Positions 1-64,000 of a stretch of DNA of 64,000 nt are shown here, piece after piece. The translations under genes and the position numbers were made by a program. The notes under the pieces are model-generated. The model saw only the letters and a program-made list of their open reading frames with translations, was not told the origin of the DNA and did not search any database. This stretch comes from Taxillus chinensis (Eukaryota; Streptophyta; Magnoliopsida; Santalales; Loranthaceae), in NCBI GenBank assembly GCA_023512835.1, contig CM042085.1, positions 49,843,569 to 49,907,568 of the forward strand, given 5' to 3'. Numbering within the stretch: the first letter of the stretch is position 1; each line of letters opens with the position of its first letter.

Positions 1-579
1 GTCACCTCCATCAAACCATAGCCGAATCGACTATGTATAGTGGAGCGGTCTTTACTTTCTTTGCCTCGTCGACAATGTTCAAGGCATTGAAGTATTGCTC
101 CATGGTCTAAAGGAAGTTGTCTAACTCCCTCGCATTCTTTGACCCCCATAGGTCTTAGGCTTTGGTACGTCAATTTTGGAGCTAGAATGGCCGCCAATGC
201 CACCTTGGGTGACCACCATCTTACATAGAGACCAATCCGCCTTGATCTCTTTGATTTCCTCCTGCATCGCCAGGATTTGGGACATGAGAGAACCCTTCAA
301 GCCCTTGAATCGAGAATTCATGTCATCCATGATGGAGTTGTGAAGCCTTTGCATCCTCCCATAGCTTTCATCACCCTCGGACTCCAGCCTTTCGATGCTT
401 CCAGTGTGCTCCTCGACCATCTCCATCTAGTTGGTTAACGCAAACTCCACTTTGGCTAGCCGACTCTCCAGCGGACATGTTTCCTTCGAAACGGACTTGT
501 CTCTCTTCCGTTCCTTAGCATTGTGTTCCTTCTCGCGACCTTTGTGGCCACTAATGACAACAGATCCTCCGTTTGTCAT
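1..579 (-). pseudogene. Ty3/gypsy gag N-terminal fragment, degenerate
   Basis: The minus strand reads a retrotransposon gag N-terminus from an ATG at 577-579. It contains a charged stretch (GREKEHNAKERKRDK), a predicted helical segment and the motif KIDVPKPKTYGG, which commonly precedes the gag core in plant gypsy elements. A stop lies at 427-429. After about position 150 the frame shifts, and a second frame continues with ELDNFL, MEQYFNALNIVDEAKK and further gag-like residues to the window edge. The fragment is cut by the window, so protease and pol are not visible. What is seen is a gag-like protein with an in-frame stop and a frameshift; the gypsy assignment rests on family knowledge. It is not expected to be functional. 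Confidence 0.75.
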
Positions 580-929
580 TTTGCACTATCTCAAAGCTTT
601 TACTTGTTCCACCAAACTTAGCACCAAATTGTGCTCTTGCATTAATCTTCCAAAGGAGGAAACAATATAAACGAAAAATTGAATTGGTTGAATATGCGAT
701 ATTTAGGAAAGCCAAATCAATTGGGAGGGTCCCAACAAAGTAAGGAAAAAGTTTATTCTCCCAAAGGAGGTTTATTGATTCTGGATATTTTGTTATTCAT
801 AGTAAGAGTATTGATTTAGGGTTTTATTAATACTTGTGCATTCATGTATTCATTAATGTATATGCATTTTACTAAATTTAGTTATGATGTATGCCATTCT
901 AAAACATTTTATATTTTATTTTTCAGAAA
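580..929. other. Non-coding junction between gypsy gag and Copia A
   Basis: No gene is seen. The left part is probably the untranslated leader of the minus-strand gypsy. The right part is A+T-rich and ends just before the first gag ATG of Copia A, so it is probably that element's leader. I could not identify a Copia A LTR or primer binding site here. Confidence 0.45.
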
Positions 930-1181
930 ATGTCTTTTAACCTGCTAGCCGTTTTATTGAGCCAAAACAAATTGACCGGTGAAAATTTCAATGATTGGAA
1001 GCATAATCTAAATATTGTGTTAACTGCTAAAAAGCACAAGTTTGTGCTATCGGAGCCTTGTCCACCTGAACCTCTGGCTAATGCTTCTAAAACTGGAAAG
1101 GATGCCTATGATAGGTGGATTGCGTCCGATGATATGACGCATTATTACATGTTGGCATCCATGTCCAAAGTGTTGCAACAA
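930..1181 (+). pseudogene. Copia A gag, first segment
   Basis: The reading frame starts at ATG 930 and encodes a copia gag N-terminus with LTGENFNDWKHNL, the tryptophan-containing motif typical of plant copia capsid proteins. It stays open for 84 codons and is then cut by Copia B. The last five bases (1177-1181, aacaa) are the left copy of that element's target-site duplication. Gag resumes in frame after 3283. What is seen is an open frame ended by a well-defined insertion. Confidence 0.85.
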
Positions 1182-1419
1182 TGTTAAAACACATGAGTAG
1201 AATTTTCTGCCTGCCTTATTCATTATAACGAGAGTCATATATATACACATATTGCAATGTACGCCCTACCATTCACAGCTACAATTGCTAACCCATAAAT
1301 ACAACAGATTACAATGAATATATATACTTCCTACAAATAGACACGCTAAATAGGGAAAGCCATAATTCACGGCGCTGAGAAGAGAAAGTGTGTGTGCACG
1401 GCTGTTAGTTCCTTCAATA
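1182..1419 (-). repeat. Copia B 3' LTR
   Basis: This is a 238-bp copy of the right-hand LTR. On the plus strand it begins TGTTAAAAC and ends CTTCAATA. The outer bases are TG on one side and TA on the other, so one terminal base has changed from the usual TG...CA in both copies. The polypurine tract on the minus strand (complement of 1420-1434) abuts it, as expected for a 3' LTR. Confidence 0.93.
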
Positions 1420-1426
1420 CTCCCCC

Positions 1427-2990
1427 TCAAGTTGGAGCATGAAGAGTGTGAATGCCCAGCTTGCAGATAAAGAAATCAAATGGGCGACTAGATAGACCCT
1501 TAGTCAAGATGTCGGCCAGTTGACGGGAGGTATGCACATAAGATGGCGCAATGAGCCCGCGCTAGATGGCATGCCGGACAAAATAACAATCCAGCTCAAT
1601 GTGTTTAGTGCGCTCATGAAAGACAGGATTGGTGGCGATATGTAACACAGCCTGGCTATCGCAGTGTAAGAGCATAGGAAGATGGTGAGACACGCCCAAG
1701 AACCGGAGAAGACCCTGGAGCCACTGCAATTCACAACAGGCTGCAACCATCGAACAATACTCTGCTTCAGTAGAGGAACGTGACACAGTTGGCAGCTTCT
1801 TCGTCTTCCAGGAAATAGGTGATTGGCCTAGAAGAACAAAATATCCAGTAAGAGATCGCCTCGTCAAAGGACAACTCGCCCAGTCAGAGTCACAATAAGC
1901 AGTAAGGCGGAGATCACAGTTAGCACGCATGAGGAGGCCCTTTCAAGTATCGCACCACACGTAGGGCGGCCTCCCAATGTTCTTGGCATGGAGTCTGCAT
2001 AAATTGCGTGAGAATATGCACACAATAACATAACTCAAAACGGGTAATAGTCAAGTAGATCAACTGACCCACCAGGCGGCGATAACGGTGAGGTTCAGAC
2101 AAGAGCGGGCTGGTGCTCAAGGCAAGATGATGATTTGGATCAATTGGAAGTGAGGAAGGCCGTGCGCCCAACAAGCCGGTCTCCGAAATAATGTCCAAGG
2201 CATACTTGCGTTGACAGAGGAAAATACCAGAAGGACTATGAGCGACCTCAAGACCGAGAAAATATTTAAGAGGACCAAGATCTTTTATATGGAAACAAGA
2301 GCTCAGATAATCTTTAAGTTTCGTCACACAAACCGAGTCGTTTCCTGCAATAATAAAATCATCCACATACACCAACACATGCACAGAAAAAGAGGTCCGG
2401 GAATATGTAAATAACGAGTAGTCCGAAGACGATTGAAGAAAGCCATAACTCAGCAAAGCAGCGGCTAACTTAGAGAACCAACACCGTGGGGCCTGGCGTA
2501 AGCCATACAACGACTTGCGGAGCTTGTAGACCTTCGTGCTATCGGGAGTCACGAAACCAGGGGGAAGCTTCATGTAAACATCCTCGTGCAGGTTGCCATG
2601 AAGGAAAGCGTTATGCACATCCATTTGATGAAGTTCCCAATTCCGTGCAGCAGCAATGGCCAAAAAAGTACGAATCGTCACCATCTTGGCCACAGGGGCA
2701 AAGGTTTCGTTGTAATCAATTCCTTCGACTTCATGGTTTCCCAGGATAACAAGGCACGCCTTGTAACGTTCAATAGAGGCATCAGAATGATGCTTGATTT
2801 TATAAACCCATTTACAACTAAGAGCCTTCTTCCCTGGGGGTAAGTGCACCAAAGTCCAAGTCTGATTATCTTCCAAGGCCTGGATCTCAACTCGCATGGC
2901 ATCATGCCATTTGACATCACGCGCGGCCTCAATGTACAGAGTAGGTTCGATAGAGGCATCAACATGCTCCAAGAACGCCTTATGTCGCAT
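1427..2990 (-). pseudogene. Copia B reverse transcriptase-RNase H
   Basis: A copia RT runs from 2990 on the minus strand. Motifs in order are WHDAMRVEIQALEDNQTW, CKWVYKIK, the YNETFAPVAK block, HQMDVHNAFLHG, YGLRQAPRCW and the catalytic LVYVDDFIIAG. A frameshift near 1925 moves RNase H to a second frame with its acidic residues in CDSDWA, STEAEY and CDSQAV. A further break near 1562 leads to the C-terminal LADILTKGL motif and a stop at 1427-1429, beside the polypurine tract. RT length is close to normal. Nothing resembling gag, protease or integrase lies upstream. Confidence 0.9.
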
Positions 2991-3028
2991 GAAAAATTGG
3001 CAGAATTTTCAGCCAATTTCTGCCTAAC

Positions 3029-3040
3029 GCTTTGATACCA
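3029..3040 (-). other. Copia B primer binding site
   Basis: On the minus strand TGGTATCAAAGC follows the end of the 5' LTR directly. It is one base away from the plant tRNA-iMet primer site TGGTATCAGAGC. This fixes the element's orientation. Confidence 0.9.
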
Positions 3041-3278
3041 TGTTAAAACACACGAGTAGAATTTTCTGCCTGCCTTATTCATCATAACGAGAGTCATATA
3101 TATACACATATTGCAACGTACGCCCTACCATTCACAGCTACAATTGCTAACCCATAAATACAACAAATTACAATGAATATATATACTTCCTACAAATAGA
3201 CACGCTAAATAGGGAAAGCCATAATTCACGGCGCTGAGAAGAGAAAGTGTGTGTGCACGGCCGTTAGTTCCTTCAATA
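3041..3278 (-). repeat. Copia B 5' LTR
   Basis: This is a 238-bp direct repeat of 1182-1419. The right flank 3279-3283 (aacaa) repeats 1177-1181. Its minus-strand 3' end abuts the primer binding site. Confidence 0.93.
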
Positions 3279-4026
3279 AACAACAACATCAAGGGATGCA
3301 AACCGCCAAGGATATCATGGATTCTTTACAGGCTATGTTTGGGGAGATCTCAATTCGTGCGCGGTTTGAGGCTGTGAGAGCTATTATGAATAGTCACATG
3401 AAAGTGGGAACTCTTATTAGGGATCATCTCTTAGAGATCATGGCTCATTTTAATGAGGCTGAGATCCATGGAGCTAGTATAGATCAACAGACTCAGGTTG
3501 GTATGATACTAGAGACTCTCCCTGATAGCTTCATTTCTTTTAAGACAAATTATGTCTTGAATAAAATGGATCTAAAACTCACCACTCTTATGACTGAATT
3601 ACAAACCTATGAGGGAATGATTAAGTCTAAGAAAGGTGAGGTGAACATGGTTGTTGCTGGTTCTTCTCTTAAGAAGAAGAAGAAGCTAAGTGGCAAGAAA
3701 AAGGCATCTTTAAAATCCAAGAGGAAGGTGAACAAGAAAAAGAAGACTCCTAAAGCTGGAAAGTTTTTCCATTACGGCAAAGAAGGGCACTGGAAGAGGA
3801 ACCGTAAAGAGTACCTCCAAACAGTGAAGCGAAAGGAAGGTATTGTACTTGTCCTTGAAACTGGTTTAGTGGAAAAATCAAATAATCTTTGGATTATAGA
3901 TTCTGGTGCCACTAATAATGTTTGTACTTCTTTGCAGGGACTTCAGGTCCAAAGGCAGCTTAGGGAAGGGGAATTCACTTTTAGAGTTGGCACTGGGGAT
4001 TCAGTTTTAGCAATGGCAGTAGGAGT
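3279..4026 (+). pseudogene. Copia A gag, second segment, and protease start
   Basis: Gag resumes after the Copia B duplication with the copia capsid core (KDIMDSLQAMFG, RDHLLEIMAHFNEAE, LETLPDSF) and a very basic Lys-rich stretch. A zinc-knuckle remnant (FFHYGKEGHWKRNRKEY) has lost all three expected cysteines, so nucleic-acid binding by the CCHC box should be abolished. The aspartic protease start is visible as WIIDSGATNNVC, with the catalytic DSG intact. The frame is cut at 4026 by a solo LTR whose left duplication is ggagt (4022-4026). Confidence 0.85.
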
Positions 4027-6743
4027 TGTTTGACCCCATTTTGTCCGGGTTGGACATACTAACCCCATTTGGTGTATATACCTTTTTGCCCATGCCATAT
4101 ACCTTGTTGAACAGGTCCTTAGAGATTCCCTGCGATTTGCACAAGATGGATGCATTGACATGAACTGGGAAGCCCAAAATGGATAACCATTGCTACAAGT
4201 CCCTAAAGTACCCCAAGACCAATACCAGGGGATAGAGGAGGAAATTTGGAGAATAACGCACTTGACTGAGCTCAATTCCGATGAAAAACGAAGAAGTTAT
4301 GGCTAAAACAATTTTCATTGAAAAAAGTCAAACTTGCCAAAAGACGGTCAATGCCTCTGGTCAAACTGCCCAGAAAAGTGACTATGTGAAATTCTCAAAA
4401 ACATTTATTTAGGCAAATACAAGTCTTCCCAAACAATCCCCCAAAGTTCACCCATTTTGGCATTTTTTGTGGGGGTAAAAAGGTAATTAAAAGTTTAAAA
4501 CAAAACTTGACTCGTAGCCTCGAAGTGTCGGTAGGTCGAAGCTTCGAAGACTCGAAGCCTCGAAGCCTGTAAGCCTGCCGACACTCCGACCTGCCAACAC
4601 TTCGACCCGTTGACCGTTGACCTTCGACCCTGCCGACACTTCGACCCGTTGACCATTGACCTTCGACCCTGCCGACACTTCGACCCGTTGACCTTCAACC
4701 CACCAACCTTCGACCCGTTGACCTTCGACCCTACCGACACTTCGACCCTTTGACCCGTTGACCTTCGCTGTTTGGCTTCTTTCATTGGCTCTCTCGCTGG
4801 CTACTCACGGGACATGTTTTAATGAGCTGGCCATCTGACAGAATCATTTTTCAACGCTTGTCGGTCACATGTGTTAAATGAAAACTTAAAAAAGGACAAT
4901 CACGAGCTGTACAGGTCGCCAGACTACCCGACCACGCACAGAATCTGGAAATAAAAATACCGCATCAATAATACAGCATTAAATGCTGCAATTAATGCAA
5001 TCCAACCAAATCCTTTAAAATGCAGTCTTTTGTTCAGGTGAAAAGGGGGTTCGACCAAGGAAAAAAAGGGGGAGTTCGGCAGGAGAGAAAAAAAAGGAGA
5101 GTTCGTCCAAAAAAAAAAAAGAGTTCAGTAGAGGAGAACGCCCAGATTACGCCCAAAGAGAGAGAGAGAGAGAGAACGATTCTGCAAAAAAAAAACATTA
5201 AGGCTCTGCTATTCTATCATCTGACTAGTCTTCACATCCAATTCCCTGATCCCAAAAGAAGAACACCCAAATTTTCACCCAACTCTCTCCCTTTCCCAAA
5301 ACCAAAATCGCCCATCCTTTCTAACTCCACTTTCCCTATTATCTCGTTCCAGCCCTCTTTTTGCCAGAAAACGGAAAACATAAAAAAAAAAAAAAGCAAC
5401 TCTAGTCCTGCCTTTTCCTTACGTTTCCCTCACAAAAACAAAAAAACAAAAACTGAAAAAACAGGAAAAACCAGTCTCTAGTTCTTTTTCATGCCCCTGC
5501 TTCTCATGCCCACTTTGCTTATTGCCAGCTACCAGAAAATCTTAACCTAAAAAAATATCACTCCAGTCTCCAAATACCAGGAAATCCTCTTCACAAGTCC
5601 CACTGTCAGATCTGTTGGTTCTAATTCGAGTAAGTGACTATCGGCGCAGACAAGAGCTCAAACAGAAGACTAGTGTTGCAAGTCCCAAAGTCAGTTCAGT
5701 CTTTATTTATTCATTACTTTTCAGCTTATTTACATTGATATTGGATGTAATTCTTAATATTTCCTTGTATTTCTTTTTCTTTTATTGGTATGCGTTGTGT
5801 TTTCCTTGTATTTCCCTTTCCTTTGTATATGTGTATGTTGTAATATGTAAAGTATAGCAAAAAAAAAAACAAACAAACAAAGAAAAAGAGAGAGAGCAAA
5901 GGGAGGCATGAAGAAAAAGAAAAGAAAGAAAAAGAGTGGGTCGTTTTGATTTATGGATGTCACAATCACACACATCACTTTATATGTTATTGTGTTAGTT
6001 TATGGTTTTATCCTTGCAAAAAGAAGCAAAAAAAAAAAGAGAAAACGTTTTCAAAACCAAAAGGCATTACAAAGCCAAAAGACAAAAAAACAAAAAGAAA
6101 ACAAAAAAAAACAAAAAAAAAGTTTTCAAGTCAAAACGTATTTCCACTTTTGGGATTTCCAATTCCACGCAAAAACAAAACAAAAACAAAACGATTTTTT
6201 TTAACAAAACGCAAAAACCAAAAAATATTTTCTAACCCAAAAAACCAAAAAAGGAAAGTAAAAAAAACAAAAAAAAACAAAAAAACATGTTTCCATTTTT
6301 TAGGACTTCAATTTCCAAAATAAAACAAAAAAACCCAAAACAAACCCCTAGGATCTCATTCTCCACTTTAAACAAAAACCCAAAACTTTTAGGATTCCCT
6401 TTAGAGATTTAGGGTAAATCTATTTTTTTAATAAAAAACTTAGCTAAATAAGAATTATAGACTTTTTAGGAAATCTAACCCAATTGTGGCAGTACAAATA
6501 AAATAGAAAACCTCCTCCTCCGAAAATAGATACCGAAAGGGCGCTATAGGGGTGCTAATCCTTCCCTACACGTAACCAACTCCCGAACCCTTTTCTGATA
6601 ACGCAGACCACACCTTTAAACTACTCAAAGTAGAGGATATCCAACTGTACCCCAAAAACAATTGGTAGTGACTCTAAATTTTCTCACCATTGGTCTAGTT
6701 TGAGCTCACCCCAAACGGGCCCGGACGAAAACCAGTGATGACA
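4027..6743 (+). mobile_element. Solo LTR, 2.7 kb, probably Tat/Ogre-like gypsy
   Basis: The insertion begins TGTTTGACCCC, ends GTGATGACA and is flanked by ggagt at 4022-4026 and 6744-6748. I see no internal repeat of its ends, no primer site and no protein motif, so a single LTR left by recombination is the simplest reading. It holds a tandem GTTGACC/TTCGACC array, long A-rich and Lys-rich-looking tracts (5020-6330) and, near its 3' end, a GGTGCTAATCCTTCC block that I associate with Tat/Ogre-type LTRs. Partial relatives lie at 39794-41742 (plus) and 14126-14708 (minus). The family assignment is inference; the boundaries are well supported. Confidence 0.8.
4590..4770 (+). repeat. Tandem GTTGACCTTCGACC repeats in the solo LTR
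   Basis: Units of roughly 35 bp built from GTTGACC, TTCGACC and CCGACACTTCGACC are repeated in tandem with small variations. The apparent proteins here (repeated VNGQRVEV) come only from the repeat. A shorter, diverged array of the same words lies at 40320-40500 in the related LTR. Confidence 0.85.
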
Positions 6744-9025
6744 GGAGTGCTAAAGTTATATTTTAGAAATAAATTTATTTTATTAAAGGATTGTTTTTAT
6801 GTACCTGAGTTGAACAGGAATTTGATTTCAGTTTCTTCTTTGGTTGAACATGGTTATTCTATTAGTTTTGCTGAAAATGTTTCAGTTTATAAGAATAATA
6901 TTTTGATATGTTCTGGTATAAAGGAAAACAATCTTTACAAAATTAATCCTAGCATTCATACATTATTGAACACTGAAATAATTGATGACGAACCCATTCC
7001 AAAACGAGTTAAGTTAGATACGAATGAAACATATCTATGGCATGTGAGACTTGGACATATTAACCAAACTAGGATTCAAAGGTTAGTAAAGGATGGACTT
7101 CTGAATGGTTTAGAGGTTACTCCTTTACCCACATGTGAATCATGTTGGGAGGGTAAAATGACCAAGAGGTCTTTTCCTTCGAAAGGACATCGTGTTAATG
7201 ATCTCCTAGAGCTAGTACATACAAATGTTTGTGGACCATTTAATGTACAAGCAAGAGGAGGTTATGAGTATTTCGTCACTTTTATTGATGATTTCTCTAG
7301 ATATGGATATGTTTACCTAATACACCGTAAGTCAGAGACTTTTGAAAAGTTTAAAGAATTTCGGACTGAGACGAAAAAGCAATTAGGTAAATCTATCAAG
7401 ATGTTTCGATCAAATCGAGGTGGAGAGTACCTGGATAATGAGTTGAGGTCATATCTAACTAATAATGGGATATTGTCTCAACTCTCTGCACTTGGCACAC
7501 CACAACAAAATGGTGTTTCAGAGAGGAGGAATAGGACAATGCTTGACATGATGAGATCAATGTTAAGTAGTTCATCATTGCCCAAATCGTTTTGGGGGTA
7601 TGCACTACAAACGTTTGTTTATTTGATAAACAGGGTTCCTTCTAAATCCGTACCTAAGACACCATTCGAATTATGGACAGGCCGTAAACTAAGTTTAAGG
7701 CATATCCGAATTTGGGGGTGTAGGGCCCATGTCAAAAGGGCTAAGGTGGATAAGTTGGATGCATGCACTGAGTTGTGCATTTTTGTAGGATATCCAAAAG
7801 AAATGAAAGGTGGTTTATTTTATAGTCAGAAAGATAATAAAGTGTTTGTATCGACAAATGCTAAATATCTTGAAGATGACCATATTAAAAATCACAAATT
7901 AGATCATCGAATAGAGTTGGATGAGATACCAGCTGATGAGATCAGTGGCCCAACTCAGGATCAACATGATGAGATCATTATTGATCAACTAGTCATAAGA
8001 AATGAGACCATAACATTGGAACAACATCCAGTTACTTTGCATCGTAGTGGGAGGGTTGTTAGACAACTGGACCGTTACATGGGAGTTGGAGATGCTCTAG
8101 TAGCTATCTCTGATGATCATAAAGATGATCCCTTGACCCTGAGTGATGCACTGAATAATGTAGATTCCAAAGCATGGCAACAAGCAATGGATGCTGAAAT
8201 GAATTCAATGTATTCAAACCAAGTTTGGGAACTTGTGGATTTTCCCGAAGGGGTGAAACCAATTGGATGCAAATGAATTTATAAAAGGAAAAGAGGCGCG
8301 GATGGAAAAGTAGAGACTTTTAAAGCTAGGTTAGTAGCCAAGGGCTACACCCAGAAAGAAGGTATCGATTATGAGGAAACCTTTTCTCCGGTTGCTATGC
8401 TCAAATCCATTCGCATCCTCCTGTTTATAGCTGCACATCTCGATTATGAGATTTGGCAAATGGACGTGAAAACGGCATTCTTGAATGGTCATTTGGAGGA
8501 GAGTATCTATATGATACAACCTGAAGGATTCATTGCTAAAGGGCAACAACATAAAGTATGCAAGTTGTAGAGATCCATTTATGGACTCAAGCAAGCCTCT
8601 AGGTCTTGGAACATTAGATTTGATGAGGTGGTCAAATCATTTGATTTCAAGCAGAGCATAGACGAGCCATGCGTCTATAGCAAGATAAAGGATGGAATTG
8701 TGGTCTTTCTTATTCTTTATGTTGATGATATTCTTATCATTGGGAATGATATGGTATCATTGGAATCGCTCAAACAGTGGTTGATTAAACAATTCCAGAT
8801 GAAAGACTTGGGGGAAGCAAGCTATGTTCTTGGAATCCGTATTTACCGTGATAGGAAAAACAAGATGCTTGCATTATCCCAAGCCTCGTACATAGATAAA
8901 ATACTTGAGAAGTATTGTATGCAAAATTCCAAAAAGGGTCAACAACCCATGAGAAATGGAATTACGTTGTTATGTACGAGACCGGATGCTATGTTGGTAG
9001 TCTAATGTATGCTGTACAAGAAAAA
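6744..9025 (+). pseudogene. Copia A integrase and reverse transcriptase
   Basis: The frame picks up after the solo LTR with the end of protease ([15 protein letters not shown]). The pre-integrase zinc region follows (LWHVRLGHI, then CESCWEGK), then the integrase core. Numbering from ATG 6735, the catalytic triad positions are N164 (HTNVCGP), N227 (SNRGGEY) and E263 (SERRNRT): both aspartates are asparagines, each a single G-to-A step. RT follows a stop at 8274-8276 (expected Trp in CKWIY). It shows YEETFSPVAM, MDVKTAFLNG, a stop before RSIYGLKQA, and LYVDDILIIGND. RNase H is lost; the 3' end is garbled before the CACTA fragment. Confidence 0.9.
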
Positions 9026-9029
9026 ATGA

Positions 9030-9307
9030 CAGGTAACTTTTTAAGTGTCATTGTAATTTAAAATAACGACACTTTTTAAAGTGTCATCGTATTTTGAAAT
9101 AATGACACTTTTTAAGTGTCGTTATTTTACCTTAAAACGACACTTAAAAAGTGTCATCTTTTCTTGTTTTTGACGACACTTTCAAAAGTGTCGTTATTTC
9201 TCTCAATTACTTTGACGACGGGTCGATAGACGACACTTTTAAAAGTGTCGTCTTTGACCTAAGACGACACTTTAAAAGTGTCGTCTTTGACTGTTTTTGT
9301 TGTAGTG
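9030..9307 (+). mobile_element. CACTA (En/Spm) right-terminal fragment
   Basis: The fragment ends in TTTTTGTTGTAGTG (to 9307), the reverse complement of a CACTACAACAAAAA terminal inverted repeat. Inside lie at least eight copies of ACGACACTTT in both orientations, the subterminal repeats that bind CACTA transposase. They include a perfect 26-bp palindrome at 9228-9253 and a near-palindrome at 9261-9288. The left end is missing and joins Copia A directly, so a deletion removed the rest. The element appears inserted in the protease region of the neighbouring gypsy. Confidence 0.88.
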
Positions 9308-9455
9308 AACGTGATGCAGCCGTATCGAAAAGAGCAGAAACAAGCACGCGGGAGATCAAAATAGTACCTCTAACCACCGATGGTCCTGCTCCATCCTCTA
9401 CCGGTGAAGGTGGTAGCTCAGCTTCCTCCTGGGGTGCAGCATTTAGCGCGAACAC
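9308..9455 (-). pseudogene. Gypsy protease N-terminus, truncated
   Basis: The minus strand encodes RGTILISRVLVSALFDTAAS, the beginning of a gypsy aspartic protease. The usual active site in these elements is DTGAS; here it reads DTAAS. The reading frame differs from that of gag, indicating a frameshift near 9500. It ends within a few codons at the CACTA terminus. Confidence 0.75.
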
Positions 9456-9526
9456 CCTTCCTTGGCTCGTGCCACCGGTTGGCTCATCGCGGGGCGGTTC
9501 CCGCCCTGACTGCCTCTAGCATCAGC

Positions 9527-10786
9527 CTACTGTCGCTCTGGCCTCCCCTGAGGTCGGGTTTGGCTGGATCCTGCCTGGCTAGCTTGCCACTGATGAGCTG
9601 GTCTCTCCGCTGGTGCACGGAAGCTAGCATCACTCCTCATGCTGGATGTCATGCCTCCTGCTCCCCTGTTGCCACTCCTGCAAACCCGGCGCAAATGGCC
9701 CTCTCGTCCACAGTTGTTGCATCGCCAGTCCTTCTTGGGACACTCCCCCTTGAAGTGACCCTGCTCCCCACAGCAGTGACAACCACTAGGTAGACCCCTC
9801 GATGGACCTCCCTGTCTACTGCCGCCAAGGGTGAACCTCCCTGGGTTCACTGATGGCTGACCCCGGCTGCGGAAAGAACTGCTATCTCTCTCCTCAGTCT
9901 TGAGCCTCTTGGACCCTGAATCTCGATCAGGCGCACTCTGCAACTGGCGACCTAGATGAGCCTGCCTCCCATCATCTAGTTCTCTCTCAGCTATACGGGC
10001 CGTCTCCATAACCTTAGCATAGGTCTTCAAACGCAGAATTGCCACCCTCTGCCTAAGGGCCGGCCTAAGACCCAAGGTGAACTTGTGGGCCTTCAGGTCC
10101 TCCTGCGCCACGGTCTCGCGAGCAAATCTGCTCAAGCTCCGGAATTTGCACTCATACTCGGGCACCGTTTTTGTCCCCTGCTTTAGGCTGCCGAATTCCT
10201 CCCTCTTCTGCCACCTCAAAGACTCTGGGAAGAACTCATCATGGAAGAGTTGCAAGAACTCGTCCCACAACATGAACTGCACCGCACGGCTCCCCGCGAC
10301 ACTCAACCACCACTCCAGAGCATTCCCCTCTAGCTGCCGAATGGCCAGTCTCACCTTATCCTCCTCCCAGGGTAGGAGAAAGGAAAACACATGCTCGATC
10401 TGTCTCAATCACTGCTCAGCTAACACTAGGTCCCCCTCCCCCTTGAATCGCGGAGGTTGTTCCTTTCGGAACCGTGTCACCACGTCATCCTCTGCACGAG
10501 TCGATATGCCACTCGGCGAACCCTCACGCTGTTGTGGTAACTCCCCCACTGGTGGTGATGGTGGTGGTGGCACCACCTGCTGGGCTGCCATCTTGCGGCG
10601 CACCTCCTCCCGTACCTCTTGTCGGATACCCTCCCTCAGCTCTCGGACTTCCAACCGGATGTGCTCACGTAGCTGTGCCAGCAACAACGCATGTCCTCCA
10701 ATGGACTAACCCGCACTCGGGCCCTCATGGGAAGATGACTCATCAGCCACTACCTCGTACGCACGTGTCACTCTCCTCGGTGACAT
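9527..10786 (-). pseudogene. Ty3/gypsy gag with two zinc knuckles
   Basis: A 420-codon frame starts at ATG 10784-10786 and has two in-frame stops, one before SIGGHALL and one before LRQIEHVF; the second is probably TGG changed to TGA. It encodes a Gln/Arg-rich N-terminal region, a proline stretch, and the retrotransposon gag core (ALEWWLSVAG, WDEFLQLFHDEFFPES, EYECKFRSLSRFA). Two CCHC knuckles follow (CHCCGEQGHFKGEC and CNNCGREGHLRRVC). Intact zinc ligands suggest moderate decay only. It forms the virus-like particle and binds RNA in related elements. Confidence 0.9.
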
Positions 10787-11213
10787 TCTTACTATATGAA
10801 GTAAGAAGCACAAACGTCAGAACGCGTTCGACAACTGTCGAGTTTCACTACCCCTACCCCATTATCAAGTCAATTAGTACATGGCATCACACACATTCTA
10901 GTCCTCATGAAATTACATTGCACAGGAATCAATTCCACAGGCACACAACTCAAATAACACTAGTAACAAAATTAGAGTTGCACATTTCACACTTAATCAC
11001 GTTATCCTTTTTTTTTTTGTTCAGCACACATAGACAACAAATGCAACTAGTACCCTAATATCAATGCATGCAAATCCTACCACAAGACTGGACTACCCCA
11101 AGTACACCTTAGAGGCTCAAAGAGGACTGGGTTGATCAGGCACGTCCCTCCAGGCTCCTCCAAAGGACTTAAGATGACCAAGTCCGCCCACTACCCTAGG
11201 CCAACTAGACCAT
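10787..11213 (-). other. Gypsy leader between primer site and gag
   Basis: This is untranslated leader sequence of the minus-strand gypsy. It contains no protein motif and one T-rich run near 11010. Apparent plus-strand frames here are antisense and unsupported. Confidence 0.6.
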
Positions 11214-11225
11214 GCTCTGATACCA
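11214..11225 (-). other. Gypsy primer binding site (tRNA-iMet)
   Basis: The minus strand reads TGGTATCAGAGC, a perfect plant initiator-Met primer site, three bases after the LTR end. It fixes element orientation and the LTR boundary. Confidence 0.95.
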
Positions 11226-12454
11226 TATTGTCACACCCCGAATTTCCAACCAGAGGAGACTAGAGCGTGACCCTCCCTTTTACCCGAGTTTGGATAGAGG
11301 GGGTTAGAATACAATATGCCCACACAGGACACCATACACTTCACATTATATTCGAAGACAAGATCATACATTTATTAAGTTCAAAAATTACAAAGGTGTC
11401 CAAACATGCTCTTATTACATTAAAACTCCTCTTTTCAACACCCCCCCCCCGGGTTACAAAGCTCACACAAAGACAAGACTCAAATATTGATAAGCAAAAT
11501 CACAAAACAGAACTGCCTTCCACTTGGGTGTTCCCTCCTAACGCCTGTAGGTCCCTGTAGAAAATCCAAACACAGTAGGAGGGGTGAGTAACCACAGCTC
11601 AGTAGGGATCATATCTCCCCAACCCATCCCATGCTCCTAGCATCTACATGCCATGTGTATAAGTGCAGTGTCGTGATACAATAATTTCAACAGATATAAT
11701 AACAAACCACATCAGCAGATACAATCTTCCACTGCCACATAGGCTAACACTTTAACCACCTCAAGCAAGTGATTTAACCGCCTCTTCAGGCCAATGATTT
11801 AACCACAAGTAATTTAACCGCCTCTTCAGGCCAATAATTTATTTGCACGTAATTTAACCGCCTCTTTAGGCCAATGATTTAACTGCCTCTCAGGCAAATA
11901 GTTTCCACAGCCTCACAGGCTAACATAATCAGTCCCGGGCTTCCACATCCACCGGGTTCAATAAAACAGGCCCGGGCTTCCACAGCCACCGGGTATACAA
12001 GCAAACACGCAGCACAACATGGCCATACAGGCATAATATCAAACACTTAACATGCGTGGTCACACAGGTATTACTTCAAACACTTAGCAAGCGTACATTC
12101 ACAAACTCACAAATCCAGCCACACAGGCATATTATCAAACACGTTCTAGGCATATACACACATGCATTTTATCGAACATTTAACATGCACTGACCACCCA
12201 ACGTCAGAAATCACACCAAAACGCCAATGAAAGCCAACATTCATATAGGAGGTCACACCTATATGAATTTACATATAAATAATATAACAATAACAATAGA
12301 AGCTCTACAAATCCTCTACACAGGGCCTAACCCCGGGACAGACCAGGAAAGATAGAACCCCTACCTGTAGGAAAAAGTATCACCACAGCAACGATCCTGC
12401 TCCCACGCCGAACGTCATCTGCCTACGAGAAACACCACAGCAGCAATGGCCAGA

Positions 12455-12456
<2 letters not shown>

Positions 12457-12493
<37 letters not shown>
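12457..12493 (+). repeat. (CT)n microsatellite
   Basis: An uninterrupted CT run of 37 bp lies in the gypsy LTR. It reads (GA)n in the element's orientation. Confidence 0.98.
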
Positions 12494-12498
<5 letters not shown>

Positions 12499-12571
12499 GG
12501 CTGCGGTGGCTAAAGAAGAGAACCCTAAACCTAGAACAAGGAGCCTTCACCTCTTTATATAGATAACTCAA

Positions 12572-12681
12572 ACCCCAAAACGATGTAGTTTTGATTAAAT
12601 GAATCCCAACATCAGAACGACATAGTTTTGATTAAATGAATCCCAGCATCAAAACGACGTAGTTTTGATGACAGACTACAA
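12572..12681 (+). repeat. 44-bp tandem repeat around a CAAAACGACGTAGTTTTG-like palindrome
   Basis: There are three units, each with an imperfect palindrome of the AAAACGACGTAGTTTTGAT type followed by TAAATGAATCCCA. The same palindromic word occurs in the Athila-like gypsy LTR near 27210 and 45003. Confidence 0.88.
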
Positions 12682-13074
12682 CCTTTTTGCAACCACACAG
12701 GACAAAGCTCTCATAATTTCACCATGGTCCTTTAGCAAAAGAGGATCAGAACAACAAAACAATGGTAATGGAGGCTGCACGTGAGAAAGGCCCTTCTCAT
12801 GGGCACCTCCAAATGCTCTAGAATTCTGCCACAAGCCTTAGAACAACCTCAGGAAGGCTCCCATGCAAAAATCTCACTGCACGTGAAAAGCATTCTCACG
12901 TGCATTCTCATGGGCACTCCCTATTGGGCTCAAACTTTACCTCTTGCTTGCTTATCAACATACAAGATGATTTAGCCAATTTGTGTGGAAATAAAACTCC
13001 CTAAAAGCCAACAATTTCCACCCAAAAAGGCAAAACTGACTAACTCCTCACATCCCAAAATACGGGTCATTACA

Positions 13075-14064
13075 CACGGAGTAAGGAATCTGAGTCTTTC
13101 ATACAAGCGGAGTAAGGAACGACTTGTGCGGAATAAGGATCCAAGTCCTTTATTCGCACGGAGTAAGGAAAATAGATGTGGAGTAAGAATCCGAACCTTT
13201 TACTCAAGCAGAGTAAGGATGCGCTGATACGGAGTAAGCCCGGACCTTTCAACTCATGCGGAGTAAGGAACTGCTGATACGGAGTAAGCTCTCCGGACTT
13301 CTCACTCATACGAAGTAAGGAAGCGCTGACACGGAATAAGGATTCCAGTATCAAACTGACACAGAGTAATGATCTAAGCTTTATTAATACGGAGTAAGGA
13401 ACTTTGTGATGGATTAAGAAGATGTAATTTCAACTTATCATCTTCGCATTCAAAATGATCAACTCGTTGCGTTCCAATGTAAGACAAACTCATTGAAAAA
13501 CTAAAGCATCTTACACATGGATCACACGGATATGTGGACATAACTTTAACTGCACTTTGGAACATGCAAAGACACTTATGCTTTATAAAGCCAGGATCTT
13601 GAGCTCCACATCCGTAGCAATCAAGGGAGAGAGATTTCCGAGGAATAGTCAATGCTGCACATTGCTCGGAAGAACAAGTTCCAAAGATGTTTTTCATGGA
13701 TGGCTATATATATTAACACTTGTATATTTTTATAAACAAAAGTGTATGCACGCAAGGTGTAAGAAAGAAAAATATATGTATATGTGCGTACATGTACAAG
13801 AGCTCATATAGAGATTAAATTGCCTAGTGTGTGAGTACTTATAAACAGAGTGTAAGAGAATTGTTCAGTAGATCAAAAAGCTTTACATGCTTTCTGCTTA
13901 TATTTTGTTGTAATTATCTTTTGATAATAAAACAAAATACTTCCATTATCTAGTTATCTTCCGCATTGATTATATCTTTTAACCAGATAAGTGTTTTGCT
14001 AGAGACGAGCGAAGAGTTTTCAATTAGGGCCTATTCACCCCCTCTAGGCTCCCAGGGACCAACA
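13075..14064 (+). repeat. 3' part of a copia LTR (GGAGTAAGGA family)
   Basis: The sequence matches the LTR at 37028-38400 and that of Copia F. It carries repeated CGGAGTAAGGA words, then a conserved 3' half with a TATA-like segment (ATATATATTAACACTTG), and ends CTATTCACCCCC...GGGACCAACA. Its 5' part is absent because the gypsy above was inserted at 13075 and the other side of that insertion is lost. Residual sequence 14065-14125 has no assignment. Confidence 0.85.
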
Positions 14065-14125
14065 TATACAATAGTGAAAACAAAAATATCCTCCTATTCC
14101 TAGTTGTACACCTAACTCTATAAAA

Positions 14126-14708
14126 TTAGACATTACTGGTTTTCATCCGGGCCTGTTTGGGTTGGGCTTAACCGAAACCAATACTGAGAAAACTAGAGTC
14201 GCCACCAACTATTTTTGGGGGTACAGTTGGATACCCTCTACCTTGAGTAGTTAAGATGTGATCTGCGTTACCAGATAATGGTTCAGGAGTTGGTTATATG
14301 TAGGGAAGGATTAGCACCCCTATAGCGCTTTTTCGGTATTTATCTTAGGAGGAAGAGGTTTCTATTTGTTTTCGCTACTTGTTTGAGTTTGACTAGTCTA
14401 AGGACCCGCAAGTCTACCTTTTTTACTTCTCTAAGTTATTGTGAAAGTTAAGATTAAATTCGATTTACCCTATACTTCTAAAGAAAATTCTAAAAGTTTT
14501 GGTCTTTTAATTCTTTTTTACTTCTAAGTTTGAAGTGGACAGTGAAATCCAATTAACTTAGGGGTCTAAGGTTTAAAAAGAGATCCTAGATTTTGGTTTT
14601 AGGATAACCACTTCTAGGAAAGCCCTCCCTTTTTTTTCAATTTTTTTGTTTTTTTGTTTTTTGTTGGTTTTGTTTTTGTTGTTTTTTTTTGTAAGGAGTG
14701 AAGCTAAT
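14126..14708 (-). repeat. 3' part of a Tat/Ogre-like LTR
   Basis: Read on the minus strand this matches the last 500-600 bp of the solo LTR at 4027-6743: A-rich tract, GATACCGAAAAAGCGCTATAGGGGTGCTAATCC-type block (shared words only), then CCCGGATGAAAACCAGTAATG. Its 5' side is cut at 14704-14708 (ctaat), which is the complement of attag. The matching 5' part of such an LTR lies at 39794-41742 and ends in attag, so the two are probably one LTR split by Copia C. Confidence 0.82.
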
Positions 14709-16689
14709 TGTAGGTCCCAAAGTGAGTCTAGAGGGGGGGGGGGGGGTGAATAGGCTTTCTTTGTGCGCGGAAGCTAGACTATTAGCTAGTTTTTGGATTC
14801 CTCTTACAAATGACGATGAGGGAAGTATTTATGGAGAAGATGACAGAAGTATTGTAAGGATAAGGTGAGTGATAATGAACTATCAGACAAAACTGATATA
14901 AGAGTAAATGCTTTTCTCAACAAATCTCAGTTGTGAAAGAGATGGTTTATGATAGATCCGAGTGTGGAGAACTAACAACACTGAGATCAGGACTTAATGA
15001 AAGTGCTAGATCTTTGATGAACAAGAGATTCGTGAATACTAAAACAGATTGCTCTTGTTCTTGACTCACACGGTGCACAACACTTTTTCAATTTCTCTCA
15101 GAGTCTCTCTCTCTAGTGTTGGAACTCACTTCGTTAGTTCTGCAAAGGATTATTTTTCTCTAAGTCCGTCAGAAACACTATCTTGTGTTCTGTGTGTTTC
15201 CTTCTTTTGAGACAAAGGTTAAACTCTTGATTTTGTCGTTAAGTGCGTGAGAGATATATTTTTAAGATTAAAGTGCTCGTGTGCCATGATGTCCATCCCG
15301 ACAGACTAACTTCCCGCCACTGAAAATGTGGAATGTTAGGGGATGGGTTGATCTGCTTTGATTTGCAGATCAGATGCCCATACTGCGTATTTGGCATGTA
15401 GTCGATCTTGGCCGTTCATCCGTGGATGGTAGTTGGCAGCAATTAATGCGTCATTAATGCGCTCAACTGCTCGGGACGGCGCAGAGTGGTTGTGTTTAGG
15501 GTTGTAAGTTTGCCTCGGAGGTAGATGCCTCGTAGGTTCGGTGACTCGAAGATTTCAGTTAGCACCTGTAGAAAGTTGCGAAGTTTTGCTTCAGGCTTTA
15601 TGGTGTTTCTGCGAGTCTACGACTCACATCTTTGAGTCTTCGAGGCTAGAGGTCAGGTTGGATTAGCCTTTTATGTCACTCTGTTAACTAAAGTCTACGA
15701 CTCTATGAGTCTGCGACTGTTTGAATAATGCTTAGAGTGACTTCTTCGAGTTCAGCTAATCTACCTGTTATTGTAGCTACGAGTCTACGACTCTAGTTCT
15801 GAGGGTCTACGACCTTCGCGTCTCTCAGTTTACTATGTTTGACTAAGTGGTCTGAAAATCTTCGACTCTACGAGTCTTCAATTTCACTTTTCTTCCTTAG
15901 TCTTTCACAGAGGCTCATAAACTGAGTTCTTGTATAGCTACAACCCTTTAGCTACAACTCTCCGCCATCGATCTCCGAGTTTGGAAGTGTGGCAATTTCT
16001 CTATAGTGACTGTGTCCCTTGAGTCTACGAGTCTACAACCCTTGAGTTACAGTTTCATTTGTTTGCCAGTCTTTATAGCATCGACTCTTCGACCTTCAAC
16101 CTACGAGTCTACGAGTCCAGTTTTCTTAACCGTGTTCGACGGCTTCGACTCTACGACTTTCAATCTACGAGTCTACGAGTCCGGTTTTCTTTACAATGTT
16201 CGAAGGCTTCGACTCTGCGACTTTCGATTTACGAGTCCACGAGTCCTATTTTCTTAACAGTGTTCGAAGGTTTCGACCCTTCGACTCTACGAGTCTTCCA
16301 GTCTAGTGATAATTGAAGTTCTGTTAATTGACTTAAGTATTTGTGGGGACTCTATGAGTCTACGAGTCTACGAGTCATTTAGCTTTGGTTACTGTTCTTA
16401 ACACTTCTTCGACTCTATGAGTCTCCGAACTTATTGACACTTATAGTAACACTCTCTTTTCCGTATTGTGACTCTACGACCTTTGACCCTCGATCTACGA
16501 GTCGCAATGTTCTATCACTGTTTCGCCTTGAGTCTCCAGACTCTACGAGTTTATGAGTCTCTTGCAATACGTCCTATGACAGTTTCACTTCTACGAACTT
16601 TGACTCTTCGACCCTATGACCTTCGGTTCTTCGAGTCTCCAGACTTAGACTATATTTTGGCAGGTTCATCAAATCCTATATTTTCAACA
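14709..16689 (-). repeat. Copia C 3' LTR, about 1.98 kb
   Basis: In element orientation it starts TGTTGAAAATATAGG and ends GGGACCTACA, with a poly-C run near the end. It is closely similar to 41743-43726. The region 15480-16680 is dense in GACTCTACGAGTC-type words and has a tandem repeat of about 64 bp (16080-16300). Confidence 0.93.
16080..16300 (-). repeat. About 64-bp tandem repeat within the Copia C LTR
   Basis: Three to four successive units share TTTTCTTAAC.GTGTTCGA.GG.TTCGACTCTACGACTTTC with point differences. Each unit contains GACTCTACGA and ACGAGTC words, giving the array weak local dyad symmetry. The same array is present inverted at 42120-42350. Confidence 0.85.
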
Positions 16690-16935
16690 ATCTCCCCCTA
16701 TTTAATGTAAGCTGACAACGGGTAAATACATGAAGTCTGAGACTACGAGTTTGATGGGCAATTTTAAATTAATCAGAAGAAATCTTTGCATGTAAAGAAT
16801 GGAGGAGTTCAAATTTTCAAAAATATACACTCCTCTCCCCCATAGGCATGAAGGTTGCGTTAGCTGGCTCCTGTCAAAGATAACTCTAACTCCCCCTACG
16901 AACTTGCTCCCCCTGAGAAATACTCCCCCTTTCTG
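16690..16935 (-). other. Polypurine tract cluster next to Copia C 3' LTR
   Basis: The primary tract (minus AAATAGGGGGAGAT) abuts the 3' LTR. Additional GGGGGAG tracts occur near 16830, 16890, 16908 and 16922, with another at about 21453. Plus-strand DNA synthesis starts at such a tract in LTR elements; the extra copies may be alternative priming sites (inference). Confidence 0.75.
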
Positions 16936-17106
16936 GGGTGAGGAACAAGCACCAGAACACAATCGGCATGGGAGCAATACAGAATAAGGCATAGAACAGT
17001 AGGCAGTAGAGCAAAGATATACATAAAAGATAACTGACAGAAAGTAAGTACATAGAACAATGAAGAGCAAGAAATGCAGTGTACAAGGAATGAGCGTACA
17101 AGACAG

Positions 17107-20098
17107 TTATGGGTTAAATTCAGAGTACAAGACACTCTGTGTAAATAGAAAAACAGCAGCTTGCTCGCGCAGGAGTTGAGCAGGGGTCAAGTGTAACGAG
17201 GCCACTCGACTGCTCACACGATCAAATTCAAACACGAGAGCTGGGAACCCGTTGGTGGTCAGGATGCAGATATAATGGCAAACATAGAAGCCGCAGCTAT
17301 GAGCATCATCCTGAGTAGGAACGCCTTGTTTGACTCGCGTAATTTCCATCGGTTTGGAGAGATGATAACCACCACACCCATGCGAATAGCCCTACATGAC
17401 ACTGGTGAGAGTGCGATTGAATTCACGCAGTTGTTCACGCCGATGGATTAGTAAGGTACTAGGTTTGGAGTCGAAGATGCGATCCTTTGGTTCTTGAAGT
17501 CAATGTCGAGAAGAAACCAGTGCGGGGATGTTGACAAGTAGGGAATTAGCACATGGTCTACCTCATCCCAGGGACGGAAGAAGTTCTCATATCTGCGACC
17601 CTGTATAATCTCGATCATTGTTGCATCATCGATCGGCTGAGCCTGCATAATCGGCAAACAGAGTTCCACCCTGGTATCTCTGCAAATGTGGAGAGGTAGC
17701 TTCTTGAGAAATGACTTCTGTGCAAAGATGAACTGAGTCATCTCGATATTATCCATTTCTTCACTGTCATGGAGTAGTCGACAAAGGTCAGGTCCGGTGA
17801 AGAAGGCTTCATAGCTACAAGTCCTCGCAGTGGTATCCCCAGCAACATAAGTGTTGAATGCAGCCAGTTCAGCTGAGGTGCCTCCAGTAGTTACAATGTG
17901 AGGCGGGGCTAATGGTTGGTTAGTAGTGGTAGCGGTTGGTTTGCTGGGTGAAGCAGGCATGGAGTACTCAGCCGTACTTGGATGTGAAGTTGAGGGGCCT
18001 GGCTGCATGGAAGCAGATGGTTGGCAGGGAGCAGCAGTCTGCTTCTTCATGCGGGTTGCAATTGGAACATCATCATCATCATAAGAATCTGAGATGACCG
18101 TGGTTCTGTGTGCGCGCTTTCTGCCCCGCATGTAAGTGGCAGTAGGCTGAGATTGTGAGTGACTCGGAGAAGGTGCGGCTGGCTATGGAGTATCGACTGG
18201 TTCTGGTGCAGGTCAGTCGGATGGCTGTGGGAGTGTGTTCTTGACCGTAAGCGATATTTCACCACTTGCAAGTCAATGACATTCTGACAGAATAGCTCCT
18301 AGAGTTCTACTGAGTCCTTTGTATTGTCTCTAGTAAGCTCCCTTGATGTCTTCACAATGCTCCTCTAGATGTCTAAACCCATCTATGGTCGCACTTGTGA
18401 GTGATGTCATTTCTTGCTGCACCTTGTCGAGGGTACGATCTGATGATTCAACTTGAGTTCGTACCTCTTCCATGCTTGACTCTATGGTAGCCAGTCGTTC
18501 TTCAAAGGCCTGAGAAACTGATGTCTTGAGGATGCCAGAGGAAATCAGTTTCTCAATGACCTTGCTGGCCAGAAGATCTACTTCTTCAGCCGTCAGAGAA
18601 CATGAGTGAGACGCAGCTGGTACTGGAATAGCCATTGGGATATTGGCTGCGAACTCCTCACTCACTTGAGTGGCCACCTGATGAACGACATGTGCAGATG
18701 GTGTGGCCATCTCAGTCCTTTCCACAATCTTACGAACTTGTGGGACAGATCCTCCATTGGAGTCACTGGCTGCAGCACCAGGAGTTTCTTCTTCTTCTGC
18801 TTCTTCTTCTACAACAATGCCTACCACCTCCGCATCATGTGGAGTAGTTTTGACAGGTGAGTCCACCATGACAAGAGATGGGGCAACCACTGATACGGCT
18901 TCCACTGGGTCACTTCTTACACGACCCTGCTCAACTAACCAATGAATCAGATGGTCACTATCTACCATCTGTTTTCCAAAGGCGATCCATGCCTTTCGTA
19001 AATTAGCGGGGGTCATATGAGCCTTGGCATACTCAATGTAAAAATCTTCTAGCTCAGACTCCCCAAGGGTGCTCAACAGTACAGGTGCAATACCCCTATC
19101 CTCTGGGGTTTCCTGTGCTGGTGTCTGCCCTCCAACTGCAGGTTCTCTTACTTCTGTAGTATCCTTGGGCAGCTCGGTAGTAGGGGTCTCCTCAGGTGTA
19201 GAATCAGTGGGGAGATGAGTTCTGGCAATGTTCTCCACCACTTCAGTTATATGTATTGTTGCGGCGGATACAGAGGAGCCCCTAGAAGTCGGTGAGACAC
19301 GAACCGGCTGTCGTGGTATGCGAACTGGGGCTCGTACAGAGCTGGCTGTGCCTCTTGCACGACTTCTTGCACCTGACTCAGTCCTCTTCATCGACTTGAT
19401 CTCTAGCTGACCATCCTCATAAATACTTTTAAATATGTATTTGGTCGGCAGTGGCACTGAGGGCCTGTTGCAGAATACGTCAGGGTGTAGGAACCTAAGG
19501 CCTTTGGTGAGAAGAAGTCCAAAGTGTCCCTTCTTGATTTTGATCATGGAGTGTATCTGTGTTCCTCAGTCTACTCATCTTCCCTGTAGAACACTGCACA
19601 TGATCTTCATCTGCTCATGACTTGCAGAGTCATGAGCCGTCTTCTTACGCAGTAGGCACTGTCCGGTGACTATGAGAGTCGCCAGTGCCTGACCGGAAAA
19701 CCCAATCTTCAGGGCTCCCCGACCTTGCTTTCTAGGATTGGAGTACCCAAGAAAAGACTTACACTCTTCTCTGGAAAGACTAGGAAGAGGATCAAAGTTA
19801 CCTTTGGGGAGTGGAAGTGCATCTCGGATTGTTTCGGCAGAGATACGAATCTCCACTCCTTGTACAGTTCCCACCAGGTCGTCTCCAGCGAATGCCATGG
19901 CTCGTACAATTCCAAGACATCTTCTATCAGTAAGTCTTGCATCCCTGAGCAGACAGATGTAATACCGGTTTCATCGAGACGGCTTCTGAATTCGTCCAGC
20001 CAGCTGACTTTGGCGTCGCCTATGGCTTCTCAGTCGATGATGAATCCCGAGACGATGTTGCGTATGTCGTCGGCCATCGATGAGCTTGGTCCTGCCAT
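17107..20098 (-). pseudogene. Copia C extra 3' gene: Transposase_32-like region plus ULP1-like protease
   Basis: The minus-strand gene starts at ATG 20096-20098 (MAGPSSSMADDI). After a frameshift it reads DDLVGTVQGVEIRISAETIRDALPLP and GFSGQALATLIVTGQCLL, which resemble the 'putative plant transposon protein' (Transposase_32) family. Two in-frame TGA codons replace likely Trp. The middle (19547-18330) is Pro/Thr/Glu-rich and ends in a predicted coiled coil (RLATIESSMEEVRTQVESS). The C-terminus has a C48 cysteine protease pattern: His in SPHWFLLDIDF, Asp in FDSKPS (other frame) and Cys in DDAHSCGFYVC. Breaks are few. In cells ULP1 enzymes cleave SUMO; the role in the element is unknown. Position after RNase H and before the 3' LTR is the slot often used for env-like genes. 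Confidence 0.75.
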
Positions 20099-20189
20099 TG
20101 AACTTGTAGAGAGAGAAAGAGACACTCGTAGAGAGAGATTGTAAGGTTGAAGTTCGTCAGGGGCGAGAGAAAGTGAGAAAAAGACAGAG

Positions 20190-20258
<69 letters not shown>

Positions 20259-20345
20259 GGGTTAGGGTTCGAGTTTGAAAATGACGAACTTACCTTTGAG
20301 CTCCGTCTCTATCAGTGACTTATATGTGAGTTGAGAAGTGTATCG
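20099..20345 (-). promoter_or_regulatory. Promoter/5'-UTR-like region before the Copia C 3' gene
   Basis: In the gene's orientation a CATATAAG TATA-like element (complement of about 20319-20328) is followed by AACCCTAACCCTAG (a telo-box-like word common in plant 5' leaders), a 60-bp CT run (20194-20253) and the ATG at 20098. This arrangement resembles a plant core promoter and CT-rich leader. Function is inference from words and spacing only. Confidence 0.5.
20194..20253 (+). repeat. (GA)n microsatellite
   Basis: An essentially perfect GA run of about 60 bp lies in the leader of the Copia C 3' gene (CT in gene orientation). Confidence 0.97.
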
Positions 20346-21987
20346 TAGAAGTCACTCACTCTGTCGGTTCGTCTTCATGGTCCGCGTTCTTTTCTTTGAC
20401 CCGACTTTTGATTATCCGGATCCACCCGATGGAATATTCAAGCAATGAATGCACGTCGCCCCTTAAGTAGGTGTAACTCCCATTTTAAGTGAACAGTGAT
20501 GTGCTGACGTGTCTGCGATGCTTGAATAGTAAGTGACAAACTCTGTCTCACTTCGATACTTTGGACTACGACTCTACAAAGCTGCATTAGGATGCTTCGA
20601 GGCTACGACCCTTGAGGCTTCGAAGCAGCAGTCCTCGATCCCGCAGTTCTTCGATGCAGTTTGCTTCGAGGTCGACTGCGAATTCAACGAGCGGTGGATT
20701 TCTCTAGACTTTTTCAACACTTAACAACACACATGAGATGCATATGACAATTCACATAATATTATTCATGAAGAACAGTGTTGTGAGTGGAATTGAAATT
20801 ACATATCCAGAACTTGATTTCTTTCATCCGTAATACCTGGTTTACATGTATGCCTACTGCATCACTACCATTCAACTCTCCATTTGCCTTAGAAATGACT
20901 AAGTACTTCATCACACTACATCTTGTGTGAGAAAATGATCACTCTGGTAACATAGCAACCATTAAACTATGATTTATCAATTGTAACAACCCAGTCATGA
21001 ATTTTGAGTCTCCTCACATATTTAGCAAAACTCACTCAGCAGGGGCCTCACCCTCTCACTCTCGGATCAGCACATGAGTTTGATTCAGGAACTAGAATTA
21101 CACTGTTTGGTAAGCTCATGGTCGACCGAATCTTACCACAACCCTGATCCAACAATGATTTTCAGTTCAGCATAGATGACTTGAGAGACAAGATGGCCCT
21201 ATTGAGAATCAGAACACACACTCTATCCTTGTCTAATTTACAACACAGTATAGGTAGAGTTTGGAGATTGATCATTCAGATAGTCTGCGTGAGTTATCTC
21301 TTTTCTTTTGTAGAGCACCAATTTTCAGCGCTTATTCATGAGCCTTTTTACAAGGACAGAGCTCAACGCAATCTCTTTTTGAATCACCTGATCATACAAT
21401 TTTACCTCCAGCTATTACTCTAACAGAGACACAAACTGGGAGAATAATGAGGACTCCCCCTAAGATAGGCAGTCAATCTATTGTCTAGCTTTTGCCTTTT
21501 TCACCTAGCCTTTTTCTAGTGAAAGGTAGTGGCTCTTCTTAAGTAATAGGCTTTTTATGATTCTCAAATACTACAGTCTCAGTCATCCTTTGAGCATTAA
21601 ATCATTGAGGATCCTTTCCGTGCAAGCCAACAGTACCATGAGATACAACAGTTCCTGCTAGTTAATGAAAGCAATACCACACAGGTGATATTCGCTCAGA
21701 ATAACATGACTAGTAGTGGGAATATCATTTAATTTAACATAATGGGAATTGCACTCATTTCACTCAAGACTTGAGGATTAATGAAAGGTTGCAGAAAAGA
21801 CTTGAACCAGGTTCAGAGGTGGCAAGTTTTATCCATGTGATTTCTCACTTTCCCGCAGTAGATATGCATGAATCACACTTAGCCATTACTAATTTTCATG
21901 GAGATATAAATAGTTATTAACAGTGTCATACTTATGTTCATGCACAGGTAATTAGGTTGAAATGAAACACAAGACATGCAGTGAGAC
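20346..21987 (-). other. Non-coding spacer between Copia C RNase H and 3' gene
   Basis: No supported reading frame is seen. The segment 20530-20650 carries a few CTACGACTCTACAA/TTCGAGG words like those of the LTR. One extra CTCCCCCTAAG (polypurine complement) is at about 21453. Confidence 0.6.
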
Positions 21988-23676
21988 TCATGAATTTAAA
22001 TCTAACATGCCAAGTTTTGTTAGAAGTTCATTGAACCTGGCTTCTTGAAGTGGTTTGGTAAATATGTCGGCAAGCTGGTCATCAATGGATATGTACTCTA
22101 GGGAAATGTCTTTCTATAGCACATGATCACGTATGAAGTGATGTCTGACCTCAATGTGCTTGGTTTTGGGATGCATGACAGGATTGTTGGAGATTGCAAT
22201 GGCACTTGTATTGTCACAATACAGAGGAACGGCCTTCAGGTTAAACCCATAGTCTGAACGTTGACTGGCCATCCAAAGCAATTGAGCACAACAGCTTCCT
22301 GCAGCAATATATTCAGCTTCAGCTGTGGAAGTCGAAACTGAATTCTGTTTCTTGCTAAACCAGGATACAAGTTTGTTGCCTAAAAGTTGGCATGTTCCAC
22401 TTGTGCTCTTTCTATCAATCCTGCATCCGGAAAAGTCTGCATCTGAATATCCTCTCAGTTTAAAATCAGACTCTTTTGGATACCATAGTCCCAAATTCTC
22501 AGTTCCCTTCAGATACCGCATAATCCTCTTGACATGTGACAAGTGGGATTCCTTGGGATTGGCTTGGTATCTGGCATAGATGCATGTTGCAAACATTATG
22601 TCAGGTTTGCTTGCTGTCAGGTACAGGAAGGATCCAATAATGCTTCTGTATTCTGAGATATCCACCTCTTTGCCTGCTTCATCCATATCCAGTTTGGCAT
22701 TTGTAGAAATGGGAGTTTTCATGTCTGTCACATCAGTTATCTTAAACTTCTTTAGAATCTCCTTTGTGTATTTGGTTTGATTGATAAAGATCCCATCCTC
22801 CAACTGCTTGACCTCTAATCCAAGGAAGAATGATAGTTCTCCCATCATACTCATTTCATATTCACCTTTCATTAGATGGGAGAAGTCTTCACATTGCTTT
22901 TCGTCCCTTGATCCGAAAATGATGTCATCCACATAAATTTGGACTATCAAGGGTGATCCTTTTCCTTCCTTGAGAAACAGTGTGGGGTCAATTTTGCCTT
23001 TTCTGAACTTATTTTTGATCAGAAACTCTGACAATGTTTCATACCACGCTCTGGGAGCTTGTTTTAGTCCATAAAGAGCCTTTTTCAGTTTGTATACCTT
23101 GTGCCCTTGGCTTGGCTCTAGAAATCCGGGTGGTTGTTCAACATAGACTTCTTCTTGGAGGTCTCCATTCAAGAAAGCACTCTTGACATCTATTTGATAC
23201 ACTTTGAAGTCCTTGAATGCTACATATGCTAAGAACATGCGAATGGCCTCCAGTCTAGCAACTGGTGCAAAGGTTTCATCATAGTTGATTCCTTCTTCTT
23301 GTCTGTATCCTTTTGCAACCAGTCTGGCCTTGTTTCTGATGACAACACCATCAGCATCAAGTTTGTTTCTGAAAATCCATTTCACGCCAATGACTTGCTG
23401 TGATCTGGGCCTGTTGACCAACTCCCATACTTTTTGTCTTTTGAACTGATTTAACTCTTCTTGCATTGCGTCAATCCAATGGCGATCCTGAACAACATCA
23501 TCAACTGATTTTGGCTCCACTTGTGATAGGAAACACATATACAGATTTTCATGAAGTGTGGCAGCCCTTGTTTTGACTTGTGCAGCAGGATCTCCAATTA
23601 TCAGTTCAAAAGGGTGGTCCTTTAACCTTCTTCTTGTCTTTGGAAGGTCTTCTCTTTCTTCATGATGAATGCCCAA
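21988..23676 (-). pseudogene. Copia C reverse transcriptase-RNase H
   Basis: A long open frame (23676-22114) encodes a complete [89 protein letters not shown] and the catalytic [11 protein letters not shown]. RNase H follows with [23 protein letters not shown] and [11 protein letters not shown]. One stop at 22111-22113 separates the C-terminal tail (DQLADIFTKPL...LGMLDLNS), which ends at 21988. It polymerises element cDNA and removes the RNA template. It is nearly intact and closely similar to the Copia F enzyme at 61340-62947, indicating the same lineage. Confidence 0.93.
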
Positions 23677-23878
23677 TTGCTCAATGTCAGATTCTTGGGC
23701 TGGTATAAGTGGCAGAGTCTGAACAGGTTAAATGTTAGAGTCATGGTTTTCTGCTGATTTTTTGACTTGTTTCCTCAGCAACTGGTTCAGCTCTGTGTTC
23801 ATCAGGTTCAGGTGCATCTTCCAATGTTTCTGTTGTAGTGGGATTATCTGTGTCTTGGTCTTCTACAATGACAATGTC

Positions 23879-25130
23879 CTACACTTCATTTACATTCGGG
23901 TCTCCTTTCTGCATTCCATGGTTAGTCTCATCAAAAGAAACATGAATAGACTCTTCAACAACTTTGGTTCTTCTATTAAATACACGATAAGCCTTGCTAG
24001 TCATGGAATATCCAACAAGATATCCATCATCTGATTTGGCATCAAACTTGTTCAAGTAATCCTTGCCATTGTTCAGAATATAGCAAGTACACCCGAAGAT
24101 CCTTAGGTGACCAATGTTTGGTCTCCTTCCCTTCCATAACTCATAGGGTGTTTTCATGGCTCGTTTGTTAATTAGAGTTCTGTTTTGTACATAACAAGCA
24201 GTGGCAACAGCTTCAGCCCATAGGGATTTTGGGAACTAAGCTCCTGTCAACATGGTTCTAGCTGCTTCAACTAATGTACGATTCTTTCTTTCAGCCACTC
24301 CATTTTGTTGTGGAGTTCTTGGTGCTGAGAAATTATGCTGGATACCATGTTCAGTACAAAATTCTAACATATCAGAAAATTCAAATTCCTTGCCATGATC
24401 GCTACAAATGTACTTAATAGAGAGATTTTTAACATTTGTGACCCAATTGAAGAGTTCAACAAGATTCTCAAATGTTTCAGTTTTGTTTTTGAGAAACATG
24501 ACCCATGTATATCTGGTATAGTCATCTACTACTGCAAGAAAGTATCGTGCACAGACAAGGAAGACACATTTATTGGTCCACATAGGTCCATGTGCAGAAG
24601 TTCGAGTGGTTGTGTGATTGAGGTTTTATCTACACTCTTAAAGGAATGTTTAACCTGCTTACCCAGCTGACAATCCCTACAAGGGTGTTCTTTCTCGTAA
24701 ACATGCTTGGCTAAGCCCTCAACCAAATCCAGAGAAGCCAGTTTAGACATAGTCTTAAAGTTTACATGACCAAATCTCTTGTGCCACAACCAACTAATGT
24801 CAGGTGAAGCTTTGGACAGAAAGCAAATTGGTTCGTCAGATTGAGCATTACCAAAGACCAACTTGTAGACATTGCCTTGTCTATGTCCATTTAGCTTCAC
24901 TTCTTTAGAGATAGGATCCATAACTGTGCAGGTGTGTTTAGTGAACAAAACTTCATAACCCTTGTCACACAATTGACTTATGCTCAACAGGTTATGTTTA
25001 AGACCTTGAACAACAGATACATTCTGAATGGACACAGAATAGAGAGGCATCATCTGTCATGTGCACAGAACAGGCACTATCAAGATACCACTGGCTGGAA
25101 TTGATCTTTTGTCTCTGGTGGCTACTTTCA
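23879..25130 (-). pseudogene. Copia C protease remnant and integrase
   Basis: Protease is visible as QWYLDSACSVHMTDDA near 25060-25110, with DSA in place of DSG and the middle of the domain deleted. GLKHNLLSISQLCDKGY follows, then the pre-integrase zinc region (LWHKRFGH, CRDCQLGK). The integrase core has Asp in HMDLCGPI, Asp in CSDHGKEF and Glu in VAERKNRT, so the DDE triad is intact. Frameshifts near 24560 and a stop near 24236 divide the domain. It inserts element cDNA into the genome. The C-terminal linker (KTPYELWKGRRPNIGHLRIFGC and onwards) is readable to 23879. Confidence 0.87.
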
Positions 25131-25162
25131 GCTTCAGGTACCTATTCCTGCACAATGAGCAA

Positions 25163-27208
25163 CTAAGTCTTGGGGGCCCAATTAAGATTGGGCTTTGGGT
25201 AAGTGAAAGCTGCTGTTGACAATTTAGGTTTCCAATAAGAAGGGACAAATTTAACTTTCCATGCTAATCTTGGTGATCCTTCATTAGATTTATTAGCAGG
25301 GTTAATCTTTAGAGATTCAACACGTTTTCCTTCCTTATTGTTATCTTTAGCAGCTTTAGTAGGCACAGGTTTGTCAGTTTTCTTCACAGGCTTGGTCTTT
25401 AAGTCTTTTGAATGGGTAGCCTGTGTGTGCCTGGTATGTTTCTTCCTATCAAAGTTGTTGTTGCATTGCAGATTCTTAGTGAAACTAAGCTGTTTAAGGT
25501 TTACCCTGATTTCTGTGGCAATCTCCTTCATAAGATACTCAAGGTAGAATCTGCACTGATAGGAGAGGTGTCCAACTTCACAGTAGATGGGGCATGTGAC
25601 AGGATTAGGTTGAACACTCTGTCTCAAGGGTTTTGCTGGAGTGTTAAGAGGTTTCCTAGGTTTTCTAACATATCCTAGACTGTTCTTAACTCTTCCATCA
25701 GAGACAAACTTAGGCTGGAAGGCAGCAGCCTTACTGGATGAACCAGTCTGAAATATAGTAGTGTGTCTACTTGGTTTTGTCTCTGAGATAACTACACCCT
25801 TACCCTTGCATTGGGATGTAGAGGACAGGTTGACTGAAGGTTCAGCTTTGAGTTCTTTCTTAGCAACTACTGCATCACTATCCTGAGATGCAATAGTACC
25901 CTGGTCTTTGAGTTCAGGTGTTACTGGTTTGGGTGAACTAGCAACATCCATTGATACCTCCTTTCCACAATCAACGAGCACACTACCAGCAGGAACAAAG
26001 CCAGCAAGACACTTGGTCTGTACAGGGTAGGGCTGGGCCTTGGCTATTTGGTCTTCAGAGAAACCTAGACCTAAGGCTAGACCTTTGATATCTGGAGTAG
26101 TCCTAAAGTGGGCTGCAATCTCAGCAGAGTCTTGCCACTTTTTACTAATTTGTCTTTCTTTTTCGAGTTCTGTTTTAGTTTCAGCTAGTTCCTTTTCAAG
26201 CCTATCGATGTCTTTATTAGCCATTTTTAGTTGACTAGCTTTGTCCAAAAGATCATCGTGTGTGCATCTCATCTCACTCACTTCAGCTCTTAATCTTCTC
26301 TCTGTTCTTTCATAATCATCTATAGAGTCTCTGTATTCACATGAAAGTTGTTCCAGTTTAGAATAGTATCTTTCTTTGTCAGCTTTCATAGGAAGAAATT
26401 GTTCCTCTATTTTTTTAAGAGCTCTATAGGTATCTTCATATTCAATGTAGAGCTGTTCATAAGTTCTTACCTTGAGGGTAGGAGAATGGTCAGCCATGAA
26501 GCAGATTAGACCTTTCTCTTTCTTCTCATCATCAGAAGATTCCTCTTCCTCAGTTTCACTGTTAAACTTGTTGGTGACAAGAGCCTTCTTCCTCTTGTCA
26601 TCCTTTCTGCTTGAGGAAACTTTGGTCTTCTTCTCCTATTCAGCTGCCTCCTTTTTCTCCCTCTTCATCTTATAGCAGTCAGCAGCAAAGTCGCCGGGCT
26701 TGTTGCAGTGATAGCATTGCAACTTGTCCTTATCTTTTCCCTTAGAGAAAGATGAGGAAGATTGCCTTGATTTCCTTCTGTAGTTCCCCCTTCTCTTCAA
26801 TAGTTTCTTGATCAGAAATGCCACTTCTTCATCTGAGGCACTATCTAAGCCAAGTTCATCAGCTTCATCTTCTTCCTCTTCTGAAGATGGTTCCCGTGGT
26901 TCAGCAGCAGCCCTAAATGCAATAGACTTCTCTTTTTTCTTGGAAGGGTTCTCAAATGCCTCAAGCTCTTCTTTTTGCATTTCAAACGTCTTGAGGTCCC
27001 CATATAATGCTTCCAAGGCACAAGTCTTCCATTCCTTTGGTGACGGATGACCGATGTCTTTATCGCCAGCTCTCAAGGGTAGAGATCTCAGAAATTTGTC
27101 ATTTTTGTCCTTCTGAGAGATCTCAACGTTGTAAGTCTTCATCCGTTGAATCAGACCTGTGAACCGTTTATAGATACTGTCCAATGACTCCTTCGGTTCA
27201 CATCTGAA
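25163..27208 (-). pseudogene. Copia C gag, long form with coiled coil
   Basis: One frame runs from the junction at 27208 to 25163 with a single TAG at about 26636. It encodes the capsid core (EPKESLDSIYKRFTGLIQRM), an acidic Ser/Glu tract, and a zinc box CYHCNKPGDFAADC whose histidine is replaced by Asp. A predicted coiled coil (about 26450-26150; RLEKELAETKTELEKE) and a second Cys/His box (about CPIYCEVGHLSYQC) follow. The start is lost at the junction; upstream codons now come from gypsy LTR sequence. The first 155 bp duplicate plus-strand 44324-44479. Confidence 0.88.
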
Positions 27209-27506
27209 CGACGTAGTTTTGATAAGTGACACTTCCAAAATTAAAATCTCTCAATCTAAGCACAATATGAACAAGGTCCTTTAGGAAAGAATGATCAGCA
27301 TAACAAAACGACTGAATCGGTGCAAAAATATGGCTGCACGTCAATTTGAACGTCATATGCCCAATTGCCGTGCAGCTCCAAATTAGGTGAAATTCCTCCC
27401 CAAGCTTCCTTGCATCATGTATGCAGTAATATGCTTGCACGCCATTTGGTCCAATTGGCATTCAAGGCCTTTGGCTTTGAAACTTCTGTGCAAGGTAGAG
27501 GACATC

Positions 27507-30079
27507 TGTAAGACCCGCAAAAATTTAAGCCCTTCCTTAAATAGTAATAATAATAATGTCATTACTAAAAAATAGTTAGAAAGAATATTTTAGATATTAT
27601 CAAAATAAAAATAAGTACCCAATATAGTCATTTAAGTAGCATGTGACTAGTAAGTAGCCGTTAGAATAGTAACTAGCAGTTAGAATAGTAACTAACCGTT
27701 GGAATAAGTAACTAACTGTTATGAATAGTATCCGTTTGAATTGTTATAAATAGGTATGTGTATGTAATAATGTTTTATAATATTATACTTTATAAGTTTA
27801 TAAAGTAAGAAGTCATGGAATATAATGTTATCTTACTTTATTATTTATTGATTACGCAATTATATTATTTTATCCGCGTTAATATTAAATACGTTATAAA
27901 AATAAAATAATTTCTTATACGTCATAAAAAGTTTAGATGCTATATATTATGTCATTTAGTTTCTTAAACCAAATTACTATGGGTAAGTAAGTATTACAAG
28001 CCTTAACTTTACCAAAAGTATGAAACATAGGTAAGACCCAAAAATTTGAATAAGGCAGATTTTGGAGGTCCCATTCAAAAATTCATAACTTGAGTTATAC
28101 AGATCCAATTGACATGAAACCAAAGCCCATTTGTTCCTTTATCACTTATCTAAAACGTGTAAAAATTTCAGAATTTAATATGAAGCCAATCAATTCCAGA
28201 AGTTAAAATACTACACATAGGTTCAGTGTGAACGGGTAAACATTTTAGTATGACTTTAAAATTCAATAACTTTTGTTATACACATGTGAAAATTATAAAA
28301 TTGGTACCCATTTGTAGATATTTGAGTTACTAATGCAATACAATTGGCCATTTGTAAAAAACTACAAAATTAAAAACGTTATAATTGAATTAGTAGGGAG
28401 TACACCAATGTGGACTTTTGATGCCAAAGGAACCTTCTAGGTTTAAAAGTCTTAAAACATTTTTAAATGGTAGGAGGAGATAACCACGTTTTTAATAAGA
28501 GATAATATGAGGAAAATAAAGTATTATATATATTTTAAATAATTTAATTTAATGCCAAAGTCAAATTCGTACACTATTTTTCACACTATTACACCTACCA
28601 CCTTACCTATAAATAGCATGCCTCACTTCCCTTCTCAAGCACTCTTTCCATTCAAATAAGCTACAAAACTCTCCTCCAAATACTTCCCAAAAAGTTCTAT
28701 TAACACCCCAATAGCCCTCCAAGCCTTCTCTTCTCTCAATCTTTCTCTCACTTGTTGGAAGTTCCAAGAGGTAAATATTTCAAGCATATATTAATCATGT
28801 TCTTCCTCCTCATACATATATATATTATGGATGGCCTTGCCCCTCAATATATATATGTATATTTATTAAACAATACATATATGCATATATATAAATTATT
28901 ATTATTCCATGGAAGGCTAAGCCTCCTCATACATATATATATTATGGATGGCTTTGCCCCTCAATATATATATGTATATGATATATATATATGAGTATAT
29001 AGATTATTATTATTCCATGGAAGGCTAAGTCTCCTCATACATATATATATTATGGATGGCTTTGCCCCTCAATATATATATGTATATTGTATAGTATATA
29101 CGTATATTATATATGTATATGTATATGTATAGATTATTATTATTATCATGAGAAGTTTTTCCACCATAATATACTTATATATGTCTCTCAATATATTATT
29201 TATGAATATACTATTATTATTCAAACTAAAATATTAACTTTTAAATTTTGTTTCAAGGTTTATAAACGCGGAAGACAAAAAGATAGTAAGGATCCCCTCT
29301 TCTTTTCCTTACCACGATCTCCGATGTAGAAATTCATTTTCTATTTCTTCTCTATATTTATATCTCAAGGTTTTTTTTTTCTCATAATATTATTTTAAGA
29401 AGAATTAACTTTCTTTGGCACTTCTTGGAAACTTGGTAATCTAATTTATTGAATGGTGAATACCCCTTTTACTTATCGGGGCTATTATTGCAAGATCTTC
29501 CTTTACGTTGAAATTTACCATTGATGTGATTGTTTGAAAGTTTGTGAAGATATGTTTTATGTTTGGCAATATGTTTATGGGTGGTTCCAGAAAGACCTCC
29601 AATGCATTGGGTAAAGAACATCACTGGAGAGTGTCAATCCAGTTGATAACAAGTTATGCAAGATATCTAGGTGGTGAACCTAGATGAGTAGATATTCTTA
29701 TTTTTCCATGAGTTGATTATTCTCCATATATTATCCCTTACTTTTAACCTTACTGGGCTATTTGAGCTCATTTCCTTTCATGTTTTGTTTCAAACCCCAG
29801 GGAACTAGGAGAAAGCAAGGATGCTAGGATAATGGTGTCCAGAGTGCTTGGAATAAAATCATAAGAAGATTATGCATGTAGTATTTATGTCATGTAAAAC
29901 TATAATGGGTTATCAACACCTAGTCTCTAAACGCTAAACCTTAGAGATCTTGTGATGAGTCTTGATGTAATAAATAAACCATCGAATTTATGTTGAGTAA
30001 TAGATTACTATTCATATAATTGTAATATTTTATTTATCTAACGCACCCGGTCTGGAAGTCCAGATTTGGGGGCGTTACA
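27507..30079 (+). mobile_element. Solo LTR, 2.57 kb, probably chromovirus-type
   Basis: It begins TGTAAGACCCGC, ends GATTTGGGGGCGTTACA and is flanked by acatc at 27502-27506 and 30080-30084. The ends form a TGTAA/TTACA inverted pair. A TATA-like CCTATAAATAGC at about 28607-28618 supports plus orientation. No coding domain, primer site or second terminus is seen inside. The terminal words are typical of chromovirus LTRs (recall, not a search). Confidence 0.87.
28808..29150 (+). repeat. Minisatellite of about 115 bp in the solo LTR
   Basis: Three units begin CTCCTCATACATATATATA, contain TTATGGATGG..TTGCCCCTCAA and end in AT runs and TTATTATTATTCCATGGAAGGC. The spacing between unit starts is about 110-115 bp. 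The short Tyr/Ile-rich frames here come from the AT repeats. Confidence 0.9.
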
Positions 30080-30311
30080 ACATCATTCTGAGAAACTTTA
30101 GTTCTGCACGCCAATTGGTTTGAAGCCATCTACTTGGTGAAAATTAATCTCCAAAACCTGACAAAATAGCCTAAAAGCGCATGTATATGCAAATAGCATC
30201 TTCCTAGGGGTTAGAGCAAATATAAATGAAATATAATACAATAAAGCTCTAATCATGCTCTTAAACACCCCTAAATAGGCAATAGAATAACGGCATAAAT
30301 GCATGTTATCA

Positions 30312-31897
30312 AATACACCACACTTGAACCATTGCTTGTCCTCAAGCATGCAGAAATAAAATAAATACTCAGTCAAACTGGAAGAAAAATAAAATAACAA
30401 TCAAGGAGAATCATGGTTTCCTAAGCATGCACTCTATCATGATGAAATGGGAATTTAAGCAACCAAAATGAGTCATAGCTTAGTTCATTCATATCCATAT
30501 TCTTAAGTCCAACAACCATGCAATCTCAGCACTGAAAATTCAGATATCAACAAGTATTCCATGATAAAATAGCACCTAGTTTCCCTTTAAGTTCTCACCA
30601 AGGATAAAGCTACCTCACTCAAATATAAATTCTCTTTTCTCTCAATCTCAAGCCCAATAACAGTACCTAACAATTAACAAAGGATTAGTAAACTCGTCAT
30701 TACATTCGCCATCAGCTATTGATTAAGTACTTTCCAAGCAATTATAAGAGTTCCCTATTGTGCTCATCAAAGAAAACACACTCTCTATTCTACTTTATTT
30801 GAAACTCACACGCTATTCAAATCTCGATAAACTCACACTCTACTCTAATAACTGATAAAACACACCTTGAGCCTAAGAATTGAGCTCAACACTCTCAAAA
30901 CAAACAAAACTCAGCCATTATGGCTACAAAACTAACTAATTACTCATATAAACACTAAGCCATTGTGGCTTTTATTTTGAATCTCTCTGTTCTTTTTTTT
31001 TTCACACTTCTTTTAAGTAATAACCTTACAAGGTTGCATTTTATGCTCTCCCTTGATGGATTATTCACTCTTTTTTATTCATGCTCACTTTTTCTTTTTT
31101 TCCTTTTTTTTCTTGCTGCAATGAAATAACAATACTTACAAACACATAGAAAGGCTGGATTTTTCTAATGCATACCCTTTTCACAATGTGCATCACAGTC
31201 TTTCTTTTACTTTCCAACACCACAAAATAAAGAAAAGGATGCATAGACAGTCAAAGTGACTTAGAGGCCTTGCACCCTAACTACACACCAAACACTGAGC
31301 ACTAATAAGTAATCACATGCTTACTTAAATCCTACCATTAAATAACCAATGTTGAAAGCAGAGAAGAGTAAGCAAACTATTACCCATGCCCAAAAATGGC
31401 ACTCAAGGGCTAAAAAGAAGCTTTTTTCATGCTTTCTTTTTATTTTCTTTGTCACTCAACTTTAAGGGTCACTAAGGTCTATCTTAGCATGTTATGCTTA
31501 GCTAATATTCAAACTTCAGCTCCAAAAACATGGTGATATCATTCAAAAGATAAAGACATGATTAAACCAAATCAGAGCACATTTTAACTACTTTAACACC
31601 CTTATCACAACATGATATTAATGTGGCACAAAAAGTAAAATTTTTAGACCAAAATTGCATACTTAATATCCATGTCTCCACATGCAAATCACTCAAGCAG
31701 GCAACTCAAACAAGCATGCAAACAATTTTTTTGTTTTTTTTTAAAATGACTAACAAACAATCTAAGAACAAACACCATAAATAAAACATGCAATCACACA
31801 ACATAAAAGACAAGCAAGTGGCTCAAGTCACTCCCCAATACACCACACTTAAAATATGCTATGTCCTCATGGCATGAAATAGGGAGTAGGAAAATAA
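30312..31897 (-). other. Athila-like gypsy 3' non-coding region and polypurine tract
   Basis: No coding signal is seen. The last bases before the LTR on the minus strand read GAGGACAAGCAATGGTTCAAGT-type sequence and GTGTGGTGTATT, a form usual upstream of Athila 3' LTRs. A second, similar GAGGACATAGCATATT...AAGTGTGGTGTATT lies near 31835-31870, so the motif is duplicated. Poly-T/poly-A runs occur around 30985-31110 and 31725. Confidence 0.65.
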
Positions 31898-34171
31898 TTA
31901 CCTCTCAGTTGGCAAGCTGTAGTAGTAGATAACATTGGCCACCATTCGACGTGCACGAGTAACAAAATCAGCTGAGGTTTCTCCATGTATTTCCCAGCTT
32001 TCCCTCATTTGCAGAATAGCAATCATATAGTAGCAAACAAAAATCCCATAGCTGAATTGGTCAGGCTGTTGAGGGAGTTCCATTTCGTTGAGGTGAATAA
32101 GAGGGAGCTTGTCCTACAACAATCCTTCTTTTTTCATCGCATCCTTGATTCTTTTTATGAGCCCATGAACAAGCCGTCTCTTTCTTCTAGTGAACCCTTC
32201 GCCTTGGCTTGGATCATAAAGCACTGCATGCCCTGCACTCAAATCCACACGCACCAAGACATAGTGACAATCAATGTGCACAGGGATTAGCACCTCGTGC
32301 ATACCATGCCAAGGACGGTGCCCTTCATTCCGACCATTAATACGCTGGCACCACACACTTTTAGACAAAGGTTGCTCATAAAGCTCACACAACATAATAG
32401 AGGTATACTGGGATAGTGGGTAGTTATAAGGCTCAGCCTCCACTACAAAACGCATAATCCTGTAAAATAAGTCCACCTCATCTGTGTATAGATATTCATC
32501 ACCTAAGATCTGTTGAAGGACAAACGAGGTGAAGAGGTCCATATCCCTTGCAAAGCGAGCCCTTAACACCTGGGAGTTAATGAAGTTCTCAAATTCTGCT
32601 TGACTCGCTGCAGATGATAGGGCTGGATCTATAGTTAAGTGTATAGGCTCTCCGAGCAGGTCTTGAGGTGTAGCAGGAATGTATGTCCCCCATGAAACAG
32701 GAAGCACCATAGGCATAATAGCCTGAGAATAGGTAGGATCCATAAAGGGCTGAAAAGGTGAATGCCCTGCTGCTGGCTCTGCCTCCTCTAGATAATAAGC
32801 TTGCCCAGCTGAAGTTTCTGGTTGTGGTGGGTCTTCCTGGGCATGATAAGAGTCTTCATGGACTGAAGGTGAGTCTTCTTCAGATATCTCCACTACAGGA
32901 GAGTGTTTGGATGCTTTCTTCTTGCTCAAGGCCTTCCAAATTTTGCCTAGGAGGCCCTTGACTTCCTTGTTATTCTTTCTTAATGCTTTCACTTCGCGTT
33001 CGGTTCTAGCATTTGTCTCCCTGAGCTCTTGTGTTTCTTTTCTCCACGCTTCAGTAGATGCAATAGCAGGAGCTTCAGGGGGTTCCCATGCTCTGGTTCT
33101 AGGTCTGGAAGTGGCTTATTGATCTTGAGTGATAAGGGCCATTAACTCTTCAAACTGGGCACTAGTGATGTGCCCATTGGTGAATGCCCAATTTATAACT
33201 TCCACTTCACTCACTACCTGCCCACTTATACCTTGAAAGAAGTTAAAAATATCTTCCTTGTGCATATTGAACTGCATGTACATGGCAGTGAGTCTGAAGA
33301 GAGTTTGCTTCCTGTCATCCATTGGAATAGAGGTGTCCCTTGCAAAGTCAGTGGATCTCTCCACATGAACGCTGTGCCTAGATGGCTGTGATAGAGGAGG
33401 AACACTGGTTGCCCAATGACCTCTTGTACTGACCCCCAAACCTCCTTCAGTATGCAATACTCTTAAAACCCAGCGAAGAGGGAAAGGAATGCTATTCATG
33501 GCAGAAAAATTCAAAGTAGGCAGGCTTTGGAATATCAAACACAAAATTCTGCCATTAATCTGTTTTGTTGAATTCTTCTTCCACCACTTAAAAATGGTAG
33601 TGGCCCAATCCACATTTCACACATGATCCATACTGTACATGAATTCCAGATGTGGCTTAGGCACACTATCCCTTCCACTAGTCTGAATCAATAAGCACTT
33701 TCCTACAAGGTAGGCTAGGCATCTAAATTTTCCCACAAAGCCATTCTTAGTATACTGCCTTCTACTTTCAAATTTTCTAGCATAATTGCAGGCAGTACCA
33801 AATTCTCCTAAGCTTAAATAAGGGAAGCTATCAGTGGGTGCAGGGATGTTAAAGCAATTTCTAATAACATCAGGGGTAATTCGGACATAAACCCCCTGCA
33901 TAGTCCCTATCAATTCATCTTTTTCCTCATTCACATAGACAGAGGCATAAAATTCTCGCAGGGCAGGGTAGGAAATGGCACATTGAGCAGAGACTAACCT
34001 TTGTAGACCCAGATTTTGAATCTTCAAAGCCACCTCGCTAGCCCAACCCATCTCTGATTCCTCCAAAGCACGTATATCTAGAGCATGCCCCAAGAGTATC
34101 TCCTCTTCAGAACTGTTATCAGCACTAAGTGAGTGCACCTCTTCCTTGCCTGACCACCTTGTGTGCACCAT
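31898..34171 (-). pseudogene. Athila-like gypsy extra 3' gene: Transposase_32-like plus ULP1-like domain
   Basis: One 757-codon minus frame runs from ATG 34171 to 31898, broken only by three stops (about 33617, 33116, 32114). The N-terminal region has EFYASVYVNEEKDELIGTMQ, VYVRITPDVIRNCFNIP, and then LAYLVGKCLLIQ and VDWATTIFKWW; it resembles Transposase_32. A Glu/Pro-rich and predicted coiled segment follows. The C-terminal C48-like domain has His in DCHYVLVRVDL and Asp in LYDPSQG. QFSYGIFVC has Tyr where the catalytic Cys of ULP1 proteases is expected, one G-to-A step away. The layout parallels the Copia C gene at 20098-17107. A TATA-like CGCTATAAGTAAGG lies about 100 bp upstream (near 34270). 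Protease activity is unlikely in this copy. Confidence 0.77.
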
Positions 34172-34969
34172 ATTTAAAACAAGAGCAAGAGCAAAGAACA
34201 GTGTATCCCCAATTTCAGATCTGAAATCGTTTTTGGTGTGGAAGACCTAGATGTAGGCCTCCTTACTTATAGCGTGTAGAAGGACATGTGCTCCAATTGC
34301 AATAATACACGTGCTCCCAAAATTTCAGAGCATTTGGACCATTTTAGCCCTTGCACGTCATATGGATGAATTGGCGTGCAGGTCAGAATCGTCCCAAATT
34401 TTGGTGGTGGGTCCCTCATGAGCTGTCAAACAATAGTCTCTTCTGCACATGATATTCTTCAAGCTTCTAGGAGGGTCAAAATCGGTATTTTGCCTTTTTA
34501 TCCCTTCAGATAACAGCTAGCAATTGGCGTGCAATAATTAAAGTGCTTCATGTGATGTTGATCTACTGGCCCAGTAAGTTTTAGAGGCAAAAGAGGTGCA
34601 CGCCAATTGTTCAATTGGCGTTCAATATGGCGTGCAGGCCCAAATTAGCCCAAACTTTTCCTCTGAGTTGCTTTTGCAGTATGGATCGACTTCTATGCTT
34701 GCACGCCAATTTGTTGGGCTTAAATTCAAGTACTTGTGGGCTTCAGTTGTTCCTTGCTCTAGGACTTGTTCCTTAAAATAAATTCAGAAGTCCAAGGCCC
34801 AATAATTTTGGCTCATTCTGCAAATGGTTAGTCAAGAAAGAAACAAAATCTACCGCACCAGGGTTAGCTTGCAAACAAAATTGTTGAATAAAAATAAATA
34901 AAATAAAACATTGGGTTGCCTCCCAACCAGCGCTTTATTTAAAGTCCGTAGCTAGACTTTCAATTAAGA
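34172..34969 (-). other. Spacer between gypsy pol and the 3' gene
   Basis: Non-coding. It contains the Athila-typical AAAGCGCTGGTTGGGAGGCA word (about 34915-34935, complement) just after the pol stop, and a TATA-like CTATAAG near 34270 ahead of the 3' gene. Confidence 0.6.
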
Positions 34970-35066
34970 TCATGAGGTGGTGAAAGAGAGGGAATCAACA
35001 ATCTCCCTCTGAGTTGGATCAAAGTATGGTTTCAGTCTGAGGCCATTCACCCAAAATTTCTTGCCA
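34970..35066 (-). pseudogene. Athila-like gypsy pol C-terminus
   Basis: Reading out of the CACTA end on the minus strand: GKKFWVNGLRLKPYFDPTQR and further residues, then stop TGA at 34970-34972. This is the last segment of an Athila integrase/pol. The plus-strand copy ends at ...FELQAVDGN (51964), exactly the residues expected before it. Confidence 0.88.
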
Positions 35067-35114
35067 CACTACTACAAAAAAGCCCAAAGACGACGCTTTT
35101 AAAGCGTCGTCTAA
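35067..35114 (+). mobile_element. CACTA terminus (48 bp) cut by the scaffold gap
   Basis: It begins CACTACTACAAAAAAG and contains a hairpin with 12-bp arms around AGACGACGCTTT/AAAGCGTCGTCT (35089-35113). The flank 35061-35066 is ttgcca, the complement of tggcaa, which also flanks the CACTA end at 51965. Only the terminus is seen before the N run. Confidence 0.87.
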
Positions 35115-35614
35115 NNNNNNNNNNNNNNNNNNNNNNNNNNNNNNNNNNNNNNNNNNNNNNNNNNNNNNNNNNNNNNNNNNNNNNNNNNNNNNNNNNNNNN
35201 NNNNNNNNNNNNNNNNNNNNNNNNNNNNNNNNNNNNNNNNNNNNNNNNNNNNNNNNNNNNNNNNNNNNNNNNNNNNNNNNNNNNNNNNNNNNNNNNNNNN
35301 NNNNNNNNNNNNNNNNNNNNNNNNNNNNNNNNNNNNNNNNNNNNNNNNNNNNNNNNNNNNNNNNNNNNNNNNNNNNNNNNNNNNNNNNNNNNNNNNNNNN
35401 NNNNNNNNNNNNNNNNNNNNNNNNNNNNNNNNNNNNNNNNNNNNNNNNNNNNNNNNNNNNNNNNNNNNNNNNNNNNNNNNNNNNNNNNNNNNNNNNNNNN
35501 NNNNNNNNNNNNNNNNNNNNNNNNNNNNNNNNNNNNNNNNNNNNNNNNNNNNNNNNNNNNNNNNNNNNNNNNNNNNNNNNNNNNNNNNNNNNNNNNNNNN
35601 NNNNNNNNNNNNNN
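35115..35614. other. Assembly gap of exactly 500 N
   Basis: The run of N has a round length, typical of a placeholder set by a scaffolding program rather than a measured distance. Any protein drawn across it is an artefact. Order and orientation of the two sides are therefore not directly supported by sequence. Confidence 0.97.
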
Positions 35615-37027
35615 ACAATAGGGCAGTTCTACTGGTGACCCAACCGACAGCTCCACCGCCGAGGTCAGCTCTGCCCACCGGTCCTCATGGATTCAGTTTG
35701 TAGCCGCTCCCTCCATCACCTGTGGCTCCTAGCACAACGTTTGCGCTGATCCATCCGAAGTTATGGGGCCATCTCAGACTAGTTGTCTTTTAGCTATTTC
35801 ATCAGCACCATTTGCTGTTGATACCCCTGCGCCTGATTCTCCTGACGTTGCTACTGCAGTTGCTGATATTCCTGACGTTACTACTGCTGTATGCCTTCTT
35901 TCAGAAAGTGAAGTGACTAATTTCCCGGCTCGAGATGAGCATTTAATGAACCATCATTATTCCTCCTCATTATGCCCGTCTCGAATTGATCTTCCAATTC
36001 CTCTGCTCTCCGGCTTCGAATCTAGGTTAGAATAAGTGATCAACTGACCTTCACTCTACGAGTCTTTAAGTCTTCATGTCTCCACTTTTGAGCCAGTGAC
36101 AACCTCATTCTACCTTGGCTAATCATCTATTCACATCAACATGTCTCTGTTCTCGGCAACGGGTCTCCCAATCTTCGACCCAACAAGCTTCGACTCTACA
36201 ACGTTGCCACTCTACACCCAACGGGTCTTCGAGCTTGGAAGTCTTCGAGTCTCCAAGACGCTACTCTTCACCTGATTACACCTTGGGTCTTCAAATCTTC
36301 AACCCTGTGGATCTACGAGTCTGCGACCCTATGTTCCTTCGGTGATGCTTTGAGTCTGATGGTCTGTTGATCTTCGACTCTGCATAACTTCGAGTCATTT
36401 GATCTTTGACCTTATGAGCCTACGAGTCTCTGGATCTTTGACTCTGCATATCTTCGAGTCATCTGATCTTCGACCATGTGGATCTTCCAGTCTAGATCTT
36501 TGACTCTTTGAGTCCTCGACGCTGAGCTTCAACTCTGTAAGTACAAAGTGTGGACTCCCTCTATGAGCTCACTCTAAGAAATCACTCTACAAAGTGATCC
36601 ACCCCAGTACTGATCTTTGACCCAGCATCTACCCGCTATAGCATACTGTTGACAACAATGATGACCAAAAGGATCATGGGAACAGTATGAGTCAATGCCC
36701 CTAAAGGGCCATGATAACTCAACCTATCTTATTCATTAGTCCCCAAGCCTCATCTATAAAGGGCTCTGTATGGCGTGGGATTTATCGGAAGGGGCCCTTA
36801 AAAGGATGAGCCTTAAAAGGACCTCAAGCTTGAGTTAGGAGTCCGGGCCCCCTTTACGGATAATGATCGACCCATAGGGTATCATACTAATCCTCTCTAA
36901 CCCAGACTGTGACAAAAACTCGGGTATAGGGTTATGCATGAATGCAATAATTTAAGGAAAGCGGTAAAACACGACTATCATGGCATCAAAGCATGTAAAT
37001 CAAGACTATCATACAACAGTGATTAAG
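35615..37027 (+). other. Unassigned region with a GACTCTACGAGTC-rich arm
   Basis: 35615-36035 has an open frame (35763-36035, 90 codons, Ser/Pro/Asp-rich) that I do not recognise and that may be chance or a retroelement remnant. 36040-36660 is rich in TCTTCGACTC, CTACGAGTC and GATCTTTGACTC words and is an inverted, diverged relative of 39021-39793. 36661-37027 has no recognisable feature; its last five bases ttaag are the target duplication of the next LTR. Confidence 0.55.
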
Positions 37028-38400
37028 TGTTGGATCAAACCCATAATTTGGATGATGCGGTTAAAACCCAATGTAATCTGGTTTGAGATCTTCTATGTCT
37101 ATTCGAAGTTTTTGCAGAAGGCAAAATTTTAAATCGGATCTTCACTCGTGAGAGCAAAGCTAAGGACAGGATACATAATCATGATCTGGACCAACGTGAG
37201 TGTCGTCAAGCACTTGGTAAATAACCAAGTCCTCATAAGGAGTAAGGATTACTCGTGCGGACTAAAAACTTAAAGTTATGGACTAAGGAACCTGCTCCTT
37301 ATACTTAAGTGGACTGAGTTAAAAAGATGCAGAATACGAATCCTAGTCTACATCTCGCACGGAGTAAGAGAGAACTATTGCGGAATAAAAAGCTAAGTCT
37401 TCCACTCAAGCGGACTAAGGACAAGAAGACATGGAGTAAAAAATCTGAGTCTTTCTTTCACTCAGAGTAAGGAAGGACTTGTGTGGGATAAGGACTCAAG
37501 TTCTTTGTTTGCACAGAGTAAGGAATCCGAACCATTTACTCGAGTGGAGTAAGGATGTGCTGATATGGAGTAAGCCATCCAGACCTTTTACTCATGTGGA
37601 GTAAGGAACTCAAGTGGAGTAAGGAAGCGCTGATACGGAGTAAGCCCTCCGAACCTTTCGTTCATACGGAGTAAGGAAGCGCTGATATGGAATAAGGATT
37701 CCAGTATCAATTTGACACAGAGTAAGCAACCACTAACATGGATTAAGGATTTGAGCTTCACTAACATGGAGTAAGGAATCTTACAACAAACTAAGAAGAT
37801 GCTGCTTCACTTTATCAGCTTCGCATTCAAGTCATCAGCTCGTTGTGTCACGATGTAAGAAAGACCCATTGAATATCTAAGTCATCTTACACGTGGATCA
37901 CACGGAGATGTGGACAGACCTTAAATGCAATTGGGATCACGCAAATAAATTCAATATGTTTAAAGCCCCAAGATTTTGAGCACCACATCCACAACAATTG
38001 AGGCAGAGACATTTTCTGAGAAGAACTTCAATGCTATATGGTGCCTGGAAAATCCGGTTCCAAAAATGTTTCCCAAGGATGTCTATATATATTAAACTTT
38101 GTATATTTTCACTTATGCATGTACATGTACAAGAGCTCTTAGTGATTAATTTGGCTAGTGTGTGTGTTACTGTAAAACAGAATGCTAGAGAGTTTTAGTA
38201 GATCAAAAAGTTGGTCATTAGCCTTAGTCTGATATTATTTTATTGTAATTATCTTTCGATAATAAAACAGAATACTTCCACTATCTGGTTATCTTCCGCA
38301 CTGATTTTATCTTTTAACCAGAAAAGTGGTGTGCCAGAGAAGAAGAAGAGTTTTCAATAAGAGCCTATTCACCCCCCCTTTGGGCTCCTAAGGACCAACA
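37028..38400 (+). mobile_element. Solo LTR of the GGAGTAAGGA copia family
   Basis: It begins TGTTGGATCAAACCC, ends AAGGACCAACA and is flanked by ttaag at 37023-37027 and 38401-38405. It matches the Copia F 5' LTR and the fragment at 13075-14064. No primer site follows it and no coding sequence adjoins it, so it is a solo LTR. CGGAGTAAGGA words recur through 37230-37770. A TATATATATTAAAC promoter-like segment lies at about 38083-38096. Confidence 0.93.
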
Positions 38401-39020
38401 TTAAGCAAAGTAAATAAATGATCAAATGAATAATATAAACAAGTAAATGAAGAATATAAACAATTAAATAGAAAAAGAAGAAATAAACCTCCTAATCTTA
38501 ATTCTAGGCCTAACTCTCTAACAATCCCTAACAATCCCTAACAATCCCCCCCACCCAGACAGGATCCAATAATGACAATATGATGCATGTATAACTGTTT
38601 GACATGTTGTATGCATAATGATGTATAAGCAAGTACAGGATTAGCCTTAATGTATGACTGTATATGTTTGCAAGATTGAGACAGCACCCGTGGTGTAATC
38701 TCTGTTGGGGTTTGTCACCAATCTCTTGACCCTTCAGGTGCAGGCATGAGGAAGTCACATTCCTAGTTCCTGGTTCTTTGGAATTCGGGGGTATAACACC
38801 TATCCTTCCTCTTATCCCTTTAGCAAACTAGTAGTACCTAGGTGTGGAAAAACACACCCACCCCTCCTCTTGTTCTTTAGATCAATTGGAAGGCCCTTGC
38901 TCACTTCGATCCATGCCTCCATACCAGATCAAATTGTAGTTGTCGCACTACCACAGATCGAGTTGTAGTCATTGCACCACCACAATTCAAGATAGAAAGA
39001 GTGTTATTCCCATAACCTTT
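38401..39020. other. Unassigned, no gene seen
   Basis: A+T-rich sequence with a triple ACAATCCCTA repeat (38520-38550) and a poly-C stretch. The piece 38480-38520 (CCTCCTAATC...CCTAACTCTC) resembles 14090-14115. No coding motif was found. Confidence 0.5.
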
Positions 39021-39793
39021 CTGGGTTATCATTGTTGTCAACAATTTGTGTTTCGCAAGTGGGCAGCAGCATTCTGTACTTAGTTGGATAATGTCATAGA
39101 GTAAGCTCGTAGAGGGAGTCTGCCTATGTACTATCTTATTCTACCAGGGTCGAAGATCCGAGGACTCGAAGATCCATAGTCATAGCCCCACAGAGTCAAA
39201 GATCCATAGACTCAAAGATCAAAGAGTTAAGGATCCTTAGGCTTGAAGAACCAATGACTTGAAGCTCCACAAGGTCGAAGACTCGTAAACTCAAAAGCCC
39301 AAAGTGCAGTCAGGTGAAGAGTAGTGGTCTCGAAGATTCCCAGACTCATAGACTCGAAAACACATCGGGTAAAGAGTGGCAGTACCACAGAGTTGAAGCT
39401 CAGAGGGCCAAAGATTCGGTGACCCATTGATGTGAACAAATTAGCTAAGTTAGAGTTCTGTTAGTCGCTAGCTCTAAACTCGAGACTAGGAGACTCAAAG
39501 ACTCGAAGAGTCATAAGTTAATTCGTCACTGGATCTAACCTGGACTCGAAGACTCGAAGATCCGACGGTAGGCTATCAATTGGAGGTGATCTAACTCGAA
39601 GATCCGACGGTTGTTATTCAAAGGTCCAAAGGTGCTGACTCGAAGGTTCGAAGATTTAGACTTGAAGATTATAGTGTACATACTATGTGAAGCATCTATA
39701 AGGCTACGAAGCAGTCAACTTCAAGGCTATGGCTAATCAAAGGATCGAAAATGCAGTTAAAATCGCCATTTAAGTAAGTTAGTTGAACAACAT
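39021..39793 (-). repeat. GACTCGAAGA-rich arm, inverted relative of 36040-36660
   Basis: Beginning near TCATTGTTGTCAACA it contains many GACTCGAAGATCC-type words. Stretches such as AGAGGGAGTC, CAGGTGAAGAGTA and TGATGTGAA appear in the same order as in the reverse complement of 36660-36040. The two arms face each other across the solo LTR. The strand given is arbitrary. The element type is unknown. Confidence 0.7.
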
Positions 39794-41742
39794 TGTTGGA
39801 CCCCATTTTGTCTGGGTTGGACATACTAACCCTTTGTACATTTTATATCTATCTTCCCATACCATATATCTCATTGAACAGGTCCATAAATTCCCCCCAC
39901 TACCAAGGAGTCGGTCTTAGGTTTGGAGTTAATGTTAAACCCCAATTTGCCAAGATGGACATACTATGCCACGAACAAGGAGGCCCAAAATTGAGAAACT
40001 ATGCTACAATACAATGAAGTTCCATAAGGCCAACACCAGATGATAGAGGATGAAATTTGGAGACTGACACACTTGACTATGCTCAATTCCGACTTAAAAC
40101 GAAGAAGTTATGCGCAAAATAAATTTCACTGGAAAAAGTCAAACTTGCTATAAGACAGTCAATACCCCTGGTCAAACTACCTGAAAATGTGACGATGCGA
40201 GATTCTCCAAAATGACTATTTAAGCGAATACGGGTTTTCCCAAACTACCGCCAAAAGTTCGTTCATTTTGGCATTTTGTGTGGGGGTAAAAAGGTAATTA
40301 AAAGTTAATCTTCAAGTCTTCGACAGTTGACCACTGAGTCTTTGACCTTCTAGTCTAACCCGAATTCTTTGATCTTCGAGGATTGATCTTTGACCCTTTG
40401 AGGTTTGACATTTGACCCTTGACCTTTGACCCTTGACCTTCGACCCTTCAACCTCTGACCCGTTGATCGTTAACCTTCGACCTACCGACCTTTGACTTTT
40501 GCTATTTGGCCTTATATCCGCGGGCTCTTTCGCTGTTTATTCAAGTGACGCATTTTTATTAGCTGAGCATTGCCAGAGATGCTTTTCAAAACCTGTCAGA
40601 CACATGTGCTAAAAAAAATGAAAAAGCAATCAGAAGCTGCCTTATTTTTCGTGCAAGTCGTCCTAGCACTAGATAAAAGCTAGAATCTTGCAATAAAAAA
40701 TACTGACGCTCATAATAGAGAAATAAATGCAAAATAATGATGGTCCTGCCAAATTCGGTCATCTCATAAAAAGAGGTTCTCTCCCCACGCAAAAAAGAGA
40801 CATTCTACCAAAAAAAATGAAAAAACCTCTTGTATTCTGCCATCTCCTCAGTCCTCTCACCCAGCTCCTTGATCCCAAAAAAAGGATAAAAACGCCCAAA
40901 AAATCCTCTTACTCTAAAAAAAAACTTCAGTCATTCTCCACAATTTTGCCCAGCTTCCTCATTCAAAAACACACAAAAAAGGAGTCACACAGTTCGATTG
41001 TTTTTCCTATCCACCTCTCTCTTTGCTTTTTCACATACATATGCACACTCTCTCCCATAAAGAGCCTAGAATTGCTAAAACCCTTTTTTTATTTTCCCAG
41101 TTCTATTTTCTCTTTTCTTCTTATATTTCCAGCACAAAAAAATACAAAATCATTTTCCCTTCTTTCGTTTTCCCTGTTCAATTTCCTACAAATTGCAAAA
41201 AAAAAAAAGCGAACAAAGAAAAAAGAAAGAAACAAAAAAAAGAAAAAAAGAAACAGGTTCATTTACAGTTCTGATCAGCCATACTTAGAGTACCTCCAAC
41301 CCAATTCTAACTGATCAGTCTTTGGGGTCTCACTTTCCCGCCAACGTTGTTGCTATTGAAGCCCCAAGTCAAAGATAAAGTTGGATCATATTTTTATTTC
41401 ATTGTCTTAATCTATTCTCGTTTTACTTTTTGTAATTATTGTATTGTGTTTTTCTTTCTTTCTATTTTTTTATTTAAAGTTGTAATATGTAATAGAAATT
41501 AAAAAACAATAAAGTAAAACAAAAAGGGAGAGAGAAAAAGCGAGTGCAAAAAAGAGGATGTATGCAAAAAAAAGAGTGAGTTTTTGTTTTTATTTTTTTT
41601 GTGGATGTCAGAATCACATACTTCACATTTTATTTTGATATGTATTTTAAGTTCTCATTAGCTAAAAAATAAAAATGATTAATATAAAAAAACAAAAAAC
41701 GAAAAACGAAAAAACAAAAAAATACCATGTGTTAACTATTAG
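39794..41742 (+). repeat. 5' part of a Tat/Ogre-like LTR
   Basis: It starts TGTTGGACCCCATTTTGTC and is collinear with the solo LTR 4027 to about 6100: shared opening, TTGACC/TTCGACC repeats at 40320-40500, then A-rich tracts. It stops at attag (41738-41742), where Copia C begins. The complementary 3' portion is at 14126-14708 in inverse orientation. Confidence 0.85.
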
Positions 41743-43726
41743 TGTTGGAAATATAGGATTTGATGAAGCTGCCAAAATATAGTTTAAGTCTGGTGACTCG
41801 AAGAACCAAAGGTCGTAGGGTCGAAGAGTCGAAGTTCGTAGAAGTGAAACTGTCATAGGATGTATTGGCAAGAGACTCGTAAACTCATAGAGTCTGGAGA
41901 CTCAAGGCGAAAGATTGACAGAACATTGCAACTCGTAGATCCAGGGTCGAAGGTCGTAGAGTCACAATACATAAAAGAGAGTGTTACTGTAAGTGTCAAT
42001 AAGCTCGGAGACTCGTAGAGTCAAAAAAGTGTTAAGAACAGTAATCAAAGCTAAATGAATCGTAGACTCGCAAACTCATAGAGTCCCCATAAATACTTAA
42101 GTCAATTAACATAACTTCAATTATCACTAGACTCGAAGACTCGTAGAGTCGTAGGGTCGAAACCTTCAAAGACTGTTAAGAAAATAGGGCTCGTAGACTC
42201 GTAGATCGAAAATCGTAGAGTCAAAGCCTTCGAACAGTGTAAAGAAAACCGGACTCATAGACTCGTAGATTGAAAGTCGTAGAGTCGAAGCCGTCGAACA
42301 GGGTTAAGAAAACTAGAGTCGTAGACTCGTAGGTTGAAGGTCAAAGAGTCGATGCTTTAAATACTGGCAAACAAATGAAACTGTAATTCAAGGGTCGTAG
42401 AGTCGTAGACTCGTAGACTCAAGGGACACAGTCACTATAGAGAAATTGCCACACTTCTAGACTCGGAGATCGATGCCAAAGAGTTGTAGCTAAAGGGTTG
42501 TAGATGAAGACTCGTAGAGTCGAAGATTTTCAGACCACTTAGTCAAACATAGTAAACTGAGAGACCCGAAGGTCGTAGACCCGCTGAACTAGAGTCATAG
42601 ACTCGTAGCTACAATAACAGGTAGATTAGCTGAACTCGAAGAAGTCACTCTAAGCGTTATTCGAAGAGTTGCAGACTCGTAGAGTCGTAGACACGCAGAG
42701 TCGTAGACTTTAGTTAATAGAGTGACATAAAAGGCTAATCCAACCTGACCTCTAGCCTTGAAGAGTCGAAGATGTGAGTCGTAGACTCGCAGAAACACCA
42801 TAAAGCCTAAAGCAAAACTCCGCAACTTTCTACAGGTGCTAACTGAAATCTTCGAGTCACCGCACCTACGAGGCATCTACCTCCGAGGCAAACTTATAAC
42901 CTTAAACACAACCACTTAGCGATATTGTCAGCTAGGGTTTGTACAGCAAGTCTGCGCCATCCCGAGCAGTTGAGCGCATTAATGACACATTAATTGCTGC
43001 CAACTACCATCCACGGATGAACGGCCAAGATCGACTGCATGCCAAATGCGCAGTATGGGCATCTGATATGCAAATCAAAGCAGATCAACCCATCCCCTGA
43101 CATTCCGCATTTTCAATGGTGGGAAGTCAATCTGTCGGGATGGACATCATGGCACATGAGCACTTTAATCTTAAAAATATATCTCTCACACACTTAACGA
43201 TAAAATCAAGAGTTTAACCTCTCTCTCAAAAGAAGGAAACACACAGAACACAAGATAGTGGTTCTGACGGACTTAGAGAAAAATAATCCTTTGCAGAACT
43301 AACGAAGTGAGTTCCAACACTAGAGAGAGAGACTCTGAAAGAAATTGAAAAAGTGTTGTGCGCCGTGTGAGTCAAGAACAAGAGCAATCTGTTTGAGTAT
43401 TCACGAATCTCTTGTTCATCAAAGATCTAGAACTTTCATTAAGTCCTGATCTCAGTGTTGTTAGTTCTCCACACTCGGATCTATCATAAACCAACTCTTT
43501 CACAACTAAGATCTGTTGAGAAAAGAGCATTTACTCTCATCTCAGTTTTGTCTGATAGTTCATTATCACTCACCTTATCCTTACAATACTTCTGTCATCT
43601 TTTCCATAAATACTTCCATCATTGTCATCTGTAAGAGGAATCCGAAAACCAGCTAATAGTCTAGCTTCTACGCAAGAAGAAAGTCTATTCACCCCCCCCC
43701 CCCTCTAGACTCACTTGGGACCTACA
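41743..43726 (+). repeat. Copia C 5' LTR, about 1.98 kb
   Basis: It starts TGTTGGAAATATAGG and ends GGGACCTACA. It is the inverted counterpart of 14709-16689 with scattered differences, and includes the GAGTCGTAGA-word region and the roughly 64-bp tandem repeat (42120-42350). Confidence 0.93.
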
Positions 43727-43728
43727 AT

Positions 43729-43740
43729 CGGTATCAGAGC
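43729..43740 (+). other. Copia C primer binding site, one mismatch
   Basis: CGGTATCAGAGC follows the LTR by two bases. The usual tRNA-iMet site is TGGTATCAGAGC, so the first base is changed from T to C. Confidence 0.88.
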
Positions 43741-43767
43741 AGTTTTACAACTCCGTAGAGATCCCTA

Positions 43768-44479
43768 ATGGCTGACATGGATTCCAGTAGTGCAGCTCCA
43801 GCTCCCGAGCAAGCTCCAATTCCTGTTAAGGAACTTGAAGCCAATCATGTTCTAGAGGAAGGAGCGACTGGAGACCAGGAGCCGAAAGAACCGAGTACCC
43901 GCAGCAATAAGAAAGAACAAGAAGACTTCTATGATGTTTTGCCTGGCTCATCCTCCCAAGTACCTATGTGCACACCCGCGCTTTTTTCCAAATGGAAAGC
44001 GAGAATGAGCGCACACCTAGACATGCTCGACACCTATCTCTAGGAAACAATAAAGAACGGACCTTTCACCCCAAAGAGTATGCAGAGAGGTCGGCTAATG
44101 ACGAAAGACCCAGATGGTTGGTCTAAGGTGGAGCAGAGGAAAGTAAAGCTCGGCTTCAAGGCAAAAGCCATACTTTTCTCTACACTCGATGATGACATGT
44201 TCACGGATGTGCAGGATCTTGAGACTGCTAAAGAGGTATGGGACAAGCTCTGTCTCATCTACGAAGGAGATGAGCAAATACAGGACAACAAGATCTCCAT
44301 CCTCAAATAAGAGTATGAAGCCTTCAGATGTGAACCGAAGGAGTCATTGGACAGTATCTATAAACGGTTCACAGGTCTGATTCAACGGATGAAGACTTAC
44401 AACGTTGAAATCTCTCAGAAGGACAAAAATGACAAATTTCTGAGATCTATACCCTTGAGACTGTTGATAAAGACATCAG
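43768..44479 (+). pseudogene. Copia C gag, 5' segment
   Basis: It starts at ATG 43768 (MADMDSSSAAPAPEQAP) and encodes an acidic, low-complexity N-terminus, then FSKWKARMSAHLDML, a stop at 44041, FKAKAILFSTLDDDMF and KEVWDKLCLIYEGDEQI, a second stop near 44308, and the EPKESLDSIYKRF core. It is cut by the gypsy LTR after ...gacatcag. The same core is present uninterrupted on the minus strand at 27208-27050. Confidence 0.88.
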
Positions 44480-46002
44480 TGATAACGTGCATTTATGACA
44501 TTATTCTATTGCCTATTTAGGGGTGTTTAAGAGCATGATTAGAGCTTTATTGTATTATATTTCATTTATATTTGCTCTAACCCCTAGGAAGATGCTATTT
44601 GCATATACATGCGCTTTTAGACTGTTTTGTCAGGTTTTGGAGATTAATTTTGACCAAGTAGATGGCTGCAAACCAATTGGAGTGCAGAACTAAAGTTTCT
44701 CAGAATGATGTCCTCTACCTTCCACAGAAGTTTCAGAGCCAAAGGCCTTGAACACCAATTGGACCAAATGGCATGCAAGCATATTACTGCATACCAGCCT
44801 TCTACATGATGCAAGGAAGCTTGGGAGGAATTTCACATAATTTGGAGCTGCACGCCAATTGGGCATATGACGTTCAAATTGACGTGCAACCATATTTTTG
44901 CACCGATTCAGTCGTTTTGTTATGCTGATCATTCTTTCCTAAAGGACCTTGTTCATATTGTGCTTAGATTGAGAGATTTTAATTTTGGAAGTATCACTTA
45001 TCAAAACTACGCCGTTTTGATAAGTTGTGACAGATGGGCTAGGGCACACTTTATAATATAGCATTCAAGCCCATCAGCAGCTATATAAGGAGGTCTATAC
45101 GTCCTTGGAGTAGAAGAGGCAACACAACTCGTTTTTGGAGATTTTTGCAGCGTTTCACGTTTTTAGAGAGAGAAAGAGAAGGCTCACGTTCTTGGAGCTG
45201 CCGGCCCTAAGAGTTTGACGGCTGCAGAAGATCCAGAGTTGAAGTCCTGCCGCTCTTGGTTCTAAGATGATGTTCTTTATTTGTTTATGCTTTGTCAAGA
45301 ACATGCATGAGTAGTCTTTTAATCTAGGGGAGCAATGTAGCCTCCTAAGTTGTTAAACTGATTATTTGAATATTGGGTTTGTTTAATTGAGATTGCATGT
45401 TTTATGAATCTGTTCTTCATCTTTTAATATCTGGGGTGTACACCTGGGTTTTGTTACCCTTAGTTTGAGGCTGATCTTTGATTCATAACATATTTGTGAT
45501 TGGTGTGATCATTATCCTGTCATGAGTATTATAATTATGCTTTGTATGTTGCTGCTATGATGACCATTTAGGCAGACAGCACTTAGAAGGTTTTCAATGA
45601 CCATTTGTAGAACCTTAGCTTAGTTATGGCATGTTATCAATTAAATAATCTCAAGAACCTTATAATCAGTAGAAGCAGCGTAGGGAGGTGAAGTTGTGAC
45701 CCTAGATACCTTTAATCCTTGAATTTTAGTCCTAAAAGCAACTTGCTTTCTTTGATATTTTAGAAAACCACATAAAAATTAGATCATTAGTTTAAAAAAG
45801 AAAACTTTTTGCCAAGACATTTTATAAAACAAGAGTAATTGGGTGTTTTGATTTAAGAACTAGAAAACTAAGCTAATCCCTGTGGGTTCGACCCCTTACT
45901 TGCTGTTATTCTTTTAGTGCAAACTTAGGGAATTTATTATCTTGAAGAGAGATTTTACGACATTAGCTAGCTCTTTTAGAGAGGCTAAAAATCTGTCTGT
46001 CA
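44480..46002 (+). repeat. Athila-like gypsy 5' LTR, 1.52 kb
   Basis: It runs from TGATAACGTGC to CTGTCTGTCA and is followed three bases later by the primer site. TATA-like GCTATATAAGG lies at about 45081-45091. It contains an AAAACTACGCCGTTTTGAT palindromic word (about 45003). The matching 3' LTR is the truncated copy at 27207-30311. Confidence 0.92.
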
Positions 46003-46005
46003 AAT

Positions 46006-46023
46006 TGGCGCCGTTGCCGGGGA
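46006..46023 (+). other. Athila-type primer binding site
   Basis: TGGCGCCGTTGCCGGGGA is the classical Athila/Tat-clade primer site, usually attributed to tRNA-Asp. It fixes orientation and the LTR end. Confidence 0.95.
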
Positions 46024-46707
46024 TTCAACGGTTGACTAGCTTTAGAAAATCAACATTGAATGAAATTGTCTGAATTTCGATCTTGGTGCTTATTTTTCTT
46101 TAGTTTTTATTTATTTTTGAATTGTTCGGAGCTGCTGGGTGTGTTCTTGTTTTCTTACAGGAACATTCACAGCGTATTTGTGAGAATTCCTAGTTGTGCA
46201 TGCCAAGAGAGGAGTTTATACCATTTAATTGGGAACCTGAAAGGTTGTTCAGAGCTCGTCACAGGGCAGCTAGGGAAGCAGCACGAGAGGCTGAAGAAGC
46301 ACTGCAAGGCTTAGAGCATTCAGTAGGTGAATTGATGGCAGATTTAAGGCCTGATGGTGGTGCACCGCAAGGAAGGGCCAATTACAATGGCCAATATCCA
46401 GAAGAAGAGGGTAATAGGTTTATGCCCAGAACCTTCTTAGATTACGCGAGACCGATGATGTCAGACCATTATTCTGGGATTAGGCAAACAAGAGTTCAAG
46501 CAAATAGTTTTGAGCTGAAACCAGCATTAATTAATATGGTGAGCAACAACGCTTTTGGAGGAACAACAGTGATGATCCACACCAGCATTTGATGAGGTTC
46601 TACCAGATGTGTGACACCATAAAGATCAACAATGTGTCGGAGGAGGCAATAAAGCTAAGACTTTTCCCTTTCTCCTTAAGGAATAGAGCTCTTGGGTGGT
46701 TTAACAG

Positions 46708-46925
46708 TGTTGGACCTCGGCCAGGGCACTCACTATCACAATATTGTGCGCTTTGGCACTCACGCACCCACCCATGGGCCACAACCCGCACGGATTTGTT
46801 TCTAACGGGCCGCGACCCGTTAAAACGCGTTGTGACAAGGTGCACATGAGCCTCCTCATTAGGACGACCTCAATGTTCGCCCTAACCGATGTGGGATTGA
46901 TCTATGGGACGTTAGAGACCTAACA
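46708..46925 (-). repeat. TRIM 3' LTR
   Basis: A 218-bp repeat, TG...CA, adjacent to the polypurine tract (complement of about 46926-46940). Confidence 0.95.
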
Positions 46926-46977
46926 GTCTCCCCCCCAATCCCACCATCGGTCTAGAGGACCCGGCTCTGATACCACT

Positions 46978-47195
46978 TGTTGGACCTCGTCCAGGGCACT
47001 CACTATCACAATATTGTCCGCTTTGGCACTCACGCACCTACCCATGGGCCGCAGCCCGCACGGATTTGTTTCTAACGGGCCGCGACCCGTTAAAACGCGT
47101 TGTGACAAGGTGCACATGAGCCTCCTCATTAGGACGACCTCAATGTTCGCCCTAACCGATGTGGGATTGATCTATGGGACGTTAGAGACCCAACA
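46978..47195 (-). repeat. TRIM 5' LTR
   Basis: A 218-bp repeat with its minus-strand end two bases before the primer site. Right target duplication at 47196-47200. Confidence 0.95.
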
Positions 47196-48611
47196 AACAG
47201 TTTACCAGTAGGTTCAATAAATACTTGGGAGGAGATGCAGACTAAATTCATGTCTAAATACTTTCCTCCTTCCAAGGTGATTCAGCTTAAAGGGGAAATC
47301 AGCAGATTCAGGCAAGATGAGATGGAGACTCTTTATGAGGCTTGGGAGCGCTTTAAAGATTTGATAAGAAGATGCCCTGACCATGGATGACCCTAATGGA
47401 TTCAAATTGAATCTTTCTACACTGGTCTTTAGTTTCACTCACAAGATAAGGTGAATGCAGATGCTGGAGGATGTTTAATGAATCTAGAGCCTAATGCTGC
47501 AGCTGAACTCTTAGAGAGACTGTCTTTGGCTGATTGGCAGTGGTCGAATGTACGGACTGCAAGGCCAAGGGAGAAAATAGCTTCAGTTGATAATTCTTCC
47601 AACAATATGCAAGACCAGATCCAGGCTTTAGTGAAAAGTATGAAAGTGTTGGCTCTTAAAGTCGGAGGATCACAGTAAGCCTCACCAGTAGTTGAGCAAG
47701 GATGGAGTGGAGCTGAAGAAGCAAATTATGTTGGAGGGAAAGGCTTGTACCAAAAGCAGCAATATTATCCTCAACAACAAGTACAAGGGTACAATCACAA
47801 CCAACAAGAATCTCAGGCATATCAGAAGAACCAGAACCAAGGGGGAGATACATCAGTTCAGTATAAATATGTGCCCCCAAGGATGAAGCAAAATCCGTAT
47901 GCTACTGATAATTATTTACATCCACCTCCAGGATTCGAGCAGCAATAGCGTCAGCCTCAACAACAAAGAGGAAGAACATATCTGAATAAGGATGAGACAG
48001 CTAAAAGAAAGATGGGTGATTTGGAGGAAAGGGTAGGCAGCATGGAATCTTCAATGAAGAATATGGAAAAGCTGCTCGTAAGTATGGCACAGAATGTAAA
48101 TCAAGGAGTTTCAGCTAAATCTTTTCCAAGTGACACTGAAGTGAACCCCAAGGAGAGTTGCAAGGCTATCACTTTAAGGAGTGGGAAAGCATTGAAGGAA
48201 GCTGATGACCAAGGAAAATTTGATAAAGAAGAAGAAAAGGTGCAACCAAAGAAGGACCAACAGTTGACTGAAGGCAGACTAGCTGAAAAACAAGGGCTAA
48301 AAGAGCTAAGGCCTACCATGCTATTTCCTCAGCGGTTAAGAAATCAAAGGGTTGAGGAAGAGTATGAGCGCTTCCTGAGTTTATTCAAGCGGCTTTAAAT
48401 TAATATCCCATTTGTGGAAGTTTTGGAGCAGATGCCCAGGTATAGAAAATACATTAAAGATTTTGTGAAGAAGAAGAGAAGGTATGGGGACCATAAGACG
48501 GTAGCTATCACAAACGAGGTAAGCAGTGTTGTCCAAAGGAATTTGCCCGTCAAGCATAAAGATCCGGGCAGTTTTAACCTTCCTTGTGTGATTGGAAATG
48601 CGCCGCAGTAG

Positions 48612-51005
48612 CAGGCCCTTTGTAATTTAGGGGCTAGTATCAACTTGATCTCCTTTTCTCTATACAAGCAGCTTGGGCTCACAGGAATGAAGCCAACTTC
48701 CTTCTTATTGCAGTTTGCGGACCGGTCCACTGGAAGACCTGAAGGAATCATTGAAGATGTGCTAGTTAAGGTGGGCTCCTTCATTTTTCTAGCAGACTTT
48801 GTAGTTTTGGAAATGGAAGAAGATAGAGGAGTTCAGCTCCTCCTTGGAAGACCGTTTCTCAGAACAGGGTGTGCACTGATAGATGTGGCTCAAGGGCAAC
48901 TGACTCTGAGAATTAATGAAGAGACCTTAGTCTTCCATATGGGGAAGGCTTTACAAGGTCAAGAAGAGGAGGACTGCCTATGGGTTGAAGATTTTGAGGA
49001 GTTGGTGGAAGACTTTTTGGCAGAAGATATTACCATAGCAAATGATGGAGTGCTCCAGCTTATAGAAGCTCAACAAGATGAAGAAGTGGACTTGACAGCT
49101 GAGGAGGATGAGCAAACATCAAATTCTCTGGAGCAAGCAAAGGAGGAGAAGGAAAAGGACATACCTCCAGCTCCAGAACTAAAGGAACTGCCTGGACACC
49201 TAAGGTATGAATTTCTAGACTCTACAAATAAATTCCCAGTTATAGTTGCTGCTAATTTAAATGATGTAGAGTGCACTCAATTGCTAGAAACCCTTAGAAA
49301 ACACAAAAAGGCCCTAGGGTGGAACATTGAAGACATTAGGGGTATAAGTCCAGGGATTTGTATGCACAAAATTCTAATGAATGATGACTTTAAACCCACA
49401 GTTGAAAGACAAAGAAGATTAAACCCTACCATGAAAGAAGTAGTAAGAAAAGAAATTCTAAAATGGAAAAATGCGGGTATAATTTATGTTATTTCAGATA
49501 GTGAGTGGGTGAGTCCGTTGCATGTTGTGCCCAAGAAAGGGGGTATGACAGTGATTAAAAATGAGAAGAATGAATTGATCCCATCTCGGACTGTGACGGG
49601 ATGGAGAGTGCGTGTTGACTATAGGAAGCTGAATAAGGCCACCAGGAAGGATCACTTTCCCCTTCCTTTCATTGACCAGATGTTGGATAGGTTAGCTGGC
49701 TATAGTCACTACTGCTTTTTAGATGGATACTCCGGGTATAATCAGATCATGGTTAAACCTGAAGACCAAGAAAAGACCACTTTCACGTGCCCCTTTGGCA
49801 CCTTTGCTTTTAGGAGGATGCCATTTGGGCTATGCAATGCACCTGCCACCTTTCAAAGGTACATGATGGCCATTTTCCAGGGCCTAGTGGAGGAGATCAT
49901 GGAGGTTTTCATGGATGACTTTTTGGTGTTTGGTTCCTCCTACCAACAGTGTTTGAAAAATTTAGATGTGGTCTTAGAAAGATGTGAGGAGAAGGAACTA
50001 GTCCTAAATTGGGGAAAATGCCATTTTATGGTAACTGAGGGTATAGTTCTAGGGCACAAGGTGTCTTCACAAGGTTTGGAGGTGGACAAGGCAAAAATTT
50101 CCACTATTGAGACTTTGCCACCTCCAACAAATGAAAAAGGGGTGAGAAGTTTCCTTGGCTATGCTGGCTTTTATAGGAGATTCATTAAGGATTTCTCTAA
50201 AATTGCAAAACCCATGAGTAGGCTGTTAGAGAAGGACACAAGCTTTGAGTTCAATGCAGATTACTTAGAAGATTTCAACATCCTCAAGGGTAAGTTAGTC
50301 ACTGCACCAGTTATAGTGACATCAGACTGGGCTCAACCTTTTGAGCTAATGTGTGATGCAAGTGATTATGCTATGGGGGTAGTCTTAGGGCAAAGACGTG
50401 ATAAGGTATTTAGGGTCATTTACTATGCTAGTAAGACCTTAGATGATGCTCAACAGAACTACACCACCACTGAAAAAGAGTTGCTGGTCGTGGTTTATGG
50501 CTGCATCAAGTTTAGACCCTACCTTTTTGGGTCTAAAGTAATTGTTTATACTGATCATGCAGCTTTGAAATATTTATTTGCTAAAAAGGAAGCTAAGCCA
50601 CGCTTGATTAGGTGGGTACTCCTTTTACAGGAATTTGATCTTGAAATTAGAGACACAAAGGGAGCCCTAAATTCTGTGGCTGATCACCTCTCCCGTGTGG
50701 AGAATGCACCTAAGTCTCTACCCATTGTAGATGACTTTCCTGATGAGAAGTTGTTTGAGGTGCACCAGCTTCCTTGGTTTGTTGATATAGCAAACTATTT
50801 AGCCACTGGGTTTATACCCAAGCAATTGAACTACCATCAGCGAAAGAGGTTGGTAGTGGATGCTAAGAAATACATTTGGGAAGACCCTATTCTCTATAGG
50901 AGGTGTCCAGACCAAATAATTAGAAGGTGTGTCCTTGAGGAGGAGATAGATGACATAATATACCATTGTCATTCATCACATTATGGGGGCCACTTTGGGG
51001 TGTAG
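48612..51005 (+). pseudogene. Athila-like protease, reverse transcriptase, RNase H
   Basis: The frame continues from gag after the stop at 48609. The protease active site reads LCNLGASINLI: the Athila consensus has Asp (DLGAS), so the catalytic residue is Asn here, one G-to-A change. Numbering from Met 48645: acidic linker about 110-180; RT with DYRKLNKATRKDHFPLPFID, FLDGYSGYNQI, FGLCNAPATFQR and the catalytic FMDD at about 422-425; RNase H with MCDASDYAMG (Asp about 571), EKELLVVVYG and TDHAALKYL (Asp about 637), then ADHLSR. The zinc region of integrase starts at the end (YHCHSSHYGGHFG). A single missing G in a G run at about 51000 shifts the frame into integrase. RT-RH is uninterrupted for 786 codons. 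Confidence 0.94.
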
Positions 51006-51964
51006 AGAACGTGGCTAAGATCATGCGGTGTGGCTTCTATTGGCCTCACATGGTGAAAGACACCTATGTCTACATCAAAACCTGTGATAGATGTCAAAGG
51101 GTAGGTGGTCTATCTAGGAAGAATGAGATGCCATTAACCTGGAATTCTTCCAGTTGAAATTTTTGATATATGGGGCATTGATTTTATGGGGCCATTCCCC
51201 AATTCGATGGGTATTCATATATCTTATTGGCTGTGGATTATGTGTCAAAGTGGGTAGAAGCTTTACCAACCAGAGTGAATGATGCTAGAGTAGTGACTCA
51301 CTTCCTTACCAGAAACATCTTTAGCCGATTTGGGACACCAAGGGCTATAATTAGTGATGAGGGTAGTCACTTCTGCAATAAATTGTTTGACAAGTTATTG
51401 AACAAATATGGGGTAACTCATAGGAAGTCTTTAGCTTACCACCCACAAGCTAATGGACAAGCAGAGGTGTCCAACAGAGAGATTAAAGCCATTTTAGAGA
51501 AAACTGTTGGAGCAAATAGGAAAGACTGGTCTCAAAGGCTTGATGAAGCCTTATGGGCATATAGGACAGCCTATAAAACTCCCATTGGGATGTCACCTTA
51601 CCATATTCTTTATGGGAAGGCTTGTCACTTACCTGTGGAATTAGAGCACAAGGCTCACTAGGCCTTGAGGAAGTTAAATTTTGATCCACAAGAGGCCAAA
51701 GAGCTTAGAATGACTCAATCAATTGAATTAGATGAGTTCAGGATGGATGCCTATGAAAGTGCTAAAATTTATAAAGAAAGAACTAAGAAATGGCATGATA
51801 GGCAATTAACCAATGGACCTGTAACCTTGGGGCAGAAAGTTCTCTTATTTAACACAAGGTTAAGGCTATTTCCTGGAAAAATTAAGGTCCAAATAGATGG
51901 GACCTTTTGTGATAGTTGATAAGAAGCCATATGGGAGCTTTGAGCTCCAAGCTGTAGATGGCAA
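51006..51964 (+). pseudogene. Athila-like integrase and pol C-terminus
   Basis: After the frameshift the sequence reads GFYWPHMVKD and CDRCQRVGGLSRKNEMP (completing the HHCC zinc finger). The core domain has its triad in [16 protein letters not shown] and [10 protein letters not shown], with a further shift near 51150. A stop at 51660 precedes LRKLNFDPQEAKELR. The C-terminal part runs via VTLGQKVLLFNTRLRLFPGK and, after another one-base shift near 51893, DGPFVIVDKKPYGSFELQAVDG, ending at the CACTA terminus. The DDE residues are intact. Confidence 0.9.
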
Positions 51965-52195
51965 CACTACTACAAAAGAGGGCACTAACGACGCTTTTGA
52001 TTTGGCTTTTAACGACACTTTATGAAAGTGTCGTTAACATTGTTAGAAGACGAAGTTTATCTTGGACATGTCGTTGAATTTTTAAAGTTAACGACACTTT
52101 CTAGCGTCGTTAATAATATAATACAATGACGCTAATAAAAAAGCGTCGTCATAGTGTAATTTTATTATCGACGTTTTATAGGAAACGTTGTCAAT
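51965..52195 (+). repeat. CACTA subterminal inverted repeats
   Basis: The words ACGACGCTTT, ACGACACTTT and their complements occur repeatedly. They form hairpins at about 52009-52036 (arms TTAACGACACTTT and complement), 52090-52116 and 52126-52150. They probably bind the element's own transposase (known for En/Spm TNPA). Confidence 0.88.
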
Positions 52196-53717
52196 CCATC
52201 TTTAATTTACTCTTATCCCTAGCTATCGTTCCCAAATCAATCTCTCTCTTACCTTGCTCGCTTGCTCGGAATCCCTAATCGCTAATTCATTTGCTCTTCC
52301 GTCTCCCCTGATCGATCGAGTGCGTTCTCTCTCCCGACGTCGCCGGCCGTCCGAGCTTTGTTGATGCCACCGTGGTTTCTCGTAGACGCACATCGCCTTC
52401 TATCCCTGCATCTCTCACTGGACGGCGGTACACCTCAGTCCACAGAGCCATGGCACGAAGCTGACACTGCTGCGACGCCGCTGCATCCTGCCTTCACCGC
52501 CGCACATCTCTTAGCTCCACCACCCATCGGCTGTTGGAGAAAGATAGAAGAAGGTGACCTGTTCTTGATTTTGAAGGAAGAAGCCACATCAGATAAGAGA
52601 GTTGTTAGGTCTTGGGGTTGGTATTTTTTTCATCTTGATTTGTGCTTGTTTTTTCACATCCGTGTTCCTCCTTTTCTTGCTCGATCTGTTGGTTTCTACC
52701 TGGCCTAATAAGCTACTTGTTTTACGTTGCATGATTGTGAGCGTTTGTTTCGTGTTGTTTATGAAGTAGTTGAGTGTTGCTTTACCGTTTAGTTGATTTT
52801 CTAGATTGCTAAAAATCTTATCTTTATGTTTTATAAAACCGTCTGCTTGAATAGGTTTTATTATTATTTTTTCCTTTATTTCATGGTTGTTGCATCCAGG
52901 CCTCCATGGAGAGTAGATGTTTGTTCCTGCTCCCTTTGTTTTGTGTTGTTTGTTTGAGGTTTATATGGGCTGTAAATTCCATTTGTTCCATATAGCGATT
53001 GCTGCCTTAGTTCGTGCTTGCACGTTTGTTTACTTCTCTAAAAATTTGTGGATAGAATGTCTAGGATACAGTTTCCCCCTAGTTAGACCTTTCTCTAGTT
53101 ATTTAGACTGTACACTCACGTGTTGTTTACTGCATATCATCCCCTAGCTAGGCTAGTTATTCCATGATTGCCCCTTCATGGGCTATCCGTTTGTTTGCTG
53201 CCCTGTTGAGCTTTCTTTTCTGGTTTGGAAATTCATTTGTTGCTTTCTGTTTTTTCCTTTGTTTCTCATTTATTTTATACTGGTTATTAAATTCATTCTG
53301 ATTTATGCTTTCATGTTTATGCTTTTGTTTTTATTTAATAACTGTTTGCATTCACAATGTCCAGAATGTGTCCTCTCTCTGCCTGATTACTAATGTGTGA
53401 TCTGTTTTGGTTTATGCTCTCACTTTGTCAAAATCACACTCCACCTAGTAAGAATATGTTTCATGTTGTCTCTACCCAAGTTGCTGCATGTTTTGCTTGC
53501 TTCACAAATGTTTATTCTATGTCATGGTTCTCATCACACCCATGTTTAATTACTAACGAAGATATTTTGAGTTTTATCATATAAAATTTTGTTGATGTAC
53601 ACCTCTCTTTTCAAGTATAATTATCTATATTTATTGACTTATAATTGTGTCCTTGTATGAGGACAAAGTCTAACTTTCTTCATGTGTTTTAGGTCTTTGT
53701 TTAAATGTTATATGAAG
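52196..53717 (+). other. CACTA leader and intron-like region
   Basis: 52200-52370 has a CT-rich, plant 5'-UTR-like composition. A 116-codon frame (52358-52708, MLMPPWFLVDAHRLLSLHL...) is unrecognised and could be a first exon or a captured fragment. 52710-53680 is T-rich and intron-like, and TTTCTTCATGTGTTTTAG at 53674-53691 looks like a splice acceptor ahead of the transposase exon. No firm gene is called. Confidence 0.5.
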
Positions 53718-54697
53718 ATGGATATACCCTTAGATAAATCTTGGATGTCCATGGATAGGAGATTGCCTAAATATGACGAGGGAGTTAATCAGTTTCTAAA
53801 TTTTGCAATGCTTAATGCAAATGGTCATAACTCATTGAGATGTCCATGTGTTCGATGTGTTAACTGTGAGTGTTTACCTTTAAAAGAGGTAAGAGATCAT
53901 TTGTTCGTTCATGGAATTGATCAAAGGTACCACACGTGGTATTGGCATGGAGAAGAATTGCCAAGTGTACAAGAAGTGCCAAGGGTTACATCTTATCCAG
54001 AACAGATTGGTTGTTCGACCTATTTTGAAGCTTACACACCCGAAGACAGTGCAGACGCAGTGGACATGGTTAAAGCTGCTCAAGAGCAATGTCTTGATGA
54101 TCCTCATGTGTTTAAAAAACTACTTGAGGATGCTGAAAAGCCTTTGTACCCCGGTTGTTCTAAATTTACGAAGCTTTCTGCAGTGGCAAAACTTTATAGG
54201 TTGAAGACAAGTAATGGACATTCCGATAAGAGTTTTACCGATCGTGTAACCGTTAGCAACAATGTTACCAGGATAATAATGAGTTGCCTACATCGGTTTA
54301 TGAGGCGAAAAAGACATTGAAATCATTGGGATTGAATTATGAAAAGATGCATGCTTGTTCGAATGACTGCATTCTGTATCGAAAGGAGTTTGTTGATGCC
54401 TCTGAATGTCCCCAATGTCATACGTCTCGATGGAAGGATGGTAAAAGAGATGGAGTACCTTCAAAAGTATTATGGTATTTTCCGCCCATACAAAAGGTTT
54501 AGAAGTATGTTTCAGACTGTAGAAATAGCAAGAAACTTGATATGGCATTCGAAAGACCGAAAAGTAGATGGACAGCTGCGACACCCAGCAGACTCGGCAT
54601 CATGGAAGTTTGTAGATCTCAAGTGGCCACAGTTTGGCATGGATCCATGAAATTTGCGCTTGGCTCTTTCCGCTGATGGAATTAACCCCCACGGTTC
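53718..54697 (+). pseudogene. CACTA transposase (Transpos_assoc plus TNP2), truncated
   Basis: Start chosen at ATG 53718 (MDIPLDKSWM), after an acceptor-like TTTTAG. The N-terminal domain matches the plant transposase-associated family: KSWM, YDEGVNQFLNFA, CPCVRCVNC, VRDHLFVHGI and YWHGEE. A frameshift near 54270 leads to the TNP2 (Transposase_21) region with YEAKKTLKSLGLNYEKMHACSNDCILYRKE and ECPQCHTSRWK. Another shift near 54495 leads to RHPADSASWKFVD, then MDP-stop-NLRLALSADGINPHG, where the stop replaces an expected Arg. The catalytic C-terminal half is lost at the Copia F insertion. The protein would bind TIRs and cut the element. Confidence 0.9.
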
Positions 54698-55111
54698 TGT
54701 TGGATCAAACCCAGAATTTGGATAATGCTGATAAAGCCTTATGTAATTTGATCTGAGATCTTTTGTGTTTATTTGATCATTGCAGAAGATATGTTACTAA
54801 TCCAGAGATGCACTCGTGTGAGCAAAGCTAAGGACAGGATACATAATCCTGATCCGGACAAGAGTGAGTGTCGTCAAACACTTGGTAAATAACCAAGTAA
54901 CAAATACATACGGAATAAGGAACATTCCTACGGACTAAGAACTTAAAGGACAAGTGCGGAGTAAGGAACCTACATACGGAGTAAGGAAATTACATACGGA
55001 GTAAGGAACTTACATGCGGAGTAAGAAAGCGCTGACACGGAATAAGTTATCAGACTTTTCAAGACTCGCCCGGAGTAAGGAACTTACATGCGGAGTAAGG
55101 AACCTACATAC

Positions 55112-55525
55112 TGTCACGACCCGAGCAGCGTGGTGCTGGCGGGACGTTTCTTAGTGGCACGATTCAGGAATGGATTCGTGCTACGTAAAGGAGAGGGGTT
55201 GGTTGAAGCGTAGATGGTGCGCAGTGAGAAGGTTCCAGGCAGTTCGTGGAGGAGAACGGATGGAACCCCTTCGGAGTTCAGACGTGCCGACCCGGTTGAA
55301 TGCGGGGAGCACGCCGCTAGTCGAGGACTTGACGTTGAAGAAGGGATTTGGCCATCCTTACACAAACTGGTCGGGAACTGGAGCCGTTCTCCTGATGAGC
55401 CCAGTGGCAGGGCGAAACCAGTCTACGTGCGCTTCAACCCTTAAAGGCTAAACTTAGCGGACCGTGGATAGAGAAGCTAGGTGCCGCAATGAGTTGAGAG
55501 GCGCAGGAAACCTGACCCCGTGACA
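55112..55525 (+). repeat. SMART-like element 5' LTR
   Basis: 414 bp, TG...CA, nearly identical to 55922-56335. The 93-codon frame within it occurs in both LTR copies and has no recognisable domain. Confidence 0.94.
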
Positions 55526-55921
55526 AGTGGTATCAGAGCCGAACCGGCCCGTATCCTGAAGACTCGCCGAGCACTCTCGCGAGTAGCGTGATCCCAAGGT
55601 GGGAGCTCACAGAGGTGAGTCGACCGATAGTGTCTTGCACGTCTCGCGTCCATAGAGTTGGAGTATCCTAGAGTGTGATACAGAGTTGGGCAAGGGAGTA
55701 TGAAGGAGCGCGTCGGAGCGATCTTGGAAGCCTCCTATCCTTTGGACATTGGGTGAGTGGGGCGAGCATCTTGGTAAAGGTGTAGCAACCTGCGGGGAAG
55801 TGATGTCCAAGCTGTTGACATTGGGCGAGTGGGAGGGCGTCGAGGTAACGATGCCATCGCCTGCGGGGAAGCGATGTCGACAAGCGCAACGAGGACGTTG
55901 CGAGGACTGGGTGGAGGAGAA

Positions 55922-56335
55922 TGTCACGACCCGAGCAGCGTGGTGCTGGCGGGACGTTTCTTAGTGGCACGATTCAGGAATGGATTCGTGCTACGTAAAG
56001 GAGAGGGGTTGGTTGAAGCGTAGATGGTGCGCAGCGAGAAGGTTCCAGGCAGTTCGTGGAGGAGAACGGATGGAACCCCTTCGGAGTTCAGACGTGCCGA
56101 CCCGGTTGAATGCGGGGAGCACGCCGCTAGTCGAGGACTTGACGTTGAAGAAGGGATTTGGCCATCCTTACACAAACTGGTCGGGAACAGGAGCCGTTCT
56201 CCTGATGAGCCCAGTGGCAGGGCGAAACCAGTCTACGTGCGCTTCAACCCTTAAAGGCTAAACTTAGCGGACCGTGGATAGAGAAGCTAGGTGCCGCAAT
56301 GAGTTGAGAGGCGCAGGAAACCTGACCCCGTGACA
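55922..56335 (+). repeat. SMART-like element 3' LTR
   Basis: 414 bp. Two substitutions relative to the 5' LTR were seen (near 56035 and 56189). Confidence 0.94.
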
Positions 56336-57219
56336 ATACGGAGTAAGGAACTTACATGCGGAGTAAGAAAGCGCTGACACGGAATAAGTTATCAGACTTT
56401 TCAAGACTCGCCCGGAGTAAGGAACTTACATGCGGAGTAAGGAACTTACATACGGAGTAAGGAACTTACATACGGAGTAAGGAACTTACATACGGAATAA
56501 GGAATTTACATGCGGAGTAAGGAAGCGCTGACACGGACTAAGGATTCCAGTACTAAATAGATATGGAGTAAGCAACCACTGACACGGAGTAAGGTTCCGA
56601 GCTTCATTAGCTACGGAGTAAGGATAATTACACCGGACCAAGAAGACACTGCTCCAACTAAACCGCATTTAAAGTTATCAGCTCTTGGTGTCCCGATGTA
56701 AGACGAATGTATCGAGAACATGAATAATCTTACACGTGGATCATCCGGATATGTGGACACAACCTTAATTGTATCTCGGAACTCACAAAGACACTTATAC
56801 TCTTCAAATCCAAGATCTTGAGCTCCACAATCCGCAGCAGTCAAGGCAGAGAGATTACCGAGGGATAGTTAGTGCGGAACGCATTCCGGAACTACAAGTT
56901 CCAAGGTTGTCTCTTAGGAATGTTTTGTATAAATATTCATACTTATACTTTATGTAAATATGTGAGGAGTTTTATCATCTTTAGAGATAGAACTTGGCTA
57001 GTGTGTGAGTTCATTTTGTAAACAGAGTGTAAGAGAGTTTCGCTTCTATTTTGTTGCATTCATCTTGTGATAATAAAACAAAATACTTCCACTATCTGGT
57101 TAACTTCCATGATGATTCTATCACTTAAACTAGATAAGTGTTTGTGTCTTGAGTGAAAGGAAAGAGTTTGAATAAGAGCCTATTCACCCCCCCCCTTTAG
57201 GCTCCAAGGGACCATCAAG

Positions 57220-57231
57220 TGGTATCAGAGC
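57220..57231 (+). other. Copia F primer binding site (tRNA-iMet)
   Basis: TGGTATCAGAGC, perfect, two bases after the LTR end. Confidence 0.95.
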
Positions 57232-57279
57232 ACGTTCTACTTTGTTCTAAGTAGAGATCCCACTCTTTCAATCTCAGAA

Positions 57280-59629
57280 ATGGCCGAAGAAAGCAGTATG
57301 CTATTCAACACTCGCCTTAACTCCGGAGGAGCACAGGAGCCCGTCCCGAATCGAAGCAGCAGTGAAAATGTCGACCCACCTCAACCTGCTGCTGCCGCCG
57401 CTTCTCAACCACGGAGTTCTGGTTTTACTTTAACGAAACCGCCCAAATTCACACCTGAGCTTTTCTCCTAGTGGAAAGCTCGCATGAAGATGTTTATGGT
57501 ATGCCATGATCATCTTATGTGGCCATGTCTTCATCAAGAGATTCCAATTCCGATGACTATCGGAGAACATGGAGTTAGGAGGCCAAAGACAGGATCTTGA
57601 ACTTACCAACGATGAAAGAGCCTGGCGGTGCGCTAGTGAAAAGGCTCGGCTTATGTTACATCTTCTTTGGATTCCGAGGCTTTCCACGAGACGTCCAGGG
57701 CTGCACGACACAAAAAGTCGTTTGGGACAAACCGACAATCCTCTATGAGGGGAGTCAGTCCCAGGATGTAGAATGTGATCTGCACTCTCAGACAGAACTT
57801 TGAGAGTTTTAATCATAAACCGGGCGAATCACTTGAAAGCATCTATCAGAGATTCGGCAAGCTCATTCTTGAACTGAAGACTGTCAATGAGCACTATTCT
57901 CAATCCCAGATCAATGACAAGTTCTTTCGCTCCTTGCCGGATCGCTACTACTCCAAACAACTCCGGATGCAATCGGACAAAAGCGCAGTATGTTCCCCTT
58001 GAAGAACCGTATGGAGAGTTGCGGACTCACGAAGTCAGGTTTAAGTACTCGACGAGAGATGAGAAAATAGCTCGGAAAGAAAAGGGGGTAGCTCTCAAAG
58101 CTACGGAATGTCTAAACATAGCTGAGGAATGATGATACGGACGTATCCGACAATTCCGATTCGACGAGGAGGAGGAGATAGCCCTTCTTGTCAAATCTTT
58201 TGAGCGATTCCTACGGAAAAGCGAAAAGGGATCGAAGACGCTCATCATCATCATTCCAAAGGAAGGAGCGACCGGAGTCCAGTTCCCAGGAATGTTTCAA
58301 CTGTGGGAAAACCGGTCACTGGGCCAAGGAATGCAGGTCCAAAACAAAAGTGGCCGAGAAAAGTGACAAGGTAATCGCTCGCCGCTCCACCTCGGATAAC
58401 GGCAAGAGCAAGAGGAAGGCGCTCGTGACAAAATACATGAGTGGCTCGGAAGAAGAGGAGGAATCCTCGGATGATGAGCCGACCACTAAGCCGAACGTCC
58501 GCCTCATGGCAAATACTAAGGTACCTTCTATCTCGAGCTCCTGAGTAAATTAGAATCTCTTACTACCGCATGTGATCATGAAAAGAATGAGAGACTAATA
58601 ATTACTCAAATGTACAAAGATATGGAAAGTCGGAATAAACGTCTTGAATTTACTATTAATAGACTCGAAAAGGACGTCACGACTTCGGAGGAAAAGAAGC
58701 TTGGTATCATGATCTAAGAGCTGAAAATCATTTGTTAAATACCAATCTCATAGGCCTAAAAGTTATAGTAAAAAGACTCGAAAATGAACTGGAACAGGGA
58801 AAAGGAAATAAATCGTAAGTGGCTAAAATCCGGGGAAATAGCCTCTACCTTTAGGGACCGATCCCGACGACATCCGAGTCAAACCTGGCCTCGGTTCCGA
58901 ACCATCAACTTCCATAGCTCAAGCTACCGAGTGTCCTCCGGATTTCACTCCTAAACTAACCAACTTATATCCTGTTAGTACATCTAAACCGTTGGATGGT
59001 TTCATTTCAGGTGGCACCATAGTTTTATGATCGTGGAGCCGAGGGCATTCTGCGCTTCCCGAACCAGTAGCACCCGTAACTAAAGATGAAGGGAAGGCTA
59101 CTGCAGTTAAAGCCAAAAGCGTAGCACCCAAAAAGAAAGACAAGGCTAAGGCCGACCCAATTAGGGCCAAGAGCGCGTCACCCAAACGTAATGGATTAGG
59201 CCACAGGGAACGAGTAGAAAATCTGCAAAAACTAAGAGACCTGTATCCCCTGTTTGTACTTTACATTATAGTGTATGTTCTATCTGTAGGGAAATGGGTC
59301 ATTATCACTATGAATGTTGGAGTCTATCTGATAGCTGGCTTTGTAATCAATTTCAATCCAATAAAGATCAGTTTTATAAAAGGGGTTCTTCGAGCAAAAC
59401 AAAATCTAAATCTAAAAGGAGTGTCTCTCCCAAGAAAACCCAAATAAGAGAAGCAGCTGAAACTAACAAGTTAATATCAACTTGGAAAGCTAAGAGTCCT
59501 AACAAATTCAAATCCGTAAATGTTGACAATCTGCTGCTCTCTCTAACCGCCCAAAACAAGTTTGGGCACCAAAAGTGTAAACTGTTGTCTTTCAGGAGCA
59601 TCTCTGGAATGCATTGCCGGATCACTTGA
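57280..59629 (+). pseudogene. Copia F gag, long form
   Basis: It starts at ATG 57280 (MAEESSMLFNTRLN) with a Ser/Pro/Ala-rich N-terminus, a stop at 57469, then several frame changes. The capsid core is read from 57775 (NFESFNHKPGESLESIYQRFGKLI, NDKFFRSLP). The zinc box CFNCGKTGHWAKEC (CX2CX4HX4C) is intact near 58295-58335 and is followed by a Glu/Ser acidic tract. A degenerate coiled coil follows (58560-58800), then a Pro/Lys/Ala-rich stretch and a second Cys/His box CSICREMGHYHYEC near 59280-59325. The architecture equals that of Copia C gag. Confidence 0.85.
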
Positions 59630-59639
59630 AGTTAAAGAT

Positions 59640-60000
59640 CAATCAAAGCAAGTGGATCCTTGATAGTGGATGCTCCGGACATATGACGGGTGATCAGACT
59701 CTGCTTGTAGAAGTTAATGATAAATAAGGTCCATCCGTTTCATATGGCGACAACAGCAAAGGTAAGATTGTCGGGTATGGCACTTTAACTAACGGCTGTG
59801 TATCAATCACTAAAGTTGCACTAGTCGAAGGTTTAAAGCATAACTTGCTAAGTGTCAGTAAGCTATGTGACAAAGGATTTCTTGTTTCCTTTTTGTCCAA
59901 CACCTGACAAAGAAGAGAAAACTTATCCGGAGATGTTAAATTATCCGGATCAAGAGATGGGGACATATACTCGGTGGTCTTAAGAAATAATTCTTCGACC
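59640..60000 (+). pseudogene. Copia F protease
   Basis: It reads KWILDSGCSGHMTGD with the active-site DSG intact, then (after a stop at about 59725) GKIVGYGTL, VEGLKHNLLSVSKLCDKGFLVSF. It is slightly shortened by frameshifts. It cleaves the Gag-Pol polyprotein in intact relatives. Confidence 0.87.
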
Positions 60001-60029
60001 TGTATGCTTCCTCACGAAAGCAACAGATG

Positions 60030-60910
60030 AAGATAGTTGGTTATGGCACAAGCGATGCGCACATTTAAACTTTAAGACTTTGTCTAAATTAGCGTCACTT
60101 GATCTTGTCACTGGTCTACCCAAACTCAAGTTCTCCAGAGACACTCTCTATCGAGAATGCCAACTTGGTAAACAGACCAAACACGGCTTTAAGAGCAAAT
60201 CGGTTAACTCAATAACTGCTCCTCTATAACTTCTTCATATGGACCTATGTGGTCCTATATCTGTTTCATCACTAGTAGGTGCGAGATATACCCTTGTGGT
60301 TATCGATGATTTCACCAGATACACATGGGTGATGTTCCTGAAATCAAAGGATCAAACTTTTGAACATCTTGTAGATCTCTTCAACTGGATAAGCAACTCA
60401 CAAGGACCGAGCATTAAATGCATCGAAGTGATCATGGTACAGAATTTGATTTTTTAGAAATGAGATCATATTGTTCGAACGGGGCATACGACATGACTTC
60501 TCTGCTCCCGAACCCCATAACAAAATGGGGTAGTCGAGCGCAAGAATCGAACTTTAGTTGAAGCTGGTAGATCCATGTTAGCCGGGGCAACGCTTCCTCT
60601 CGGTCTATGGGTCAAGCTGTGTCCACCGCCTGCTATGTTCGAACGGAACTCTAATAAATAAATCTACCATGAAAACACCCTATGAGATGTGGAGAGGACG
60701 AAAACCTTCAATTTCACATTTTAGAGCTTTTGGGTGTACTTGCTATATATCGATAAATGGCAAAGAGACCCGGAATAAATTTGAACCAAAATCGATGATG
60801 GGATTTTCGTCGGGTACTCACTTCATAGCAAGGCTTATCGGGTCTTCAATAGAAAACTTTTTAAAGTTGAAGAATCTATCCATGTAACCTTTGATGAAGC
60901 TAATCTCGTT
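60030..60910 (+). pseudogene. Copia F integrase
   Basis: The pre-integrase zinc region is read in pieces (WLWHKR, then CQLGKQTK). The core has Asp in HMDLCGPISVSS (about 60240), TLVVIDDFTRYTWVMFLK, the second Asp in a frame-broken SDHG segment near 60430, and Glu in VERKNRTLVEAG near 60540. Then KTPYEMWRGRKPSISHFRAFGCTC. At least four one-base breaks divide it. The triad residues appear retained. Confidence 0.82.
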
Positions 60911-61339
60911 TGGTCAAAAGTCGGTTCTTCAAGTTCCAATATGCAGGTCATGGACAGCAACGTCGATTACTCGAAGTTTATGAATATTCCTGTTACATAT
61001 CCTGACCAACCACGTGGCATCAGCGAAACACAACGAAATTTTATGGATGATGCTACGGATGACTCGACTCAGGACTACCATTTAGCTTCGGACATACTCC
61101 TACGGATACACAAAATTCGGAGCACCTTCAAGTCCGTCCGGACTAGTTAACACTGGAAGAAACAGTGTTGAAGAACCAACTAGTTCATCCGTACCGCTCA
61201 ACACGGAAACATCTACTCCGGACGAAGCTCAACTAGTCGATACAACTGAACCACCCAACTGGAAGAGCTTCAAATTGTTCAAGATCAACCAACACATGCA
61301 CAGAATTATAGATGGACCCGAAACCATCCCTCGGATCAA

Positions 61340-62947
61340 GTGATTGGTGATCCTCTCGTTGGTGTAAGAACAAGAGCAGCCACCTCCAACATGAGTCTTT
61401 ACTCGTGCTTTCTATCTCAAATAGAACCAAAGGTGGTAGATGAAGCTCTTCAAGATTCGAATTGGATAGAAGCCATGCAAGAAGAGCTGAATCAATTTAA
61501 GAGAAATAATGTGTGGACCTTAGTACCAAGGCCTAAGTCTCAGCAAGTCATTGGCGTTAAATGGGTGTTCCGGAACAAGCTTGATACGGATGGAATAGTA
61601 ATCCGGAACAAAGCCGGATGGTAGCCAAAGGATATCGTCAAGAAGAAGGAATAGATTATGATGAAACCTTTGCTCCGGTCGCAAGACTTGAGGCAATCCA
61701 TATGTTTTGGCGTATGCTTCATATGAAAACTTCATAGTTTATCAAATGGACGTCAAGAGCGCATTCCTGAATGGAGACCTTCAAGAGGAGGTGTATGTTG
61801 AACAACCTCCCGGCTTCATTGAACCTAAGGCAGGACATCTTGTCTACAAACTTGTAAAGCTCTATATGGTTTGAAGCAAGCTCCAAGAGCCTGGTACGAC
61901 ACATCGTCGAATTCCTACTTGCTCATAACTTCCAAAAAGGGAAGATAGACACCACCCTCTTTCTACGAAAAGAAAAAGGACACACTCGATCGTACAAATA
62001 TACGTGGATGATATCATTTTCGGATCAATGAATCCGAAGCTTTGTGAAGAGTTTGCTAAGTTGATGACAGGCAAGTTTGAAATGAGCATGATGGGAGAAC
62101 CGTCCTACTTCCTTGGAATTGAAGTCAAACAATTAAAGGAAGGAATCTTCATTAATCAGGCTAAGTACACTCGCGATCTTATTAAGAAGTTTGGTATGGA
62201 AGGTTCATCTCCCGTCAAAACTCCCATGCCTGTCGGTGCCAAGTTAGATCCGGATGTGGACGACATATCGGTAAATGTGACCGACTACGAGAGGATAATC
62301 GGATCCTTTCTTCGTATCTTGACAAGTCGCCCTGACATTATGTTTGCAACTTGCATTTGTGCACGATACCAGGCGAATCCCAAGGAGTCACATATGCTTC
62401 ATGTAAAACGGATATTAAGGTATCTCAAAGGGACGATGAATTTGGGACTCGGTACCCAAAGGAGTCCAACTTCACCCTATCCGGGTACTCTGATGCCGAC
62501 TTCGCTGGATGTCGCATCGACAGGAAAAGCACAAGCGGTACGTGTCAGTTTCTTGGAAATAGATTGATCTCATGGTTCAGTAAGAAGCAGAATTCCGTAT
62601 CAACCTCTACTGCTGAGGCGGAATATATAGCTGCCGGAAGTTGCTGCGCACAACTACTTTGGATGCAAAGTCAACTTTCCGACTACGGATTCGACATGTC
62701 CTCTATTCCACTTTCTTGTGACAACACTAGTGCAATTGCCATCAGCAACAATCCTGTCATGCATCCTAAGACGAAGCACATTGAGGTCAGGTATCACTTC
62801 ATACGCGATCATGTTCTCAAAAAGCATATTTCACTGGAACATGTTGCCACTGAAGATCAATTAGCAGACATACTTACAAAGCCCCTACCTGATGCGAGGT
62901 TTTCTGAACTACTCTTCCGATTAGGTATGCTCGACTTCTCTGCATAG
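61340..62947 (+). pseudogene. Copia F reverse transcriptase-RNase H
   Basis: RT begins [21 protein letters not shown] and [14 protein letters not shown]. The central part (61610-61990) is broken by several single-base losses but [35 protein letters not shown] and [13 protein letters not shown] are readable across frames. The catalytic [11 protein letters not shown] lies near 62000. FLGIEVKQLKEGIFINQAKYT leads into RNase H with [23 protein letters not shown] and [11 protein letters not shown], ending DQLADILTKPLPDARF...LGMLDFSA at 62947. Close similarity to Copia C RT-RH is seen throughout. Confidence 0.9.
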
Positions 62948-64000
62948 TTTCTCATTTGAATTACCCAACAGTATATTTACTCACAAACCATGCATTGTAC
63001 GTTTACTTGAAAGTAGTAGAAACTCACCGACCGTCTTCTTGATCATACTTCTTGTTTAACGGTTTCATGTTTCGATATTAATCTCAACCTCATATTGGAA
63101 GGATGCTTGCGTTTCCCGATCAAGTCGTTTAAAGCTAACATAATTACGGTGTATATGATTTACCTCTTTCGGGTTCATGATCTTAACCTGTTAATCACCA
63201 CATGACAAAAGCATGTTCATTTAGATTACTCTATTTACATGCATAGTTGAAGAAGTGAAATGGGTTAGCTTGGAATGCCTGGTGGATGAATACTCAAGCG
63301 TGATCGATCACCTTAAGTATAGTTTTCTAATAAGATAGACAGTCTTTGAACTACAAATCGGAACGGTCAACCGAGAGGATTGCACAATCTACGGGGGAGA
63401 AAATGCTTTATATATTATTCAAGAATACCCCCGTATATGTCTTATGACCTTTTCCGATTGTCTATCCGAGGGGGAGCCTTTCATTGAGAGGATTAAATGA
63501 TCTACGGGGGAGCAGCAATGAACCCCTAATATGTCTCGGATTCTCCCTCCTCTAAACTTTTACTTCGGGATCTGACTGGACATCTTGTTTTAAATCGGAA
63601 AAGTGGCATGTTTGGATGTATTTTCTTCTTCAACCATGCATTTTAATCGACTAATCATCTGCTTTCTTTTGATATGTGTTCACTTTATCATTGCTCACTT
63701 ATGAATCCTAATGAAGCCAAATCATATGCTCCGTAATTAATCTTAGCCTACTTTGTTCGGCAAGACGGTTTCACTATATTGACCTATATGAACCTGTGTA
63801 TTCTTATCGACATATGCCCTGATTCCACAATATTGATCACTTTCACGTTGCATACGTCTACTATATTCTTAGCCATGCATGAGTTCTGTTTCTTATTAGT
63901 TCGGATTATGTTGTTTTTCACTGATTCTCTTCTCTACTTCGTACTAATCCTTGCCTGTTAAGCTTTTGTATTTTCAGTATATCTTTATTTAGCTATAGGT
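62948..64000 (+). other. Copia F 3' region, non-coding as far as seen
   Basis: No gene is supported. GGGGGAG tracts occur at about 63396, 63470 and 63506, resembling repeated polypurine tracts of SIRE-like elements. The window ends before the 3' LTR. Confidence 0.65.

Follow-up and report, generated by a model that had tools for sequence, protein, structure and literature searches.

Nested transposon fragments flanking an assembly gap in Taxillus chinensis form two oppositely oriented halves of one stack

The window analyzed here, a 64,000-base stretch of Taxillus chinensis DNA, contains a single run of 500 Ns (35115-35614) that separates a left contig (L) from a right contig (R). There is little doubt that the minus strand of L and the plus strand of R carry the two halves of one stack of nested transposons, with the break lying inside a CACTA-like element. 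Very probably, this stack was cut at the contig boundary and the right contig was placed backwards; the inferred cause is a scaffolding error, as opposed to an inversion of the chromosome. The reading as one stack rests on the Long terminal repeat (LTR) pair of a copia element (Copia C), the placement of sequence motifs, an integrase profile split across the gap, the collinearity of the outermost LTR halves, and the order of divergence. Points that count against a flipped contig are an overlap of about 157 bp between the halves, a 6-bp flank at the CACTA-like element, the lack of an outermost target duplication, and a borderline age difference.

Organization of the two halves

From outside to inside, the stack consists of a Tat/Ogre-like LTR, Copia C, an Athila-like element, and the CACTA-like element (Table 1). 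At each level the 5' part lies on one side of the gap and the 3' part on the opposite side, with the 3' parts on the minus strand of L and the 5' parts on the plus strand of R. A previous sequence-only reading had proposed one nested stack in two inverted halves flanking the gap, and its four levels were found as described. It had also called the halves complementary level by level, which holds for them as matching halves, the match in sequence itself being limited to the LTRs and short shared stretches. Primer-site motifs lie 3' of both right-hand LTRs and purine-tract-like sequences lie 5' of both left-hand LTRs, features whose customary significance is assumed here. The flanks of the two sides agree at the Copia C level (ATTAG) and at the CACTA-like level (TGGCAA), letter for letter in both cases, as had been claimed. 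At the Athila-like and outermost LTR levels, a short target duplication common to both sides was not found; such a duplication is expected only where ends are intact.

Table 1. Parts of the nested stack and associated features in the window
Feature	Position	Strand	Basis
Tat/Ogre-like LTR, 3' part	14126..14703	-	Aligns to ~2135-2714 of the 2717-bp copy 4027-6743
Copia C target duplication ATTAG, 3' side	14704..14708	-	Letter check
Copia C 3' LTR, purine tract AAATAGGGGGAGA upstream	14709..16689	-	Paired with right-hand LTR
Copia C internal 3' part (remaining gag, gag_pre-integrase, RVT_2, more ORFs)	16690..27206	-	Pfam
Duplicated Copia C gag, ~157 bp	44323..44479; 27051-27207	+; -	Both sides of Athila-like element
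Athila-like 3' part (remaining integrase C-terminus, downstream ORFs, tract-like sequence, 3' LTR)	27207..35066	-	Profile
Complete solo LTR TGTAA...TTACA in Athila-like 3' LTR	27507..30079	+ as printed	Target duplication ACATC
CACTA-like flank repeat TGGCAA, 3' side	35061..35066	-	Letter check
CACTA-like 3' end, 48 bp to contig end	35067..35114	-	Terminus
500-N gap, L/R contig boundary	35115..35614	.	N run
Tat/Ogre-like LTR, 5' part, ends ATTAG	39794..41742	+	Aligns to 1-~2115 of 4027-6743
Copia C target duplication ATTAG, 5' side	41738..41742	+	Letter check
Copia C 5' LTR, then GGTATCAGAGC primer-site motif at 43730	41743..43726	+	LTR pair, motif
Copia C internal 5' part (primer site, start of gag)	43727..44479	+	tblastx to Copia D gag region
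Athila-like 5' part (5' LTR from 44480, gag region, RT, RNase H, integrase core)	44480..51964	+	Pfam
TRIM-like element, 488 bp, two 218-bp LTRs, within Athila-like element	46708..47195	-	Target duplication AACAG
CACTA-like flank repeat TGGCAA, 5' side	51959..51964	+	Letter check
CACTA-like 5' part, Transpos_assoc domain	51965..54697	+	Terminus; PF13963, E 1e-19
Copia D (5' LTR, internal region) within CACTA-like element, runs past window end	54698..64000	+	

Copia C and the outermost LTR

The top-scoring match of the window to itself is an inverted one that joins L 14707-16689 to R 43728-41743, at 88.8% over 2045 columns with gaps included. The primer-site motif follows the LTR in R and the purine tract precedes the LTR in L, which identifies the former as the 5' LTR and the latter as the 3' LTR of Copia C. 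Three Pfam domains were detected in L: RVT_2, the copia-type reverse transcriptase, at 22114-23727 (E 4.8e-79), gag_pre-integrs within 24529-25056, and Retrotran_gag_2 within 26636-27250, a match under its Pfam cut-off. Together, RVT_2, the LTR pair, the primer site, the purine tract, and the 5-bp target duplication place Copia C in Ty1/copia.

Copia C is inserted in an LTR for which the Tat/Ogre-like label of the sequence-only reading is presumed here; this level is known from LTR sequence, and internal coding domains of that lineage are not among the parts found. This LTR family also has a complete insertion at 4027-6743, flanked on each side by GGAGT, and both halves are collinear with that copy. 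The R half gives significant local matches to positions 1-985, 1153-1260, and 1726-2064 of the complete LTR, and the L half to 2348-2714, with an A-rich first part that aligns weakly. The aligned extents thus show the two halves meeting at the Copia C insertion, at a base that is uncertain because of the A-rich sequence there and its many low-complexity matches. The outer ends of this LTR lack a matching target duplication, with AACAT before the R side and TCTAATTTT after the L side, and at this level the missing duplication is neutral at best. Past the outermost LTR, no outer element shared by L and R appeared in the self-comparison of the window, which also aligned copia LTR pieces at 13074-14078 and 37429-38414 (71.6% alike, same orientation).

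The Athila-like element and its duplicated target

The 5' part of the Athila-like element in R carries the Pfam domains RVT_1, RT_RNaseH, and rve, and its right end falls inside the integrase C-terminus. Downstream of its LTR, at 46006, lies the motif TGGCGCCGTTGCC, presumably a tRNA-Asp-type primer site of the kind tied to Athila; the lineage label is a candidate based on the reverse transcriptase, RNase H, and integrase domains together with this motif. On the minus strand of L, open reading frames occupy 34246-32114, with one weak match to the plant transposon family PF20167 (20.6 bits against a cut-off of 45). The 3' LTR begins at 30311 after tract-like sequence, is split by a solo LTR, putatively Tekay-like, and is truncated at about 27207.

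At this level the halves overlap: some 157 bp of Copia C gag occurs on both sides, upstream of the 5' LTR in R and directly downstream of the truncated 3' LTR on the minus strand of L. Both copies align to one identical stretch of the gag region of Copia D. The overlap counts against a clean split and fits one stack. Because its divergence resembles that of the Athila-like LTRs, the duplication probably arose at or soon after the Athila-like insertion; plausibly, a break in the 3' LTR would have been repaired by copying from an insertion-free allele and then closed by end joining at about two shared bases. The permuted order of three matches (44323-44483, 44480-44711, and 44707-45021 in R versus 27208-27047, 30311-30080, and 27506-27202 in L) was considered as a contradiction and rejected, since two of them represent a single Athila-like LTR cut in L by the solo LTR and the third is the duplicated target.

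Sequence divergence is compatible with the order of nesting. The Copia C LTRs differ by a Kimura two-parameter (K2P) distance of 0.060 (110 differences in 1,922), the two parts of the Athila-like LTR by 0.0356 and 0.0352 (18 in 522 combined), and the copies of the duplicated target by 0.033 (5 of 156 aligned columns). The inner Athila-like element thus appears younger than the outer Copia C, as one stack requires, by a modest difference in LTR divergence that is only just significant (Fisher p 0.045).

The CACTA-like junction

The innermost element has the CACTA termini and the transposase-associated domain of the CACTA superfamily. Its two ends have 13 terminal bases in common, CACTACTACAAAA, read in R from 51965 and on the plus strand of L from 35067, and a 23-bp near-palindrome (35089-35111) stops 3 bases short of the gap. 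A 3-bp target duplication was not found at these ends, which are preceded by CAA and followed by TGG; a 6-bp TGGCAA repeat is present instead, and the element is called CACTA-like because of this flank length. R leaves the element at 54697/54698, where the Copia D LTR starts, and within the window the only remaining CACTA-like sequence beyond the R part is the 48 bp at the end of L.

The junction was examined through the Athila-like integrase that the CACTA-like element interrupts. With the reverse transcriptase part of the Athila-like polyprotein as query, 7,965 candidates with E values no higher than 1e-30 were scored; the best 120, which come from many plants, were aligned to the window in a tblastn search with a permissive cut-off. 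Matches within R 51100-51990 were obtained for 43 of these 120 relatives, 13 of which also matched the minus strand of L within its last 500 bases. The R match extending furthest right and the L match beginning closest to the gap were kept for each relative. By themselves the L matches are weak, with E from 0.14 to 8.4. The two pieces abut in these relatives: the residues implied at R 51964 and L 35065, computed by hand, lie within 3 of each other in all 13 cases and within 1 in 12.

A profile of the integrase C-terminus was also built, using pieces of the 20 proteins among the 120 that were retained by a residue-motif filter; the filter was written after the flanks had been read, so that the choice of proteins was not blind. 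In a search of 3,192 stop-to-stop fragments, each 12 residues or longer, profile positions 1-22 match the plus strand of R at 51900-51965 (E 3.1e-4) and positions 22-46 match the minus strand of L at 35062-34988 (E 4.9e-6). These are the only two fragments with E below 0.1, the third best having E 0.78. The division of the profile at position 22 indicates one conserved motif that is cut at the CACTA-like insertion, with its two pieces oppositely oriented on either side of the gap.

Proposed order and alternative explanations

The present order leaves the CACTA-like ends facing the wrong way, and reversing R in place would mend this. In the true order, 35114, which is 48 bp within the CACTA-like 3' end, would face the right contig's far end, which lies outside the window, and 35615 would point away from 35114. 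The sequence-only reading had left a choice between a scaffolding error and a rearrangement of one stack. Motif placement, the split integrase motif, LTR collinearity, and the order of divergence bear out the single stack, and the scaffolding error is preferred, in its simplest form with the right contig alone reversed (L plus, gap, R minus). This gives the same adjacency as the order suggested earlier, R followed by reversed L, and keeps the contigs as neighbors.

A genuine chromosomal inversion, with breakpoints in the gap and in the out-of-window part of the CACTA-like element, would split the stack, turn its 5' half, and yield an identical arrangement of the halves. Repeats are common at plant rearrangements, which lends this explanation some general plausibility; it is nevertheless improbable, as one breakpoint would need to coincide with the gap, where the break in the stack does lie. 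A version in which the CACTA-like ends were re-inserted at new sites is ruled out, because the flanks of both ends fit one unbroken integrase motif.

Still less probable is a stack that existed in two copies or haplotypes, one of them left with its 3' part and the other with its 5' part, as the source of the halves. Partial copies could produce the 157-bp overlap of the Athila-like halves, but the divergence of that overlap (0.033) is close to that of the Athila-like LTRs (about 0.035), which suits a duplication near the time of insertion, and two losses would be needed, removing exactly opposite sides and each ending in the CACTA-like element. A chance pairing of unrelated same-family elements in opposite orientation, for which the several related copia LTRs seen in the self-comparison might speak, was judged unlikely from the outset, is hardly credible, and is rejected on the strength of two separate flank matches (5 and 6 bp), insertion points that match in three hosts (the outermost LTR, the Copia C gag with its overlap, and the Athila-like integrase), the partition of 5' and 3' parts between the sides, the split integrase motif, LTR collinearity, and motif placement.

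Relation to known systems and implications

The preferred reading, a right contig placed backwards, resembles the misoriented Hi-C contigs described in one report, where neighbors are right and one contig is reversed; short contigs are there said to be hard to orient by Hi-C, misorientation is a known outcome, and local orientation error rates of 3D-DNA are given as 4.3% for human and 11.7% for worm (PMC7672694). Unlike in such cases, the evidence on orientation here comes from a transposon stack cut in two and not from contact maps. The gap is likewise similar to the fixed 500-N spacers of Hi-C scaffolds, reported for a plant assembly scaffolded with 3D-DNA (PMC10421919). As in the nested LTR-retrotransposon clusters that REANNOTATE reassembles (PMC2672092), fragments are grouped per insertion event and ordered in time, with outer elements older; unlike those clusters, the halves here are oppositely oriented across a gap. 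The innermost element shares CACTA termini, short subterminal repeats, and a Transpos_assoc domain with CACTA transposons. It differs from them in its 6-bp flank repeat, the target duplication of CACTA transposons being given as 3 bp in one source (PMC8978399), and in that its middle lies outside the window.

The arrangement is most likely an ordinary assembly error and not new biology, and its biological interest is accordingly low; its use lies in assembly correction. Split nested transposons offer a sequence-only check of contig orientation that could be used at other N gaps in repeat-rich genomes. If the right contig is indeed backwards, inferences on gene order, synteny, and recombination near the gap would be wrong for at least 28 kb within the window.

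The Athila-like element and its duplicated target

The Athila-like element, which lies in the gag region of the outer element Copia C, has a truncated 3' LTR and is flanked on each side by one copy of a target of about 157 bp (44323-44479, plus strand; 27051-27207, minus strand). The two target copies differ by a divergence of 0.033, which is similar to that between the Athila-like LTRs; this closeness in sequence divergence suggests that the duplicate may have been made by repair, during or shortly after the Athila-like insertion.

Other insertions in the window

Further LTR-bearing and TRIM-like features are listed in the table. The complete LTR-like insertion has a copia gag ORF (3209-4033) on one side and a copia pol ORF (6699-8276) on the other. 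A copia RT ORF (1920-3008, minus strand) is located between the 258-bp direct repeats; these may be the two LTRs of a copia that has been shortened. The TRIM-like element in the LTR of Copia D, a further copia inserted in the CACTA-like element, lies between two direct repeats of 118 bp (54994-55111 and 56336-56453; 99%), which may predate the TRIM-like insertion because the surrounding region is a 20-bp tandem array.

LTR-bearing and TRIM-like features
Feature	Position	Location	Details
258-bp direct repeat pair	1162-1419, 3021-3278		95%
LTR-like insertion, complete	4027-6743		2.7 kb; target duplication GGAGT
Solo copia LTR	37028-38400		TTAAG at both flanks
TRIM-like element	46708-47195	Athila-like gag region	488 bp; 218-bp LTRs (97%); target duplication AACAG
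TRIM-like element	55112-56335	Copia D LTR	LTRs ~415 bp, 99.5% alike

The CACTA-like element and the left contig end

The CACTA-like element is flanked by the 6-bp repeat TGGCAA (51959-51964 and 35061-35066), whereas the usual CACTA flank duplication is given as 3 bp in PMC8978399. On the left contig, a 23-bp near-palindrome (35089-35111) stops three bases short of the contig end and is perhaps one cause of the assembly break. Immediately after a copia ORF (8571-9005), a run of ACGACACTTT-type repeats (9010-9307) resembles those of the CACTA-like element and carries a terminal TGTAGTG; it perhaps represents a small non-autonomous relative whose 5' end has decayed.
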